Below are positions 1-64,000 of a DNA stretch of 64,000 nt, piece by piece. Both the position numbers and the translations under genes were made by a program. Position 1 is the stretch's first letter. Each line of letters starts with the position of its first letter. The stretch lies in assembly GCF_002221505.1 (NCBI RefSeq), contig NZ_CP011036.1, positions 930,001 through 994,000 of the forward strand. Direction: 5' to 3'. Under the pieces are notes generated by a model that saw only the letters and a list, made by a program, of their open reading frames with translations, ran no database searches and was not told the DNA's origin. This stretch comes from Pseudoalteromonas nigrifaciens (GTDB lineage: Bacteria > Pseudomonadota > Gammaproteobacteria > Enterobacterales > Alteromonadaceae).

Positions 1-61
1 AAAGCATTTTATAGACACAAATATTTTAATCGCATACTGGCAGTAATATGGCGTACTTTAC

Positions 62-94
62 TTGTTACTTGAGCGTCGTCTGGTACAATCAGTC
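62..94 (+). promoter_or_regulatory. fadR promoter with overlapping FadR operator
   Basis: A possible sigma70 promoter has TTGTTA at 62-67 and TACAAT at 84-89 with a 16-bp spacer. A 13-bp near-palindrome, CTGGTACAATCAG (80-92), lies over the -10 box. As I recall it, the E. coli fadB FadR site has the core CTGGTACGACCAG, so this differs at two positions. FadR binding here would block the promoter and give autorepression. The site could also serve a divergent gene beyond the left edge (nhaB is divergent from fadR in E. coli). Confidence 0.55.
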
Positions 95-139
95 GGTTAA
101 TCGTATGTAGTAGTGTGAATTAATTCGAGTGGGAATTGG

Positions 140-853
140 ATGAGAATTTTTAAAGCGAAAAGCCCAGCAGGATTTGCTGAAGAATACATAGTAGAGTCTA
201 TCTGGAATGGCGATTTTCCTCCTGGATCTATTCTACCTGCTGAGCGTGAACTCTCAGAGTTAATAGGTGTTACCCGAACGACGTTACGTGAAGTATTACA
301 GCGATTGGCTCGAGATGGCTGGTTAACTATTAAACATGGTAAGCCAACAAAAGTGAATAACTTTTGGGAAACGTCAGGACTAAATATTCTTGAAACGTTA
401 GCACGTCTTGATGAAGATAAAATGCCAGAGTTAACCGACCAGTTACTCTCTGCACGCACTAATATAAGCGCAATTTATACGCGTGCAGCTATAAAGTTAA
501 ATCCAGAACGTGTGATTGAAATTCTCTCACAAAGCGATGAGTTAGAAGACAGTGCGCAAGCATTTGCTGATTACGATTATAAAGTGCATCACGAGTTAGC
601 TGTTGCAGGTAATAATCGTATTTACGTGCTTATACTCAATGGCTTTAAAGGATTTTATTCAAAAATAGGTTGTCATTATTTTTCAGATCCGGGGACGCGT
701 GAGTTGGCTCGCCAGTTTTATAAAGACTTAACTAAATTGGCTGAAAACAGAGAACACGACGGTGCGATCATGATGATGCGTAAATATGGTCATCAAACCG
801 GTGAAATTTGGCAACAAATTCGTGGCGATATGCCCAGCGACATAATGGATTAA
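140..853 (+). CDS. fadR: Fatty acid metabolism regulator FadR (GntR family)
   Basis: This is an acyl-CoA-responsive transcription factor that represses beta-oxidation genes and activates unsaturated fatty acid synthesis genes. The 237-aa protein nearly matches the E. coli length of 239. The N-terminal winged helix (residues about 8-75) contains the very conserved segments [30 protein letters not shown] and [20 protein letters not shown]. The C-terminal all-alpha acyl-CoA-binding domain follows, with conserved [15 protein letters not shown] near residues 170-184. The ATG at 140 has a GTGGGA-type ribosome site just upstream. A strong hairpin terminator follows the stop, so it appears monocistronic. 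The FadR-like operator in its own promoter suggests autoregulation. Confidence 0.95.
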
Positions 854-862
854 ACCTATTTT

Positions 863-888
863 AAAAGCCTGCATTTGCAGGTTTTTTT
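863..888 (+). terminator. Terminator of fadR
   Basis: The stem CCTGC/GCAGG with loop ATTT (868-881) has A residues before it and seven T residues after it, 15 bp past the fadR stop. Confidence 0.75.
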
Positions 889-1131
889 GTGTCTTCATTT
901 TATTAATACTTTATAACCAAGAAACTGAGCTAATAAAATAAACCCCACCACTTTTTAGTGTTCAGTATTATCGATGGGAGGAATCGTTAAATACGATTGT
1001 CATTTCGCACCAGTTCTCTCTAGAATAATAATAATTATATGTGCGCTATTGGTTTTTAAGTTTTAGAGCCCATATAACTATCAGCATTGCATAAGCAATT
1101 GACAACAAACTCAAAATATTTGGAGAATAAA

Positions 1132-1737
1132 ATGGGTGTATTAGTAGGCCGCCAGGCACCAGACTTTACCGCTGCAGCAGTTCTTGGTAACGGTGAAATT
1201 GTAGATAGCTATAACCTTCATGAAAAAATTAAAGGTAAAAAAGCAGTTATTTTCTTTTACCCACTAGATTTCACGTTTGTATGTCCTTCTGAACTTATTG
1301 CATTTGATAAGCGTTATGAAGAATTCCAAAAACGTGGCGTTGAAGTAATTGGTGTTTCTATCGATTCACAATTCTCACACAACGCATGGCGTAACACTGC
1401 TGTTGCAGATGGCGGTATCGGTAAAGTTAAATATGCACTAGTTGCAGATATTAAACATGAAATTTGTAAAGCATACGACGTTGAGCATCCTGAAGCGGGT
1501 GTTGCGTTTCGTGGTTCTTTCCTAATTGATGAAGAAGGCAATGTACGTCACCAAGTAGTGAACGACTTACCACTAGGTCGTAACATTGATGAAATGCTAC
1601 GTATGGTTGACGCGCTAGCGTTCCACACTGAGCACGGTGAAGTATGTCCTGCTGGTTGGACTGAAGGTAAAAAAGGTATGGATGCAAGCCCTGAAGGCGT
1701 TGCTAAGTTCCTATCTGAAAACGAAGGCGATCTATAA
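1132..1737 (+). CDS. Typical 2-Cys peroxiredoxin (AhpC/Prx1 type)
   Basis: This is a cytoplasmic thiol peroxidase that reduces hydrogen peroxide and organic peroxides. The 201-aa protein has peroxidatic Cys51 in FTFVCPSEL and resolving Cys172 in EVCPAGW, the layout of obligate 2-Cys dimers. GGIG at 94-97 resembles the GGLG motif of overoxidation-sensitive Prx1 proteins, but the C-terminus (FLSENEGDL) lacks the usual YF motif. An in-frame TTG lies 45 bp upstream, but the ATG at 1132 is preceded by TTGGAG at good spacing and starts the conserved MGVLVGRQAPDF. It stands alone and ends at a strong terminator. No OxyR site was recognised in the 278-bp upstream gap. Confidence 0.93.
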   Translation: MGVLVGRQAPDFTAAAVLGNGEIVDSYNLHEKIKGKKAVIFFYPLDFTFVCPSELIAFDKRYEEFQKRGVEVIGVSIDSQFSHNAWRNTAVADGGIGKVKYALVADIKHEICKAYDVEHPEAGVAFRGSFLIDEEGNVRHQVVNDLPLGRNIDEMLRMVDALAFHTEHGEVCPAGWTEGKKGMDASPEGVAKFLSENEGDL

Positions 1738-1756
1738 TTTAGCTCTCGTTTTAAAT

Positions 1757-1784
1757 AAAAAAACCGCCAATTGGCGGTTTTTTT
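1757..1784. terminator. Bidirectional terminator
   Basis: The perfect palindrome CCGCCAATTGGCGG (1764-1777) is flanked by seven A residues and seven T residues. It can end both the peroxiredoxin gene (+) and the convergent TonB-receptor gene (-). Confidence 0.85.
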
Positions 1785-1796
1785 GTTGCTTCTAAT

Positions 1797-4385
1797 TTAG
1801 AACGAGAAGCTTACTTTAGTATAAATATAACGACCGCGTGGGTTATGAACCCCAGACGCATAACCGTAAAGGTCAGAATCGCCATCACCAATTGCAAAAG
1901 GAGGCTCTTCGTCAAACAAGTTATTAATACCTAGTGATAATTTAGCTGACTCAGTGATACGGTACGACGTTTGTAAGTCAACCAACACTTGTGAATCAAT
2001 CATACGTGATGTATTGCTATCAAAATCTAAGTTACCGTCAAAGTCGATATCAGGTGTGTCTTCAAACTCACCAACATAACTTAAGTTAACATTAGTATTA
2101 AAGTCGCCCACTTCCCAGTTAGTTGAGAAAATCCAACGATGCTCAGGGTAACCATACTCACCAGAGTAATCACGGCCATCTTTTTCAAATTTGTTTTGGT
2201 AAGCCCACTCTAAATTGAATTTCAATAAACCTAAATCATCCAATGAATGATTGTAATTTGCTGAAAAGTCGATGCCAGATACTTCTTGTGAAGAGACGTT
2301 TTCAAATGTGCTATAGATTTTTTGAATTGAACCTAAGCTTTCACCATTAGTAGGCGGTAAGCGAACACATACAGTACTGTTTTGGTTACCACACTCGGCA
2401 GCATAAATTGGACCAAACTCTTCTTGGTCAATTTTATTGTCTTGGGTGATGCTCCACACATCAACACTTAAACCAAACTCTGCGCTAGGGGCCCAAATGA
2501 AGCCGACGTTCCAAGATTCAGACTCTTCAGGTTGTAAGTCTGCATTACCAGAGAATTGAATGTTGTAATCAAGTAACTGACAGTCTAAGCCCGTTTGTTG
2601 ACAGCGTTGAGTATCAATAAAGAACTGACTTTTTTCTGATGGACCTAGGCCAACTTGTGCTAAAGAGGGGGCTCTAAAGCCTTGTGCCCATGAGCCACGA
2701 ACCGTGATTTCATCACTAGGTGCCCAGCGAAGTGCAACTTTTGGATTGGTAGTTGTGCCAAAATCGCTATAGTCATCGTGACGTCCAGCAAGTTGCAATT
2801 CTAATGTATCAGCTAGTGGAATTGAAAATTCAACATAAGCAGCATATTGATCGCGCGATGCTGCGGCTGATACAGCTTCAGTACCAAAAATTAAACCGCG
2901 ACGGAACTGATCATCAGGGATATCTGTAACGTCTTCTTCGCGGTACTCAATACCGGCTGCCATCATCACCACATCGTCGCCAAAGCTAAATGCTTCACCG
3001 CTAATGTTTGCGTCAAATGAGGTCATATGTGACTCACCTTGACGTACTAAGCTAGTAGTGATTCTGTCGATTACTGCAGGATCGTTATAAGTGCCGCCAA
3101 ATGGGTTGTAATTACCGGCATCTATTTCTTGTTGTAAAAAGTCGGTACGCACCCAGCCTTGTGAGCGATCGCCAGTTTGCATTGATTTACTACGACCTTT
3201 TTGTACCGCTGTCTCCCAGCTCCAGTCGTTAAACTCGCCCCGTAAACCCGCTACAAAACGCATCGTATCTGATTCAATATCCCATTGGCGAGCACCGGCA
3301 TCAACCGTTCTGTAACGGCCAATATCTATATCTTTACCAAATGGGTTATTAGGATGATTTGCTGGCACAGTAAGCCCTGCATCTTCATCTAGCGGGGTTG
3401 GCGCACCCATAGCCACAGAGCTATTGTGTTGTACTGCCATTTCTAAAAATGCGGTAATACCATTATCAAAATTATATTCAAACTGCGAAATAGCCCCAAT
3501 ACGTTCAGATGCTGGTGCAATATAGCCGTATGGGCCGTAATCGAACAAACAGCTGCCACTGGCAGTTGCGCTATCGGCTGGACAAGCAGGGTCAATGGTT
3601 TTTACACCATCAACGTAAAAGTAACCAGGGAAGCCACGTGATGAACGAAAGTCCTCACCACCTAAAGCTCTTTGATCTGCAGTGCCTAAACTGCCCATTT
3701 CACTTGACGATAAAGAGGTGTTTTTAAAGTAGTCAATAATAACGGAAGCACTGCTTTTTTCGTTACTTGTACCCCAAACGATGCTGGCTGATGTTTCTTC
3801 GTAATTAGGACCGTCAGTGCCACCGTAGCCTAAGTTTACTTCAATACCATCAATATCTTTTTTCAAGATAACGTTAACTACACCCGCAACAGCATCAGAG
3901 CCATAAATAGCCGATGCACCATCTTTTAAAATGTCGATACGTTCAATCGCTGAAACAGGAATACTGTTAATATCAACAAATGAGTTAGTAATACCTTCAG
4001 CGAATGCACTAATAGCAACACGGCGGCCATTAATAAGTACTAAAGTTGCGTCAGCACCTAGGCCACGTAAACTTACCGCTGCAGAACCATTTGCAGTAGA
4101 GTCTTGGTTATTACCACGGGTAGAGAAAGTACCGCTACCTGCAACAGGCATTCTTTCAAGCAACTGCTGTAGGTTGTCATAACCCATGTTATCAATATCG
4201 GCTCTACTGATAGATTGAACCGGAGAAGGGCCTTCCATATCAGAACGTTTAATACGAGAGCCCGTTACTTCAATGCGTTCTACTTTTTTCACTTCATCAG
4301 CGGCGTATGTTGTTGTTGTAAAGCCAGCTGTTAATGCCAAAGTAGCCCCTGCAATTAAGCTAGGGGTAAATGCAAATTGCTTCAT
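1797..4385 (-). CDS. TonB-dependent outer-membrane receptor
   Basis: This is an outer-membrane active transporter of unknown substrate. The 862-aa protein starts with a signal peptide (MKQFAFTPSLIAG..., cleavage near residue 29 after AxA-like TTYAA), then a TonB-box-like VERIEVTGSRI. The plug domain (about 50-170) has the SLRGLGADATLVLINGRR pattern, and a 22-strand-type barrel ends in phenylalanine (KVSFSF). The plug signature is common in Alteromonadales receptors often linked to peptides or plant and algal material, but nothing here fixes the ligand. Start choice: ATG at 4385 has AAGGA upstream; an in-frame ATG 81 bp further upstream would precede the signal peptide. It is a single gene convergent with the peroxiredoxin. 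Confidence 0.9.
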   Translation of the reverse strand: MKQFAFTPSLIAGATLALTAGFTTTTYAADEVKKVERIEVTGSRIKRSDMEGPSPVQSISRADIDNMGYDNLQQLLERMPVAGSGTFSTRGNNQDSTANGSAAVSLRGLGADATLVLINGRRVAISAFAEGITNSFVDINSIPVSAIERIDILKDGASAIYGSDAVAGVVNVILKKDIDGIEVNLGYGGTDGPNYEETSASIVWGTSNEKSSASVIIDYFKNTSLSSSEMGSLGTADQRALGGEDFRSSRGFPGYFYVDGVKTIDPACPADSATASGSCLFDYGPYGYIAPASERIGAISQFEYNFDNGITAFLEMAVQHNSSVAMGAPTPLDEDAGLTVPANHPNNPFGKDIDIGRYRTVDAGARQWDIESDTMRFVAGLRGEFNDWSWETAVQKGRSKSMQTGDRSQGWVRTDFLQQEIDAGNYNPFGGTYNDPAVIDRITTSLVRQGESHMTSFDANISGEAFSFGDDVVMMAAGIEYREEDVTDIPDDQFRRGLIFGTEAVSAAASRDQYAAYVEFSIPLADTLELQLAGRHDDYSDFGTTTNPKVALRWAPSDEITVRGSWAQGFRAPSLAQVGLGPSEKSQFFIDTQRCQQTGLDCQLLDYNIQFSGNADLQPEESESWNVGFIWAPSAEFGLSVDVWSITQDNKIDQEEFGPIYAAECGNQNSTVCVRLPPTNGESLGSIQKIYSTFENVSSQEVSGIDFSANYNHSLDDLGLLKFNLEWAYQNKFEKDGRDYSGEYGYPEHRWIFSTNWEVGDFNTNVNLSYVGEFEDTPDIDFDGNLDFDSNTSRMIDSQVLVDLQTSYRITESAKLSLGINNLFDEEPPFAIGDGDSDLYGYASGVHNPRGRYIYTKVSFSF

Positions 4386-4717
4386 CTTTAAGTCCTTGTT
4401 AGTTTTGTTGAATTTGGTAGCTAAAAAAGCCTCCATATTAATACCATGTAACAAAGGTGTTAGCAATAGCGGTGTGGTGTGACTTTAGTCTGGGTGTTGC
4501 TGGTAAAATAGTCAGTGTGTTTTATTTACTTGGAGATAGAAGTTCGACGTAAAGCGGGGTTTTAATATAAATCTTGCGTTGCAATTAGTGGTAAGAATTA
4601 AATAGTTTAGTGAGCACTTATTTTGTAATAATTTATTCTTTTATTAACAGCCACTAAGTTGCAGTATATTTATGCAGTTTGGTTTAAAATTGTGCGTTAA
4701 ATTATTTTAAAATAAAT
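4386..4717. other. Gene-free stretch upstream of the TonB receptor
   Basis: About 330 AT-rich bases lie between the receptor start and the smpB terminator. They should hold the receptor promoter. I see no ORF, strong repeat or recognisable operator. A tmRNA gene (ssrA), which often neighbours smpB, is not here. Confidence 0.5.
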
Positions 4718-4747
4718 AAAAAAACGCCTAATAAATTAGGCGTTTTT
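4718..4747 (-). terminator. Terminator of smpB
   Basis: The stem CGCCTAAT/ATTAGGCG (4725-4742) has an A run at 4718-4724 on the plus strand, which reads as a T run after the hairpin for minus-strand transcripts. It lies just past the smpB stop. Confidence 0.8.
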
Positions 4748-4749
4748 AT

Positions 4750-5229
4750 TTATGCTTTATGCTTCATTAAGCGTTCTTTTTCACGCGACCAGTCTTTATC
4801 TTTACCGTCTTCGCGTTTGTCGTGTAATTTTTTACCTTTTGCTAAATGAAACTCAAGTTTCACCCAGCAATTCTTCCAATACATAGCAGTAGCAATTAAT
4901 GAATAGCCATCGCGTTCAGTTGCGCCTACTAAGCGATCTAGCTCGCGTCTGCTTAATAGTAACTTACGATAACGTAAAGGATCACAAATTACATGGGTAG
5001 ATGCACTGTTAAGAGGCTGGATTTGGGCGCCTAATAAAAATGCTTCACCGTTTTTAAGATGGATATAAGTTTCAGTGATGTTAACTTTGCCAGCTCGGAT
5101 GCTTTTTACTTCCCAGCCTTGGAGCTCTACACCCGCTTCAAACTTATCGTGTAAAAAATACTCATGTCGCGCTTTTTTGTTAAGCGCGATGGTATTGCTT
5201 GTCGATTTTGATGATTTATTCTTAGCCAT
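4750..5229 (-). CDS. smpB: SsrA-binding protein SmpB
   Basis: This small basic protein binds tmRNA and delivers it to stalled ribosomes in trans-translation. The 159-aa protein has the family hallmarks: NKKARHEYF near the start, [11 protein letters not shown] (about 38-48), the [14 protein letters not shown] core, and a basic C-terminal tail ([19 protein letters not shown]). It is divergent from ratA-rnfH, the same arrangement as in E. coli. Confidence 0.96.
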
Positions 5230-5376
5230 AGTGCCCTATATTATACGTAATACGAGATGTTTTACATCGATTTTTTAATAATGCATTTAAAAGCTTAGTA
5301 ATTAATTTAAGCAGCGTGAAAGTTTGGGGAAACGCGTAAAGCTTGCTAAAATTCCACCACACAGTTGGGAGTGAGT

Positions 5377-5817
5377 ATGCCACAAATAAAAAAAAGTGCG
5401 CTGGTTATGTACAGCACTAAAGAGATGTTTGACCTTATTAATGATGTAGAAGCCTATCCTCAGTTTTTACCTAATTGCTCAGACTCAAAAATTATTAAGC
5501 AACACAATAATAGCATGACCGCGAGTTTAGAAATATCAAAAGCAGGTATAAAAAAGTGGTTTACCACAGAAAATACCTTTGTTGATGAGCAAACCGTGGT
5601 ATTAAATCTTGTAGATGGTCCGTTTAAAATGTTGCAGGGGCGTTGGCACTTTCAACAACTTGACGCAAATGCTTGCAAAGTAGAGTTACAATTAGACTTT
5701 GAGTTTTCGAGTAAGTTGATTGAGTTAGCGTTTGGTAAAATATTTAATGATGTTGCAAAAAATATGGTGAGTGCGTTTACTCAGCGCGCGAAACAGGTTT
5801 ATGGAGCGAGAGTATGA
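5377..5817 (+). CDS. ratA: RatA, START-like type II toxin-family / ubiquinone-binding protein
   Basis: This SRPBCC (polyketide cyclase/COQ10-like) protein is known in E. coli as RatA, reported to hinder 70S ribosome association; the family also binds ubiquinone. The 146-aa protein starts MPQIKKSALVMYS and contains LINDVEAYPQFLP, LVDGPFKMLQGRW and LDFEFSSKLIELAFGK, all typical. The ATG at 5377 follows GGGAGTGAG; a GTG six bases upstream is also in frame. Its TGA stop overlaps the rnfH start (ATGA), so the two are translationally coupled. Confidence 0.92.
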   Translation: MPQIKKSALVMYSTKEMFDLINDVEAYPQFLPNCSDSKIIKQHNNSMTASLEISKAGIKKWFTTENTFVDEQTVVLNLVDGPFKMLQGRWHFQQLDANACKVELQLDFEFSSKLIELAFGKIFNDVAKNMVSAFTQRAKQVYGARV

Positions 5818-6137
5818 TTGATGTTGAAGTTGTATTTGCACTACCCGAAACAGCAACAAGCTTAACAATAGAAGTTGTTAAGGGAACAACGGTAGAACAA
5901 GCTGTTATTCAATCAGGAATTATCGAAAAACACCCAGAAATAGATGCTACAGCACTAACACTCGGTGTTTGGAATAGAACTGTAAAGCCTAATCAAGAGC
6001 TAAAAGAGGGGGATAGAGTTGAAATTTATCGTCCTTTAATTGCCGATCCTAAAGATGCGCGTAGAAAACGAGCTGAAAAAGCGAAAGAAGAAGGGCGAGC
6101 AAATAAAGTAACCGGTGGCCGTCCTATAGAGCGATAG
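5814..6137 (+). CDS. rnfH: RnfH family ubiquitin-like protein (RatB)
   Basis: This small beta-grasp protein is the usual partner gene of ratA and has an unclear molecular role. The 107-aa protein shows VEVVFALPETATSLTIEV, LGVWNRTVKPNQELKEGDRVEIYRPL and the basic tail LIADPKDARRKRAEKA, all characteristic of UPF0125/RnfH. The start overlaps the ratA stop by 4 bp. Transcription ends at a shared hairpin facing bamE. Confidence 0.92.
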   Translation: MIDVEVVFALPETATSLTIEVVKGTTVEQAVIQSGIIEKHPEIDATALTLGVWNRTVKPNQELKEGDRVEIYRPLIADPKDARRKRAEKAKEEGRANKVTGGRPIER

Positions 6138-6152
6138 CATAAGGTTTTAGCT

Positions 6153-6185
6153 ATTATAAAGGTGAGCTTAACTCACCTTTATAAT
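6153..6185. terminator. Bidirectional hairpin between rnfH and bamE
   Basis: The perfect arms ATTATAAAGGTGAG and CTCACCTTTATAAT surround a CTTAA loop. The hairpin sits between the convergent stops of rnfH and bamE. Confidence 0.75.
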
Positions 6186-6202
6186 TTTATAAGCGAGGGT
6201 GC

Positions 6203-6562
6203 TTATTGTTCGAGTGGAGTAGTAAAGTTTTCTGGCTGTTCGTAATCACCTGAAATAGAAGCAAGCTTTTCATTTTCAAAGTTAATAACCAGTGATTTGT
6301 ACTGCTCGTTACTACGGCCTTTATTAAAGCTATATACATAACGCCAAGTGTTATTATCAAATGCATTTTCGGCGATAGGCTTGCCTAATACATAAACAAC
6401 TTGCTCACGAGTCATGTTTACACGCAGTTTATCAACATCAGATTGTTCTAAAAAGTTACCTTGAGGGATGTTGATTCTGTATACCCAGCTAGAACACCCA
6501 GCTGCTGAACTAAGCGTTAAAGCAACGATAAGCCAAAGAGAAAAAGTTTTTAACGACTGCAT
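6203..6562 (-). CDS. bamE: Outer membrane assembly lipoprotein BamE (SmpA/OmlA)
   Basis: This lipoprotein belongs to the BAM complex that folds beta-barrel proteins into the outer membrane. The 119-aa protein has a signal peptide with lipobox SAAGC (lipidated Cys23), then YRINIPQGNFLEQSDVDKL, the conserved phosphatidylglycerol/BamD-contact segment of BamE, and MTREQVVYVLGKP. Gene position (smpB, ratA-rnfH, bamE) matches other gammaproteobacteria. Confidence 0.95.
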   Translation of the reverse strand: MQSLKTFSLWLIVALTLSSAAGCSSWVYRINIPQGNFLEQSDVDKLRVNMTREQVVYVLGKPIAENAFDNNTWRYVYSFNKGRSNEQYKSLVINFENEKLASISGDYEQPENFTTPLEQ

Positions 6563-6674
6563 TGTTAGTTGTGATCCTTATTTTTTATAATCTGCATGAT
6601 ACCGATTAGTCACTGAAGGTAAAACCCTTTTAAGCAATTGTTTTTTGTTAAGGGCATTAAGTTAAGGTAGCGAT

Positions 6675-6989
6675 TTGACCACTGATAATCAAAAAAGTTT
6701 AAAATGCAGTGATCAGAGCTGCTTAAAAAAGCCATCTATCTGGTATTTGTATATAGTACAAACCCGCTACGGCCATTGGTATACGGGTATAACGACCAAT
6801 GTTGAGCAACGTCTTGCTACGCACCAAGCGGGTAATGGTGCAAAAAACCTTAAAGGTAAAGGCCCACTTTTACTTATTCATCAGCACAGTGTTGGCAATA
6901 AAAGTGCAGCAAGTAAATTAGAATACCAAGTGAAAAAATTATCTAGGGCTAAAAAAGAAGCCTATGTAGCATCATTTAAGACGGGCTAA
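6675..6989 (+). CDS. GIY-YIG domain protein (UPF0213/YhbQ-like)
   Basis: This is a small single-domain GIY-YIG nuclease-fold protein of about 104 aa. Visible are the strand pair WYLYIVQTRYGHWYTGIT, the arginine in NVEQR, the lysine-rich NGAKNLKGKGP and the glutamate in SKLEYQVKKLS, in the order of the family active site. Its role is unknown; YhbQ-type proteins have been linked to DNA damage responses. The only good in-frame start is TTG at 6675, preceded by AAGG; the ATG at 6704 is out of frame. The 3' end overlaps the convergent M28 peptidase gene by 14 bp. Confidence 0.85.
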   Translation: MTTDNQKSLKCSDQSCLKKPSIWYLYIVQTRYGHWYTGITTNVEQRLATHQAGNGAKNLKGKGPLLLIHQHSVGNKSAASKLEYQVKKLSRAKKEAYVASFKTG

Positions 6990-7923
6990 GTGGGAGTGGT
7001 GTTTTAGCAAGCTGGTTAATAAAGGCTTCTATTAATAGCACTGCATCAGTAAAAAGTTTGCTGTTAATATTCTCAGCGGTGTCATTACTTGTATGATGGG
7101 CACTGTCGTAGCCCATGCCAAAGTAAACATAAGGGATTTTTTGTCTTGCAAACGAATAGTGATCGCTCGCTTTATGCCAGTTTATATTTTTAGATTTTAT
7201 ATATCTGCTCATTTGCGCTGCGGAGTAAACCGGTTTTAAATTTACATTATTATTTTTAACGGCTAAAAACACACTATTTAAGGTGTTTTTTAACGATCTA
7301 GAGGTTAATACATATAAGTTGCTACGACGTTTTTTAACCCCTAGCATGTCTAAATTTATGTTCATAATAACGCTATTTGGTAGCAGTGTTTTGGCAAAAT
7401 ATTTACTGCCATGTAAGCCGTTTTCCTCTGCATCTGTGGCTACAAAGGTAAGAGAAAAAGGCAGTGGCTTATCATTAAATACGCTTGCTAAATAAATTAA
7501 AGCAGCAATACCGGTGGCATTATCATTTGCTCCAGGATGCAGTTTTCCGCCACGTTTACCTAAATGGTCATAGTGTGCGGTAATAATAATACGAGTGGCT
7601 TTTTGTAATGGGTCGCTTGCCTTTGTTACTGCCTCTAGAGCCCCTATGTTGGAACTAATAATATTAATACCACACGCTTGGCTAAATAGGCCCGATTTAT
7701 AGCAAAATGGCTGCTCGACCACGTTATTATTAACTTGGCTTAATCTGTGTTTTATATAGCTTCTTGTAAGCTCTGCGCTTTGAGAACCTGTTTTTCTACC
7801 TGCAAGTTGCTGGTCTGCTAAGTAATATAAATCATCAATAAGTAGCTGCTGCGCCGTTTTACTATTAACAAAAGGGCTTAAAAGCAGAAAAATAATAACG
7901 ACAGTTAATTGTTTAATGGGCAC
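6976..7923 (-). CDS. M28-family zinc aminopeptidase, exported
   Basis: This is a predicted periplasmic or secreted metallopeptidase of 315 aa. A signal peptide (MPIKQLTVVIIFLLLSPFVNS) precedes the M28 domain. Likely zinc ligands are His in TAHYDHLG, Asp in GANDNATG, Glu in DAEENGLHG, Asp in INLDMLG and His in SAHHTSND, in family order. The start is GTG, overlapping the stop of the upstream TPR lipoprotein gene by 11 bp, so the pair is probably co-translated. Confidence 0.88.
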   Translation of the reverse strand: MPIKQLTVVIIFLLLSPFVNSKTAQQLLIDDLYYLADQQLAGRKTGSQSAELTRSYIKHRLSQVNNNVVEQPFCYKSGLFSQACGINIISSNIGALEAVTKASDPLQKATRIIITAHYDHLGKRGGKLHPGANDNATGIAALIYLASVFNDKPLPFSLTFVATDAEENGLHGSKYFAKTLLPNSVIMNINLDMLGVKKRRSNLYVLTSRSLKNTLNSVFLAVKNNNVNLKPVYSAAQMSRYIKSKNINWHKASDHYSFARQKIPYVYFGMGYDSAHHTSNDTAENINSKLFTDAVLLIEAFINQLAKTPLPLSPS

Positions 7924-9094
7924 CTACCTTTGCGGTTAATGATTGCAGCGCTTTTAACTTTGCGCCATAACGTTTTTTGTCATGTAAAAAATCAGCATTT
8001 TTTCCGGCTTTACGCAAATGGTACTTTGCTTGCTTTGTATCGCCCCACTGAAAGTAAACTCGCGCCAAGCCAAAATGACTTTCGTGAAGTGTGGGGGATA
8101 ATGTATAGGCCTTTTTAAAGTGTTTGAGTGCTTTAGCGTAATATTTATGTACGTACTCGGTATTACCAAGTGATATATGGTAATAAGGATTACTTTGGCG
8201 CTGTTTATCAAGCTGATTAAGTATTTGAGTTCCTTGCATCTCTCGCTCTGTAAGTAAGTACAACATAGCAAGATTACCTTGTGCTGTGTTGTTGTTTTTA
8301 TCAAGATGAAGGGCATAATTATAAGCTTGCTCGGCTTCATTTAAATAGTTAAATTGCCTAAATAAAACACCTAAGTTCCCCCATGCAACGCTAAAATTAG
8401 GTGCTACCTTGGTTGCTGCATTAAAGTAGCTATAGGCTAATTCATATTGTTTATTTATTAGCGCAGTAGCACCTTTATTATTATAAAACATAGCGGTAAC
8501 AGTATTTTTTGATAATCGTGTTGTTTTAAAGCGTGCTTGTCGGCTGTTAGAGTCAAAGTCGATAATTAAGCGCTGATCTCGTTGGTAAAATAAAGTGCCA
8601 GCATCTTTTATTAGAGGTTGGCTATTAAGGCTTAAATTTATGTGTCCGGTTAATAAATTAACGCCTTGATCAAGTGCCCAATATTCAGGGATATGTACTT
8701 TTTGAAATTGCGCTTTTAAGCCTAAGTGCTCCGCTAAGCTATACGCTAATATAGATAATGACAAACAGTTAGCGTTTAGATTTTGATAGCTTTGTGCAGC
8801 GGTTAAAGTGGCAGATGAGCGATAGGCAAGTGAGTCATCACCATTTTTTAATAAAAAGCTAAATATGCCTTGTGCAATATGTTGGGCTGAATTTTGACTG
8901 TTTAAATGAGAATCTAATTGCCGCGTTAAGCTGGTATCTAATTTAAATATTTCTGCTGGAGTTTCGATCTGTTGTAGCTTAAAGTTTGCTGGCTCAATGA
9001 GTTGCGGCAGCGCTAACTTTGGCGGTGAGCTACACGCACACAAAAAAAGTATAAAGCTAAATGATAAATAATATTTAAGTTGAGTGGCTTTCAT
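7913..9094 (-). CDS. TPR-repeat lipoprotein with transglutaminase-like N-terminal region
   Basis: This 393-aa envelope protein has lipobox LCAC (Cys21). Residues about 60-170 resemble a transglutaminase-like/DUF-type domain (NANCLSLSILAYSLAEHLGL, then HIPEYW). The second half has at least four tetratricopeptide repeats (for example AWGNLGVLFRQFNYLNEAEQ). No specific function is recognised. It probably acts as an outer-membrane-anchored protein-interaction module, coupled to the M28 peptidase downstream. Confidence 0.75.
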   Translation of the reverse strand: MKATQLKYYLSFSFILFLCACSSPPKLALPQLIEPANFKLQQIETPAEIFKLDTSLTRQLDSHLNSQNSAQHIAQGIFSFLLKNGDDSLAYRSSATLTAAQSYQNLNANCLSLSILAYSLAEHLGLKAQFQKVHIPEYWALDQGVNLLTGHINLSLNSQPLIKDAGTLFYQRDQRLIIDFDSNSRQARFKTTRLSKNTVTAMFYNNKGATALINKQYELAYSYFNAATKVAPNFSVAWGNLGVLFRQFNYLNEAEQAYNYALHLDKNNNTAQGNLAMLYLLTEREMQGTQILNQLDKQRQSNPYYHISLGNTEYVHKYYAKALKHFKKAYTLSPTLHESHFGLARVYFQWGDTKQAKYHLRKAGKNADFLHDKKRYGAKLKALQSLTAKVGAH

Positions 9095-9180
9095 ATAACA
9101 CCTCTAAGCAAAACTACTTACCAGTTAAGTGTAGTTGTAATTTTACTCAGAGGTATAATTTAAATGTTACAAAAAATGAG

Positions 9181-11100
9181 TTAGCGATTTGCCTCAAAAG
9201 TGGCAACAAGTGACGCAAGCGTTTGTGCGCTATTTGCTAAATCGCGAATAGCCTGCTCAGTATTTAATTGCTCATTCATCGACTTGTCGCTAATTTCACT
9301 AATTTGCTCAATATTACGTCCTACATCGGCTACTACATTACTTTGCTGCTCTGTTGCTGTTGCGATTAAGGTTGCCATATCATTAATTTGATTTGCTGTT
9401 TCAGTAATTGTATCAAGCAGCTCAACTGAGTTTTGCATTGCCCCTACACTTTGCTGAGCTTTACTTTTGGACTGACTAATATCGGTAACAACATCATTCG
9501 ATATTTGGGTTAATTCTTCAATCATCGACTGAATTTCAGTGGTTGATTGTGAGGTACGATTAGCCAGCGCTCGCACTTCATCGGCAACAACAGCAAAACC
9601 GCGACCGTGCTCACCCGCACGCGCAGATTCAATAGCAGCATTAAGCGCAAGTAAGTTTGTTTGCTCAGAAATACCTCTAATTGAGTCAACAATACTAGCA
9701 ATATCAAGCGTTTTTTTAGAAAGTAAGGTTACTTGCTCTGTAATGCCATCTATGTCGCTAGCAAGAGCTGCAATAGTCGTTTGGCTTTGCAGTACCTGTT
9801 GATGGCTTTTACTGGTGTTTTCACGGCTACTATTGGTTAACTTCGCCGTGTTGGCGGCACTTTGTGCTATTTCTTGTACTGTTGCGCCCATTTCGTTAAT
9901 GGCGGCAGCAACCGATATTGTTTGCTCTTTTTGCTGATCAATTGCTTGTGAGTTATGTTTTGCTTGCGCAAACACGTGGTCAGAGCTTTGGCGGATCCCA
10001 TGGCTTTCATGGGCAACTTGTTTAATTGCTGTGTCTATTTTTTCGATGAATTGATTAAAACCATCGGTTAAATTATTTAGCTCAGGTTGCGCAGAGTAAG
10101 GCAGTCTATATGCTAAATTAGCATCGCCTGTGCCTAAACGAGAGAATAGCTCGGCTATTTTCGACAGTGGCGACGACAATGAGCGAGCAAGCAAATAACT
10201 GATACAGCTCGCTATAAGGGCGATAATTATAGTGAAGGTTAAAATTTGCCATTCTAATTTACTCACACTCGAAAACACTTCGCTTTTAGGTACTTGGGCT
10301 ACAACAAAAAGGTCAGTATTTTTTATTGGTGTTGCAGCAACCAGGGTGTCTTCACCGGCTAAGTTAATTTCTGCCAATGAAAAGCCATTACTATTTAATA
10401 ATTTATTATGTATATTTTCGCCGTACAGGGCATCTATATTTACTTTAGCCACTTTATTGGCGTCTTTGTGTAACTGGATCAAGCCATTTTTATTGGCAAG
10501 AAAAACAAATCCAGATTGCTCAATCTTAAATTGCTGCAGTAGCTTTTGCATATCGGTAATGCTTTTAGCAAGCCCTGCCAAACCTAAACCATTGGGTTGC
10601 TGATGGTTAATAAACATTTTTACATCGTTAGCAGATTCTTGATAAATACTGATGTCATAAGGGCGCTTTGACTGTTTAAATGCGAAAAACCAGCCATCTG
10701 CGGCATCGTTTTTTAATACGCGTAAAAAGCCATTTTGGTTCCAGTATTGTGCGGTGTCTCTATTTGCCCATGATGCAGTAGCAAGATCGTACTGCTGTAC
10801 TAATCTATTTAACTCATTAAGAATTTGAGAGTCGTCCTCGGTGGCTGAATTTGCCCAATCAATCAGAAATACATTTGAAGAAAGTTGTTCTGCGGCGCCT
10901 AAAAGCTCGTTTATTTCGCCACCAATATGGTTACTAATAGTTTGTAACTTGCTTGGAAGTTCAGACTCTATCATGCGCTTTTCGATGATATCCTCTGCGT
11001 TATGTAACGATGTTAAGCCTATGAGCGCGGCAACACAGATTGCTATAACACTGCCTAAAGCGGTGATTTTTTGAGTAATAGAAAGGTTTTGTATCATCAT
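9181..11100 (-). CDS. Methyl-accepting chemotaxis protein (Cache-type sensor)
   Basis: This transmembrane chemoreceptor has 639 aa. TM1 is at about 12-32, a periplasmic dCache-like ligand domain at about 35-285 ([32 protein letters not shown]), TM2 at about 287-308 and HAMP at about 305-360. The cytoplasmic signalling domain has the invariant hairpin tip [20 protein letters not shown] and [18 protein letters not shown]. It lacks a C-terminal NWETF-type tether. The ligand is unknown. Two adjacent ATG codons (11095-11100) open the frame and no strong ribosome site is seen, so either could be used. It is monocistronic. Confidence 0.93.
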
Positions 11101-11195
11101 AAGGGTAATTTTGTTTACAACTGAACCAAGTAGGTGATTATTTTAACACATTATATATTTTGAGCGAGTGATGAATAGCGCGCCATACAGGTACG

Positions 11196-11225
11196 AAAAA
11201 GCCCACCGCAAAAGCAGGTGGGCTT
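11196..11225 (-). terminator. Terminator of ilvC
   Basis: The stem GCCCACC/GGTGGGC (11201-11223) has five A residues at 11196-11200, giving a T run on the minus strand. It lies 35 bp past the ilvC stop. Confidence 0.75.
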
Positions 11226-11260
11226 GGTTTCTAACAAGTGAAACTTAGATTAACTTGGGA

Positions 11261-12733
11261 TTAAACTATTTTTTTCATTGCTGACATGTAACCGCGTAAT
11301 GTAGCGCCTACTTTTTCAACAGGGTGTTCACGTAATGCTGTATTAATTTGAATTAGCGTTTGGTTGTCTACTTGATTACTATGCTCACCTAAGCCTTTAC
11401 CAATTACGTCGGTGTCAATTTTTTGCATAAAGTCTTGTAGTAAAGGTAAACATGCGTGGTTATATAAATAACAACCATATTCAGCCGTGTCCGAAATTGT
11501 ACGGTTCATTTCAAATAACTTTTTACGCGCAATGGTATTAGCAATCAGTGGCGTTTCATGTAATGACTCATAATAAGCCGACTCTGCAATAATGCCTGCG
11601 GCAGTCATGGTTTCAAATGCAAGCTCTACGCCTGCTTTAACCATAGCGACCATTAAAATACCGTTATCAAAAAATTCTTGCTCAGCAATTTCAACATTGC
11701 CCGCTGGGGTTTTTTCAAAGTGAGTTTCGGCTGTTTCTGCGCGCCATTTAAGTAAGTTTGCATCATCATTATTCCAGTCTTCCATCATGGTACGTGAAAA
11801 AGTACCATCGATGATGTCATCTTGATGTTTGTTATATAGTGGGCGCATAATTTGTTTTAGTTCTTCGCTTAATTCAAACGCTTTTACTTTAGCTGGGTTT
11901 GAAAGACGGTCAAGCATATTGGTTACGCCACCGTATTTAAGGGCTTCAGTAATTACTTCCCAGCCGTATTGAATTAGTTTTGAGGCGTAACCTGCATCAA
12001 TGCCTTTTTCAATCATTTTATCAAAACATAAAATAGAACCGGTTTGTAACATGCCACATAAAATGGTTTGCTCGCCCATTAAATCTGATTTTACTTCAGC
12101 AATAAATGACGACTTAAGTACGCCGGCTCTGTGGCCGCCAGTACCTGCAGCATAGGCTTTAGCTTGAGCTAAACCATGGCCTTGTGGGTCGTTTTCTGGG
12201 TGTACAGCAATTAGAGTTGGTACGCCAAAACCACGCTTGTATTCTTCACGCACTTCAGAGCCTGGGCATTTAGGTGCTACCATAATAACGGTAATGTCGT
12301 CGCGTACTTGCATACCTTCTTCAACAATATTAAAGCCATGAGAGTAGGCAAGGGTTGAGCCTTGTTTCATTAGTGGCATAATTGCGTTTACCACTGAAGT
12401 ATGTTGTTTATCAGGCGTTAAATTTAATACTACGTCGGCAGTTGGAATTAGTTCTTGGTAAGTGCCTACAGTAAAGCCATTTTCAGACGCGTTTAAAAAT
12501 GATTGACGACGTTCACTAATGGCCGAGTCACGCAGCGTATACGACACATCTAAACCAGAATCACGTAAGTTTAAGCCTTGGTTTAAGCCTTGTGCGCCAC
12601 AGCCTACAATAACCAGTTTTTTACCTTTAAGAGCATCAACGCCGTCAGTAAACTCGTCTGCGTTCATAAATTCACATTGGGCTAATTGCGCCAATTGTTC
12701 GCGTAAGGGTAAGGTATTAAAATAATTCGCCAT
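11261..12733 (-). CDS. ilvC: Ketol-acid reductoisomerase (class II)
   Basis: This Mg2+- and NADPH-dependent enzyme converts acetolactate or acetohydroxybutyrate to dihydroxy acids in Ile/Val synthesis. The 490-aa length marks the class II (E. coli-type) long form with a duplicated C-terminal domain. The Rossmann motif [18 protein letters not shown], cofactor-specificity residues in [11 protein letters not shown], and [17 protein letters not shown] are visible. The start has AGGAC upstream. It is divergent from ilvY, the standard IlvY-controlled arrangement. Confidence 0.97.
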
Positions 12734-12841
12734 GTTAGTGTCCTATTGATTCAGTTTGTTAGATGCATTGCTGTTGCTTTGCTTAACTCAACCATATGAA
12801 AAATCTTTTCTTGCGTAAACTGATATATTTGCATTAGAGTG

Positions 12842-12856
12842 TTTCATAATATGAAA
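12842..12856. promoter_or_regulatory. Candidate IlvY operator
   Basis: TTTCATAATATGAAA is a perfect 15-bp odd palindrome (arms TTTCATA/TATGAAA) in the 136-bp ilvC-ilvY intergenic region, 13 bp before the ilvY start. A second TATGAAA half-site lies at 12795-12801. LysR-family IlvY binds paired sites between these divergent genes in E. coli; the assignment here is inference from position and symmetry. Confidence 0.5.
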
Positions 12857-12869
12857 TACTGAGTTGGTT

Positions 12870-13775
12870 ATGGATCACAAGCATTTAAATTACTTTTTAG
12901 CGTTGGCAAAAACATTGCACTTTTCGCGTGCCAGTGAACTTTGTCATATAAGTGCGCCGACATTGAGCCGTAATATTAAGCAGCTTGAAAGCGAAGTGGG
13001 GGTAATGCTATTTTTACGTGATAACCGCAGTGTAAAATTAACCCGCGAAGGGCTGGCATTTATTGACTACGCCACATCCACATTGGCTAATTGGCAGCGC
13101 TTTAAAGCGAACCTAAAAGAGCCACAGCAGTATATTTATGGCAACGTGAGTATTTATTGTTCAGTAACCGCGTCGTACAGTTTTTTACATCATATTTTAG
13201 AGCAGTTACGCGCTCAACATCAGCATATAGAAATCACCCTAAATACCGGCGATCCTGCGCTGGCAATAAACCGTGTTTTAGATGGCCACGAATCTATGGC
13301 TATTGCTGCTAAGCCAAATAAGTTACCTGCACAAATTGCCTTTGTTGATATTGGCTATTCACCGCTGGTATTTATTGCGCCTAAAATTGCGTGCTCAATT
13401 ACGCAAAAGCTTGCTAGTAATACACCTAGTATAGATTGGTCAGAGCTTGAGTTTATTGTGCCAGAGCAAGGGTTTGCTAGGCAACGCTTGGAGCAGTGGT
13501 GGCGAAAAAATAATATTCAGGGAAAAATTTATGCACAAGTAGCAGGGCACGAAGCGATGGTATCTATGGTGAGCCTTGGCTTTGGTATAGCAATGATCCC
13601 TAAAATAGTTTTAGATAACAGTCCACTACAAGACAAAGTACACGTTTTACAAACAAATACACATGCACCTAAAGGTATTGATATTGGCTTGGCAGTATTA
13701 CATAAGGAATTAAACGACCCGGCTATAAGTGCCTTGTGGAATATAGCGCAAAATATGGGTGAAAAAATAATTTAA
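12870..13775 (+). CDS. ilvY: LysR-type activator IlvY
   Basis: This LysR-family regulator activates ilvC in response to acetolactate or acetohydroxybutyrate. The 301-aa protein has an N-terminal winged helix (MDHKHLNYFLALAKTLHFSR, SAPTLSRNIKQLESEVGV), then a periplasmic-binding-like effector domain. A TTG six bases upstream is in frame, but the ATG at 12870 starts the family's usual N-terminus. Divergence from ilvC fixes the identity. Confidence 0.92.
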   Translation: MDHKHLNYFLALAKTLHFSRASELCHISAPTLSRNIKQLESEVGVMLFLRDNRSVKLTREGLAFIDYATSTLANWQRFKANLKEPQQYIYGNVSIYCSVTASYSFLHHILEQLRAQHQHIEITLNTGDPALAINRVLDGHESMAIAAKPNKLPAQIAFVDIGYSPLVFIAPKIACSITQKLASNTPSIDWSELEFIVPEQGFARQRLEQWWRKNNIQGKIYAQVAGHEAMVSMVSLGFGIAMIPKIVLDNSPLQDKVHVLQTNTHAPKGIDIGLAVLHKELNDPAISALWNIAQNMGEKII

Positions 13776-13994
13776 TGCAATACACTTACTAAGGTTGCTC
13801 TTAGTATAAAAGCCCAGATAGCGTAAGCCTTTAATCTACCGCTCCTCTATTGCCTATCAATAGAGCTGTTAGGCTAAGCATATAAGCCGCAAAGTAATCA
13901 TAATTGTATAAAAGTTGTTAATGATTGTAACTGCCTAGAGCTTGTTCTCAATGACCTTGCTACTATGGATAAATGGCCTTTTTATATATGTACG

Positions 13995-14855
13995 ATGAAC
14001 ACAATGCGGTTTTATTTTATAATAATATTATTAATCTCTCTTTCGTTTAATGCTCAGGTATTAGCGCAAAGTGACGAGCCTGTAGATGCACATATATCTA
14101 CAGAGCAACTGCATTTAAGTATGAGTATAGGGGCGGGAGTAATAACTAATCCATTATATGGTGCAGATAATATTCCGTTGGTGATCATTCCTCAAATAGC
14201 CTTTTATGGGCAACAGTGGTTTTTTGATAATGGCCGAGTTGGCTACTCGATTAAACAAACGCAACAGCATAACTTAAGCCTAGTAACAGAATTAAACCCT
14301 GAGTCGCGTTTTTTTATTGATTGGCACCCGCAAAATATATTTGCGCTAAAAAGTGCTAGTTCAAATAATCAATTTACCCAGTTAGAAACAGATACCTCGC
14401 CTCAACAAATAAATATTAATAATATTAGTAAGCGCAAGCTCGTTTTAGATGCAGGTATTAGTTACTCCTTTGTAGCTGAACAGCAGATGTTATCCGTGCA
14501 AGCATTGCACGATGTAAACTCAGCTTATAATGGTTGGCGAGCTGCAATACAATGGCAGTATCATGGGCAAGTAGGTAATTTGCAATTAAAGCCCACTGTG
14601 GGAGTTAATTATAAGTCTGCGCAATTAAACGACTATTATTACGGTTTAAACAGTGATGAAACACTGTTAGGTAAAATAGTAGTTGGTAGTAGTTGGCAAC
14701 CTTATGCTAAAATCGATGCCCGCTGGCCCCTTAGCAAGGCCAACGCTCTTCGTTTTCATTTAGCATATTATGACTATTCGGCTATGGATAGTAGCCCGCT
14801 GTTTGAACGTCATTATTCAACGACTGCCTTTATAGGATTTGAACATACTTTTTAA
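13995..14855 (+). CDS. MipA/OmpV family outer-membrane protein (cassette 1)
   Basis: This beta-barrel outer-membrane protein has about 286 aa. A signal peptide (MNTMRFYFIIILLISLSFNA, cleavage near VLAQS) precedes a barrel with alternating pattern ending in FIGFEHTF. MipA/OmpV proteins are known as scaffolds for murein enzymes or as porin-like proteins. In-frame ATGs at 13965, 13995 and 14004 all lack a clear ribosome site; 13995 gives the most natural signal peptide. It is first in a run with a DUF3019 gene, a response regulator and a kinase. The same four-gene order recurs at 22.7-26.0 kb. Confidence 0.82.
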   Translation: MNTMRFYFIIILLISLSFNAQVLAQSDEPVDAHISTEQLHLSMSIGAGVITNPLYGADNIPLVIIPQIAFYGQQWFFDNGRVGYSIKQTQQHNLSLVTELNPESRFFIDWHPQNIFALKSASSNNQFTQLETDTSPQQININNISKRKLVLDAGISYSFVAEQQMLSVQALHDVNSAYNGWRAAIQWQYHGQVGNLQLKPTVGVNYKSAQLNDYYYGLNSDETLLGKIVVGSSWQPYAKIDARWPLSKANALRFHLAYYDYSAMDSSPLFERHYSTTAFIGFEHTF

Positions 14856-14856
14856 T

Positions 14857-15231
14857 ATGAAGTATTTAATCTTTTTTGTGTTTATTTCTTCACTACTTAG
14901 TGGCGTTAGCGTGGCGCAAACAATTCTTGATGTATCTCCCAAAGTTTGTGTTGTCTCTGAACAGCATGATTTTTGCGATCTCAATTTGCAGTTTAAATGG
15001 CAGCAGTTAGCGGTTAAAGATGTGTGTTTGTATCAACAAAATATGCAAATACGATGCTGGCAACAGCAAGGTTCTGGTCAGTTTAGCTATAAAGCGCGTG
15101 TTCAGGTGGAGACCATATACTCCCTGATCAATCCTCACACCGGTGACTCACTTGCGAGCGTACTCGTTGAAGTACAAAGTGCCCATACTAAAAAACAGTA
15201 TCGGCTGCGTTCACCGTGGAGCTTTTTTTAA
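14857..15231 (+). CDS. DUF3019 exported protein (cassette 1)
   Basis: This small exported protein of 124 aa has unknown function. A signal peptide (MKYLIFFVFISSLLSGVSVAQ) precedes a compact domain with a conserved cysteine pair pattern, PKVCVVSEQHDFCDLNLQFKW, then CLYQQNMQIRCWQQ, as in its paralogue at 24728-25114. The ATG at 14857 follows the MipA stop after one base, so they are translationally coupled. In this family the gene is regularly found between a MipA/OmpV gene and a two-component system, suggesting an envelope-stress or signal-input role (inference). Confidence 0.75.
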   Translation: MKYLIFFVFISSLLSGVSVAQTILDVSPKVCVVSEQHDFCDLNLQFKWQQLAVKDVCLYQQNMQIRCWQQQGSGQFSYKARVQVETIYSLINPHTGDSLASVLVEVQSAHTKKQYRLRSPWSFF

Positions 15232-15245
15232 TTTAGGAGTAGTAA

Positions 15246-15938
15246 ATGCCAAAAATATTACTTGTTGAAGATGATCTTGGTTTACAGCAATTAACCAAAG
15301 ATTACCTCGAACATAATGGCTTAGAAGTCGACGTACTAGATCGTGGTGATGAAGTGTTTACTTACCTTGAAAGTAATCCCGTCGACCTGATTATTTTAGA
15401 TGTAATGCTGCCAGGTAAAGATGGCTTTAGTGTTTGCAGACAAGTACGTGATAAATACACCACTCCTATTTTAATGTTAACGGCCAAAGGTGAAGACTTT
15501 GATCAGGTAATAGGGCTAGAGCTTGGCGCTGATGACTATGTTATTAAACCGGCTGAGCCACGTGTATTATTAGCAAGAATTAGCGCATTATTACGCCGTG
15601 GGCAACCTAACTTAAAAGCCACCGAAGAGCTGCAGTTTGGCGACTTATTTATTGATAAAACCAGCCGTATTGTTAAGTTATCGGGTGCAGAAATAGTCCT
15701 AACCTCACATGAATTTGAATTACTTTGGCTACTAGCATCAAATGCCGGAGAAGTATTGAGCCGCGAACATGTGCACCAACATATGATAGGGCGACAATAC
15801 GATGGCCTAGATCGCACCGTAGATGTACGCGTTTCAAGAATTCGCAAAAAACTGGGCGATAACAGCGACAAACCTTATCGGATTAAAACTGTTTGGGGGC
15901 AAGGCTATTTATTTGTTTCTGACGCGTGGGATATGTAA
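15246..15938 (+). CDS. OmpR-family response regulator (RstA-like, cassette 1)
   Basis: This two-component response regulator has 230 aa. The receiver domain has acidic residues Glu8-Asp9-Asp10, phospho-acceptor Asp52 (LIILDVMLPG) and the conserved Lys in YVIKPAEPRVLLARI. The C-terminal winged helix carries LTSHEFELLWLLASNAGEVL and DRTVDVRVSRIRKKLGD. It is closest by eye to RstA-type regulators. It has an AGGAG-like ribosome site, 14 bp after the DUF3019 gene, and is followed by its kinase. Confidence 0.9.
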   Translation: MPKILLVEDDLGLQQLTKDYLEHNGLEVDVLDRGDEVFTYLESNPVDLIILDVMLPGKDGFSVCRQVRDKYTTPILMLTAKGEDFDQVIGLELGADDYVIKPAEPRVLLARISALLRRGQPNLKATEELQFGDLFIDKTSRIVKLSGAEIVLTSHEFELLWLLASNAGEVLSREHVHQHMIGRQYDGLDRTVDVRVSRIRKKLGDNSDKPYRIKTVWGQGYLFVSDAWDM

Positions 15939-15964
15939 TTAATGCTTAGTGTTAAGCTGCGTTA

Positions 15965-17206
15965 ATGGGCAAGCTGTTTATAAGCCTGTATGTGTATATT
16001 ATTGTCTCGTTATTTATTGTCAGCGGGGTAATTGAACAGCTTTGGCCATATGAAGAATCGCAGCAGCAGGTGCTACTCGACGATGAGTTTGGCCAGTCTT
16101 TGTGGCTATTATCACAAACCCCTAATGGGCTTACAAAGCTAAAAAACCATTTTTCTAGTCAAGTAATTGCTCAGCGCGATTTAATATTACCCGCCGAGCA
16201 ACAAGCTCAGCTATTAAAAAATCACTACCTTTATTTATATGATAAACAACAGCGCATAGTTTGGTATGTTCAACTTAACGCCACACAACTATTACAGGTT
16301 GGCCCTATAGGGGGGGCAGCCAAGCCCGTTGCCTCTGTTTTACCCTACTTATTGCTGTTATTAATTGTAGGCATTCCTGTTGGTTTGTGGAGTTTTTTAC
16401 TGTGGCGAGACTTTGCTAAGCTGCGTAATGCATGCGAGGCCGTAGGTGGCTCACAGGACTTTCAATTAACAGATAGCTCTAAATCATTTTTTTTACCTAT
16501 AACGGGCACCTTGCAAGTGATGCAGCAGCGAATTGAGTTTTTATTAACCGCGCAGCAAGAGCTTACCTCATCGGTATCGCATGAATTTAGAACGCCACTG
16601 GCGCGGTTAAAATTTGCCATTGCAATGCTTCAAGACCGAATGCTCGATGATAAAGCCGAAAAATACTTAGCTAATATGCAAGTCGATATAAATGAACTTG
16701 AGGCACTGGTTTCTGAAATGCTTGAGTATGCACGTTTAGATTCACAGCAACCGAGTTTACAGCTGATCAATTGTAATTTAGTGGCAGTGGTTAAAACGGT
16801 GGTTGAAAAACTCAGTTTTGATACGCGAATAAAGTTAAGCACTACATTACCCAGTGAACTGATTTACCGCTGCGACAGTCACTTTATGGCGAGAATAATG
16901 CAAAACTTGGTAGGTAATGCTTTAAAGCATGCCAATAATAGTGTGCAAATAACCTTATTAGCGCAAGCTAATAATATAGTTTTTATTGTTGAAGATGATG
17001 GCAATGGTATTGCTGAAGTTGAGCGTGAAAACGTATTTAAGCCATTTACTCGATTGGATAAAAGTAGAGATAAAAAAACCGGTGGGTTTGGCTTAGGGTT
17101 GGCTATTGTCAGTAAAATTATTTCTTGGCATCAAGGTCAGTGTACAATTGAAGATTCAAGCTTAGGCGGAGCTAAATTTATTGTCAGCTTACCGATTAAT
17201 AAATAG
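15965..17206 (+). CDS. Sensor histidine kinase (RstB-like, cassette 1)
   Basis: This membrane sensor kinase has 413 aa. TM1 is at about 4-24, a short periplasmic domain of about 100 aa follows, and TM2 is at about 124-146. The phosphorylated His206 lies in SVSHEFRTPLARLKF, and the N box is NLVGNALKHANNS. G boxes are DDGNGI and GGFGLGLAIV. It is partner of the regulator just upstream (26-bp gap). The operon ends at a strong terminator. The signal is unknown; an envelope cue is likely given the MipA and DUF3019 neighbours. Confidence 0.9.
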   Translation: MGKLFISLYVYIIVSLFIVSGVIEQLWPYEESQQQVLLDDEFGQSLWLLSQTPNGLTKLKNHFSSQVIAQRDLILPAEQQAQLLKNHYLYLYDKQQRIVWYVQLNATQLLQVGPIGGAAKPVASVLPYLLLLLIVGIPVGLWSFLLWRDFAKLRNACEAVGGSQDFQLTDSSKSFFLPITGTLQVMQQRIEFLLTAQQELTSSVSHEFRTPLARLKFAIAMLQDRMLDDKAEKYLANMQVDINELEALVSEMLEYARLDSQQPSLQLINCNLVAVVKTVVEKLSFDTRIKLSTTLPSELIYRCDSHFMARIMQNLVGNALKHANNSVQITLLAQANNIVFIVEDDGNGIAEVERENVFKPFTRLDKSRDKKTGGFGLGLAIVSKIISWHQGQCTIEDSSLGGAKFIVSLPINK

Positions 17207-17216
17207 CAGCTTTTAA

Positions 17217-17261
17217 TACATAAATAAAAAGTACATAAATAAAAAGTACACAGATAAAAAA
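17217..17261. repeat. Tandem 15-bp repeat, three units
   Basis: Two identical copies of TACATAAATAAAAAG (17217-17231 and 17232-17246) are followed by a degenerate third (17247-17261). They lie between the kinase stop and its terminator. This is probably a slippage-type microsatellite without function. Confidence 0.7.
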
Positions 17262-17269
17262 CACTCAAT

Positions 17270-17303
17270 AAAAAAGCGCCCTTGTTAACAAGGGCGCTTT
17301 TTT
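17270..17303. terminator. Bidirectional terminator after cassette 1
   Basis: The palindrome GCGCCCTTG/CAAGGGCGC with loop TTAA (17276-17297) is flanked by six A residues and six T residues. It separates the kinase (+) from the convergent DUF3820 gene (-). Confidence 0.85.
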
Positions 17304-17368
17304 GGGTTTTAATCAAAATCAACAAGTAGCAAAGTAATAGACAGCCCCTTTATAAAAAAGTTCTTAAT

Positions 17369-17590
17369 TTAATTATTTTTCTTTTCTAGTAATGGCATTA
17401 ACATTTGCTCTAGCCCATTGAGCTTTACCTCATACATCATGGCTAGTTGGCTGCCTAGCTTTGAGTCGGGAAACCCTTGTTGTTTAAACCATACTAAATA
17501 GGGCTCGGGTAAAAGCAGTAAAGGGCGGCCTGCGTACTTTCCAAAGGGCATAATAGTATTAACGGCAATTTTTAGCTGTGTAGGATCCAT
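17369..17590 (-). CDS. DUF3820 family small protein
   Basis: This 73-aa cytoplasmic protein matches the DUF3820 pattern: MPFGKYAGRPLLLLPEPYLVWFKQQGFPDSKLG. The family resembles the C-terminal domain of exodeoxyribonuclease X and is sometimes labelled a putative quorum-sensing-regulated factor. Its function is unknown. It appears to stand alone. Confidence 0.8.
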   Translation of the reverse strand: MDPTQLKIAVNTIMPFGKYAGRPLLLLPEPYLVWFKQQGFPDSKLGSQLAMMYEVKLNGLEQMLMPLLEKKNN

Positions 17591-17645
17591 TGGCTTTAAA
17601 GGTTTTATAAAACATAGCTAAGTGTAAGGTATATTAAAGAGATAA

Positions 17646-17697
17646 AATAGGCTGTGACGGGCAAGTAACAGCCTATTTAACGAGGGAGCAGGCCCTC
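17646..17697. other. Two adjacent hairpins downstream of the CPA2 gene
   Basis: The first hairpin has arms AATAGGCTGT/ACAGCCTATT (17646-17677) with a 12-base loop, and the second GAGGG/CCCTC (17682-17697). They lie in a 264-bp gene-free gap downstream of the minus-strand antiporter gene. The first may be its terminator; a small structured RNA is possible but unsupported. Confidence 0.35.
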
Positions 17698-17854
17698 TGG
17701 ATTAATATATTTTATTAGTAAGCCCTTCGTTAGCTGGAGTCTAACTAGGGGCAGGTGCTTGCGCTAATATTTACCAATAGTCTTTAGTTTACCTGCTTTT
17801 TTCTATGTTAGAGAATTAGCTTGTAAAAGAATGTAAATTCAAATTAGTGCTGCT

Positions 17855-19426
17855 TTACGAAAATAATTTTTGTTTAACGTGCTCAGCAAAACCACTACCG
17901 GCTTCTAAGTAAAAGTTATAGGTAGAATTTACACCCATTTCTTCTAACTCTTTTTGCTGATCAGGGTAGTTAGCAATAGCGGTAACTTGCCCTTTATAAC
18001 CCGATGCTTTTAATTGCTCTAACGCAAAAATATTTTGCATATGCTGTGGCATTGTTAGCATGACCATTTCAACACGAGAGTGATTTACGCGCTGCCAAAA
18101 GTCAGGGTCGGTCGCATCTGCTATTAATACATTTCTTCCGCGTTTTATGTGCTTATCAACTACTTCAGGCTTTATGTCTATACCTGCAACTAGCTGTGGG
18201 TGCGTAGCATTTATTGTTTCATAAGCACCTGTGCCAATTCTGCCCATGCCAAATATAACAATTTTAGTGTCGTTAAGGTTAACAGGCAGTTCTTCGGATA
18301 AACGAGTTTTACTTTCAAACTTTAGTAGCCAAGGCTCTATTTTTGCGTAAATTTCGTTAGAGCGCTTATTTAAAGGGGATGCAATAATAAAGGTAATTGA
18401 TACGGCAATTGCAATAACGGCTAACCACTCAGAGGTGATCATGCCTGTAGAGGCGGCTACAGCGCAAACTATTAAACCAAACTCGCTATAATTAGCTAAA
18501 CTAAAAGTGGTTAGCAATGAGGTGCGAGCACGTAAGTTAAACATGTTTGTTAGCACATAATATAAAAACGTTTTGATTGGTAATACTAACACCAATAATA
18601 ATGCGGCAAGTAATGAGCTGGTGGTAAGCTCTGCGTTTAAACCTATTGTTAAGAAAAAGCCAACCAATAAAATATCTTTTAAATTAAGTAATGACTTAGA
18701 AAGTTCACTGGCCTTTTTATGAGGCGCAATCATCATACCTATTATTAATGCCCCTAAATCACCTTTTAAACCAACTAGCTCAAATGCATGATAACCAGCC
18801 ACAAGTGCAAAGAAAAACCCAAATAATGGCAGGAGTTCGCCGTGTTTAGAGCGGTTTAGTATCCACCCCATAACTGGGCGTACTAGCGGCAGTGAAATAA
18901 TAAGTACCAAAGCCCAAATATTAGGGATTTTACCTGTGCTAATAGCTAAAAATACCACGGCAAAAATATCTTGCATAACTAAAATACCAATGGCTACTTT
19001 TCCGTGTAAGCTGCCCATTTCACCGCGTTCTTCTAACACTTTAACAGCAAAAACGGTACTAGAAAAACTCAATGCAAAGCCAACTAATAAAGCGCTTTGC
19101 CAGCTCAAATCAACAAATAATGGTAGTGCAAATAGGCTAAGTAATAGCATAAAGCCACTAAATAACGCACTACTCAAAATAATATGTAAAGTAGCAGAAG
19201 CCCACACTTGTGGTTTCATTAAGCTATTTACTTTTAGCTTTAAACCAATACTAAATAATAAAAGCGTAACGCCTAAGGTAGCAATGGTGTTGAGTAATTC
19301 GGTGCTTTTATAGCCCGCTAAATTAAGCGCGAATCCCGCAAGTAAAAAACCGATAAGAGGAGGGAGCTTTAGCTGATAAACAGCAAAGCCAAACACAAAC
19401 GCGGCGGCAAAGTAAATTAGTTCCAT
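17855..19426 (-). CDS. CPA2-family cation/proton antiporter with TrkA-N domain (Kef/YbaL type)
   Basis: This inner-membrane monovalent cation:proton antiporter has 523 aa. About 12 membrane segments span residues 1-380 (MELIYFAAAFVFGFAVYQL, FALSFSSTVFAVKVLEERGE, GDLGALIIGMMIAPH). A cytosolic NAD-binding TrkA-N domain follows from about residue 395 (IVIFGMGRIGTGAYE), with Asp in AGIDIKPE. It lacks an obvious glutathione-regulated Kef signature, so the ion (K+ or Na+) is open. ATG at 19426 fits the membrane N-terminus; an in-frame ATG 54 bp upstream adds a hydrophilic leader. Confidence 0.87.
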   Translation of the reverse strand: MELIYFAAAFVFGFAVYQLKLPPLIGFLLAGFALNLAGYKSTELLNTIATLGVTLLLFSIGLKLKVNSLMKPQVWASATLHIILSSALFSGFMLLLSLFALPLFVDLSWQSALLVGFALSFSSTVFAVKVLEERGEMGSLHGKVAIGILVMQDIFAVVFLAISTGKIPNIWALVLIISLPLVRPVMGWILNRSKHGELLPLFGFFFALVAGYHAFELVGLKGDLGALIIGMMIAPHKKASELSKSLLNLKDILLVGFFLTIGLNAELTTSSLLAALLLVLVLPIKTFLYYVLTNMFNLRARTSLLTTFSLANYSEFGLIVCAVAASTGMITSEWLAVIAIAVSITFIIASPLNKRSNEIYAKIEPWLLKFESKTRLSEELPVNLNDTKIVIFGMGRIGTGAYETINATHPQLVAGIDIKPEVVDKHIKRGRNVLIADATDPDFWQRVNHSRVEMVMLTMPQHMQNIFALEQLKASGYKGQVTAIANYPDQQKELEEMGVNSTYNFYLEAGSGFAEHVKQKLFS

Positions 19427-19735
19427 AATTATAAATATCACTTCATTGGGAGGTTTAGTGTAACGAAAAATCAATACCATTGAAAATAAATATACAAATA
19501 CTCACCATTTTATTCATACAATAAGTCCTTCATAAAAGATTAGGCTTAAGCGCCGTTTAATCAAATACTTGCTCTGTTGCGTATGAAAAATGGACATTTA
19601 ACACTTATTTAATCGTAAACAGCATGTAAATAGTAGTTTTTCACTGACAAGAGCATTTAAATGTGGTTAAGATGCGCTAACGACGAAGTTTAAGTTAGAG
19701 CACATTATAGAGCCGCTCAGCTTAAGGAGAAAAAT
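19427..19735. other. Divergent promoter region, no gene
   Basis: About 310 AT-rich bases lie between the antiporter (-) and the Spo0M-like gene (+). They must hold both promoters. I found no convincing operator, repeat or ORF. Confidence 0.5.
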
Positions 19736-20479
19736 ATGTTTAAAAAGATTTTAGCATCGGTTGGTATTGGTGCCGCCAAAGTAGACACTATTTTAGAAAC
19801 AGAGCACCTTCAGCCTGGGCAATTATTTAATGCGCAAATCGTTATTACAGCTGGTGATGTAAGCCAAGAAATTGCAGGGTTAGATTTACTATTAATGACG
19901 CGAGTTAAAGCATCAAATGAAGATGGTGACTATTTTACCAACCACGTTATAGAGCAGTGGCGCATTACAGATATAGGCACGGTAGAGCCAGGGGAAGTTA
20001 AAACGATTCCTTTTCAAGCACGGTTGCATTCAGAAACACCTATTACTGAAATTAATGCAGGGTATAACCAATCTTATGTTTGGCTTGAAACTGGGCTGGA
20101 CATTGATTTAGCGCTTGATCCAAGTGATAAAGACCATTTACATGTGTACCCCAATGAAGCTGTTAAAACGTGTATGCAGGCCATGGAAAAGCTAGGTTTT
20201 AGCCTAACTAAAGCTGATGTTGAAAAAGGCCATTTGCGCGCATCAACGTTTCAATCAGTGTCTGGTTGTTATCAAGAGCTAGAATACAAGCCTAACAGCC
20301 GCAGTTTATTTGGAGTGAAAGAAATTGAATTATCATTCATTCCAGAAGCACATAAAACCCATGTGTTAATTGAGTTAGATAGAGCATTTAAAGGCGATGG
20401 TTATGTAGATTTAACCATAGAGCACGACCATGTAAATCTCTCGCAATTATGCGATCAGTTAGAGCGACTATTTACCTAA
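19736..20479 (+). CDS. Spo0M family (arrestin-like fold) protein
   Basis: This 247-aa cytoplasmic protein matches the SpoOM family: MFKKILASVGIGAAKVDTIL, LQPGQLFNAQIVITAGDVSQEIAGL, then VEPGEVKTIPFQARLHSETP. The family has an arrestin-like beta-sandwich N-terminal half. In Bacillus it influences sporulation control; in Gram-negative bacteria its role is unknown. It has a clear TAAGGAG ribosome site, is a single gene and ends at a strong hairpin. Confidence 0.85.
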   Translation: MFKKILASVGIGAAKVDTILETEHLQPGQLFNAQIVITAGDVSQEIAGLDLLLMTRVKASNEDGDYFTNHVIEQWRITDIGTVEPGEVKTIPFQARLHSETPITEINAGYNQSYVWLETGLDIDLALDPSDKDHLHVYPNEAVKTCMQAMEKLGFSLTKADVEKGHLRASTFQSVSGCYQELEYKPNSRSLFGVKEIELSFIPEAHKTHVLIELDRAFKGDGYVDLTIEHDHVNLSQLCDQLERLFT

Positions 20480-20493
20480 GGTAGATAATTACT

Positions 20494-20530
20494 TAAAACA
20501 AACCCAGCTTATGCTGGGTTTTTGTTTTAA
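20494..20530 (+). terminator. Terminator of the Spo0M-like gene
   Basis: Arms of about TTAAAACAAACCCAGC pair with GCTGGGTTTTTGTTTTAA around a TTAT loop, with a T run inside the 3' arm. Confidence 0.75.
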
Positions 20531-20648
20531 GCCATTTTATTATATAGCATAGCGGTTAATTAAGCCCCTAGCTGCATTACTGCTATTATGCCTAGCCCTA
20601 ATAACGTATAGGCTTTTATGTCTATTAGAGCCAACGACAGGAGTTACA

Positions 20649-21098
20649 ATGGCGTTTAAATGTGAAACTTTTACTGCGCTCAATACGCAAACCTTATTCT
20701 CCATAATGCGTGGGCGCGTAGAGGTATTTGTAGTTGAGCAAATGTGCCCTTATCCAGAGCTTGACGATAATGATATAGCACCAAGTACCTTGCATATTTA
20801 CACTGTGAAAAATAATACGCTACAAGCTTATGCTCGATGCTACGAAAAAAACGCAAAATACAGTGCGATCGGTCGCGTGTTAGTCACTAAAGAGGAGCGA
20901 GGCAGAGGATTGGCTCAGCAATTGGTTACAGAGGCCATTAATTGCTGTAAAAGCCAATGGCCAGAACGTGATATTTATATTGGTGCACAAACGTACTTAC
21001 TGGAGTTTTATCGCTCATTCGGATTTGAAAGTATTAATGCTGAATATTTAGAAGATGGCATTGCTCATCAAGATATGGTTTTACAACTAGTACCTTGA
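20649..21098 (+). CDS. elaA: GNAT acetyltransferase, ElaA type
   Basis: This 149-aa GNAT-fold protein matches ElaA, a widespread acetyltransferase of unknown substrate. It shows MRGRVEVFVVEQMCPYPELDDNDI, and the acetyl-CoA loop IGRVLVTKEERGRGLAQQLV (about 76-95). C-terminal FYRSFGFE is also typical. The ATG follows CAGGAG. It is monocistronic, with a hairpin right after the stop. Confidence 0.85.
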   Translation: MAFKCETFTALNTQTLFSIMRGRVEVFVVEQMCPYPELDDNDIAPSTLHIYTVKNNTLQAYARCYEKNAKYSAIGRVLVTKEERGRGLAQQLVTEAINCCKSQWPERDIYIGAQTYLLEFYRSFGFESINAEYLEDGIAHQDMVLQLVP

Positions 21099-21100
21099 TT

Positions 21101-21127
21101 AAAAAAGCCCACAATGTGGGCTTTTTT
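21101..21127. terminator. Bidirectional terminator elaA / NSS transporter
   Basis: The stem AAGCCCACA/TGTGGGCTT has six A residues before it and six T residues after it, between convergent stops. Confidence 0.85.
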
Positions 21128-21150
21128 GTTGTTAAGAGCAGAAACTAACT

Positions 21151-22506
21151 TTAGCTTAATAATGAATGTAAAAATACCAGGCCTATCGCCAGTGGGCATA
21201 CAAACTTAGTGTACCAAGGCCATACTTTCCAAAATAAGGTATTGTGTACTTCAGGGTTACCTTCTTGAATGGCCTTTAGTAATGAGCCTCTTGACCAAAT
21301 CCAGCCTACGTATATACAACACATAAGACCTAATAATGGCTGTGCCACTTTAGTGGTTAAGGTGATCACTAAGCCAAACAGTAACTCTAAGTTACACACT
21401 ATCGTGATGCTCACTAGAGTGATTAATGCACCAATTACCCAAGTGGCCTGTAAGCGAGACATTGCAAAGCGTTCTACCGTATAAGATACCGGCGCTTCGA
21501 GCATTGAAATAGAGGAGGTGAGTGCTGCAATGCTCATTAGCGCAAAAAACGCAAAGCCAACAAATAACCCCATACCACCCATACCATCAAAAAGTGCAGG
21601 TAATACTTGAAATACTAATGTGTCTTCAGAGAGGAGCTTTCCGGTAGTCGGTGAGAAAATCTCAATCCCTTGTGCTTGTGCTACATACATAGCAGGAATG
21701 ATTAATAACCCTGCGACAAAAGCAATAAATACATCAATAAGCGTGACATAAGCACCTAACGAAACTAAGTTCTCTTTTTTACTAATATACGAGCCATAAA
21801 TAATCATCACACTGGTACCTAGTGATAATGAAAAGAATGCTTGCCCTAGTGCACTAACTAACAAGTTAGCATCAAAAACAGATGAAAAATCAGGTACTAA
21901 ATACGCCTTTAAGCCTTCAATAGCGCCATCTTGGGTCATTACATAAATAATTAACGCAAATAAAATGCTGAGCAAAGCAGGCATTAAACGTTTTGACCAT
22001 TTTTCGATTCCGTTTTCAACGCCACGACTAATAATAGCAACGGTTAGTACAATAAAAATCATAGTGAAAATGATGTTTCTGCTAAGTGACTGTTCACCTA
22101 GCCAAGCAGATGCAGAGTTTGCGCCTACTAACGTTGTAATAGGTTCTACTGTTGCACTTAGCATCCAACCAGCAACAATGGCATAAAAGCTTAAAATAAA
22201 GCCAGCACATAAAATACCGCCAAAACCAACCGCAAAAGAAAAATGTTTTTGCCAAGGTTTATTAGATATTTTTCTAAGTGAAGAAACCGCATTTGCTTGG
22301 CCATGACGACCAATCATTAGCTCCGCCATTAAAGCAGGATAAGCCAAAAAGAATGCCAGTACTAAATACGCAATTAAAAATGCGGCACCACCATTACTTG
22401 CGGTTTGTGTAGGGAAACCCCAAATGTTACCTAAACCTACAGCAGATCCTGCGGCGGCCATTATAAAACCAAAGCGAGAGCTAAACTCGCCTCTTACTGC
22501 ACTCAT
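21151..22506 (-). CDS. Sodium-dependent transporter, NSS (SNF) family
   Basis: This inner-membrane Na+-coupled symporter, usually for amino acids, has 451 aa and 11-12 membrane segments. TM1 carries the family motif FIMAAAGSAVGLGNIWGFP with the unwound-helix Gly residues, and LSLGTSVMIIYGSY lies in the TM6 area. The substrate is not predictable here. ATG at 22506 has GAGAAG upstream and begins the usual MSAVRGEFSSRFGF; an in-frame start 87 bp upstream is unlikely. Confidence 0.9.
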   Translation of the reverse strand: MSAVRGEFSSRFGFIMAAAGSAVGLGNIWGFPTQTASNGGAAFLIAYLVLAFFLAYPALMAELMIGRHGQANAVSSLRKISNKPWQKHFSFAVGFGGILCAGFILSFYAIVAGWMLSATVEPITTLVGANSASAWLGEQSLSRNIIFTMIFIVLTVAIISRGVENGIEKWSKRLMPALLSILFALIIYVMTQDGAIEGLKAYLVPDFSSVFDANLLVSALGQAFFSLSLGTSVMIIYGSYISKKENLVSLGAYVTLIDVFIAFVAGLLIIPAMYVAQAQGIEIFSPTTGKLLSEDTLVFQVLPALFDGMGGMGLFVGFAFFALMSIAALTSSISMLEAPVSYTVERFAMSRLQATWVIGALITLVSITIVCNLELLFGLVITLTTKVAQPLLGLMCCIYVGWIWSRGSLLKAIQEGNPEVHNTLFWKVWPWYTKFVCPLAIGLVFLHSLLS

Positions 22507-22705
22507 ATTATTGTACTTCTCTATTTTGTGACGGCGCAGACAATCTACTGGAAATGTAAAAAAATAAAAAGTGCTAATTTGCTGATCTAGCACAATTACT
22601 TTATTAAACTCTGTGTTATGAACATAGATTTTAGTTTAGTAACTTAAAACTAAAAATTAACAGCTTGATATTGTTTAATAATTGTTAATTTACAGTGTGT
22701 AGCCT

Positions 22706-24004
22706 TTACTTTACACTAGGGTGTTGTTGAGCTATTTTCAGGGTAAAACAAGCTCCACCTAACTGCTTACTTTTGCCTGCATAAACACGGCCGTGATGCC
22801 AGTCAGCTACTTTTTCAACAATTGCTAATCCGAGGCCATAACTTTTATCAGCTCGATTACGGTGGTTGTTTTCGCGAAAAAAAGGGCTAAATACTTTGCT
22901 AAAGTTTTCAGCTGCTATGCCTGGGCCATCGTCCTCTACGGTAATAATAATATGTTGCTCATTGACAGTGGCACTTACATAAATATGTTGCAGGGCAAAG
23001 TCGCAGGCATTATTAATTAAATTAGTAACGGCTCTGGCAAGCCAATGTAAGTCGGCATAAATAACATCGTTACTGCTATTAAGTTGCACACTGAGTTTGT
23101 GGGAGTCTAATTTAGGCGATAGCTGCGCTAAAATATCTTCAAAGTAGCTGCGCATATGGGTTGCAGAGTAGGTTAAGCGGTTGGCATTTTGTTCTAGCGT
23201 GGCAAAGGCTAGGTAGCTTTTTAGCATAGACTCCATATGGTCTAAGTCATTTTCCATGCGGGTTAAATATTGCTTCACTTTTGGCATGTCATTGCTATCT
23301 ATTGCAGCATCTAAACCAAATCGCAGGCAAGCTATGGGGGTGCGAATGTCATGGGATAAACTCGAAGCCATTAGCTTATTTTCAGCAACCAGCTTTTCTA
23401 TTTGACTCGCCATACGGTTAAAGGTGAGCTCTACATCTTTTATATACGTGAAATGAGAGACTTTGATACGAGTTTTAACATCACCCGATGCAAATTTTTT
23501 AGCTGCTTCATTTAACACGCTCAAGCGTTTGGCTAAGGGATAAATAATAAAGCCCATAAATACACACAGCCCAGCGTAAAATAATAAGGTTAGAATAATA
23601 TCGTCGCGTTGCTCTGCTTCAAATGAGTTATCGAGGCGCATAGATAAATGATAAGGGCTTAATGCTTGGTTGCTATAAAGCATATGAAAACCCTGTTCGC
23701 CCTCTAAAATTAACCCACCATGGGTTTGCATTTGCATAAGTAAGGCTGGGCTAAGCGCTAAAGTGTCGTTTAGCTTATAGGTAAGCGGCAGGCTAAAGTC
23801 GTTGGCTAACTTTGTAACATAATTACTGCGCTGTGCAGGGGGGAGAGTAGTAAGCTGCTTGCTAAACCCTGCAATCATTTTACTTTGCATGCTAAATTCG
23901 TCTAAAGGGGCGTGTGTATTTTGACTAAAAGCGTCAATAAGCCAGCCTAAAACAATAATCGAAAGCAGTGCGCTGCTAAGCAGTGCAATATAAAACTTTT
24001 TCAT
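22706..24004 (-). CDS. Sensor histidine kinase (cassette 2)
   Basis: This membrane sensor kinase has 432 aa. TM1 is at about 5-25, a periplasmic domain at about 26-135 and TM2 at about 136-156. A HAMP linker (about 157-210) precedes phosphorylated His218 in SLSHDIRTPIACLRF, N box NLINNACDFA, and G boxes DDGPGI and YGLGLAIVEK. It is the last gene of the second MipA-DUF3019-regulator-kinase cassette, six bp after its regulator. It is clearly diverged from the kinase at 15965-17206 (HDIRTP against HEFRTP), so this is not a recent duplication. Confidence 0.9.
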   Translation of the reverse strand: MKKFYIALLSSALLSIIVLGWLIDAFSQNTHAPLDEFSMQSKMIAGFSKQLTTLPPAQRSNYVTKLANDFSLPLTYKLNDTLALSPALLMQMQTHGGLILEGEQGFHMLYSNQALSPYHLSMRLDNSFEAEQRDDIILTLLFYAGLCVFMGFIIYPLAKRLSVLNEAAKKFASGDVKTRIKVSHFTYIKDVELTFNRMASQIEKLVAENKLMASSLSHDIRTPIACLRFGLDAAIDSNDMPKVKQYLTRMENDLDHMESMLKSYLAFATLEQNANRLTYSATHMRSYFEDILAQLSPKLDSHKLSVQLNSSNDVIYADLHWLARAVTNLINNACDFALQHIYVSATVNEQHIIITVEDDGPGIAAENFSKVFSPFFRENNHRNRADKSYGLGLAIVEKVADWHHGRVYAGKSKQLGGACFTLKIAQQHPSVK

Positions 24005-24010
24005 TTGTAG

Positions 24011-24715
24011 CTACCAAGCAGTGGCAACGAGTAAATAACCTCGTCCCCAAATTGTTTTAATTTTTTCAGGGTTTTGCGGATCGTCATTAAACTTTTTACG
24101 CAGCGCAGAAATTAGCACATCAACACTTCTATCAAGGCCGTCGTACTCGCGTCCTTTGGTTGCTTTAAACACCGCATCGCGTGATACAACTTGCCCTGCG
24201 TTACTGGCTAAGTAATGCAGCAATAAATACTCAGCGCTAGATATATTTATATCGATATCGTTAAGCTTAACGCTTCGCGACTCACTATTAATGCTCAAAG
24301 CCCCCACATTAATAATACTATGCTGTTTATGAGATTGGCTGCTTTGGATGGTAAGTCTAAGGGCAGACTTTATTCTTGCTAGTAATGCACGAGGGCGTAC
24401 CGGTTTCATTATGTAGTCACTGGCACCTACCTCTAAGCCAATCACTTCATCCATTTCGTCATCAAGAGCTGTTAGCATAATAATAGGAGCTTGATAAAAG
24501 CTACGTAGCTCGCGACAAACGCTTATGCCGTCTAACCCAGGAAGCATAATATCAAGTAGTATTAACTGCGGTTTCAAGGTTTTAACTTGGCCAACAACTT
24601 CATCACCGCGATGACAAACATGTACACAATAGCCTTGCTCTGTTAAATATTCAGCCACCCATTGTGCCAAAGAAATATCATCTTCAACGAGTAAAATAGT
24701 ACCGTAATTATCCAT
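24011..24715 (-). CDS. OmpR-family response regulator (cassette 2)
   Basis: This 234-aa regulator has Glu11-Asp12-Asp13, phospho-acceptor Asp55 (LILLDIMLPGLDG), Lys in YIMKPVRPRALLARI and an OmpR winged helix (DRSVDVLISALRKKFNDD). It resembles the cassette 1 regulator over its whole length. The start has AAGGA upstream. It lies 12 bp after the DUF3019 gene and 6 bp before its kinase, so it belongs to one operon. Confidence 0.9.
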   Translation of the reverse strand: MDNYGTILLVEDDISLAQWVAEYLTEQGYCVHVCHRGDEVVGQVKTLKPQLILLDIMLPGLDGISVCRELRSFYQAPIIMLTALDDEMDEVIGLEVGASDYIMKPVRPRALLARIKSALRLTIQSSQSHKQHSIINVGALSINSESRSVKLNDIDINISSAEYLLLHYLASNAGQVVSRDAVFKATKGREYDGLDRSVDVLISALRKKFNDDPQNPEKIKTIWGRGYLLVATAW

Positions 24716-24727
24716 AAGACTTCCTTA

Positions 24728-25114
24728 TTAAAACAATCGCCAACGGCGTTTTTTCTGCCTGTTTTGATAAACCCACTGTAACTTTACTTCAGTGGTGGCT
24801 ATGACTTTTGCAGTATTACTATCAAATAATTCAAATGATAAGCTCTGCTCAGAGTCAAATGCATAATTAAAAACGCCGTGTTGCTGCTTAAGCCAACATT
24901 GCATAATATATTTTGAGGTAGCGTCTCGTAAGCAGTAGTTACCTATTGTGGGCTGCTGCCATGATAAAACCACTTCAGTATAACAGTGGCGGCCTTCACG
25001 TAGTGCCACGCAGGTATTAGGTATTGCACTAAGTGCGGTTACCTCTTGGGGCACCTCGGCGAGTAAACTGCCAGGGTAAGCTAATAGTAAATAACACCAG
25101 CGTCTAAAATACAT
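24728..25114 (-). CDS. DUF3019 exported protein (cassette 2)
   Basis: This 128-aa protein starts with a short signal-like segment (MYFRRWCYLLLAYPGSLLAEV). Its core PNTCVALREGRHCYTEVVLSW and CLRDATSKYIMQCW repeat the cysteine and tryptophan pattern of the paralogue at 14857-15231. Its function is unknown. The start overlaps the end of the MipA-type gene by 11 bp, showing translational coupling as in cassette 1. Confidence 0.75.
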   Translation of the reverse strand: MYFRRWCYLLLAYPGSLLAEVPQEVTALSAIPNTCVALREGRHCYTEVVLSWQQPTIGNYCLRDATSKYIMQCWLKQQHGVFNYAFDSEQSLSFELFDSNTAKVIATTEVKLQWVYQNRQKKRRWRLF

Positions 25115-25961
25115 AACGCACGCCTAGCTTGGCTTTGTGTTGGTACCCTTGAGAAATAATAGGGCTGTCGTCAATTTCTTTAGAAAATAAAGTCGTTAAC
25201 CAGCCGGCTAAAAACACCCAGTCTTGGTTAAGCGGGTACTCAGCATGAAACTCAAGCATAATGCTGCTGCTGGCATTGGTTTTATAGGCAGGACGCAGCA
25301 AGGTAACTTCACTTTGCTCAATACCAAAATAATAGTTAGTAAAGTCAGCAGAGTAGGCACTAAAGCCTATGCCTGAGCGAAACTCCCAGTTACGCCAAGG
25401 TTGTATTTTGCTAAAAAAAGAATTAAATACCCAGCCATTGTGGGCGTTTGAAATGTCATGCAAAAATTCAATAGAAACCTGTGAGCCATCAAATCTGTGG
25501 GTAAATCTAAGGCCTGTATTAAAGTCATACTTACGCTTTTTAATGCCGCGTAATTCCTCAACCACACCATTGTTATAAAACCCCAAGCCTTTTTGACCAA
25601 ACCCAGCTTGGGCGTTAGCACCGATTATATCGAGCTCCCAATTATATTTGTTAATTAGACTGTAGCCTATAACAAGGCCGCCGCTGAGTTGGTTATGGTC
25701 ATAATCGAGATAAAAGTTATCAAAAGAAACCGCAAGGCTGAGATCTAATTCAATACCATCGTCATAGGAGTCCATGCCGATAAGGTAAGAGTCTTCAATA
25801 TAATAACCAGTACCGGCGCTCCAGTCCCATGCAAAGCCTTGAATAGGCTCTAAGGTGTTATCAGCATAATAGCGGTTACTGGCAGTACTATGGGCACTAA
25901 ATACACAGGCAAATAATAAGCAGGTGTAACATAAAAAATAGCTAAGTATTGAGTGCTTCAT
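25104..25961 (-). CDS. MipA/OmpV family outer-membrane protein (cassette 2)
   Basis: This 285-aa outer-membrane barrel has a signal peptide (MKHSILSYFLCYTCLLFACVF, cleavage near STA). The body has amphipathic strands, EFLHDISNAHNGW (compare ALHDVNSAYNGW in cassette 1) and an aromatic C-terminus LGVRYVF. It is the first gene of cassette 2 and its operon should start in the short gap at 25962-26053. Porin-like or murein-scaffold roles are known for the family. Confidence 0.82.
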   Translation of the reverse strand: MKHSILSYFLCYTCLLFACVFSAHSTASNRYYADNTLEPIQGFAWDWSAGTGYYIEDSYLIGMDSYDDGIELDLSLAVSFDNFYLDYDHNQLSGGLVIGYSLINKYNWELDIIGANAQAGFGQKGLGFYNNGVVEELRGIKKRKYDFNTGLRFTHRFDGSQVSIEFLHDISNAHNGWVFNSFFSKIQPWRNWEFRSGIGFSAYSADFTNYYFGIEQSEVTLLRPAYKTNASSSIMLEFHAEYPLNQDWVFLAGWLTTLFSKEIDDSPIISQGYQHKAKLGVRYVF

Positions 25962-26053
25962 CCTTGGAACCTAAATAAGTAATGATTATAAAGCGTAGTA
26001 TATTGTTAAACGTTCCTTTAAACCTGTAAAAAAATGTAGTGTTTAACTTACGC

Positions 26054-26872
26054 TTATATCACTTTAATTTTGTCGATTAATATACTGCTTAAATAAAACT
26101 GCATCATTGGTGCTAAAGCACTTATTTCTGTGCGAGTACACGGGCCTTGCACTTTAGTCAGTGTGCTAAGCTTGCTCATTGTATTATATTTAGGAATAGT
26201 TACCTTTGTATTTGCCTCGGCGCGTGCTAAACGAGCTTGTTCGGTATTTTGCTGGTGGACAAAGGCGACTACTTCAAGTTCATTAGTGATTTTTTGCTCT
26301 TCGGTAAAGCTATAAATCAGTGATTCACGATGAAAGCTAGTACTATCTAAAGATGATTTTGCAAACCAAACAACATCACCAGAGGCTTTATGCGTTAAGC
26401 GCATGCTAACTTGCGCTAAAATAGTTGCACACTGCTGGGTTGGAAATTGCTGTGCAACTTTAGAGTATAGAGCATAAGGTTGTTTGGGCTGATTTAACGT
26501 GTATTTACTATCATCGGTAAATGACAGATCAACTTGATGAATAGCAAGTGTGTAATCACTATCGTTTTTAGTAGTTACTTTTAGTTGTTTGTCATTGAGC
26601 GCTTGGCTTATTTGCGCCAGTAAAGTGTCGGTTACACTTACTCTGTCGGTAACAATTTTAACCGTTTGGTTTTTCATTACTTTATGAGCTGGTAATTGCA
26701 CTGACTTTACTTTAGGCGAGGTGTGTTGTGCCTCATACTCCAGTTGGTATGTTTGGCTTTTTAACATTGGCTTTAAGGGCATTGCCAATGGCTCAGCAGG
26801 CTGATTTGTTGTTGTGGTTATAGTGCAACCCGATGAAAATAATATAAAAAGTGGTACAACTAAAAAACGCAT
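26054..26872 (-). CDS. Hypothetical lipoprotein
   Basis: I do not recognise this 272-aa protein. It has a signal peptide with lipobox SSGC (lipidated Cys16), a Thr-rich linker (TITTTTN), then a mixed alpha/beta domain including IVTDRVSVTDTLLAQISQAL and QQCATILAQVSMRLTHKASGDVVW. This layout recalls lipoproteins that bind components of envelope complexes, but I assign no function. It stands alone, divergent from the beta-lactamase-fold hydrolase. Confidence 0.6.
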   Translation of the reverse strand: MRFLVVPLFILFSSGCTITTTTNQPAEPLAMPLKPMLKSQTYQLEYEAQHTSPKVKSVQLPAHKVMKNQTVKIVTDRVSVTDTLLAQISQALNDKQLKVTTKNDSDYTLAIHQVDLSFTDDSKYTLNQPKQPYALYSKVAQQFPTQQCATILAQVSMRLTHKASGDVVWFAKSSLDSTSFHRESLIYSFTEEQKITNELEVVAFVHQQNTEQARLARAEANTKVTIPKYNTMSKLSTLTKVQGPCTRTEISALAPMMQFYLSSILIDKIKVI

Positions 26873-26986
26873 AAATACTTCACACTCAGTAAAAGGCCAA
26901 TAATCAACATATTGTACGTTAGTCTTGACAAAAGTTCATGATATTATATGCATAGAAGCAATTAAAAAAAGAAAAAACAGCCACCG

Positions 26987-28132
26987 ATGAAGTACCTTAA
27001 TTACTCGATTTATTACCTGCTCGCCTTTTGTATTTTAATAACCCACTCAGAGGTTGCTGCAAATGTAGATCCAGATTGGCCTGCATTTGTAAAAAAATAT
27101 GGGCGTTACGCAGAAAAAAAGCTTAAACGAAAAGGTATACCTGGCGCGGCTTTATCGATTGTTAATATGCAGTCGAGTGATTATATTCATACCATGGGCT
27201 TTACCAAAGTGGGTAGCTCTCAAAGGGTTAATCAACATACACGTTTTAGATTAGCATCAGTATCTAAAACCTTTGCAGGATCGTTAGCTGCTAAGCTTGC
27301 AAGTGAAGGGGAAATAGATTTATACCAGCCTATTAGCGACTATATTCCTGAATTTTCTAACACCGACTACAAAGATAATTTAAAGGTTTATCATATTTTA
27401 AGTCACTCTAGTGGCCTAGTTCCCAACGCCTACGATAACCTAATTGAATCACGAATGAGTTATCCAGATATTGTTGAAAAGCTACTTACGGTAGCGCCCA
27501 TATGCGATCCTGGGCAGTGTTATGGCTATCAAAATGTGATGTTTAGTTTAATTGACGATGTAATTTTAAGGAGTACTCATAAAAGTTACTCTCAGTGGCT
27601 AAATGACGCTATTTTTACCCCCTTAAAAATGCATGACACTAGTTTAGGCTACGACGCTATGGTGCAAGATAAAAACTACGCATTTCCACATGTAAGAGGG
27701 AAAAAACGCTGGTATAGCGCTAAGCTGAAAAAAAATTATTATAAAGTAGCCCCCGCTGCAGGCATAAATGCCAGTGCCGCCGATATGGCAATATGGCTAA
27801 AGGCGCAGTTAGGTCAGTACCCAAATGTATTATCGCTCGATGCATTAGCGGTACAAACACGTCCCTATACGCATACCAAAAAAGAGCAATACCGACGAGT
27901 ATGGAAAGGTCATCTTAGTGAGACTTTTTATGGGCTAGGTTGGCGGGTATATAACTACGATGATGAAACTCTTTATTACCATAGTGGTTGGGTGCAAGGC
28001 TATCGCACCGATTTAGTGGTTTTTCCTCATTTAAATGTGGGTTTTAGCTTAATAATAAATGCCGAAACTGGGGTGATAAATGAACTTACAACAGAGTTTA
28101 TAAATAGAGTGCTTAAATATAAGCGAGGCTAA
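26987..28132 (+). CDS. Exported serine hydrolase of the beta-lactamase (class C/DD-peptidase) family
   Basis: This 381-aa protein has a signal peptide (about 1-25) and the penicillin-recognising fold. The nucleophile motif is Ser91-Val-Ser-Lys94, the second motif is Tyr-Gln-Asn in CYGYQNVMFS, and the third is HSG in YYHSGWVQGYR. Such proteins are class C-like esterases or peptidases; resistance activity cannot be inferred. A TTGACA at 26925-26930 may be the -35 box. The phosphatase gene follows after 5 bp, so they form an operon. Confidence 0.85.
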   Translation: MKYLNYSIYYLLAFCILITHSEVAANVDPDWPAFVKKYGRYAEKKLKRKGIPGAALSIVNMQSSDYIHTMGFTKVGSSQRVNQHTRFRLASVSKTFAGSLAAKLASEGEIDLYQPISDYIPEFSNTDYKDNLKVYHILSHSSGLVPNAYDNLIESRMSYPDIVEKLLTVAPICDPGQCYGYQNVMFSLIDDVILRSTHKSYSQWLNDAIFTPLKMHDTSLGYDAMVQDKNYAFPHVRGKKRWYSAKLKKNYYKVAPAAGINASAADMAIWLKAQLGQYPNVLSLDALAVQTRPYTHTKKEQYRRVWKGHLSETFYGLGWRVYNYDDETLYYHSGWVQGYRTDLVVFPHLNVGFSLIINAETGVINELTTEFINRVLKYKRG

Positions 28133-28137
28133 AAATC

Positions 28138-28659
28138 ATGATTAAAGATAAAAGGCTTTTAATCTTGGCGCTACTGGTTATGGTGTTTAATAGCCAATTT
28201 GTATTTGCCGCCCCAGATAAGATTTATTTATTTCGCCACAGTGAAAAACAAGCCGGTAAAAACCCGTCGCTTACAGTGCTTGGCGCACAACGTGCACAGT
28301 ATTTGGTACAGTTAATAAAACAACATAAAAACGTGCAGCTATTTAGCAGCAATTATAAGCGTACATTACAAACAGCAGCGCCAATGGCTACTTACTTAAG
28401 CACTACAGTAAAAATGTATGATGCAGCTGATTTAGCTTCACTTGAAAGTAAACTACTAAAATTACAGGGTGTTGTAATTGTTGTAGGACACAGTAACACC
28501 ACGCCTGAACTTACGGCACTGCTTTCAAAAGGTACGGTGAGTGCTATGTCTGAAGATGAGTTTTCGCGCTATTACATACTAGATAAAATACGCGATAAAG
28601 CCCCAAAAGATGCACCACAATATAGGGTCAGTGAACTCACTATGGATTTTAATCATTAA
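28138..28659 (+). CDS. Histidine phosphatase family protein, exported
   Basis: This 173-aa phosphoglycerate-mutase-like protein has a signal peptide (cleavage near residue 25, FVFAA). The phosphohistidine motif reads RHS (Arg33-His34-Ser35) instead of the usual RHG. Arg75 (SNYKRTLQTA) and His118 (VVVGHSNT) complete the active site. The substrate is unknown; periplasmic location suggests phosphate scavenging or an envelope role. It is translationally close to the upstream hydrolase. Confidence 0.82.
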   Translation: MIKDKRLLILALLVMVFNSQFVFAAPDKIYLFRHSEKQAGKNPSLTVLGAQRAQYLVQLIKQHKNVQLFSSNYKRTLQTAAPMATYLSTTVKMYDAADLASLESKLLKLQGVVIVVGHSNTTPELTALLSKGTVSAMSEDEFSRYYILDKIRDKAPKDAPQYRVSELTMDFNH

Positions 28660-28678
28660 TTTAAAAGTGACAGATAAT

Positions 28679-28707
28679 AAAAAACCAGCGGGTGCTGGTT
28701 TTTTTAT
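28679..28707 (+). terminator. Terminator of the hydrolase-phosphatase operon
   Basis: The stem ACCAGC/GCTGGT with loop GGGT (28684-28699) has A residues before it and about eight T residues after it. Confidence 0.75.
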
Positions 28708-28736
28708 ATTACCGGGTAAATCCTACAAGTAGGTGT

Positions 28737-29033
28737 TTAGCCACGCGGTAATTTAATTTTTTTCTCTTCACTTTGGCGGTAAAGCACAATAGTGTGACCA
28801 ATTGATTGTAATTTAGTTGCACCAGTTTCACGCACAATTGCTTCAAAAATGAGCGCTTTAGTTTCGCGATCATCAGTTGGAACCTTCACTTTAATTAATT
28901 CGTGAATTTCTAATGCGCTTTGAATTTCTACTACTACGCCTTCGGTTAAACCGTTAGAACCTAGTAAAACTACAGGCTTGAGGCTATGTGCCTGACCTTT
29001 TAAAAACTGCTTTTGTTTGTTTGATAATGTCAT
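28737..29033 (-). CDS. yhbY: YhbY, CRM-domain RNA-binding protein
   Basis: This 98-aa single CRS1-YhbY domain protein associates with pre-50S ribosomal particles in E. coli. It shows LSNKQKQFLKGQAHSLKPVV, the GxxG-type loop LGSNGLTEGVV, and ETGATKLQSIGHTIVLYR. It is divergent from rlmE, the common gammaproteobacterial arrangement. Confidence 0.93.
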   Translation of the reverse strand: MTLSNKQKQFLKGQAHSLKPVVLLGSNGLTEGVVVEIQSALEIHELIKVKVPTDDRETKALIFEAIVRETGATKLQSIGHTIVLYRQSEEKKIKLPRG

Positions 29034-29121
29034 GTTTATACAAATTTTGCTGAATATGGCTTGAATTAAGGGTATTCTACCGCCATCTAAAGAATATTAC
29101 TAATTAGTTGCGTGTTAATTT

Positions 29122-29751
29122 ATGACAAATAAAAAACAGTCAGCCAGTTCACAGCGATGGCTGAAAGAACATTTTGATGATAAATATGTTCAAGAGGCGC
29201 AAAAAAAAGGTTGGCGTTCTCGAGCTGTTTTTAAATTAGATGAGGTCCAAAGTAGAGACAAGTTACTCCGCCCAGCAATGACTGTTGTTGATTTAGGGGC
29301 TGCACCGGGTAGTTGGTCACAATACTTGGCAGAAAAAGTAGGAGATAAAGGACAAGTTATAGCGTGCGATATCCTCCCTATGGATTCATTAGCGGGTGTT
29401 GACTTTTTACAAGGCGACTTTCGTGAAGAAGCAGTGTTAAGTGCATTGTTAAAACGTATTGATGGCAAAAATGTTGATGTGGTACTCTCTGACATGGCAC
29501 CAAATATGAGTGGTAACAATTCAGTTGATCAAGCTGGTAGCATGTATTTGGTCGAGCTTGCACTGGATATGTGTAATCAAGTATTAAAGAAAAATGGTGC
29601 ATTTATTGTTAAAGTATTCCAAGGTGAAGGCTTTGATCAGTTCTTGCAAGATGTACGTAATAGTTTTAAAACAGTGAAGATACGTAAACCAGATGCCTCG
29701 CGCGCCCGTTCACGGGAAGTATATATAGTAGCGACTGGATATAAACTGTAG
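29122..29751 (+). CDS. rlmE: 23S rRNA 2'-O-methyltransferase RlmE (FtsJ/RrmJ)
   Basis: This SAM-dependent enzyme methylates U2552 in the 23S rRNA A-loop during 50S assembly. The 209-aa protein has SAM motif [17 protein letters not shown], catalytic Lys in RAVFKLDEV, Asp in [11 protein letters not shown], Lys in [11 protein letters not shown] and Glu in SREVYIVA, the K-D-K-E tetrad. It is followed by ftsH after 57 bp, the classic heat-shock operon order. Confidence 0.95.
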
Positions 29752-29808
29752 TACAGTTGTTGGGCGTTTAGTTGAATTTAAATTAATTGGATACAAGAGG
29801 TTAACCCC

Positions 29809-31755
29809 TTGAGCGATATGGCAAAAAATCTAATACTCTGGCTGGTTATTGCAGTTGTGCTGATGTCAGTATTTCAGAGCTTTAATGGCGGCGATCAAGT
29901 AGATCGTCAAACAAGTTATAGTCAATTTGTTAAAGATGCCCGCAGTGGCTCTATACAAGAAGTGGCAATTGAAAGTACCAGTGGCACAATTACAGGTACT
30001 AAAACCAGTGGCGAACGTTTTCAAACGATTATGCCTATTTACGACAAAGACATTTTAAATGATTTGTTAAAAAGTAACGTCAATGTGAAAGGGGTTAAAC
30101 CTGAAGAGCAGTCATTTTTAGCAAGTATATTTATTTCTTGGTTCCCAATGATACTGCTTATTGGTGTGTGGATATTTTTCATGCGTCAAATGCAAGGCGG
30201 TGGCGGTAAAGGCGCAATGTCGTTTGGTAAGAGCAAAGCGCGCTTAATGAGCGAAGATCAAATTAAAACCACTTTCGCCGATGTTGCTGGCTGTGATGAA
30301 GCAAAAGAAGATGTATCAGAATTGGTAGATTTTTTACGCGACCCATCAAAATTCCAAAAATTAGGTGGCAGCATTCCTAAAGGCGTGTTGATGGTTGGTC
30401 CTCCTGGTACAGGTAAAACGTTACTTGCTAAAGCCGTTGCTGGTGAAGCAAAAGTGCCGTTCTTTACTATTTCTGGTTCGGACTTTGTTGAAATGTTTGT
30501 TGGTGTGGGCGCATCTCGCGTACGAGATATGTTCGAGCAAGCTAAAAAAGCATCACCCTGTATTATCTTTATTGATGAAATAGATGCTGTAGGTCGTAAA
30601 CGTGGTGCTGGTATGGGCGGCGGTAACGACGAACGTGAGCAAACGCTAAACCAAATGCTAGTAGAAATGGATGGTTTTGGTGGTAACGAAGGTATTATCG
30701 TTATTGCTGCAACTAACCGCCCAGACGTATTAGATCCAGCCTTACTTCGTCCGGGTCGTTTTGACCGCCAAGTTGAAGTTGGCTTACCTGATATTCGTGG
30801 TCGTGAGCAAATACTTAAAGTACATATGCGTAAAGTGCCATTAGGCGACAACGTTGAAGCAGCTTTAATTGCACGCGGTACACCGGGTTTTTCAGGTGCT
30901 GATTTAGCAAACCTAGTCAACGAAGCTGCACTCTATGCGGCACGCGGTAATAAACGTGTTGTTAGTATGGCTGAGTTTGACGCTGCTAAAGATAAAATCA
31001 TGATGGGCGCTGAGCGCAAAACCATGGTGATGAGCGAGCAAGAAAAAGCCATGACAGCGTACCACGAAGCTGGCCATGCTATTGTTGGTCGTATGGTGCC
31101 AGAGCATGATCCTGTTTATAAAGTATCTATAATTCCACGTGGCCGTGCGCTAGGTGTAACTATGTACTTGCCTGAACAAGACCGTGTAAGCCATTCGAAA
31201 GAATTGCTAGAGTCGATGATCTCAAGCCTGTATGGCGGACGTATCGCAGAAGCACTTATTTATGGTGCAGATAAAGTAACCACAGGTGCTAGTAACGATA
31301 TTGAACGTGCGAGTGATATTGCCCGTAAAATGGTAACGCACTGGGGTTTAAGTGAAAAACTTGGACCACTACTTTACGCAGAAGATCAAAACGATATGTA
31401 CATGGGCGGTGGCCGCTCTATGAGTATATCGGACGAAACAGCTAAAATTATCGATAGCGAAGTACGCTTATTATCAGATCGTAACTATCAGCGAGCAGAA
31501 GCGATATTAAAAGAAAATATCGATATTCTACACGCAATGAAAGATGCGCTGATGAAGTACGAAACGATTGATGCTAAGCAAATTGATGATTTAATGGCGC
31601 GCCAAGAAGTTCGTGAACCACGCGATGCGCATGACCGCCATGAAAAAAAGCCAGTTAAAGAAGATGTTTCAGCAGAAAAATTAGTTGATGAAGATCAAAA
31701 ACCAACTGATGAAGCTAAAAAAGATGAAACAAACCTTGATGACAAAGCTGAATAA
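29809..31755 (+). CDS. ftsH: ATP-dependent zinc metalloprotease FtsH
   Basis: This membrane AAA+ protease degrades misfolded membrane proteins, LpxC and sigma32. The 648-aa protein has TM1 at about 8-26, a periplasmic domain, TM2 at about 100-122, Walker A GPPGTGKT, Walker [15 protein letters not shown] around [20 protein letters not shown] and the zinc motif HEAGH (about residue 420). Start: TTG at 29809 gives MSDMAKN and has AGAGG eight bases upstream, while the internal ATG at 29818 would be 17 bases from it, so TTG is preferred. The C-terminal tail is acidic and lysine-rich. Confidence 0.97.
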
Positions 31756-31774
31756 TCGTTAAAATAGCTAAACT

Positions 31775-31801
31775 AAAAGCCCCGAACCTCGGGGCTTTTT
31801 T
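31775..31801 (+). terminator. Terminator after ftsH
   Basis: The stem AAGCCCCGA/TCGGGGCTT with loop ACC is followed by T residues. It separates rlmE-ftsH from folP-glmM. Confidence 0.8.
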
Positions 31802-31852
31802 GTATCAAACGTATAAAATAAACTTCAGCTAATTCAAACAAAAAAGGTCATC

Positions 31853-32698
31853 ATGAATAATTTACTAAACTTGCCTCGCAAACGTACACTAAGTTTGGCA
31901 AATCCAGTAATTATGGGAATACTTAATGTTACTCCCGATTCTTTTTCAGATGGCGGGAAGTTTATAGACCCTGATATTGCGCTGCAGCGTGCGCTGCAAT
32001 TGTTAGACGACGGGGCGCAAATTATAGATATTGGCGGAGAGTCGACTCGCCCAGGTGCTCCTGATGTGAGCCTTGAGGATGAATTAGCACGTGTAATACC
32101 AGCGATTAAAGCAATTCGTGAAAACAGTGATTGCGTTATATCTATTGATACCAGTAAAGCACAAGTAATGCACCAAGCTATTTTAGCTGGGGCCGATATT
32201 GTTAATGACGTACGTGCATTACAAGAAAGCGACGCACTGAACGTAGTGGCGCAGTTTCCTGATGTTGCGGTGTGTTTAATGCATATGCAAGGACAACCTC
32301 GCAGCATGCAGGCAGCGCCGCACTATGATGATTTATTTGCAGATATAAAACAGTTTTTTAGTCAGCGTATTGCTGCGTGTAAAACAGCGGGGATTAAGCA
32401 AACACAACTTATTCTTGATCCTGGTTTTGGTTTTGGTAAAACACTCAGCCACAATTACCAACTACTGGCGCAGTTTAATGACTTTAATCAGTTTGGTTTA
32501 CCGTTATTAGCGGGATTATCGCGTAAGTCGATGATTGGCAACTTATTAAATAGAAATACAAATGAGCGATTGGCCGGCAGTTTAGCGGGCGCATTAATCG
32601 CAGCACAAAATGGTGCGCATATTATTCGTGTACACGACGTAAAAGAAACCGCAGATGTACTTAACGTACTACAAGCCTGCAAACAAGGAGTACTTTAA
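31853..32698 (+). CDS. folP: Dihydropteroate synthase
   Basis: This folate-pathway enzyme joins p-aminobenzoate to hydroxymethyl-dihydropterin pyrophosphate and is the sulfonamide target. The 281-aa TIM barrel has signatures MGILNVTPDSFSDGGKF, DIGGESTRPGA, LDPGFGFGKT and GLSRKSMIG. Its stop abuts the glmM ATG with no gap, so the two are coupled. Confidence 0.96.
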   Translation: MNNLLNLPRKRTLSLANPVIMGILNVTPDSFSDGGKFIDPDIALQRALQLLDDGAQIIDIGGESTRPGAPDVSLEDELARVIPAIKAIRENSDCVISIDTSKAQVMHQAILAGADIVNDVRALQESDALNVVAQFPDVAVCLMHMQGQPRSMQAAPHYDDLFADIKQFFSQRIAACKTAGIKQTQLILDPGFGFGKTLSHNYQLLAQFNDFNQFGLPLLAGLSRKSMIGNLLNRNTNERLAGSLAGALIAAQNGAHIIRVHDVKETADVLNVLQACKQGVL

Positions 32699-34048
32699 AT
32701 GAAAGAAAGAAAATATTTTGGCACCGATGGTGTACGCGGGCTCGTGGGTGAGCATCCTATAAATCCTGAGTTTGCAATGAAACTAGGTTGGGCTGCGGGC
32801 CGTGTCCTATCAGAAAATGGCACTAAAAAAGTGATGATAGGTAAAGATACCCGCATTTCAGGCTATATGTTAGAAACCGCATTACAAGCAGGGTTAATTG
32901 CAGCAGGAATCGATGTTGTATTACTGGGCCCTATGCCAACCCCTGCGATTGCTTATTTAGCACAAACATTTAGAGCCGAGGCCGGCATAGTAATTAGTGC
33001 ATCGCACAATCCGTATTACGATAACGGCATAAAGTTTTTTAACTGTCGCGGTTTAAAGCTTGATGACAAAGTAGAGCTTGAAATTGAAGCCATGCTTGAT
33101 GAACCAATGACTTGTGTTGAGTCAGATAAATTAGGTAAAGCGAGTCGCTTAACTAGCGCTGATGGTCGTTATATCGAATTCTGTAAAAGCCAATTTCCAC
33201 AAAGCTTGTCGCTTGAAGGATTAAAAATTGTACTCGATTGTGCCAATGGCGCAACTTACCATATTGCACCATCAGTTATGCGCGAACTAGGTGCAAATAT
33301 AATCACGCATGCGTGTGAGCCCAATGGTGTAAATATTAACCATGAATGCGGCGCTACTCACGTAGATACCCTAAAACGTAAAGTGCTTGAACATAATGCA
33401 GATGTGGGCATTGCCTATGATGGCGATGGCGACCGTGTAATGATGGTTGATCATAATGGTCGTGTGTTTGATGGTGATGACTTAGTGTATATTATTGCCT
33501 GTCAAGCAGCGCAAGATGATAATTTAGGTGGTGGTGTTGTTGGCACTGTTATGTCAAACATGGGCCTTGAAAATGCATTGAAAGCCAAAGGTATTGAATT
33601 TGCACGCAGTAAAGTAGGCGACCGTTATGTAATGGAATTGCTACAACAAAAAGGCTGGACTATTGGCGGCGAAAGCTCGGGCCATGTATTAAACCTTGAT
33701 TTAATTAGCACCGGCGATGGCATTATTTCAAGCTTGCAAGTACTAGCTGCTATGGTTGCGCAAAATAAAACATTACAAGACTTAGGTACTGGTTTTACTA
33801 AGTACCCAATGAAAATGATTAACGTACGTTACACCCCAGGTACAGATCCGACAAAAGCGCCTGCAGTATTAGCTGCAGTAGCAGACGTTGAGCAAACTTT
33901 AGGTGAAAAGGGGCGTGTGTTACTACGTAAATCAGGCACTGAACCTGTTGTACGTGTTATGGTTGAGGCCGAACAAGAGAAGTTAGTAATCGACAGCGCA
34001 GAAAAAATAGCCACGGTTGTTGAATCTATGAGCAAACAAACTGATTGA
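32699..34048 (+). CDS. glmM: Phosphoglucosamine mutase
   Basis: This enzyme converts glucosamine-6-phosphate to glucosamine-1-phosphate for UDP-GlcNAc synthesis. The 449-aa protein has phosphoserine Ser102 in [13 protein letters not shown], the metal loop AYDGDGDRV, sugar-binding GGESSGH, and phosphate-binding [16 protein letters not shown] lies 8 bases before the start, inside the end of folP. Confidence 0.97.
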
Positions 34049-34120
34049 TAACAATAACCTCTTGTAACTTTGGGCGAGTCGAGTTAATATCTCGACCGCT
34101 TTCTCATGTGGAGTGGAAAA

Positions 34121-34870
34121 ATGGCAGCACGCAAGGCGATGGTCGCAGGCAATTGGAAAATGAATGGCTCTTTAGAGCTGGTTAAACAAATGTCTGATGC
34201 TATTAACAATGTTAAATCAAACGAGATAGACATTGTTTTATTTCCTCCGTTTCCGTTAGTGTCAGCAATGATAGCCAGCGGTGTTTCAACGGGAACTCAA
34301 ACTGTGTCAGAAAATACCCCCGGTGCATTTACCGGTGAAGTTGATGCACAACTTATTAAAGAGTTGGGCGCCCAATATGTATTAGTAGGTCACTCAGAGC
34401 GTCGTAGTATATACAAAGAAAGCAATGATGTCGTAGCTGCAAAATTTGCTCGCGCACAACAAGTTGGTTTAACGCCAATTTTATGTGTTGGAGAGAGCGA
34501 AAGTGAGCAAGAAAACGGTAAAACAGAACAAATAGTTGCTGCACAAATTGATGCAGTAATTGAAAAATTAGGTGTAGCAGCACTCAAAGATTCTGTGATA
34601 GCATATGAACCCGTTTGGGCCATAGGCACAGGTAAGACTGCATCGCCAGAACAGGCACAAAGCGTTCATAAATTTATCCGTGACAAAATCGCTTCATTAA
34701 ACAGCGATTTAGCACAAGGGCTAACCATCTTATATGGTGGTAGCGTTAACGAAAAAAATAGCGAATTATTATTTGCACAAACAGATATAGACGGCGGCCT
34801 AATTGGTGGCGCAAGTTTAAAAGCAGATTCATTTACTGCTATCTGCAACAGTGCAAAAGGGACCGTATAA
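34121..34870 (+). CDS. tpiA: Triosephosphate isomerase
   Basis: This glycolytic enzyme interconverts dihydroxyacetone phosphate and glyceraldehyde-3-phosphate. The 249-aa TIM barrel has Asn11 and Lys13 (AGNWKMNGS), catalytic His in VLVGHSERR and Glu in AYEPVWAIGTGKTA. The ATG at 34121 is preceded by GAGTGG at proper distance; an ATG 15 bp upstream is in frame but unlikely. It sits between glmM and secG, a frequent gammaproteobacterial order, and abuts secG directly. Confidence 0.97.
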   Translation: MAARKAMVAGNWKMNGSLELVKQMSDAINNVKSNEIDIVLFPPFPLVSAMIASGVSTGTQTVSENTPGAFTGEVDAQLIKELGAQYVLVGHSERRSIYKESNDVVAAKFARAQQVGLTPILCVGESESEQENGKTEQIVAAQIDAVIEKLGVAALKDSVIAYEPVWAIGTGKTASPEQAQSVHKFIRDKIASLNSDLAQGLTILYGGSVNEKNSELLFAQTDIDGGLIGGASLKADSFTAICNSAKGTV

Positions 34871-35224
34871 ATGTACGAAATTTTACTAGTAGTTTATTTA
34901 GTTGTAGCTTTAGCGCTTGTTGGAATGGTTTTAATCCAGCAAGGTAAAGGTGCCGATATGGGTTCTTCATTTGGCGCGGGTGCTTCGTCAACTGTTTTCG
35001 GATCATCAGGTGCAGGTAACTTTATGACTAAAACAACGACAGTTTTAGCTTCTGTGTTTTTTATATTAAGCATAGTACTGGGCAACCTTACTGCAAGTCA
35101 TATTAAAAAGACTGATGAATGGGAAAACCTTGAAGCAGCACCAGCTTTAGAAACAGTTATTCCTGTTGAAGAAGATGTGCCAGTTACATCTTCGAAAGAG
35201 CAACGCTCTGACGTACCAAATTAA
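34871..35224 (+). CDS. secG: Protein translocase subunit SecG
   Basis: This small SecYEG subunit has 117 aa and two membrane helices (about 3-23 and 52-72). The Gly-rich linker VLIQQGKGADMGSSFGAGAS and FGSSGAGNFMTKTT are conserved. The C-terminal tail is longer and acidic. It begins right after the tpiA stop and is followed by tRNA-Leu as in E. coli (secG-leuU). Confidence 0.95.
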   Translation: MYEILLVVYLVVALALVGMVLIQQGKGADMGSSFGAGASSTVFGSSGAGNFMTKTTTVLASVFFILSIVLGNLTASHIKKTDEWENLEAAPALETVIPVEEDVPVTSSKEQRSDVPN

Positions 35225-35309
35225 TTTAGCGTAAAAGCTAAAACGTTAAACGATTTATACTCCTCAAATAAATCATAAAGTTTAACACCTAAGCGCAAGC
35301 TTAAAAAAT

Positions 35310-35394
35310 GCGGATGTGGTGGAATTGGTAGACACGCCACCTTGAGGGGGTGGTGCTTTAGGGCATGGGGGTTCAAGTCCCCCCATCCGCACCA
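35310..35394 (+). tRNA. leuU: tRNA-Leu (anticodon GAG)
   Basis: Acceptor arms GCGGATG (35310-35316) and CATCCGC (35384-35390) pair, with discriminator A and an encoded CCA. The anticodon stem CCACC/GGTGG encloses loop TTGAGGG, so the anticodon is GAG (35344-35346). A long variable arm (TGCTTTAGGGCA) fits a class II leucine tRNA. The T arm is GGGGGTTCAAGTCCCCC. Position after secG matches leuU of E. coli. It borders the catabolic locus. Confidence 0.97.
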
Positions 35395-35399
35395 AATTT

Positions 35400-35431
35400 A
35401 AAACCCAGTAACTAACGTTGCTGGGTTTTTT
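35400..35431 (+). terminator. Terminator after tRNA-Leu
   Basis: The arms AACCCAG (35402-35408) and CTGGGTT (35421-35427) have a 12-base loop and a T run. It ends the secG/tRNA transcript, so the locus beyond needs its own promoters. Confidence 0.75.
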
Positions 35432-35570
35432 GCTTTTAGCTAACGTTAACCTTTATTACCACAAAATCTCCTCACAAAATCACTTATTTAATCTAACAAC
35501 AGATGCTTTTAGAACACACATTATTACTTGTGTAATCAGTTATGTAGCATTTTCATATAACAATAAAATC

Positions 35571-35590
35571 CTTGGTCCATTTAAACTATG
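35571..35590 (+). promoter_or_regulatory. Regulon motif, copy 1 (before SDR 35640)
   Basis: CTTGGTCCATTTAAACTATG matches the copy at 46233-46252 at 15 of 20 positions. A -10-like TAAATT lies 9 bases downstream (35600-35605) and the SDR start 50 bp downstream. Spacing to the -10-like element is the same as at 46233. Confidence 0.5.
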
Positions 35591-35639
35591 CCGCAATGCT
35601 AAATTGATGCTAAGTTAAATAAAAAATAGGAGATAATTT

Positions 35640-36437
35640 GTGTCAAAAGTAGCGTTTATTTCAGGTGCAAGTAGAGGTATTGGTCGTGCAACAGCCATCG
35701 CATTTGCAAAAGCAGGCTATCGAGTAGCAATAACAGCTCGTGAATTAGATAGCGAGGTAGCACAGCAAAGTACGCAAGGGAGTTTAAAACAAACAGCCCA
35801 AATGATGGAGCAATTAGGTTGTGAGGTCATTGCGCTAAAAATGGATTTACTTGATTTTAACTCCGTTGCTAGTGCTCTAAAGCAGGTGTTTGAACACTTT
35901 GGTAAAATTGACGTGGTTGTTAATAATGCTATTTATCAGGGGGCTGGCCTTAATGCTTCTTTACTAGATGTAACGCAGCAAACGCTTGAAAAAGTTGCTA
36001 GAGGTTACATAGGCGCGCCAGTGCAAATAGCACAAGCTGTTTTACCAAGTATGTTAGCGCAACAAAGCGGTTGTATAATAAATATAACCTCGGGAGCGGG
36101 TGAAAAAGATCCGCCTATTCCTGCATCTAAAGGGGGCTGGGGTTATGCATACGGTGCAGGTAAGGCTGCAGTGTCGCGACTGTCGGGTATTATTTGCCGT
36201 GAACATGGTCATCAAGGTATTCGCGCTTTTACAGTAAACCCGGGAGTTGTTAACACTGAAACGCTAAGAGCGACTATTGGCGATCAGGGTATTAAAGGCT
36301 TGCAGCAGGCTGTAGCCGAACCGGATGAAATAGGTAATGTATTGTTATGGATTGCAGATAACTCTGCAGCAGATGAGCTGCAGTACAGTACCATCTCCGC
36401 ACAAAAGTTAGCGCGCGAGTTAAACCTACCTAAATAA
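35640..36437 (+). CDS. Short-chain dehydrogenase/reductase (first gene of the locus)
   Basis: This NAD(P)-dependent oxidoreductase of the SDR family has 265 aa. The cofactor loop SGASRGIG is at residues 8-15, NNAIYQG follows, catalytic Ser lies in NITSGAG and Tyr/Lys in YGAGKAA. The substrate is unknown; hydroxysteroid or beta-hydroxyacyl oxidation fits the locus. Start is GTG with AGGAGA six bases upstream. It is the first gene after tRNA-Leu, has its own promoter with a copy of the regulon motif, and is separated from the convergent receptor by a terminator. Confidence 0.85.
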   Translation: MSKVAFISGASRGIGRATAIAFAKAGYRVAITARELDSEVAQQSTQGSLKQTAQMMEQLGCEVIALKMDLLDFNSVASALKQVFEHFGKIDVVVNNAIYQGAGLNASLLDVTQQTLEKVARGYIGAPVQIAQAVLPSMLAQQSGCIINITSGAGEKDPPIPASKGGWGYAYGAGKAAVSRLSGIICREHGHQGIRAFTVNPGVVNTETLRATIGDQGIKGLQQAVAEPDEIGNVLLWIADNSAADELQYSTISAQKLARELNLPK

Positions 36438-36611
36438 TCGAACCTCATATAATCTTGCTGCTTTGTGCTAGGTCAATTAAGCGCAATTACAGCAAGGTTA
36501 TAATTAATATAACTTTATATCCTACCTACCAAATTATGCGTATTAACCCTATCTCAACGATCATTACTGTGCAAATACAGCTGTATTCGTAGCAACAATA
36601 GCAGCACAAAT

Positions 36612-36645
36612 AAAAAGGCCTTAATAAATATTAAGGCCCTTTTTC
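36612..36645. terminator. Terminator between SDR and TonB receptor
   Basis: The stem GGCCTTAAT/ATTAAGGCC (36617-36638) with loop AAAT has five A residues before it and T residues after it. It serves the receptor gene (-) and possibly the SDR (+). Confidence 0.75.
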
Positions 36646-36663
36646 ACTATAATAATTATTTAA

Positions 36664-39021
36664 TTAATACTCAAAACTAACATCTATGCCATAGGTTCTT
36701 GGCGTACCGTATGCCTGCGCATCAAAGAAGTTAAAGTTTGAACCAAATACAATGTACTCTTCATCGGTAATATTTTTCCCCCAAAGCGATACTTTAAGGT
36801 TTGAACGCTCACCTATCTTGATATTAGATAATGTTAGGCGTGCATTGAGTAGCGCATAGTTATCACCCACTAAGCTTGGGTCAGATACAGAAAATTGATA
36901 GTCATCCACCATCACATAGTTTGTATTGAGTGCTAAGTTACCAAAGTCTAATTCGGCTATAGTCCAATTCATTGCAACAGATGCCGAATAAGAGGTGTTG
37001 TCGGTAAATGTAATATCACTGTATTTCGTATCTAAATACCCAAGGCTGGTGGTAAAGAATAGGCTGTCGGTAGCAGCAAATTTAGCATCAATCTCGATCC
37101 CCTTATTTTTCGACTCACCAGTATTAAGTGAACGACGAATACTGCCATCGAAAATGGTTTTTTGTAGGTTAGTGTTATTATTTAAAAATACAGCGGTATT
37201 AAGCATTAAACGGTCATCCAGCAGCATTGCTTTAACACCAACCTCATACGCTGTGGTATCTTCAGGATCGGCAGGTGTTAGTGTTCCTTCATAGTTTGCT
37301 TCGCCCATATTTGCTGGATTAAGATAAGCAAATCGGTCGATAGAACCTGGGTTGTAAACCCCTGCAGCGTACCCTTGTGAGATACTAGCGTACATAGTTA
37401 AATCTTGATCTACTACATAATTAAATAGCAGTGATCCCACTGTTTTTGACCAGTCAGTTTCAGAGTGTAAATCGTTTCTTAACATTGCATCATGCTTTGC
37501 TACGTTAGTCAGAGATTTGGTATCTTTTGTATAGCGTATCCCTGCAACCACATTTAACTCGTCCGTTAATTTATAATCAACATTGGTAAAAAGCGCCGAT
37601 GATTTAGCGTTTACTTTATAAAAGCTACCCCATGGTAGTGAGCCGGTGAATAATACGTTAGCGCCTTGGCCTGTAAAAATACCTATATTCCACGGGTTGT
37701 TTTCTTCACCTTCTTCACTGAAGTAATAATACCCAGCTACGTACTTTAAATCACCTTCTAAAAACTGACCGAGTAGTTGAAATTCTTGTGATTTTTGCTC
37801 TTGTGATTTCACGCTAGTATATTGAAACGCCGGAATAGCAAGCACGTCACTGGTGTCAACACTTGGTGGCGAAGTACTGAAATCTAAAGCTGGAGCAAAA
37901 TAAGCACCGCCATCGGTATCGTAACCTTCGCTTAAATCTGAGTCATAGCTGCGAAATGAGCTAATCGATTTAAAGGTATGGTTGTCAGAAAAATCCCATT
38001 CAAACGTTAAGTTGTGTCCTTCAATATCAACATACTCACGGCCATGTTGATCTAATTCAAACTCGGTTTGACGGCCAGGCGCTTTCTCATTGGCGGCCAT
38101 CATTGCAAATACGTTGCCGGCATAGAGCTTACCCGTAGATAGGTCCATAGTGGGTACATTTGGATCTGTATATTGCGGGCGCACATTGCTAATTTGTACA
38201 GGCATAGCGACTGAACTGCCATCAGTATTGTCATAGCTGTAGTTAACGGTAAAATCATCACCGGTATAACGCAGTGCAACACGCAGTGCATCAACATCTT
38301 CTGCACCTAAGTTTTTTTCTTTTGCACCAGCAAAGGTATTGGTAGCCCAACCATCATGCTCACTGGTCATATACGTAAGTCTGGCGGTAAAATTACCAAT
38401 TGCGCCGGTATCAATTGATGTGGTTGAGCTAAGTAAGCTGTTATTACCTACAGTAACCTTTTGCTTAAATTGAAAGTCATCTGATGGTTTTCTAGTGACT
38501 AAGTTAAGCGCACCACCGGTTGTATTTTTACCCCAAAGTGTACCTTGAGGTCCACGTAGTATTTCCATACGCTCTAAATCAACGATATTAAAAATAGCCC
38601 CAGAGTTACGTGCTAAATAAACGCCATCTAAATAAATACCTACTTTAGGGTCAATCGCTAATGAAGGTTCAGATGTCCCTAGGCCGCGAATATCCATGCC
38701 AACGTTAAAGGTACTACCATATGGAGGAAAAATTTTGACGTTGGGTGCTTGCGCATTAACATCACTGATATCTTCAATACCCAGGTTTTCTATTGCTTCA
38801 GCGTTAAAAGCGGTAATGGCGATAGGCGTTTCTTGTAATGTGCTAATACGTTTTTGGGCTGTTACCGAAACACGCTCAATGCCTTTAACTGCGGTCTGTT
38901 TAGCTTCGGCCTGCTCTGGTTCTTGCGCTGCAAATGCCTGACCAGATACAGCACATGCAATAGCAAACGCTAACGGTTTTATAGTGAGATTTGATGCAAA
39001 CCTATTGTCATTTAAATTCAT
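36664..39021 (-). CDS. TonB-dependent receptor of the catabolic locus
   Basis: This 785-aa outer-membrane active transporter has a signal peptide (MNLNDNRFASNLTIKPLAFA..., cleavage near AFAA). The TonB-box region reads IERVSVTAQKR. The plug shows ETPIAITAFNAE, DIRGLGTSEPSLAIDPKVGI and LRGPQGTLWGKNTTGGALNLV, the pattern of the large subfamily used by proteobacterial degraders of hydrophobic and aromatic compounds. The C-terminal strand ends GIDVSFEY. GAGGAAG precedes the ATG at 39021. It is divergent from the monooxygenase across a 528-bp region holding two candidate regulon sites, so uptake of the locus substrate is a reasonable inference. Confidence 0.88.
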   Translation of the reverse strand: MNLNDNRFASNLTIKPLAFAIACAVSGQAFAAQEPEQAEAKQTAVKGIERVSVTAQKRISTLQETPIAITAFNAEAIENLGIEDISDVNAQAPNVKIFPPYGSTFNVGMDIRGLGTSEPSLAIDPKVGIYLDGVYLARNSGAIFNIVDLERMEILRGPQGTLWGKNTTGGALNLVTRKPSDDFQFKQKVTVGNNSLLSSTTSIDTGAIGNFTARLTYMTSEHDGWATNTFAGAKEKNLGAEDVDALRVALRYTGDDFTVNYSYDNTDGSSVAMPVQISNVRPQYTDPNVPTMDLSTGKLYAGNVFAMMAANEKAPGRQTEFELDQHGREYVDIEGHNLTFEWDFSDNHTFKSISSFRSYDSDLSEGYDTDGGAYFAPALDFSTSPPSVDTSDVLAIPAFQYTSVKSQEQKSQEFQLLGQFLEGDLKYVAGYYYFSEEGEENNPWNIGIFTGQGANVLFTGSLPWGSFYKVNAKSSALFTNVDYKLTDELNVVAGIRYTKDTKSLTNVAKHDAMLRNDLHSETDWSKTVGSLLFNYVVDQDLTMYASISQGYAAGVYNPGSIDRFAYLNPANMGEANYEGTLTPADPEDTTAYEVGVKAMLLDDRLMLNTAVFLNNNTNLQKTIFDGSIRRSLNTGESKNKGIEIDAKFAATDSLFFTTSLGYLDTKYSDITFTDNTSYSASVAMNWTIAELDFGNLALNTNYVMVDDYQFSVSDPSLVGDNYALLNARLTLSNIKIGERSNLKVSLWGKNITDEEYIVFGSNFNFFDAQAYGTPRTYGIDVSFEY

Positions 39022-39549
39022 TACACTTCCTCGATGATTTTTTATATTTATTTCAGCGATAGGCATTCACTAACTACTGCAACCCTCATTGAGTAAAGCT
39101 TATCAAAGAGGAAATGCCTAACCGCTATTTTGTTGTACTTTTTTTACACTGCGGTTTGAAAGTAGCGATAAGTGATCTGTTGAGCATCACGCATTTGGAC
39201 TATGTGTAAATAAGAGGTAAACAAACTGCTGCTTTGGTGTTGTTTTATAAGCGTTATATAAGTTAGTGTCCGTTGCCGTATTTGTTCACTTGAGTTTTAC
39301 ACCCATATTTTAATCCCCTTTCTTTGGTTAAGCTGTTGAATTTAAAGTGATATCACTGAGTTTGGAAATATTGTTCTTTATTATGTGAGTTGCTTAATAG
39401 CGCTGTTAATTATTGCGTGGAATGAGAAGTTTTTTTGCTTAGTCCATATTGACGATGAGAGATAGTGGCTAGTGTGAAAATCTGGTGTTAAGCAAGTTGG
39501 TGAGTTTAACCAGTGCAATTGCGCGCTAATTCTATGAAGGATAACAACC
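39022..39549. promoter_or_regulatory. Divergent control region with regulon motif copies 2 and 3
   Basis: This is a 528-bp gene-free region between the TonB receptor (-) and the monooxygenase (+). CTTAGTCCATATTGACGATG (39438-39457) is, on the minus strand, a 16/20 match to the motif at 46233. CATCACGCATTTGGACTATG (39185-39204) is a weaker 14/20 match nearer the receptor. No ORF was found. One site per direction would allow co-regulation of uptake and the first oxidation step. Confidence 0.5.
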
Positions 39550-40770
39550 ATGAGTGTTCCATATAAAATTGATATTACAGGTATCTCAGATGATTTTCTT
39601 ACACCAGAAGCTAATCGTCTCATCGCAGCGGCAGAGAAGTTGGTTCCTAACTTACTTGAGCGCGCCCAAGCTGCAGAAACTGCTGGTAAAGTACCTGATG
39701 AAACAATAAAAGAAATGATTGCAGCAGGTTTGTTCCGTGTTTTACAACCTAAACGCTGGGGCGGATATGAGCTTGACCCTAGAGTATTTTATATTATTCA
39801 AATGACGCTAGCGCAAGGTTGTATGTCTACCGCTTGGATTTATGGTGTTATTGGCGTACATAACTGGCAAATTGGCTTGTTTGATGAAAGGGCACAAATA
39901 GAAGTACTTGCTGAAAACCCAGAAATATTGATTGCTTCTACTTATATGCCAGTGGGCAAAGTAGAAAAAGTGGAAGGTGGTTTTAACTTTTCAGGCCGTT
40001 GGGGTTTTTCAAGCGGTGTAGAGCACTGTGAATGGATATTTTTAGGTGGCTTAGTGCCTAAATCACCAGGCAGTAAAGAGCTTGAACATAGAACATTCTT
40101 ATTACCTAAATCTGATTTTAAAGTGGTAAAAAACTGGGATGTACTTGGACTACGCGCTTCTGGTAGTCACGATATTGTGGTTGAAGGGGCATTTGTTCCT
40201 GAGTATCGCACCCACCAAACTAATGACTACAGCGACGCAGCTTGTAAAGGGCGCGCGATTAATGATAACTGGTTATACCGTATCCCATTTGTGCAGATAT
40301 TTCAGCGTGCTGTATCTACCGCGTGTATTGGTGCACTGGATGGTGCTGTTACTGAATTTCGTCATCGCTGCGCTGAACATGTGGGTAAACACGGTGGTAA
40401 AACTGCAGAAGACGTGAATGCGCAAATGGCAGTAACCGAAGCAATAATGACCAGCGATCAGTTGAAGTTGGTGTTGTTTCGTAATTTTGCAGAAGTGGTA
40501 AAGCATACTCAAAATGGCGAAATGATGCCAGTTAATGACCGTTTACTACAGCGCGCGCAATCAGCAGCTGTGCCTAAACAGTGTAGTGAAAGAATTAACG
40601 AGATTATGCGCGCTTGTGCAGCGTCGGGAACTTATAAAGGTAATCCGATTGAGCGAATTTTTCGCGATATAAATCAGTCTCGTGGTCATATTGCTAACAA
40701 TACAGATACTTACATGCGTGCACATGGCACTGTAATGCTAGGTTTACCTAACTCAGATCCTTTTGTATAA
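39550..40770 (+). CDS. HsaA-like flavin-dependent monooxygenase (acyl-CoA dehydrogenase fold)
   Basis: This two-component group D flavin monooxygenase oxygenase has 406 aa. By eye it strongly follows HsaA, the 3-HSA hydroxylase of steroid ring A/B degradation. Shared segments include VLQPKRWGGYELDP, STAWIYGVIGVHNWQIGLFDERAQ, SGRWGFSSGVEHCEW and GLRASGSHDIVVEGAFVP. Homologues also hydroxylate other phenols (HpaB-C2 type), so the substrate is inferred. It would need reduced flavin from a separate reductase; no HsaB-type flavin reductase is nearby. It has an AAGGA ribosome site and is first in an operon with the ferredoxin-type reductase, an SDR and an OYE. Confidence 0.82.
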   Translation: MSVPYKIDITGISDDFLTPEANRLIAAAEKLVPNLLERAQAAETAGKVPDETIKEMIAAGLFRVLQPKRWGGYELDPRVFYIIQMTLAQGCMSTAWIYGVIGVHNWQIGLFDERAQIEVLAENPEILIASTYMPVGKVEKVEGGFNFSGRWGFSSGVEHCEWIFLGGLVPKSPGSKELEHRTFLLPKSDFKVVKNWDVLGLRASGSHDIVVEGAFVPEYRTHQTNDYSDAACKGRAINDNWLYRIPFVQIFQRAVSTACIGALDGAVTEFRHRCAEHVGKHGGKTAEDVNAQMAVTEAIMTSDQLKLVLFRNFAEVVKHTQNGEMMPVNDRLLQRAQSAAVPKQCSERINEIMRACAASGTYKGNPIERIFRDINQSRGHIANNTDTYMRAHGTVMLGLPNSDPFV

Positions 40771-40784
40771 GCTAGGGAGTCGCT

Positions 40785-41855
40785 ATGTCTCGTTATCATA
40801 ATTTAACTATTGCTGAAGTAATACAAGAAACCGCTGATGCGAACTCTATTGTATTTGACGTACCAGCATCGTTAACCGAGCAATTTGACTATCAGCCGGG
40901 TCAATTTTTGACCCTTAAACTCCCTTATGAAGGGGCGTTTTTGATGCGTTGTTACTCTATGTCGAGCACGCCAAGCCAAGATACAGGATTACGTGTCACG
41001 GTTAAGCGTGTAGCAGACGGGCGAGGTTCAAACTGGATTTGCGATAATCTTAAAGCGGGTAGCAACATAGAAGTGATGCAACCTGCTGGGCTGTTTGTGC
41101 CAAAAGATTTAGCGGAAGATCATTTGTTATGTGCAGGGGGCAGTGGTGTTACTCCTGTGCTGTCTATTTTGCGACATGTGTTAATTAATGGCACCGGAAA
41201 GGTGCGGGTTATATACGCTAATCGCGATGAAGCCTCGGTTATATTTCAGCAAACATTTAAGGCATTATCGGCGCAGTACCCAGAGCGTCTTGAAGTGATT
41301 CATTTATTAGATTCGTTACAAGGCATTCCTTCATTATCACTGTTAACTTCGTTAGCCGATGGTATGCAACAAGGACGTGCTTTTATTTGTGGCCCTGGGC
41401 CATTTATGGATGCAATGGAATTGGCCGTTAAAGCCGCTAAATTTCCTGCTAGTCGTATCCATATTGAACGCTTTTCTAGTGCAGTGCCAAAAATCACAAC
41501 AAAACCGGTACCAGCCAATTCATTAAAAACACCGATTCAAGACAATATCGCAGAACTTGTTGTTGATGAAGCAAATATGCCAGCGGCAACAATACAGCTT
41601 GAACTTGATGGCGAACATTATGTTATTGCTTGTGAGAGCGGACAAACCGTGCTTGATGCAGCTGAAAAAATAGGTATTGAATTACCCTACTCTTGTCGCG
41701 AGGGCATGTGTGCCTCGTGTATGTGTGAAGTGGTGTCAGGGCAAGTAAAACTTAATAATAATGATGTGCTCGATGAAAAAGATTTAGCAAACAACTTAAC
41801 GCTAAGTTGCCAAGCAGTGCCTTTAACCAGTGAGCTTAAGCTCAAATATACCTAA
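40785..41855 (+). CDS. KshB/PaaE-type FAD, NAD(P)H and 2Fe-2S oxidoreductase
   Basis: This electron-transfer protein has 356 aa and domain order FAD-binding barrel (RCYSMSSTP, about 48-56), NAD-binding (CAGGSGVTPVLS, about 111-122) and C-terminal plant-type ferredoxin. Cluster ligands are Cys304, Cys309, Cys312 and Cys342 (CREGMCASC...LSCQA). KshB feeds Rieske 9alpha-hydroxylases and PaaE the phenylacetyl-CoA epoxidase. Here no Rieske or PaaABC partner is in view; it follows the HsaA-like gene by 14 bp, so it either serves an oxygenase elsewhere or an unusual pairing. Confidence 0.85.
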   Translation: MSRYHNLTIAEVIQETADANSIVFDVPASLTEQFDYQPGQFLTLKLPYEGAFLMRCYSMSSTPSQDTGLRVTVKRVADGRGSNWICDNLKAGSNIEVMQPAGLFVPKDLAEDHLLCAGGSGVTPVLSILRHVLINGTGKVRVIYANRDEASVIFQQTFKALSAQYPERLEVIHLLDSLQGIPSLSLLTSLADGMQQGRAFICGPGPFMDAMELAVKAAKFPASRIHIERFSSAVPKITTKPVPANSLKTPIQDNIAELVVDEANMPAATIQLELDGEHYVIACESGQTVLDAAEKIGIELPYSCREGMCASCMCEVVSGQVKLNNNDVLDEKDLANNLTLSCQAVPLTSELKLKYT

Positions 41856-41945
41856 CACTTAATATTAATATCAGTAACGCAACGCGTTATCACTCATTCA
41901 CTCAGTGCAACATTGTTTGCACGTTTCCGATATAAGGAATTTCTC

Positions 41946-42716
41946 ATGCAATCTCGTTTTAAAGATAAAGTCGCTTTCGTAACAGGTGGTGGCAGCGGAA
42001 TTGGTGCAGCTACTGCACAGCGACTTGCACAAGAGGGCGCCACAGTAATTATTTGTGGTCGCAATAAAGCACCATTAGACGAAGTAGTAGCGACTATTCG
42101 CCAGCAAGGCGGTAACGCTCATGCAGTACAAGCCGATGTAAGCAACGAGCAAGCATTTGTTACAGCACTTGAGCAAACGGCGGAGCAATATGGCAGCCTC
42201 GATATTTTAGTTAATAATGCCATGGCCTTTACGTATGGGGCAATTGAAGATATGAGCACCGAACAGTGGCATAGCAACTTTACAACCTCGGTCGATGGTA
42301 CATTTTGGGGCACCCGAACGGCAATGCAATTAATGAAAGAAAAAGGCGGTGCTATTGTTAATATTTCATCTATTTGTGGTGAATTAGGTACGCCGATGAT
42401 GGCCGGATATAGCGCCTCTAAAGCGGCGGTAGTTAATTTTTCACGTGCGGCTGCGGCAGAAGGTGCAGCGCATAACATTCGCGTTAATGTGGTAGTACCC
42501 GCAGTAGTAGAAACCCCGGCTACGGCAGGTATGTTAAGTGACGAGGGTATGCTAAATAATACCAACAGGCTTATTCCTATGGGTCGTGTTGGCCGCGCCG
42601 ATGAGTTAGCCAGTGCAATTGCCTTTTTAGCCAGCGATGACGCATCTTATATAACAGGGGCTTCTTTACCTGTTGATGGTGGCCGCGCAGCAGTATTGGT
42701 AACCGCTTTAGATTAA
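41946..42716 (+). CDS. Short-chain dehydrogenase/reductase
   Basis: This 256-aa classical SDR has TGGGSGIG at 13-20, NNAMAF, catalytic Ser in NISSICG, and Tyr/Lys in YSASKAA (Tyr about 156). The C-terminus has the usual PVDGGRAA. A hydroxysteroid-type dehydrogenase is the contextual guess. ATG at 41946 has AAGGAA upstream; an in-frame ATG 33 bp earlier lacks one. A small hairpin GTGCAA/TTGCAC (41905-41922) lies in the 90-bp gap before it. Confidence 0.85.
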   Translation: MQSRFKDKVAFVTGGGSGIGAATAQRLAQEGATVIICGRNKAPLDEVVATIRQQGGNAHAVQADVSNEQAFVTALEQTAEQYGSLDILVNNAMAFTYGAIEDMSTEQWHSNFTTSVDGTFWGTRTAMQLMKEKGGAIVNISSICGELGTPMMAGYSASKAAVVNFSRAAAAEGAAHNIRVNVVVPAVVETPATAGMLSDEGMLNNTNRLIPMGRVGRADELASAIAFLASDDASYITGASLPVDGGRAAVLVTALD

Positions 42717-42725
42717 GGACATTGT

Positions 42726-43793
42726 ATGACCACAAATAACCCACTATTAACCCCATGCAAATTGGGTGATATAGAAATAGCAAACCGAGTAATAATGGCG
42801 CCAATGACGCGTAATCGCGCTGATGCAGATGGTACACCTAATAGCATAATGCGTGACTATTATGCACAGCGAGCAAGTGCTGGGCTGATTGTAGCTGAAG
42901 GCTCGTGGCCTGTTGTTACAGGGCAAGCGTATAATCGCCAACCGGGAATAGAAACGCCAAAGCAAATTCAAGCATGGCGCGAGGTAACCGATGCAGTACA
43001 TCAGGCGGGCGGTAAAATAGTGCTGCAAATTATGCATGCAGGGCGTATTGGCTCGCACCATATTAAAGGTAGTGATGTAGCTACTGTTGCTCCTTCAGCG
43101 ATAAAAGCTCGTGGCGAAGTGTATACCGACAGTGCGGGTATGCAGCCATTTGATATGCCTGAGGCCTTAACTACAGAGCAAGTGTGGCAAGTAATAGATG
43201 AGCATCGCCAAGCTGCCGAAAATGCAAAAGAAGCTGGTTTTGATGGTGTTGAACTGCATTGCACCAGTGGCTACTTACCTATGCAATTTTTGTGTTCTGA
43301 TTCAAACCAACGCAACGACGAGTTTGGTGGTAGCGCTCAAGCACGCGCTAAATTTGCTAGTGAATGTATACGAGCTATGGCGACGGTATTTGGCGCAGGG
43401 CGAGTTGGTTTGCGGATGAATCCGGGAAACCGCTTTAACGATACCAAAGATGAAAACCCAGCAGAAAGTCATTTGGCCTTGCTGCATGCGGTGGCCGATT
43501 TAGATCTTGCTTATTTGCATATTATGCGTGCGCCGACAGCCGATATCGACGCCTTTAAAATGGGCAGAGAAGCATTTAAAGGCGCTCTGATCATTAATGA
43601 TGGCTTTGATGGCGAGTCTGCTGCTGAGGCGGTTACTTCAAACCAAGCAGAAGCGATTTCATTTGCTCGTCACTATGTTGCTAACCCTGATTTAGTAACT
43701 CGTTTTGCAGCGCAATTACCGCTGGCAAAGTTTAAACGTGAAACACTTTATACCCCAGGTGCGGCAGGCTACACCGATTATCCAAACGCATAA
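42726..43793 (+). CDS. Old Yellow Enzyme-family NADH:flavin oxidoreductase
   Basis: This FMN-dependent ene-reductase-like protein has 355 aa (NemA/OYE class). It shows NRVIMAPMTRNRAD, a likely FMN Gln in LQIMHAGRIG and NQRNDEFGGS. The active-site triplet is odd: the OYE pair His-x-x-Asn/His reads His178-Cys-Thr-Ser181, while the proton-donor Tyr183 is kept. Ser at this site should alter carbonyl binding. It lies 9 bp after the SDR gene, last of the monooxygenase operon, followed by a long hairpin. Reduction of a steroid enone is a contextual guess. Confidence 0.85.
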   Translation: MTTNNPLLTPCKLGDIEIANRVIMAPMTRNRADADGTPNSIMRDYYAQRASAGLIVAEGSWPVVTGQAYNRQPGIETPKQIQAWREVTDAVHQAGGKIVLQIMHAGRIGSHHIKGSDVATVAPSAIKARGEVYTDSAGMQPFDMPEALTTEQVWQVIDEHRQAAENAKEAGFDGVELHCTSGYLPMQFLCSDSNQRNDEFGGSAQARAKFASECIRAMATVFGAGRVGLRMNPGNRFNDTKDENPAESHLALLHAVADLDLAYLHIMRAPTADIDAFKMGREAFKGALIINDGFDGESAAEAVTSNQAEAISFARHYVANPDLVTRFAAQLPLAKFKRETLYTPGAAGYTDYPNA

Positions 43794-43804
43794 TAAAGTA
43801 CTGT

Positions 43805-43845
43805 TATTGAGTGTTGCAACATAATATGTGCTGCAACACTCAATA
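43805..43845 (+). terminator. Long hairpin at the end of the monooxygenase operon
   Basis: Perfect 14-base arms TATTGAGTGTTGCA and TGCAACACTCAATA enclose a smaller ACAT/ATGT stem. No T tract follows, so it may end transcription with Rho or protect the mRNA 3' end instead of acting as a classic intrinsic terminator. Confidence 0.5.
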
Positions 43846-44080
43846 GCTTCATTTCATCATTTGTCATAGTTTTCATACAATAAACTTAATCGTTAAAATA
43901 GATTAATATTACTTTAATTAGACTAAATGATAATCAAAGAGTCACTTGCAAACCTTGCTAATAACGGTGATAGTGGAGTAAGTGAAATATTAAATAGCAG
44001 TATAAATTAATAATATAGCATGCTTATTTTTTTGTTTTATTTTCAAGTTTTAATCAAAAAAAATAACTATAGGTTGAAAA

Positions 44081-45241
44081 ATGGCACAATTAGATATAAG
44101 TCTCGATGCATATAATGAATTAATAAATGCATTATATGAAGCGTCGGCAGATACCAGTTCTTCAAGTTGGAATATCCCTCTAAAGCTAATCCAAAGCATA
44201 CTTCAAGCAAACTATGTCACCTTAATATTAAAAGTTCCCGAGGAAGACGATTTAGGATTAATGATCGCAGTAGGTGAAGGTTTAGAAGAAGGGGACACCG
44301 TTCAGCATTTACCCTATCAATATAAATTAACCCCTTTTGCTGATCAACCACTTGATACAGTGTTAACTGTTGCGGATTTTATGGATGAAAACGAATGGAA
44401 AAATTCATCATATAGAGAACACTGGTGCGAAAAAAATAACATTTACCATGTACTCACTGCCGATATTAGCACTCCTAATGTTGGTCATTTAAGGTTTAGG
44501 GTTACGCGAACCGATGCACAAGAAGATTTTTCTCAAGCTGATAAAGCGTTTGTAGAGTTACTTATCCCGCATTTTAGACGCGCAATTACTACTTTTTTAC
44601 AGCTTTATAGTAGTGCCTCTTTAGGCTCGTTATATTCTCGTGCTATTGGTCGTTTGTCTATTGCTACTATTACTATTGATGAGCATGGCAAAGTACTCGA
44701 TAAAAACGTATTTGCTAGCCATATACTCGACGCCGAAGACGGGCTTAAAATAATTGGTGGTAAACTAACCGCGCAAGATAACAGTGATAATCGCGAGTTA
44801 AAACGCTTAATTAAAGCAACGTTTGCTAATGCTGATGGCAAGCAAACTATGCCAGAGGCAATGTCGATTACTCGTCCATCAGGCGAAATAGCTCTTGGTG
44901 TAGTAATTGAAGTTATTCCCTCATTAGGTTGGGCTGAAGGTAAAGGGCAAAACAAGGCCGTAATTTACATTCGCGATGCGGTAGGTAAATCGACCACCAG
45001 TATTGAAATATCGAAAAAGCTATTTGGTTTAACGCCGGCAGAAACTGCGCTATCACTGCAGTTAACTAATGGTTTATCGTTAGAAGAAGCTGCTGAAGAG
45101 CTAAATATTCGCCGTAACACAGCGCGTGCTCACTTACGTTCTATATTTTCTAAAACCGGTGTACGCAGGCAAACAGAGTTAGTTAGATTGTTTTTAAATA
45201 GTGTCGCTGCGCTGGGCTACGACGACAGAAATAGCTTGTAA
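44081..45241 (+). CDS. LuxR-family transcriptional regulator
   Basis: This 386-aa protein has a C-terminal LuxR/FixJ helix-turn-helix (about 322-380: LFGLTPAETALSLQLTNGLS, then NIRRNTARAHLRSIFSKTG). The N-terminal 200 residues look like a GAF/PAS-type sensor, and a second PAS-like stretch spans about 185-300 (ATITIDEHGKVLDKNVFASH). No receiver Asp motif or autoinducer domain is recognised. It is the only regulator in the visible locus, so it is the first candidate to bind the shared promoter motif (inference). Its own 287-bp upstream region has only a weak motif-like stretch. It is monocistronic. Confidence 0.82.
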   Translation: MAQLDISLDAYNELINALYEASADTSSSSWNIPLKLIQSILQANYVTLILKVPEEDDLGLMIAVGEGLEEGDTVQHLPYQYKLTPFADQPLDTVLTVADFMDENEWKNSSYREHWCEKNNIYHVLTADISTPNVGHLRFRVTRTDAQEDFSQADKAFVELLIPHFRRAITTFLQLYSSASLGSLYSRAIGRLSIATITIDEHGKVLDKNVFASHILDAEDGLKIIGGKLTAQDNSDNRELKRLIKATFANADGKQTMPEAMSITRPSGEIALGVVIEVIPSLGWAEGKGQNKAVIYIRDAVGKSTTSIEISKKLFGLTPAETALSLQLTNGLSLEEAAEELNIRRNTARAHLRSIFSKTGVRRQTELVRLFLNSVAALGYDDRNSL

Positions 45242-45291
45242 ACTTTATTACAAACGATTCCTGCCTTACCTTAAAGTAAAAATAAGTAGGC

Positions 45292-45317
45292 AAAAAAAAG
45301 CCAGCTAAATGCTGGCT
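45292..45317 (-). terminator. Terminator of the enoyl-CoA hydratase gene
   Basis: The stem AGCCAGC/GCTGGCT with loop TAAAT (45299-45317) has eight A residues at 45292-45299, giving a T run on the minus strand. It also separates the convergent luxR-type gene. Confidence 0.75.
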
Positions 45318-45367
45318 AAAATTAACAAAGGGGAGTGTTAATTAATTTAAATTAATGACTATTACCC

Positions 45368-46153
45368 TTACTTTCCGCTAAATACAGGATGGCGTTTTTG
45401 TAAAAACGCCTCCATACCTTCACGTTGATCTTTTGATGCAAATAATAACGCATTTGCTTTGCGCTCCAGCGCCATAGCACTGGCAAGTGGAGCGTCCATT
45501 CCTGCTAAAATAACTTCTTTTATTTGCTCTGCCGCTAGCGGAGGCATACGTGCTATGCGACGACAATTTGCTAGTGCCTGTTTATATACATCGTCATCTT
45601 CGCACAGCTCACTTACCAGTCCGCCTACCCAAGCATCGTAAGCACTAATAGGCTTACCTGTAAGCGCCATTTGCATTGCTTTAGCTTTACCTACTGCACG
45701 TACTAAACGCTGCGTGCCACCAATACCTGGCATAATGCCAATGGCTATTTCGGGCTGACAAAAACTTGCGCCTTTACCGGCAATAATAATGTCGGCCAAC
45801 ATGGCCAGTTCACAGCCACCGCCATACGCGTAGCCATTTACTGCAGCAACTACAGGAATTGGGCATTGCTCAATAGGTGCCCATAGGCGTTCTGTATGGC
45901 GCTGGTAAATCTCAATTGGGTCTGCATCTATTAAGCTAGTAATGTCGCCGCCTGCAGCAAATACTTTGTCGCCACCGGTTAATAAAATACAGCGAATGTC
46001 TTTATTGTTTGCCAGCTCAGTAAAGTACTTAGATAGTAATGTTTGCAGCTCTAAGCTTAATGCATTGGTGGCACTGGGTCGGTTTAACGTTAACTCGGCC
46101 ACGCCAGGCTCAGGGAAACTTAGTAAAACGCTAGGCTCGTTTGTATCTGTCAT
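45368..46153 (-). CDS. Enoyl-CoA hydratase/isomerase (crotonase family)
   Basis: This 261-aa crotonase-fold protein has both hydratase glutamates: Glu115 in GGGCELAM and Glu135 in FCQPEIAIGIMPG. The oxyanion-hole segment KVFAAGGDITSL is also present. It probably hydrates a 2-enoyl-CoA in side-chain or ring-derived acyl-CoA degradation. GGAG precedes the ATG. It is divergent from the SDR 46315 operon, with regulon motif copy 4 between them. Confidence 0.88.
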   Translation of the reverse strand: MTDTNEPSVLLSFPEPGVAELTLNRPSATNALSLELQTLLSKYFTELANNKDIRCILLTGGDKVFAAGGDITSLIDADPIEIYQRHTERLWAPIEQCPIPVVAAVNGYAYGGGCELAMLADIIIAGKGASFCQPEIAIGIMPGIGGTQRLVRAVGKAKAMQMALTGKPISAYDAWVGGLVSELCEDDDVYKQALANCRRIARMPPLAAEQIKEVILAGMDAPLASAMALERKANALLFASKDQREGMEAFLQKRHPVFSGK

Positions 46154-46232
46154 TCAATACTCCAAAACATTGCTAGGCAACGTACAGTAAAATTTCTATG
46201 TTGTTATTGTCACTTGTTGTCGCTAAACACAG

Positions 46233-46252
46233 CATCGTCCATTTAGACGAAG
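46233..46252. promoter_or_regulatory. Regulon motif, copy 4 (best copy)
   Basis: CATCGTCCATTTAGACGAAG contains inverted arms TCGTC/GACGA around a 6-base centre. A -10-like TAATAC lies 9 bases downstream (46262-46267), so a 17-bp spacer would put the -35 inside the motif. It sits between the divergent crotonase (start 80 bp left) and SDR (start 62 bp right). Confidence 0.6.
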
Positions 46253-46314
46253 CTGGTTATCTAATACTGCCTGTACACTGTTTTTATGGAATTATTTTAT
46301 GACAAGGCTTAATT

Positions 46315-47097
46315 ATGCATGCGAGTAAAAACTATAAAGATAAAGTGGTACTCATAACCGGCGGTACTAAAGGCATTGGCCTTGGTATAGCACAAGGTTT
46401 CTTGTCGGCAGGCGCTAAAGTAGTAGTGTGTGGTCGTGAACAAGTAGAGCAGCTACCACAGGTAATCCTTGATGGAAAAACTCGTCAGGCACACTTTATT
46501 CAAGCAGATGTGAAAGATATTGATAGTACTGCAGCCATGTTTAGCACCATAGTAAAAGAATATGGCACGCTTGATGTACTCATTAATAATGCGGGCGGCA
46601 GTCCATTTGCTTTGGCCGATAAAGCATCTCCTCGTTTTCATGAGGCTATTCTTAAGCTTAATTTAATTGCACCGTTAAACGTAGCACAGCAAGCAAACGA
46701 AATAATGCAAGCAAATAACAGTGGCTGCATTATTTTTATAGGCAGTATTAGTGCCATGCGAGCTTCACCAGGTACGGCGGCTTATGGCGCTGCTAAAGCG
46801 GGTATTTTATCTTTAGTAAAATCACTTGCAGTAGAGTGGGCACCTAAAGTGCGTGTTGTGGCGGTAAGCCCAGGGTTAGTACATACCGAAAACTCACACC
46901 TACATTACGGTGATGAGGCCGGAATTGCCGCAGTAAGCGCAACAATTCCAGCAGGGCGTATGGCGCAACCAGATGATATTGCTAACGCTTGTTTGTTTTT
47001 AGCTTCAGCAGAAGCAAGTTATGCAAGTGGCTGTAATTTACTGCTAAATGGCGGCGGTGAAATGCCCGCTTTTCTTAGTGCTAGCGAAACTAACTAA
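46315..47097 (+). CDS. Short-chain dehydrogenase/reductase
   Basis: This 260-aa classical SDR has TGGTKGIG at about 15-22, NNAGGS, Ser in IGSISAMR and Tyr157 in AAYGAAKAG. C-terminal LLNGGGEMP is present. It is first gene of the long side-chain operon (46.3-54.4 kb) and follows the best copy of the regulon motif. A 3-hydroxyacyl-CoA or hydroxysteroid dehydrogenase is plausible. Confidence 0.85.
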   Translation: MHASKNYKDKVVLITGGTKGIGLGIAQGFLSAGAKVVVCGREQVEQLPQVILDGKTRQAHFIQADVKDIDSTAAMFSTIVKEYGTLDVLINNAGGSPFALADKASPRFHEAILKLNLIAPLNVAQQANEIMQANNSGCIIFIGSISAMRASPGTAAYGAAKAGILSLVKSLAVEWAPKVRVVAVSPGLVHTENSHLHYGDEAGIAAVSATIPAGRMAQPDDIANACLFLASAEASYASGCNLLLNGGGEMPAFLSASETN

Positions 47098-47152
47098 ATA
47101 ATTAATAATTTTAATTTTTAGAATTTATCTTGATAAATGCAGGAGACGAACA

Positions 47153-48139
47153 TTGGCTAAATATGAATGGTTTGCAGAAATAGAAGCGATGATAGGGCGA
47201 CAATATGGTCGTATCTATGCGTGGGACAAGGTTAATGAAGCTATGGTACGTCAGTGGTGTGAAATTATGGGGGTAGAAAACCCACTTTACACCGATGCAG
47301 ACTACGCGGCAACAACCGAGTATGGGCAACTAGTAGCACCACCAGCAATGTTACAAAGTTGGTGTTTAGCGGGCTTTGGTGACAAAATTTTAGCACCAGG
47401 TTCAACTACCGAAAACCCGTATGGCGTACTCGAAATACTTGAAAAAAATGGCTACCCAGCGGTCGTGGCAGTTAATTCTAACCTAACGTTTGATCGCTAC
47501 ATTACTATGGGTGAAAAGCTTTATTACACCACAGTACTCGATAGCATCAGTGAAGAAAAAACCACCGCACTGGGCACCGGCTTTTTTGTTACGTTAAAAA
47601 TGACTTATTTCTCAGAAAAAACCAATGGTGAAGCCGACGAAAAAGTAGGCGACATGATGTTTAGAGTCATTAAGTTTAAACCAGCGCAAAGGCCTGAGCA
47701 AACAGCGCCCGCTAAAGAAGCACCGGCTAGAAAGCGTCCTAAGCCTGGGATCAGCGACGATAATCGCTTCTTTTGGGAAGGATTTGGCGAGCAAGAGCTG
47801 CGTATTCAACATTGTATAAGCTGCGACAAATTACAACACCCACCAGCACCTGTGTGCATGCATTGCCATTCGTTTGAACTTGATTACCAAGTAGCTAGTG
47901 GTAAGGGTGAGCTGTATTCATTTGTGATAATGCACTACCCACATGTAGCCCCATTTGATAGCCCAAATCCTATTGGTTTGATTGAGCTTGAAGAAGGCGT
48001 ACGTATTCCAGCAGGCTTAATCGGAGTTGAAGAAGGTGTAGCTCCTAAAATTGGCCAAAAAGTGCAAGTCGAATATCACACATTTGATGGTGAGCTGACC
48101 TTGCCACAATTTAGACTTGTTCCAACTAAGGAGTCGTAA
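47153..48139 (+). CDS. MaoC-DUF35 fusion, ChsH2-like steroid enoyl-CoA hydratase subunit
   Basis: This 328-aa protein has an N-terminal hot-dog MaoC-like domain (about 1-165) and a C-terminal DUF35 rubredoxin-like zinc ribbon plus OB fold (zinc cysteines CISC and CMHC at about 221-238). The MaoC half lacks the hydratase Asp-x4-His pair: the site reads Val41...Tyr46 (GVENPLYTD), so it should be a non-catalytic partner. ChsH2 of mycobacterial cholesterol degradation has this same domain order and asymmetry; its DUF35 domain binds the aldolase Ltp2. Start is TTG at 47153, supported by AGGAG seven bases upstream. The stop overlaps the next gene (TAATG). Confidence 0.85.
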   Translation: MAKYEWFAEIEAMIGRQYGRIYAWDKVNEAMVRQWCEIMGVENPLYTDADYAATTEYGQLVAPPAMLQSWCLAGFGDKILAPGSTTENPYGVLEILEKNGYPAVVAVNSNLTFDRYITMGEKLYYTTVLDSISEEKTTALGTGFFVTLKMTYFSEKTNGEADEKVGDMMFRVIKFKPAQRPEQTAPAKEAPARKRPKPGISDDNRFFWEGFGEQELRIQHCISCDKLQHPPAPVCMHCHSFELDYQVASGKGELYSFVIMHYPHVAPFDSPNPIGLIELEEGVRIPAGLIGVEEGVAPKIGQKVQVEYHTFDGELTLPQFRLVPTKES

Positions 48140-49272
48140 TGGATTTTAATTTAAGCGAAGAGCAATCAGCCATTGCAGAAATGGCCAATAGCTTATTTAC
48201 CGATACCTGTACCGATGACTTTCTGCGTGACTATGACGAAGCAGGCCAAGGCACCATGACGCAGTTATGGAACTCGTGTATAGAAACCGGGCTGCACGGG
48301 GTAATTATTCCCGAAGCAATAGGCGGGATTGATTTAGGTATGACCGAACTGAGTTTAGTATTACAGGCGCAAGGCGGGGCGTTAGGGCAAGTTCCTTTGT
48401 GGCGTCATCAGCTGGTGGCTACTGCCATTGCAAAGTTTGCGGGTGCACAGCTGCAAACAGTTGCACAAGCTGCGGCTGAGGGCACAAACCTATTAACGCT
48501 GGCATTTAACTTAGTAAATACCCACAGCGAAGCGACGCTCAACGTAGAAAAAACGAATGACGGCTTAAGTATTAATGGCTTAGTGCAGTCGGTGGCAGTT
48601 GCAGGACTCGCTGACTTTGTTTTACTACCACTAACCCTTGATGAGCAAACACGCTGGGCACTAGTGGCAACAACAGCGCCAGGTTTAACCCTAGTTAAAG
48701 GGCAGATGACCCAAGGCGAAGAAGTTGCAGACTTACAACTAAATAACCTGCTTGTAAGTAATGCAGCGTTACTCGATAGCAAAGCTAATGACTGGTTAGT
48801 ACCAAGAATATTCGCCTCTTTGGCATCATTACAGTTAGGTGTTAGTGAAGCGCAAATTAAAAAAACCGTTGAATATATTAGTGAACGCCAACAGTTTGGT
48901 CGCGCTATAGGCACCTTTCAAGCAGTACAAATGACCATGGCCGATACCAAAATTGCCCTTGAGGCATTACGCAGTAATGTATGGCAGTTGTGTTATCGCC
49001 TTGATAATAACTTAGGCTGCGATCACGAAGCGTTAGCAACAGCGTGGCATGCCTGCGAAGCGGGTCATTCTATTGGTCACAAAGCGCAACATGTGCATGG
49101 CGGTTTTGGTGTAGATGTTAGTTACGTTATCTACCGATACCTCTATTGGAGCCGGGCTATTAGCCTAAACTTGGGCGGGAGTCCCGCATTATTGGCAAAA
49201 CTTGGCGATGCCTTAACCGAAAATAATAAGCTGGGGTGGAAATATGACCTTGATGAAAACAATGCAATTTAA
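48139..49272 (+). CDS. Acyl-CoA dehydrogenase, alpha-type (C-terminal FAD motifs only)
   Basis: This 377-aa protein is of the acyl-CoA dehydrogenase fold. It retains the C-terminal FAD motifs RQQFGRAIGTFQAVQ (about residue 252) and HVHGGFGVDV (about 319). The mid-domain SEPxAGSD and WTS motifs are missing. This is one half of the heteromeric (alpha2beta2) ChsE-type enzymes of steroid side chains, in which each subunit gives part of the flavin site. The complementary beta-type subunits are at 50866 and 52050; order suggests pairing with 50866. It overlaps both neighbours. Confidence 0.83.
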   Translation: MDFNLSEEQSAIAEMANSLFTDTCTDDFLRDYDEAGQGTMTQLWNSCIETGLHGVIIPEAIGGIDLGMTELSLVLQAQGGALGQVPLWRHQLVATAIAKFAGAQLQTVAQAAAEGTNLLTLAFNLVNTHSEATLNVEKTNDGLSINGLVQSVAVAGLADFVLLPLTLDEQTRWALVATTAPGLTLVKGQMTQGEEVADLQLNNLLVSNAALLDSKANDWLVPRIFASLASLQLGVSEAQIKKTVEYISERQQFGRAIGTFQAVQMTMADTKIALEALRSNVWQLCYRLDNNLGCDHEALATAWHACEAGHSIGHKAQHVHGGFGVDVSYVIYRYLYWSRAISLNLGGSPALLAKLGDALTENNKLGWKYDLDENNAI

Positions 49273-49663
49273 CGACATAAACGTAGGTGACAAGCTACCT
49301 GAAAAAGCGATTCCAATTACCGTGGCACTTATCTCTAATGGGGCTTTAGCAACGCGTGATTTTTTTCCAGGCCATCACGATAAAGATGCCGCTATTGCGC
49401 TGGGCTCACCACATATTTTTATGAATATTTTAACCACTAATGGCTTAGTGCAAAGCTATGTAGAAGGCTGGAGCGGCCCACAAAGTCGCTTAAAAAATAT
49501 TGATATTAAATTAGGTATGCCTAATTACCCAGGCGATGTGATGACCTTTATGGGCGAAGTAACCGCAACCGATGCCACAACCCGCACTGTGGATGTAGGT
49601 TTAGCCGGCAAAAATAAATACGGCATGCATGTTACAGGTACCGTGCAATTGGTATTGCCATAA
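49244..49663 (+). CDS. Small MaoC hydratase, ChsH1-like catalytic subunit
   Basis: This 139-aa single hot-dog protein keeps the hydratase-2 pair Asp39-x4-His44 in ATRDFFPGHHDKDAA that the 47153 fusion has lost. Together they reproduce the ChsH1-ChsH2 heteromer that hydrates the steroid 17-(2-propenoyl)-CoA side chain. Start: ATG at 49244 has GGGGTGGA just upstream and overlaps the acyl-CoA dehydrogenase gene by 29 bp; ATGs at 49253 and 49262 are also in frame. It is followed by the Ltp2-like gene after 17 bp. Confidence 0.85.
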   Translation: MTLMKTMQFNDINVGDKLPEKAIPITVALISNGALATRDFFPGHHDKDAAIALGSPHIFMNILTTNGLVQSYVEGWSGPQSRLKNIDIKLGMPNYPGDVMTFMGEVTATDATTRTVDVGLAGKNKYGMHVTGTVQLVLP

Positions 49664-49680
49664 AATTTAGGAGAGACAAG

Positions 49681-50856
49681 ATGAGTGAGTCAATTAGTGG
49701 TAAAGCTGCCATTGTAGGTCTGGGTGCCACAGAGTTTTCTAAAAATTCAGGGCGTACTGAATTACGTTTAGCCATGGAGGCAACATTAGCAGCTTTAAAA
49801 GATGCGGGAATTGATCCCAGTGAAGTGGATGGCTTTAGTAGTTATTCAGTTGATAAAGTACCAGAGTACGAAATTGCGCGTTTATTAGGCTGTAAAGAAG
49901 TTAAGTTTTTTTCACAAATACCTCATGGCGGCGGCGCAGCGTGTGCACCTATAGTGCATGCGGCAATGGCTGTGGCCAGTGGTGTGGCTAAAACCGTAGT
50001 GGTATATCGGGCGATGAACGAGCGTTCTTGGTATCGTTTTGGTACTGGCGATTATGGCTTTTCATCAACCCCTATTTTTGAAAATGTGAATTACGGTTAT
50101 TACATGCCCCATGGTTTTCATACTCCTGCAAGTTGGGTGGGTATGTTTGCACAGCGTTATATGCATGAGTATGGCGCTACATCAGAAGATTTTGGTCTTG
50201 TTGCGGTTGCCTCACGTGACTTCGCAGCAACTAACCCTGCGGCATTCTTTTACGAAAAACCAATTACTTTGGCCGATCACCAAGCGTCTAAGTGGATTTG
50301 TGAACCGCTACATTTACTTGATTGTTGTCAAGAATCTGATGGTGCGGTGGCAATGATTATTACCAGTGTTGAGCGTGCAAAAACGCTAAAAAATAAACCT
50401 GTAGTAATTAAAGCCGGTTCGCAAGGTATTGCCGAAGGTCAGCAAAGTATGACCTCGTATTATCGCGACGACATTACCGGTTTACCCGAAATGGGCATAG
50501 TAGCAAAAGAGCTTTATGCACAATCGGGCCTAGGGCCAGATGATTTTCAAACTGCGATTATTTACGATCACTTTACCCCATTTGTATTACCACAACTTGA
50601 AGAGTTTGGGTTTGTGGAACGTGGTAAAGCAAAAGAGTTTATTCGCGCAGGTCATCATCAACGTGGTGGTAAGTTACCTATTAATACCCACGGAGGACAA
50701 TTAGGTGAAGCCTATATCCATGGTATGAATGGCGTGGCCGAAGCAGTACGACAAGTGCGTGGTACAGCAGTAAACCAAGTTGATAATGTTGAAAATGTAC
50801 TCGTTACAGCAGGCACTGGTGTACCCACCAGCGGCTTAATTTTAGGCGCAGAGTAG
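49681..50856 (+). CDS. Ltp2-like steroid side-chain aldolase (thiolase superfamily)
   Basis: This 391-aa thiolase-fold protein follows mycobacterial Ltp2 closely as I recall that sequence. Shared segments include KAAIVGLGATEFSKNSGR, LDCCQESDGAVA, IIYDHFTPFVLPQLEEFGF, INTHGGQLGEAYIHGMNG and the C-terminal TGVPTSGLILG. Tyr295 (YDHF) and Tyr345 (GEAYIHG) fall on the two tyrosines reported as catalytic in Ltp2, and no thiolase Cys-nucleophile motif is present. Ltp2 cleaves 17-hydroxy-17-propanoyl-CoA steroids by retro-aldol reaction, giving a 17-ketosteroid and propanoyl-CoA, in complex with a DUF35 domain. The DUF35 partner here would be the 47153 product. Confidence 0.88.
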   Translation: MSESISGKAAIVGLGATEFSKNSGRTELRLAMEATLAALKDAGIDPSEVDGFSSYSVDKVPEYEIARLLGCKEVKFFSQIPHGGGAACAPIVHAAMAVASGVAKTVVVYRAMNERSWYRFGTGDYGFSSTPIFENVNYGYYMPHGFHTPASWVGMFAQRYMHEYGATSEDFGLVAVASRDFAATNPAAFFYEKPITLADHQASKWICEPLHLLDCCQESDGAVAMIITSVERAKTLKNKPVVIKAGSQGIAEGQQSMTSYYRDDITGLPEMGIVAKELYAQSGLGPDDFQTAIIYDHFTPFVLPQLEEFGFVERGKAKEFIRAGHHQRGGKLPINTHGGQLGEAYIHGMNGVAEAVRQVRGTAVNQVDNVENVLVTAGTGVPTSGLILGAE

Positions 50857-50865
50857 GAGTGCAAA

Positions 50866-52035
50866 ATGTTCATTGATTTAACACCAGAACAACGGGCGTT
50901 ACGCCTAGAAGTACGTGATTACTTTTCGCAATTAATGACACCCGAACTGCGTCAAAAGCTAAGAGGCAGTGAAGGCGGCGAAGACTTCCGTAAGGTTGTA
51001 CGTCAAATGGGTAAAGACGGCTGGTTAGCTGTTGGTTGGCCAAAAGAGCACGGCGGCCAAGGTTATCAAGCCACCGAGCAGCTAATCTTTTTTGAAGAAG
51101 CCAATATTGCAGGCGCGCCCCTACCATTTGTTACTATTAGCACAGTAGGTCCTGCGTTAATGGAGTACGGTACTGAGTTACAAAAAGAAAAGTTTTTGCC
51201 TGGTATTGCTAATGGTGAAATTCATTTTGCCATTGGTTATTCAGAGCCAAATGCGGGCTCTGATCTAGCCACTTTAAAAACCAAAGCCAGCCTAGAGGGC
51301 GACAACTTTATTGTTAATGGCAATAAGCTATGGACCTCAGGCGCTGAGTCGGCCGACTATATTTGGTTAGCTGCACGAACCGATCAAGAGCTGGCGCGTC
51401 ACAAAGGGATTTCTATTATGATTTTAGATACCCAAAGTGAAGGCTTTAGCAGCACAGTTATTCCAACGTGTTCAAACCCAACCGCGGCTACTTATTACGA
51501 CAACGTAAAAGTACCTCAAGAAATGCTGGTGGGTGAATTAAATGGCGGTTGGCGTTTAATTACTTCGCAACTTAACCATGAACGTTTAGGTTTAGGTTCG
51601 TGGTCTGATAAAGTGGTTGGCTTATTTCGTCGAGTATATTTGTGGGCTAATACCGCAGATGAGCAAGGCAAGTCTGCTGCTAATAACCCTTGGGTGCGCG
51701 CAGCGTTAGCTGAGTGTTACGCTAAGTTAGAAGCCATGCGTTTAATTAACTTTCGCATCGCCGCCGATTTAGAAAAAGGCCATATGGATATTGCTCTGGC
51801 GTCAATTACTAAAGTATATGGCTCAGAATGCTCAATTGAAATACTGCGTAAGCTGATTGATATTGTGGGAATGAATGGCATGGTTCGCGATGATTCTGCC
51901 GCGTCATTTTTAATGGGTGAGCTGGAATACGAAGTACGTGCCTCGGTTACCTTAACCTTTGGTGGTGGTGCTAATGAGTTACAACGAGAACTAATAGCCC
52001 AATTTGGTATTGGTATGCCACGTGCAGTGCGCTAA
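50866..52035 (+). CDS. Acyl-CoA dehydrogenase, beta-type (N-terminal FAD motifs)
   Basis: This 389-aa protein has the mid-domain flavin motifs IGYSEPNAGSDLA (about 126-133) and LWTSGAESADY (about 155). The C-terminal R-x-QFG and HGG motifs are absent (GMNGMVRDD stands at the HGG place). It keeps a C-terminal FGGGANELQRELIA. It is complementary to the alpha-type subunits at 48139 and 53249, as expected for a heterotetrameric ChsE-type enzyme. Clean GGAG ribosome site; 9 bp after the aldolase gene. Confidence 0.83.
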   Translation: MFIDLTPEQRALRLEVRDYFSQLMTPELRQKLRGSEGGEDFRKVVRQMGKDGWLAVGWPKEHGGQGYQATEQLIFFEEANIAGAPLPFVTISTVGPALMEYGTELQKEKFLPGIANGEIHFAIGYSEPNAGSDLATLKTKASLEGDNFIVNGNKLWTSGAESADYIWLAARTDQELARHKGISIMILDTQSEGFSSTVIPTCSNPTAATYYDNVKVPQEMLVGELNGGWRLITSQLNHERLGLGSWSDKVVGLFRRVYLWANTADEQGKSAANNPWVRAALAECYAKLEAMRLINFRIAADLEKGHMDIALASITKVYGSECSIEILRKLIDIVGMNGMVRDDSAASFLMGELEYEVRASVTLTFGGGANELQRELIAQFGIGMPRAVR

Positions 52036-52049
52036 CAGGAGATAACAGC

Positions 52050-53249
52050 ATGAGTGAGTTAACTGAATTTCGCCAGCAGGTTCGTACTTGGCTAGAGGCA
52101 AATTGTCCTATGTCGCTGCGCACCCCAACGCCTGATGGCGAGCTCATTTGGAGCGGGAGTGAGGTTAACTTCACTTTTGATGATCAACGCCAGTGGTTTA
52201 ATAGCATGCGCGACAAACATTGGTTTTGTCCTAGTTGGCCAACGCAGTACGGTGGTGGTGCTTTAACTGCGCAGCAAAACAGCGTATTAGAAAGTGAAAT
52301 GCGCCGTTTAAAGTGTCGCCCGCCACAAATTAATTTAGGTATTTGGATGTTAGGTCCTGTGCTGTTAGAGCACGGAACTGAGCTGCAAAAACAACAGTTT
52401 TTAACACCAATGACTCGCGGTGAAGTACGTTGGTGCCAAGGGTTTAGTGAGCCAAACGCCGGCTCTGATTTGGCCAGTATTCGTACCAGCGCCATTGATC
52501 AAGGCGATCATTACTTAGTTAATGGTAGTAAAATTTGGACTTCTTACGGTGACAAATCCGATTGGATGTACGCATTAGTACGCACTGATGCTAAAGCCCC
52601 TAAACACCAAGGCATTAGCTTATTACTCCTCGATATGCACAGCCAAGGTGTGCAAGCCAAACCTATTGATTTAATTAGCGGTAAATCTTCTTTTTGTGAA
52701 GTGTTTTTCGATAATGTAGTCGTACCCAAAGAAAATCTTATAGGTGAGCTCAATGGCGGCTGGAAATTGGCTAAAGAATTGCTGCAACACGAACGCAGCG
52801 CAATGTCTAAGTTTGGTGAGTTTCAATTACCCACGCACTTTGACTTAATGTCACTAATGAGTGATTACATGCCAGCGCCACACAGCGCTAGTGAAGCCGC
52901 GCTTCTAAATAAGGCGGTTGCAGCCAATATGGAAGAGCAGGCATACAACTTAACGGTGCAACGCTTAGGTGCAGAAATGCAAGCGGGGCAAAGCTGTTTT
53001 GGTTTAATGTCGATTATGAAGTTAGTGCATACCGAACAAGAAAAAATTAAATTTGAATTATTACTCGATGCAATGGGTTACCGAGGTTTAGGTTGGGAAG
53101 ATGATAGCTTTAGCGAGCAAGAGCAAGCAATTACTCGCGCTTGGCTAAATAGTTTTTCGCAAACCATAGCTGGCGGATCCTCAGAAGTTCAGCTGAACGT
53201 GATAGCAAAGCGTGTATTGCAATTACCTGAAAATAAAGGAGTAAGCTGA
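52050..53249 (+). CDS. Acyl-CoA dehydrogenase, beta-type (second)
   Basis: This 399-aa protein has flavin motifs GFSEPNAGSDLAS (about 132) and IWTSYGDKSDW, but no R-x-QFG or HGG motif. C-terminal IAGGSSEVQLNVIAKRVLQL is the usual tail. It is paired with the 53249 gene by a 1-bp overlap (TGATG), so these two likely form the second heteromeric dehydrogenase, perhaps for another desaturation cycle of the side chain. Confidence 0.83.
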   Translation: MSELTEFRQQVRTWLEANCPMSLRTPTPDGELIWSGSEVNFTFDDQRQWFNSMRDKHWFCPSWPTQYGGGALTAQQNSVLESEMRRLKCRPPQINLGIWMLGPVLLEHGTELQKQQFLTPMTRGEVRWCQGFSEPNAGSDLASIRTSAIDQGDHYLVNGSKIWTSYGDKSDWMYALVRTDAKAPKHQGISLLLLDMHSQGVQAKPIDLISGKSSFCEVFFDNVVVPKENLIGELNGGWKLAKELLQHERSAMSKFGEFQLPTHFDLMSLMSDYMPAPHSASEAALLNKAVAANMEEQAYNLTVQRLGAEMQAGQSCFGLMSIMKLVHTEQEKIKFELLLDAMGYRGLGWEDDSFSEQEQAITRAWLNSFSQTIAGGSSEVQLNVIAKRVLQLPENKGVS

Positions 53250-54361
53250 TGAGTATGGTATATAGCGAAGACGATCGCATGTTGGCAGATACCGCCGAAG
53301 AGTTTTTAAGTGCGCAAAGCCCTGTCGCAGCGCAGCGCGCATTACGCGATAAGCCAACCGCAGTTAATTTTGATGAAAAAATTTGGCAACAAATGCTGGA
53401 ACTAGGTTGGGGAGCAATTACTTTTCCCGAAGAGCTGGGTGGCCTAGATTTTGGTTATAAAGGAATGGGCGCAATATTTGAAGCTATGGGTAAACACCTG
53501 AGTGCTTCGCCAATGTTATCGTCGGTAACCCTGTGTGGTTCATTATTACAACAACTAGCCAACGCAGAACAGCAAACCTGGTTAACAGCAATAATGAGTG
53601 GTGAAAAACGCTTAGCCTTAGCGGTTGACGAACACGCAAGGCACGATCCCGACAGCATGCAAACAACGGCAACAACAGCGGTAGATGGCTTTGTGTTAAA
53701 TGGTAAAAAAACCATGGTTATTGATGGTGTCAGCCCCGATGGTTGGATAGTTGCGGCGCAGCATAACGCTGGCTGTAGTGTGTTTATTGTGCCATTTAGT
53801 GAGCAAGTAAAGGTTAAGCGCCTTAACCTTATCGATGCACGCAATTACGCCGAGCTTACTTTTAATGACTTAAAACTACCCGCAGAAGCCTTATTAGGCG
53901 ATGCTGGCAATAGCTTAAAAGCACTGCAACAAGCACTCGATTTAGGTCGTTTATGTTTAAGTGCTGAAATGCTTGGTGCTATTAAAGCGCTGTTTGATAT
54001 GACTATAGAATACTTAAAGGTACGTGAACAATTTGGTGTAAAAATTGGTACTTTTCAGGCATTACAACATCGTGCGGCACGCTGTTATGTAGAATTAGAA
54101 TTAGCTCAATCTTGTGTTATAGCCGCACTTTCGGATGCAGATAAGGCTGACGCAAATTTAGCCTCAAGCGCTAGTTTAGCTAAATGGAAACTATCAAAAG
54201 TAGCCGATTTAATCAGCGGTGAAGCGGTGCAAATGCATGGCGGCATTGGGGTTACTGATGAGCTAGACATTGGTCTTTACCTAAAGCGCATTCGCGTAGC
54301 ACAAATGTGCCTTGGTGATGCCGATTACCATCAAGCGCGGTTTGCAGCTTTAGCGCCTTAA
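53249..54361 (+). CDS. Acyl-CoA dehydrogenase, alpha-type (second)
   Basis: This 370-aa protein has the C-terminal flavin motifs VREQFGVKIGTFQALQ (about 260) and QMHGGIGVTDE (about 330). The SEPxAGSD stretch is replaced by ALAVDEHARHDPD and no WTS motif is seen. It complements the 52050 subunit; the 1-bp start/stop overlap supports equal synthesis. It is the last gene of the operon, ending at a strong terminator. Confidence 0.83.
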   Translation: MSMVYSEDDRMLADTAEEFLSAQSPVAAQRALRDKPTAVNFDEKIWQQMLELGWGAITFPEELGGLDFGYKGMGAIFEAMGKHLSASPMLSSVTLCGSLLQQLANAEQQTWLTAIMSGEKRLALAVDEHARHDPDSMQTTATTAVDGFVLNGKKTMVIDGVSPDGWIVAAQHNAGCSVFIVPFSEQVKVKRLNLIDARNYAELTFNDLKLPAEALLGDAGNSLKALQQALDLGRLCLSAEMLGAIKALFDMTIEYLKVREQFGVKIGTFQALQHRAARCYVELELAQSCVIAALSDADKADANLASSASLAKWKLSKVADLISGEAVQMHGGIGVTDELDIGLYLKRIRVAQMCLGDADYHQARFAALAP

Positions 54362-54382
54362 AACTCATCTTGAGTTAAACAT

Positions 54383-54425
54383 AAAAAAACCAGCCAACAG
54401 TTATTCACTGCTGGCTGGTTTTTTT
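54383..54425. terminator. Terminator ending the side-chain operon
   Basis: The stem ACCAGCC/GGCTGGT (54389-54419) has seven A residues before it and seven T residues after it. It works for both the operon (+) and the convergent SDR (-). Confidence 0.8.
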
Positions 54426-54463
54426 CATGCGCTGAGAGCCTTAATGCGCGTTGAAGGTCGCTA

Positions 54464-55252
54464 TTACTGTGCTGGCGCGCCAGGTACACCATAATAATAT
54501 TGACCAGCCGTTAGGCCGCCATCTACCACCATTTCGGTGCCATTACAGTAAGATGCCTGATCCGAGACTAAAAAGTTAACCATATTGGCTACTTCTTCAG
54601 GCTGACAACCACGTTGCTGTGGAATAAATTTATAGCGTGGGTTCAGCTCTTCGCTACTTAGCCCCTGTGGGTTAGTCATGGGGGTATTTACAGCACCAGG
54701 ATGCACACTATTTACACGTATACCAAACGGGCCTAGCTCAAGCGCTGCGGTGCGAGTTAACCCTCTTACTGCATATTTACTTGCAGCATACGCACCTGTG
54801 CCATTGTTAGGTAAAATAGACGAGGCTGATGAAATATTAACAATAGCGCCACTGCCGGCTTTTTTCATGCAGGGGATCACGCTATGTAAGCCTAAAAAGG
54901 TGCCGGTAATATTAATATCGATTAATTTACGAAACTGCTGCGGCTCTGTGGTTTCGAGCGTTGCGAACAGTAAAATCCCCGCATTATTAACTAAAATATC
55001 TATTTTTTGGTGCTTTTCTAAAGTTGCTGATACGATCGACTGCCATTGTAGCTCATCGGTTACATCGTGTGTCATTGGCGTAACCTTGTCGCCAAGCTCT
55101 TGCGCCATTTGGTTAAGCTCTTCAGTTAAAATATCAGTGGCTATAACAGTGGCTCCAGAGTCAACCAGTGCTTGGCATATTGCTCTACCGATACCCCGTG
55201 CGGCACCGGTAACTAAGGCGACTTTATTGGTTAAATGTGTAGCGTTTTTCAT
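54464..55252 (-). CDS. Short-chain dehydrogenase/reductase
   Basis: This 262-aa classical SDR has TGAARGIG at about 15-22, NNAGIL, Ser in NISSASSIL, and Tyr/Lys in YAASKYAVRG. The C-terminus VVDGGLTAGQYYYGVPG is aromatic-rich. By appearance it is like 3alpha/20beta-hydroxysteroid dehydrogenases, but many SDRs share this. It lies downstream of the OYE/FAD reductase gene, separated by a hairpin, so it may have its own promoter in the 153-bp gap. Confidence 0.85.
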   Translation of the reverse strand: MKNATHLTNKVALVTGAARGIGRAICQALVDSGATVIATDILTEELNQMAQELGDKVTPMTHDVTDELQWQSIVSATLEKHQKIDILVNNAGILLFATLETTEPQQFRKLIDINITGTFLGLHSVIPCMKKAGSGAIVNISSASSILPNNGTGAYAASKYAVRGLTRTAALELGPFGIRVNSVHPGAVNTPMTNPQGLSSEELNPRYKFIPQQRGCQPEEVANMVNFLVSDQASYCNGTEMVVDGGLTAGQYYYGVPGAPAQ

Positions 55253-55344
55253 TGTTAGTTTCTCGCTTTAAAATAGTTGTAAGTATTATTGCTGAGGTTC
55301 TTGCTGAGCCATAAAAAGGCAGCAGCTTTAATTATGGTAATAAA

Positions 55345-55364
55345 ATAGGGGCGAGTGCCCCTAT
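55345..55364 (-). terminator. Hairpin terminator after the OYE/FAD reductase
   Basis: ATAGGGGC/GCCCCTAT with loop GAGT forms a perfect 8-bp stem, followed on the minus strand by TTTT. It lies 41 bp past the 55406 stop. Three tandem GTTAGTA copies (55374-55394) lie beside it. Confidence 0.6.
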
Positions 55365-55405
55365 GTTAAAAGTGTTAGTAGTTAGTAGTTAGTAATTAGT
55401 CGCTA

Positions 55406-57526
55406 TTAGCAGCTTAAGCCAGCTCTATAACCGGCACTAATTGCACCCTCTATATAGGCAACGTCATTACAATCACCAATATCTTTTACTGTATGGCCAG
55501 CTGCAATTAAGCTGTTTGTTAAGCTATTATCAGTGGTAATACCCGTTGCCATTACTACGGTATCGGCAAGGCAGCTGCGGGGTTGCTCGTCCACTTTATA
55601 GTGCACAGCGTAGGTATCGATAGCGGTAACGTCTGCCTGAGTAATTAAAGTAACGCCTAATTGCCTAACATGATCAAGTACCCGCCAGCGCCTAACAATA
55701 CTCAGCTCGATGCCTAAGTTACGTCCGGCTTCTATAACGGTCACTTCGCGGCCACGCTCAGCTAAAAACTCGGCCAGCTCTAAGCCCACTAAGCCACCGC
55801 CAACAATAGTGACGCGCTTGCCAAGTGGCATCCATAAATGCGATAAGCGTTGTAATTTATCTACGTGTTTTGTTAAGCCCAGGGTGTTGCCCGCTCCTAA
55901 CATTAAGCGCTGTAGCGCGGTTAGCTTATTGCTAGTGTTAGTACTTACTTCGCCGGTAAGTAACTGTCTAAGTTGTTCGCCAGACCAAACGTGGCTTAAC
56001 TCACAACCCTGTATATCGGGCATGCCACGGCTGGCGCCGGTTGCTACAAATACTTCATCGGCATTTAGTGTGCTAATTAATTTCGGAGTCGCTGTGGTAT
56101 TCAGTTTTACTGTAACCTTAGATTGGGCTAGTTGCCTTAAATGGTAGTCGAGTAACTTGCCATTTTCGGGATAGGCCAGCGCTGCAAAAAATAATGTGCC
56201 GCCTAAGCGTTTACTGCGCTCTAACAAGGTTACTTTATGGCCTCGTTCACTGGCGGTTACAGCAGCTTCTATGCCAGCAGGCCCGCCACCAATTACCACA
56301 ATATGTTTGGGCTTATCGGTCATTATTACTTTTAGTTCAAATTCTTTACCAGTCGCGGCATTAACCGCACATTTAACGCGCTGATTAATAAATACTTGGC
56401 TTACGCATACATAGCAATAAATACAGGGACGAATGTCGGCTTCACGATCTGCGGTGAGTTTATTTGGTAGTTCGGGATCGGCTAATAATTTACGTCCCAT
56501 TGCAATAAAATCACACTTACCGCTGGCAATAGCAGCATCGGCAATATCGGGCTCTAAGCGGCCAACGGCAATTACCGGTATAGACACTTCTTTCTTCACT
56601 GCCGCAGCCCAATCTAAAAAGCCTGCTGGTTTATGCACTAGCGGCGCGGCGGTAAATGCAGAGCCTGTGGTTAAGGTGGCATAAGCAGAAATACTAACGG
56701 CATTTACACCCGCTTGTTCAACCATTTTGCTCACTGCAATACAGTCCTCAAGGGTAATACCGCCAGGGGTGTTGAGTTCGTGCGCATCTAGGCGTACCCA
56801 CAATGGAAAATCTTGGCCTACGCGTTCGCGTATTGCCGCTATTACCTCGAGTAGTAAACGTGCGCGGTTTTCAATACTGCCGCCATATTCGTCATCACGT
56901 TTATTATAATAGCTCGATAAAAAGCCAGCCAAAATATACGAGTGCGCGCTGTGCAGCTCAATAGCATCAAAACCCGCTTGCTGAGCACGTTTTGCCGCTG
57001 CGGCAAACCATTCGACCATTTGGACAATATCGGCTTTTTCCATTACTTTTATGGTAACGGGTTTATCTGCTGGAGGTCTAACAAAGGTACTTAATTCTGT
57101 TGGTGTTACCGCTTGCATAATATCGCTTTGTGGTGGCGCAGGGGGCAGTGAAGGAACCCAAAGCTCGCGGCCTTCGGCTAAATCGCGTACTGCCGTTTTA
57201 CCAGCATGCTGTAATTGCACCGCAATTTTTGCACCATGCTTATGCACCCGCTCGGTAAGTGCTTTTAATCCAGGAATAAACTCATCTTTAGAAATACCCA
57301 CCTGATAAGGTTCGGCAGTGCCTGCGGGAAACGCAATAGCAATAGATCCCATAGTAATAAGGCCCACACCGCCTTTTGCTCTGGCTTCATAAAAAGCTTG
57401 AATACGCTCACTACAATGGCCATCAGGGTCAGCATAATTAGAGCCCATTGGCGCCATCATAATGCGGTTACGCAGCGTTAGTCCGCCTACTTTCCCTGGT
57501 TTAAGCAAGTGCTGATAATGTGACAT
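55406..57526 (-). CDS. OYE-FAD two-domain enoate reductase (FadH/BaiCD-like)
   Basis: This 706-aa flavoprotein has an N-terminal FMN TIM barrel (MMAPMGSNYADPDG, AVQLQHAGKTAV, ELHSAHSYILAGFLSSYYNK with His-x-x-His), an Fe-S motif, then FAD (VIGGGPAGIEAA) and NAD(P) (TIVGGGLVGLELAEFLAERG) Rossmann domains. Cluster ligands are Cys368, Cys371, Cys374 and Cys386, spaced C-x2-C-x2-C-x11-C, nearer to trimethylamine dehydrogenase than FadH (C-x2-C-x3-C). Relatives include 2,4-dienoyl-CoA reductase and the bile-acid enzymes BaiCD/BaiH. Steroid enone or dienone reduction is a contextual guess. It is co-transcribed with the hydrolase 42 bp upstream. Confidence 0.86.
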   Translation of the reverse strand: MSHYQHLLKPGKVGGLTLRNRIMMAPMGSNYADPDGHCSERIQAFYEARAKGGVGLITMGSIAIAFPAGTAEPYQVGISKDEFIPGLKALTERVHKHGAKIAVQLQHAGKTAVRDLAEGRELWVPSLPPAPPQSDIMQAVTPTELSTFVRPPADKPVTIKVMEKADIVQMVEWFAAAAKRAQQAGFDAIELHSAHSYILAGFLSSYYNKRDDEYGGSIENRARLLLEVIAAIRERVGQDFPLWVRLDAHELNTPGGITLEDCIAVSKMVEQAGVNAVSISAYATLTTGSAFTAAPLVHKPAGFLDWAAAVKKEVSIPVIAVGRLEPDIADAAIASGKCDFIAMGRKLLADPELPNKLTADREADIRPCIYCYVCVSQVFINQRVKCAVNAATGKEFELKVIMTDKPKHIVVIGGGPAGIEAAVTASERGHKVTLLERSKRLGGTLFFAALAYPENGKLLDYHLRQLAQSKVTVKLNTTATPKLISTLNADEVFVATGASRGMPDIQGCELSHVWSGEQLRQLLTGEVSTNTSNKLTALQRLMLGAGNTLGLTKHVDKLQRLSHLWMPLGKRVTIVGGGLVGLELAEFLAERGREVTVIEAGRNLGIELSIVRRWRVLDHVRQLGVTLITQADVTAIDTYAVHYKVDEQPRSCLADTVVMATGITTDNSLTNSLIAAGHTVKDIGDCNDVAYIEGAISAGYRAGLSC

Positions 57527-57568
57527 AGATTATTACCTCTTATTATTTATGTTTTTTGAGGTGCTGTA

Positions 57569-58423
57569 TTAGCCGTGTTGTAAAAAATCAATACAGCTGC
57601 TGTTAAACAGGCGTTGATGTTCTACTTGTACCCAATGACCACAACGATTAAGCATAATAAAGCGCGCTGTTGGTACGTTATCCAAAATTTTATGCATGCC
57701 TTGATGTGGATTAAATTTATCGTTAGTGCCCCAAAAGCCAAGCACTGGGCAGTTAAGCTCGCCAAGGCGTTCGGTCATGTTTGGCACCATCATAGTGCTA
57801 AATAAATTAGCCGGTTGAGTAACTGCCACTGCAGCGCGCTCTGCTAATATATCATCAGAAAGTACAGCTGAATCAAAAAGTTGTAACGACATTACTTCGC
57901 GCATTTGATCAACACCCATAGGGCCACGGCTGTATACTTCTACCATACGCACTATACCTTCCATTTGAAAATACGTTTCGCGCTCTTCAACACCACCCGG
58001 AGCCATTAAAATTAGGCGCTCTACCGTATCGGGATAATCGAGAGCTTGCCCCAGCGCAATAGCACCGCCTAAAGAATTGCCTAATAAAGTCACCTTAGGT
58101 AAATCAAGGGCGTTTATAAAACCATTAAGTGCTGTGACAAAAAAAGCTAAATCGTAATTAACGTCATCGGGTTTATCTGAGCGACCAAAACCAGGTAAGT
58201 CGAGCACAATATTACGATAGCCCGCATCAGCAAATTCAGGATAATTGCCTTTAAAGTTACTAAAACCACTGGCACCTGGGCCACTACCATGAAGCCAAAT
58301 AACAATAGGGCCTTGGCCTTGCTCTAAATAATGTAATTTAAGGCCGTTTTCTAGGGTAACAAAGTGTCCCAGTGGTAACGGTAAATCCTGTGCTTTCTCT
58401 GGATTAGTTGTTTGCTGATTCAA
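57569..58423 (-). CDS. Meta-cleavage-product-type alpha/beta hydrolase (HsaD/BphD/MhpC-like)
   Basis: This C-C bond hydrolase-like protein has 284 aa. Oxyanion-loop WLHGSGPGASGFSNF, nucleophile Ser117 in GNSLGG, Asp235 in WGTNDKFNP and His263 in CGHWVQVEH form the triad, and these motifs are those of HsaD/BphD hydrolases. In steroid breakdown HsaD splits the ring-cleaved 4,9-DSHA. Start: TTG at 58423 has AGGAG eight bases upstream; a GTG at 58474 would add 17 residues with a poorer site. No extradiol dioxygenase gene, the usual partner, is in the window. Regulon motif copies 5 and 6 lie upstream. Confidence 0.83.
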   Translation of the reverse strand: MNQQTTNPEKAQDLPLPLGHFVTLENGLKLHYLEQGQGPIVIWLHGSGPGASGFSNFKGNYPEFADAGYRNIVLDLPGFGRSDKPDDVNYDLAFFVTALNGFINALDLPKVTLLGNSLGGAIALGQALDYPDTVERLILMAPGGVEERETYFQMEGIVRMVEVYSRGPMGVDQMREVMSLQLFDSAVLSDDILAERAAVAVTQPANLFSTMMVPNMTERLGELNCPVLGFWGTNDKFNPHQGMHKILDNVPTARFIMLNRCGHWVQVEHQRLFNSSCIDFLQHG

Positions 58424-58530
58424 AACTCTTACTCCTAATTTTGCCTTGCTAACAAGGTAATGAACGCTCACCACCTCTGCTTATTTATATAATTTTCCTA
58501 CTCAATACTGCGTTGCTCGTTTGCTTAAAA

Positions 58531-58550
58531 CATCGTCCATTTAGACCAGT
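58531..58550. promoter_or_regulatory. Regulon motif, copy 5
   Basis: CATCGTCCATTTAGACCAGT is identical to the 46233 copy over its first 16 bases. It lies 107 bp before the hydrolase start (-). Confidence 0.6.
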
Positions 58551-58565
58551 GTTTTGTTTGTGTTG

Positions 58566-58585
58566 GTTAGTCTTATTGGACGATG
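58566..58585. promoter_or_regulatory. Regulon motif, copy 6 (inverted relative to copy 5)
   Basis: On the minus strand this reads CATCGTCCAATAAGACTAAC, a 16/20 match to the 46233 copy. On the plus strand a -10-like TATTAC follows after 8 bases (58594-58599), facing the SDR at 58694. Copies 5 and 6 point at each other 15 bp apart in this divergent region. Confidence 0.6.
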
Positions 58586-58693
58586 CTGGTTTTTATTACA
58601 TATCCCAGTATGAATTGGAAAATTAATATTGGTGCGACTGCAAATGTTGCTCTATATACGCCAAATTGGCTTGAGAAAAGCAAGGGGATAAAA

Positions 58694-59437
58694 ATGAAAC
58701 ATCAGGATCAAGTTGTGCTAGTAACAGGTGCAGGGCAAGGCATAGGCCAATCAATAGTAAGTTATTTTGCTACTGCAGGCGCTAATGTCGCCGCGGTAGA
58801 TATTAACGCCGACACATTAAATGCCAGCGTTAATGAATTAAATGCAAACGTTGCCGGCAATATTGTGGCTATTACTGCCAACATAGCAAAAAGCGACTCA
58901 GTACGTGATGCCATTGCCGCTGTAGTGGAAAAATTTGGCCGACTCGATGCCATTATTAATGTGGCTGGTGTGGGCTCTATTGATGCATTTGTTGATACCC
59001 CAGATGAGCACTGGGACAAAGTGATTGCAGTTAACTTAACCGGTACTTTTTTATGCTGTCGTGAGGCGGCGAAAGTTATGCAAGCCCAAGGATCGGGTTG
59101 CATTATTAATGTTTCCAGCACGGCGGCATTAACCGGCGAAGGCCCAAGTCATTATTGTGCATCAAAAGCCGGTGTTATGGGGCTTACGCGTAGTATGGCA
59201 CGCGAACTAGCGCCAGTAGGCGTTCGGGTAAATACCATAGTACCAGGGCCAACCAATACACCCATGATGGCTGATATTCCAGAGGAGTGGACGCAGCAAA
59301 TGATCGCGGCTATTCCATTAGCGCGCATGGGCGAAGGTGAAGACATTGCCAAAGTAGCGAGCTTTTTAGCGTGTGATGATTCTGGCTTTATTACTGGCCA
59401 AAATATCGCAGTAAATGGCGGCATGGCCTTTATTTAG
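58694..59437 (+). CDS. Short-chain dehydrogenase/reductase
   Basis: This 247-aa classical SDR has TGAGQGIG at 11-18, INVAGVG, Ser in NVSSTAALTG and Tyr/Lys in YCASKAGVMG. C-terminal AVNGGMAFI is present. ATG at 58694 follows AAGGGG; an upstream in-frame start would add 37 unlikely residues. It is first gene of the SDR-NTF2-ligase-thiolase-DUF35/MaoC operon and 8 bp before the NTF2-like gene. A 7alpha- or 12alpha-hydroxysteroid dehydrogenase role is possible but unproven. Confidence 0.85.
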   Translation: MKHQDQVVLVTGAGQGIGQSIVSYFATAGANVAAVDINADTLNASVNELNANVAGNIVAITANIAKSDSVRDAIAAVVEKFGRLDAIINVAGVGSIDAFVDTPDEHWDKVIAVNLTGTFLCCREAAKVMQAQGSGCIINVSSTAALTGEGPSHYCASKAGVMGLTRSMARELAPVGVRVNTIVPGPTNTPMMADIPEEWTQQMIAAIPLARMGEGEDIAKVASFLACDDSGFITGQNIAVNGGMAFI

Positions 59438-59445
59438 GAGTGAAT

Positions 59446-60081
59446 ATGAGTGACTTAAGTTCAAGCCTTGAACAACGAATTGACCGCTTAGAGTCTATTG
59501 AGTCAATTCGTCAGCTCGCGGGTAAATACTCGTTGTCATTAGATATGCGTGACATTGACGCACATGTAGGCTTATTTGCTCCCGATGTACGTGTCGGGGG
59601 TGGAAAAAGCGGCCGAGCTCATTTAAAAGCCTGGGTTGACTCAACCTTGCGCGATCAATTCACCGGCACATCGCATCATTTAGGGCAGCACATTATTGAG
59701 TTTGTTGATGAGAACAACGCCATTGGTGTTGTGTACTCTAAAAATGAGCATGAAACCGGGCGTGAATGGGTACTGATGCAAATGCTGTATTGGGATGACT
59801 ACCAACGCATTGATGGGGTGTGGTACTTCCGCCGTCGTCTGCCATGTTATTGGTACGCCAGTGATATAAATTCAGCGCCAATTGGCGATATGAAAATGCG
59901 CTGGCCGGGTCGCGAACCTTACACCGGCACCTTTCATGATTTATTCCCATCATGGCAGTCGTTTTGGCAGCATCGACCTAATTCAGATGAGTTACCCGAA
60001 GTGGCAACTCCTGCGCCACTTGAACAGTTTTTACGCACCATGCGGGGTGATACCCCAGCACCTAAAATCCGCGTTCGTTGA
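59446..60081 (+). CDS. SnoaL/NTF2-fold protein with BaiE-like catalytic residues
   Basis: This 211-aa NTF2-superfamily protein contains LEQRIDRLESIESIRQLAGKY at 8-28. Tyr28-x4-Asp33 (GKYSLSLD) and His77/78/82 (TSHHLGQH) reproduce the Tyr30, Asp35, His83 spacing of the bile-acid 7alpha-dehydratase BaiE as I recall it; scytalone-dehydratase relatives share such residues. A steroid dehydratase or isomerase is thus plausible, but the family also holds polyketide cyclases. The C-terminal 60 residues are an extension beyond BaiE. ATG at 59446 has AGGAG upstream; a GTG six bases earlier is in frame. Confidence 0.72.
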   Translation: MSDLSSSLEQRIDRLESIESIRQLAGKYSLSLDMRDIDAHVGLFAPDVRVGGGKSGRAHLKAWVDSTLRDQFTGTSHHLGQHIIEFVDENNAIGVVYSKNEHETGREWVLMQMLYWDDYQRIDGVWYFRRRLPCYWYASDINSAPIGDMKMRWPGREPYTGTFHDLFPSWQSFWQHRPNSDELPEVATPAPLEQFLRTMRGDTPAPKIRVR

Positions 60082-60101
60082 TTAACACCAAAGGAGATAA
60101 T

Positions 60102-61970
60102 ATGTTGGACAATAATAAAATTCCTTATGCTGGAAGTCTCGACAACGCGCCAGTATCTAGAGCCGCCACACAACAAAAAATGGATAAGCGCGCACTAGCA
60201 GTACGCTCGGTTAGTCCGTCGCAAAAGTACAGCATTGCCGACCGCCTAGAAGCGCAAGCAGTAGCACATGGCGATGCGCCATTTTTGATTTATCGAGGTA
60301 AAAGCTACAGCTACAGCGAAGTAGATGCCCAAGCAAGTAAATTTGCTAAAGCGATACAGGCCCGTGGTTTAATGGAAGGTGATGTGTGTGCTATTGCGAT
60401 TGAAAATCGCCCTGAGTTTTTCTTTGCGTGGTTTGGCTTAACCAAGCTGGGCGTAGTGGTCGCTTTTATTAACACTCAAGTACAAGGCAGCGTGCTTGAA
60501 CATGCAATTAACACCACAGATGCCAATGTAGTTATTGTTGGTGAAGAATGTGTACAGCGTTTTATTGACACACCAGAGCTGGCAAATAAGTCAATTTGGC
60601 TGGTAGGCGATGATGAGGTAGTTGATAAACCGGTACTTCCTCAGTGGATTGATAGCAGCTTTGATAGCGATGTGGCTGCGCGCAGTGGCACAAGTTGTAA
60701 GCAGGCACGTGGCTCAACGGTGGGCGAAACCCCAACTTTACTTATTTTTACCTCAGGCACTACCGGGTTACCTAAAGCGGCGATTTACAGCCATATGCGT
60801 TGGTTAACCTCGGGTGATGTGATGGTTGAAACCATTGATGCCACACCAAATGACGTATTTTATTGTTGTTTACCTTTATACCACGGCGCTGCAGCCACTT
60901 CAGTGACTTCAACTGCGCTCGCGGCGGGGTCAAGCATAGTGGTTAGGCGTAAATTTAGTGTTAGGCAATTTTGGGATGATATTCAAACGCATAACATTAC
61001 CGTTTGCCAATACATAGGTGAGATTTGCCGCTACCTGCTTAACTACGCCGAGGCCACGGGAATTAAGCCAAAAGATCATCAACTGCGCTGCATGTTAGGC
61101 GCCGGTTTAACCGAAACTAGTTGGCATCGTTGGCTTGAGTACTTTGGCGAAATGGACGTGCTAGAAGGGTGGGGATCTACCGAAGCGAATACTAACTTAC
61201 TTAATTTAGATAACTATATTGGTTCGTGTGGTCGCGTGCCGCGCTGGGATCGCACCAATTTTAGATTAGTTAAATTTGATACCGAAACCGAAACCCATGT
61301 TAAAGATGCGAACGGGCATTATGTTTTATGCCAACCTGGCGAAGTAGGGGAAGGGCTGGGAATGATAATTAACATGCCTGATTTTGGTGGCGGGCGCTTT
61401 GAGGGCTATACCTCAAAACAAGGCACTGAGCAGAAAATTTTACGCAATGTGTTTCAGCAAGGTGACGCCTATTGGCGCTCGGGCGATTTACTGCGCTACG
61501 ATGACAATGGTTACTTTTATTTTGTAGATCGCATTGGTGATACCTATCGCTGGAAAAGTGAAAATGTATCATCGCAAGAAGTGGCTACCGCTTTGGCTGA
61601 ATACGATGGCGCCGAGCTGGTTAATATTTATGGCGTACAGGTTCCTGAAAATGAGGGACGAGCAGGTATGGCGGCCATTGTTATGCAACCAGGGCGGCAG
61701 TTTGATCCACAAGTGTTTTATGCTTTAACCATAGAAAAAGTGCCTAATTACGCCGCCCCTCAGTTTATTAGGGTAAGCAAAGCCGCCGACATGACATCAA
61801 CCTATAAACTGCGTAAAGTCGACTTACAAAAACAAGGTTATGACCCAGTAGCGTGTAATGAGCCAATTTACATACGTAACGATAAGTTAGGCTGCTACCA
61901 GCCATACTGTGAAAGTGCGTTGCAAGCGGCAGGATTTTTACCGTTCTGTAGCAATCAGGAGGAAAAATAA
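60102..61970 (+). CDS. AMP-forming acyl-CoA ligase (FATP/steroid-CoA ligase type)
   Basis: This 622-aa adenylate-forming enzyme would activate a carboxylic acid to its CoA thioester. It shows the P-loop LLIFTSGTTGLPKAA (about 213), GWGSTEANTN, YWRSGDLLRYDDNGYFYFVD (about 456) with RIGDTYRWKSENVSSQEV, and likely catalytic Lys in TYKLRKVDLQ (about 570). The RWKSEN and TEANTN styles belong to the very-long-chain/FATP group, which includes mycobacterial steroid-CoA ligases such as FadD17/FadD19. AAGGAG precedes the ATG at 60102. The stop overlaps the next start (TAATG). Confidence 0.87.
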   Translation: MLDNNKIPYAGSLDNAPVSRAATQQKMDKRALAVRSVSPSQKYSIADRLEAQAVAHGDAPFLIYRGKSYSYSEVDAQASKFAKAIQARGLMEGDVCAIAIENRPEFFFAWFGLTKLGVVVAFINTQVQGSVLEHAINTTDANVVIVGEECVQRFIDTPELANKSIWLVGDDEVVDKPVLPQWIDSSFDSDVAARSGTSCKQARGSTVGETPTLLIFTSGTTGLPKAAIYSHMRWLTSGDVMVETIDATPNDVFYCCLPLYHGAAATSVTSTALAAGSSIVVRRKFSVRQFWDDIQTHNITVCQYIGEICRYLLNYAEATGIKPKDHQLRCMLGAGLTETSWHRWLEYFGEMDVLEGWGSTEANTNLLNLDNYIGSCGRVPRWDRTNFRLVKFDTETETHVKDANGHYVLCQPGEVGEGLGMIINMPDFGGGRFEGYTSKQGTEQKILRNVFQQGDAYWRSGDLLRYDDNGYFYFVDRIGDTYRWKSENVSSQEVATALAEYDGAELVNIYGVQVPENEGRAGMAAIVMQPGRQFDPQVFYALTIEKVPNYAAPQFIRVSKAADMTSTYKLRKVDLQKQGYDPVACNEPIYIRNDKLGCYQPYCESALQAAGFLPFCSNQEEK

Positions 61971-63181
61971 TGGGCTTAGCAGGAAACGCCGCGATTGTTG
62001 GTGCGGCGCAATATAAACCAGAGAAATACCAAACCGCGCCGCAAATGTTTCATTTAGAACAAGTGGCCGACTTAGCCAATCAAGCATTATTAGATGCTGG
62101 GCTACAAAAAAGTGATTTAGATGGTTTGGTTATTAATGGCCCACATTTTCACGAGGCCTCAGTATTTGTGCCGGCAATGGCCGCAGAATATTTAGGAATA
62201 GAAGTAAACTTTGCCGAAGTAGTTGATTTAGGCGGCTGTACCGCAGTTGCACAAATTTGGCGTGCAGCGGCAGCGATTGAGCTGGGGTTATGCCAAGCGG
62301 TACTGTGTGTTATTCCCGCTCGCATGGCACCAATGGCACCAAATGAAGACCCAGCTTGGATGGCGCAAGCTATGCGCTATGGCGGCCACAGTACGGCATT
62401 TGGCGCACCAGAAGCAGAGTTTGATTTGCCCTATGGTCACATGGGGCAAAACACCGGTTATGCAATGATTGCACAGCGTTACGCAGCGCAATATGGCTAC
62501 GATCAAGCGGCTATGGCTAAAATAGCAGTCGATCAGCGCTTTAATGCGCAATACCACAAAGACGCTATTTTTAAAGGCAAAGAGCTAACTATTGCACAAG
62601 TATTAGCTTCTAAAATGGTAGCCGACCCACTGCATGTACTAGAAATAGTCATGCCGGTATCGGGTGGCGCGGCGGTTATTGTGGCCTCTAAAGAAGTGGC
62701 TGCAAGAGCGAAAAAACGCCCTGCATTTATTACCGGTTTTGGTGAGCGTTTATCATTTAAATCGCCATCGTATGCGCAAGATATGACAGTGACGCCAGTT
62801 GCCGAAGCCGCAAAGCGTGCGTTTACTATGGCCGGGCTGTCGCCTAAAGATATACATGCAGCGCAAATTTATGATTGTTACACCATTACTGTGTTGTTAT
62901 CACTTGAAGATGCAGGCTTTTGTCCTAAAGGGGAAGGCATGCGCTTTATTAAAGAGCATAACCTCACCTTTAAAGGCGACTTTCCGATGAACACCCACGG
63001 CGGGCAACTTAGTTTTGGTCAAGCTGCAGCAGCGGGCGGTTATTCTCAAGTTATTGAGGCTTTCCATCAAATTTCAAACTCTGCCGATCAACGACAGCTA
63101 AAAAGGTGTGACAATGTATTTGTTAGTGGCACCGGTGGCGTGATGAGTGAGCAGGGCGCATTGATATTACAAGGAGGCTAG
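61970..63181 (+). CDS. Thiolase-superfamily protein (SCP-x/Ltp type), second aldolase or thiolase
   Basis: This 403-aa protein is of the lipid-transfer-protein thiolase group. It shows AAIVGAAQYKP, YDCYTITVLLSLEDAGF and NTHGGQLSFGQ. Tyr301 aligns with the first Ltp2 tyrosine, but the second is missing (LSFGQAAAAGG). Cys90 in DLGGCTAVAQ stands near the thiolase nucleophile site, so it may be a true thiolase or an aldolase of a different cycle. It has an AGGAGG site and a 1-bp overlap with the ligase gene. The next gene supplies a DUF35 domain, as for Ltp2. Confidence 0.82.
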   Translation: MGLAGNAAIVGAAQYKPEKYQTAPQMFHLEQVADLANQALLDAGLQKSDLDGLVINGPHFHEASVFVPAMAAEYLGIEVNFAEVVDLGGCTAVAQIWRAAAAIELGLCQAVLCVIPARMAPMAPNEDPAWMAQAMRYGGHSTAFGAPEAEFDLPYGHMGQNTGYAMIAQRYAAQYGYDQAAMAKIAVDQRFNAQYHKDAIFKGKELTIAQVLASKMVADPLHVLEIVMPVSGGAAVIVASKEVAARAKKRPAFITGFGERLSFKSPSYAQDMTVTPVAEAAKRAFTMAGLSPKDIHAAQIYDCYTITVLLSLEDAGFCPKGEGMRFIKEHNLTFKGDFPMNTHGGQLSFGQAAAAGGYSQVIEAFHQISNSADQRQLKRCDNVFVSGTGGVMSEQGALILQGG

Positions 63182-63182
63182 T

Positions 63183-64000
63183 ATGGCAACGTTAAAACCT
63201 ATGCCAGTCGCAACAAAAATTTCTGCACCATTTTGGCAGGCGCTAAAAGAAAATCAGTTAAAAATTCAGCAATGTAAGCAGTGCGAAGGGTGGGTGTTTT
63301 TTCCACGTAATCATTGTAGTCATTGTTTAGCGCATGAGCTGCAGTGGCAACAAGTGAGCGGTGAGGGCACCTTATATTCATACACCCTTACACGTATTCC
63401 AACTATGCCAGAATTTAGTGACGAAATGCCGCAAGCATTAGCCGTGGTCGAACTAGCTCAAGGCGTTCGTATCAATACCACGTTAATAGATGTGGCAGAG
63501 CAAGACATTAAAATAGGCATGCCTGTTAAAGCGGTGTTTGATAAAGTGAGTAGCGATGGCGATACCTTGCTACGTTTTACCTCTATTAATAATGCCGGTG
63601 GTGTGCGTGAATATATTAATCCGCTCAATGGGCTTGAGCGCAACGACAAAGGGCAAGTACAAGTACCGCTAAGTAACCTTGCTGCGCTTTATGCACTGGC
63701 CGATAATAAATATACTGACTGGAGTAATGTGGTTGTTGTTGATCAAGACCTGATTAACGCTTTTGCCGATTTATCGGGGGATGATTACTGGTTGCATACC
63801 GATCCTGAGCGCGCAAAAACAGATAGCCCGTTTAAAACCACCATTGCCCATGGCTCGTTAGTACAAGTGCTGCAGTCGCGTTTAACGATTGCACTACCAT
63901 TTGAAATTATCGGCTTTAACAACATGGTTAACTATGGCTCAAACCGTTTACGTTTTCCTGCGCCAGTGCCTGCGGGCGCAACTATTTATGGCCGTAGTAA
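63183..64000 (+). CDS. DUF35-MaoC fusion (partial, runs off the right edge)
   Basis: 272 codons are visible and open to the window end. An N-terminal zinc ribbon (Cys31, Cys34, Cys45, Cys48: CKQCEGWVFFPRNHCSHC) and OB fold precede a MaoC domain, which keeps the hydratase pair Asp200-x4-His205 (SGDDYWLHTDPERA) and IAHGSLVQVL. The domain order is the reverse of the 47153 fusion and here the MaoC half looks catalytic. The ATG lies one base after the thiolase stop with AAGGAGG upstream. It is a likely partner of the 61970 thiolase and a 2-enoyl-CoA hydratase. Confidence 0.82.
   Translation, partial: MATLKPMPVATKISAPFWQALKENQLKIQQCKQCEGWVFFPRNHCSHCLAHELQWQQVSGEGTLYSYTLTRIPTMPEFSDEMPQALAVVELAQGVRINTTLIDVAEQDIKIGMPVKAVFDKVSSDGDTLLRFTSINNAGGVREYINPLNGLERNDKGQVQVPLSNLAALYALADNKYTDWSNVVVVDQDLINAFADLSGDDYWLHTDPERAKTDSPFKTTIAHGSLVQVLQSRLTIALPFEIIGFNNMVNYGSNRLRFPAPVPAGATIYGRS

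Follow-up and report, generated by a model that had tools for sequence, protein, structure and literature searches.

The window analysed here (the whole stretch of 64,000 nucleotides, C1:930001-994000) belongs to a Pseudoalteromonas nigrifaciens genome of 4.27 Mb in three contigs. It carries genes of steroid catabolism (HsaA-type, ChsH2, Ltp2-type thiolase and ACAD genes), which surround a gene for a LuxR-family regulator starting at 44081. Six copies of a 20-bp motif lie upstream of operons of this locus (Table 1). The initial annotation had placed them exactly, in coordinates as well as strands, and the agreement it gave with the 46233 copy (14-17 of 20 positions) compares with measured values of 15, 14, 16, 20 (self), 17 and 16. 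Common to all six is the dyad CWTNGTC-N6-GACNAWG, which two of them match without any mismatch. The degenerate copy before the TonB-dependent receptor is found again in the related genome G591 (4519840) and, nearly identical, in G021 (949125). The SDR5 ORF as called starts within the 58566 dyad; a likelier start than its first codon is the in-frame ATG at 58694, which follows an AAGGGG.

Table 1. Copies of the dyad, predicted -10 elements and associated genes in the window (offsets are counted past the dyad)
Feature	Position	Strand	Remarks
Putative TesR-box copy	35571..35590	+	CTTGGTCCATTTAAACTATG; 49 bases 5' of the GTG start of SDR1 (35640-36437)
Predicted -10 of SDR1, TAAGTT	35611..35616	+	Offset 21
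Putative TesR-box copy, one half degenerate	39185..39204	-	118 bases upstream of TonB-dependent receptor (36664-39066, minus)
Predicted -10 of TonB receptor, TACTTT	39159..39164	-	Offset 21; TACTTT also in G591
Putative TesR-box copy	39438..39457	+	Perfect dyad; 92 bases upstream of HsaA-type monooxygenase operon (39550 onward)
Predicted -10 of HsaA operon, AAATCT	39478..39483	+	Offset 21
TesR-type LuxR-family regulator, 386 aa	44081..45241	+	Pfam GerE; 44% identity to TeiR Q6URL0
Putative TesR-box copy	46233..46252	+	Perfect dyad between divergent crotonase (45368-46153, minus) and SDR3/side-chain operon (46315 onward)
Predicted -10 of SDR3 operon, TACACT	46274..46279	+	Offset 22
Predicted -10 of crotonase, GACAAT	46206..46211	-	Offset 22, opposite side of the 46233 dyad
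Putative TesR-box copy	58531..58550	+	56 bases upstream of hydrolase ORF
Hydrolase/OYE operon, presumed served by the 58531 copy	57569-58474, 55406-57526, 54464-55252	-	
Predicted -10 of hydrolase operon, CAGTAT	58505..58510	-	Offset 21
Putative TesR-box copy	58566..58585	-	Presumed to serve SDR5/SnoaL/ligase/thiolase operon (58694-63181 and beyond)
Predicted -10 of SDR5 operon, CAGTAT	58606..58611	+	Offset 21, gene side

The pattern CWTNGTCNNNNNNGACNAWG, with up to two mismatches allowed, occurs 12 times in the window compared to 4.18 expected, and none of 100 shuffles reached 12. The matches include five of the six copies; the copy at 39185 requires three mismatches. When a symmetric matrix was built from the six copies, they occupied the top six positions of the window (scores 19.0-26.8). 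The best score left of 35 kb, where no copy had been noticed before, is only 12.8 (at 19122). In leave-one-out scans with this symmetric matrix, at most six other window positions outranked any copy, and five of these can be other copies. Since the six copies are the training data of the matrix, independent sites within the same genome are those outside the window only.

Applied to the genome, the six-copy matrix predicted five intergenic sites out of sample, the scan which the initial annotation had proposed as a check. One is located at C1:994233, i.e., 233 bases past the window end and 58 bases before a gene for an HsaC-type extradiol dioxygenase. The other four (2544228, 2550996, 2551181, 2563260) fall in a second steroid locus 1.6 Mb away (2.54-2.563 Mb), which was not used in training. 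They are positioned between a metallo-beta-lactamase-type gene with a CasG-like ligase gene on one side and an MFS gene with KshA on the other, between an aldehyde dehydrogenase gene and an operon of HsaB-E-G-F type, and before an SDR/MaoC pair. A further matrix match lies inside the CasG-like gene (C1:2541700, score 16.2) and is not claimed as a site. At a threshold of 14, five matches were counted in the second locus compared to 0.25 in shuffles and 0.5 with permuted matrices, whose maximum equals the observed five because some permutations retain much of the core. Separate clusters for the A/B-ring and the C/D-ring genes are described for Pseudoalteromonas haloplanktis in a passage of PMC4810484. 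The strict pattern CATCGTCHAWNNRGACNA, which recovers 44 of 71 known sites, has six matches in the entire 4.27 Mb, and the two steroid loci contain every one of them. Across the genome, the loose palindrome shows no enrichment: at one mismatch it has 28 positions and the reversed control 47, at three mismatches 271 and 346; 7 of the 28 fall in the steroid loci. As it is too unspecific, matrix and strict pattern were used in its place. Promoter duplication was considered as an origin of the copies and rejected, since the ungapped flank identity of 12 promoters of this genome averages 0.30 (maximum 0.43) compared to 0.66 for the motif.

Orthologues of the 44081 product were searched in related gammaproteobacteria. 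Full-length proteins are encoded in G021 (among 119 relatives), in G238 (order sample of 394), in 11 others of a family sample of 395 genomes and in two more of 118 genomes of the genus of G238. G021 is nearly identical to the genome under study and was left out of the site set, the spacing statistics and the upstream-site counts. In the 14 other genomes (802,678 bases), which are not independent of each other, the six-copy matrix gave 71 matches with scores of at least 14. Intergenic positions account for 65 of them, while intergenic DNA makes up 12.5% of the bases. The controls yielded means of 4.75 for shuffles (maximum 10) and 4.19 for column-permuted matrices; the maximum of the latter, 35, is due to permutations that retain much of the core. 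Sites are present upstream of homologues of HsaA (16/20), SDR3 (14/14), crotonase (13/14), hydrolase (11/12), HsaB (9/9), MFS (7/7), HsaC (7/10), TonB (7/10), AldDH (6/9) and SDR1 (5/16). They head operons, and operon-internal genes carry almost none; in five genomes where the reductase is encoded apart from HsaA, the reductase gene has a site of its own. Autoregulation of TesR was looked for as well, and none of 25 TesR homologues has a site scoring at least 14 upstream. Most loci had been fetched by means of the TesR search, so the proximity of box and TesR gene is partly a matter of selection.

A fairer test than proximity in a locus is the contrast of whole genomes with and without TesR. 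In 77 genomes, the strict pattern has 95 matches in the 16 TesR-positive ones (2-8 each) and 8 matches in 60 without a TesR orthologue (0-1 each); the reversed-pattern control has 15 across all 77. The remaining genome, G717, has HsaA and no TesR and contains one match. It harbors a remnant steroid cluster in which two sites are kept (scores 15.3 and 19.6). HsaA is present in 13 of the 395 genomes of the family sample, and 12 of these 13 also carry TesR, on the assumption that two draws of 395 genomes are identical; G717 was tested for TesR directly. Thus, the suspicion in the initial annotation that the LuxR-type product of 44081 acts on the motif is supported by sites that track the presence of its gene across genomes. 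The proposal of one regulon for the locus has likewise held up, as the six strict matches are confined to the two steroid loci, and the sites are conserved and follow the regulator gene.

The search was extended to more distant bacteria with a matrix made from 71 intergenic gammaproteobacterial sites scoring at least 15 (a set different from the 71 matches above), which also served for the spacing analysis. The 14 betaproteobacterial-type regions came from G1130, eight other matches of a family sample of 200 genomes and three plasmid records. Around their TesR homologues (35-44% identity), 43 sites with scores of at least 16 were detected compared to 0.48 expected from permuted matrices, and 12 of the 14 regions have at least one. 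HsaC and SDR_B are preceded by such sites, and further ones occupy the AldDH|MFS and HsaA|HsaB divergons. In G1215, with a TesR that shares 83% identity with Comamonas testosteroni TeiR, boxes precede HsaC and occur in both of these divergons. The TesR-type gene itself has a box 169-199 bases upstream on Caballeronia, Cupriavidus and Burkholderia plasmids. Among ten named Thauera, Serpens and Pseudomonas loci, a site scoring at least 14 was found in nine with a GC-corrected matrix and in eight with the six-copy matrix. Only 5 of the 12 six-copy matches there were counted as intergenic, as gene calls by longest ORF are crude in GC-rich DNA. Thus, sites are kept at orthologous loci of related genomes, for which the initial annotation had suggested a search, with Vibrio, Pseudomonas, Thauera and Comamonas-type betaproteobacteria included. 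Three Sphingobium plasmids encode a regulator of about 31% identity. No site was found on L203, two on L204 (one intragenic) and one on L173, where it occupies the divergon of an annotated KshA gene; an extension of the box to alphaproteobacteria is weakly indicated by these sequences. A TesR-type gene and no site were found in L060, L203, G1130_b and G1338b.

With the dyad as anchor of the alignment and each promoter read in the direction of its gene, the strongest further signal was an A at +22 and a T at +26. A -10-like nAnnnT starting at offset 21 is present in 57% of 127 gammaproteobacterial site-gene pairs (median of all offsets 9.4%) and in 80% of 45 betaproteobacterial pairs (median 2.2%). 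Offset 22 adds a further 30% of the gammaproteobacterial pairs, which partly overlap the offset-21 set. Offset 21 is best in each of four gammaproteobacterial subsets, with a narrow margin in the genome under study, and averaging per gene leads to the same value (z 6.1 and 7.1). The first T of the -10 is poorly matched. Misfits to offsets 21-22 are gammaproteobacterial AldDH (two of six fit), MBL and SDR1 (about a third fit) and betaproteobacterial HsaB and OYE-reductase (0/2 each). At offsets 10, 10 and 9, the -10-like hexamers of the initial annotation are indeed present, but it is at 21-22 that a -10 is conserved across species. Offset 10 was rejected as a general rule, with nAnnnT in 13% of the gammaproteobacterial and 0% of the betaproteobacterial pairs. 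If the -10 occupies -12 to -7, the dyad is predicted to span about -52 to -33 and to be centered at about -42.5, relative to start sites that are themselves deduced. The class II position of a lux box is likewise -42.5. Accordingly, of the earlier claim that the bound protein would overlap the -35 region, the contact still holds as a prediction, in that the protein would abut and partly cover the -35 position, whereas the -10 spacing given with it was wrong. Divergent genes are arranged in two ways: at 46233, a single dyad is flanked on either side by a -10 at offset 22, one for each of the two promoters, and 58531/58566 is a back-to-back pair of dyads, each with its own promoter.

Over 377 amino acids, the 44081 product shares 44% identity with TeiR of C. 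testosteroni (Q6URL0, P0136), with a nearly identical helix-turn-helix (HTH), which is almost invariant across 30 homologues. Its GerE match reaches 26.1 bits (Pfam cutoff 23.5). A structure model of modest confidence (pLDDT 71.7, pTM 0.47) tentatively points to GAF-like and PAS-like parts ahead of the HTH; this reading is tentative because the matches of the fold search, of GAF/PAS type, are loose, with low TM-score and large rmsd. In TeiR, PAS matches remain slightly under the Pfam cutoff. A PDB sequence search with the TesR alignment returned no match. According to statements in PMC6895838, tesR/teiR is required for induction of tesB-tesR, tesA1-tesG and tesA2-ORF18, and tesR-like genes occur only in C. 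testosteroni among testosterone degraders. The orthologues found here argue against the latter.

The dyad, its positions, the -10 spacing, the conservation and the co-occurrence with the regulator gene are read from the sequence. From these we infer binding by TesR and activation rather than repression, along with the inducer and start sites assumed below. With a probability of roughly 0.85, the motif serves as operator ("TesR box") for the TesR/TeiR-type activator encoded at 44081-45241 and marks a conserved steroid regulon. A TesR dimer would grip the GTC-N6-GAC dyad and its flanks via the C-terminal GerE helix-turn-helix. The dyad, at about -52 to -33, would take the place of the -35 element, followed twenty bases downstream by a weak -10 (nAnnnT). 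The signal detected by the N-terminal sensor part may be a steroid or a product of its breakdown, upon which the bound dimer would recruit RNA polymerase in class II fashion and switch on the steroid operons of both loci. One dyad would serve two divergent promoters (46233), or back-to-back dyads one promoter each (58531/58566).

An unlikely alternative is that the dyad is the operator of another regulator, with TesR as an upstream sensor or kinase not acting at these promoters. TeiR is indeed described as a polar, membrane-associated kinase in parts of PMC6678751 and PMC8399759, and an AraC-type gene is present in the second locus. Nevertheless, the box is found together with the TesR gene when whole genomes are compared, and a Pfam scan of the ORFs from 29122 to 63181 revealed no DNA-binding regulator besides the 44081 product. 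An AraC homologue exists in only 6 of the fetched regions, and direct repeats are given as the usual target of AraC proteins in PMC12882949. A kinase role is disfavored by the lack of a kinase family match (Pfam) in TesR, TeiR or P0123. The most hydrophobic 19-residue stretch of the 44081 product averages 1.32. Less probable still is TesR acting on the dyad as a repressor that blocks the -35 region until freed by steroid. The dyad does extend to the -35 position, and a LuxR-type repressor of 3,17beta-HSD is reported for C. testosteroni in passages of PMC6678751 and PMC8700777. However, the constant gap of 20 bases to the -10 and its poor first T fit an activator-dependent class II promoter, and tesR/teiR is termed a positive regulator in sections of PMC6895838 and PMC13101464. 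That the copies are chance or recent duplications without function, a view which the missing enrichment of the loose palindrome could favor, is barely conceivable given conservation across classes and a fixed -10 spacing.

Several known systems come close to the putative TesR box. As with TesR/TeiR of C. testosteroni, the 44081 gene lies inside a steroid cluster and encodes a protein that is TeiR-like over its full length and has a GerE HTH. A published operator sequence of TesR/TeiR was not found in the literature searched, which mostly excludes subscription papers, so an unseen report is possible. With the lux box and class II promoters it shares a 20-bp dyad, a GerE-type HTH and a predicted center at -42.5 beside the -35 position, whereas the half-sites here have a GTC-N6-GAC core and the sensor part of TesR, in the tentative reading of the model, is GAF/PAS-like instead of an autoinducer domain. 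The KstR/KstR2 regulons of actinobacterial steroid catabolism likewise coordinate many steroid operons by one operator type. In contrast, KstR proteins are TetR-type repressors, as stated in PMC8399759 and PMC4810484, and no TetR match occurred in the Pfam scan of the ORFs 29122-63181, with the second locus and the right flank covered in part. The EdcR operator of Caenibius tardaugens oestrogen genes is also a palindrome common to steroid-related promoters; it reads TnnCnnTACnAnTnGTAnnGnnA, overlaps the -10 and is bound by a repressor, as described in part of PMC8700777, and thus differs from the TesR box in both core and position. In summary, the kind is known (a LuxR-type box in a class II promoter), but in the literature searched, no description of this member, its regulon or its spread was apparent. 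The sequences compared here make it most likely that TesR-type activators of many steroid-degrading gamma- and betaproteobacteria use the box as their operator.

A broader view, which we hold to be slightly favored, is that aerobic steroid catabolism in gamma- and betaproteobacteria is under the control of a single ancestral TesR box, traces of which may also exist on the alphaproteobacterial Sphingobium plasmids. Despite deep divergence of the regulator, the box would have persisted and would move with its operons, e.g., onto a Vibrio plasmid, and TesR would be a soluble one-component sensor of steroids that works directly at the operons. If true, such a sensor would supplant the view of TeiR as a membrane kinase. 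According to a passage of PMC8399759, little is known of regulation in bile-acid-degrading Proteobacteria. A defined operator with fixed promoter geometry opens the control of steroid breakdown to a simple binding assay. Matrix and pattern are tools to scan genomes for steroid operons, split and plasmid-borne clusters included, and the promoters offer parts for steroid or bile-acid biosensors. Finally, the distribution of the box suggests that pathway and control signal moved together between distant bacteria.

Immediately to the left of the catabolic locus, a terminator-like hairpin (AAAACCCAG ... CTGGGTTTTTT) follows the core genes. In the window, the gene after the HsaA-type oxygenase encodes a PaaE-like ferredoxin reductase; an HsaB-like flavin reductase is found at the second, unlinked steroid locus of the genome (region L019). 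For SDR5, the first gene of the SDR5/SnoaL/ligase/thiolase operon, the longest ORF begins within the dyad serving that operon; translation starts more likely at the ATG at 58694 than at the longest-ORF start.

Positions of boxes (20-bp dyads, predicted TesR operators) and of neighboring features
Feature	Source	Position
Terminator-like hairpin	window	35400-35431
PaaE-like reductase	window	40785-41855
Weak dyad-like sequence	window	43888-43907
SDR5 start region	window	58583-58694
HsaB-like reductase	second locus	L019:16259-17239
Retained boxes	G717	C42:121439; C42:131686
Box-like dyads, intergenic	Sphingobium TomTYG plasmids	L173:14716; L204:27600
Box upstream of TesR-type gene	Caballeronia, Cupriavidus, Burkholderia plasmids	L162:19813; L163:19783; L172:19797

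Beyond the window, the 176 kb Vibrio alfacsensis plasmid pVa1 (NZ_CP032095.1; L161) carries a steroid catabolism cluster together with TesR and predicted boxes; a 2016 survey reported steroid degradation genes as absent from 186 marine Vibrio genomes (PMC4810484). On Sphingobium TomTYG plasmids, a TesR-type gene (about 31% identity) lies amid steroid-type genes, accompanied by box-like dyads. The family-sample genome G717 contains HsaA, SDR1, two TonB receptor genes and two boxes, and no TesR, HsaC or KshA in the 80 kb fetched (L139); this cluster is a remnant.

Upstream of the window's own regulator gene, a weak dyad-like sequence occurs (score about 10), which probably arose by chance. The TesR-type gene itself has a box 169-199 bases upstream on plasmids of Caballeronia, Cupriavidus and Burkholderia. 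This placement suggests that the gene is autoregulated on these plasmids.
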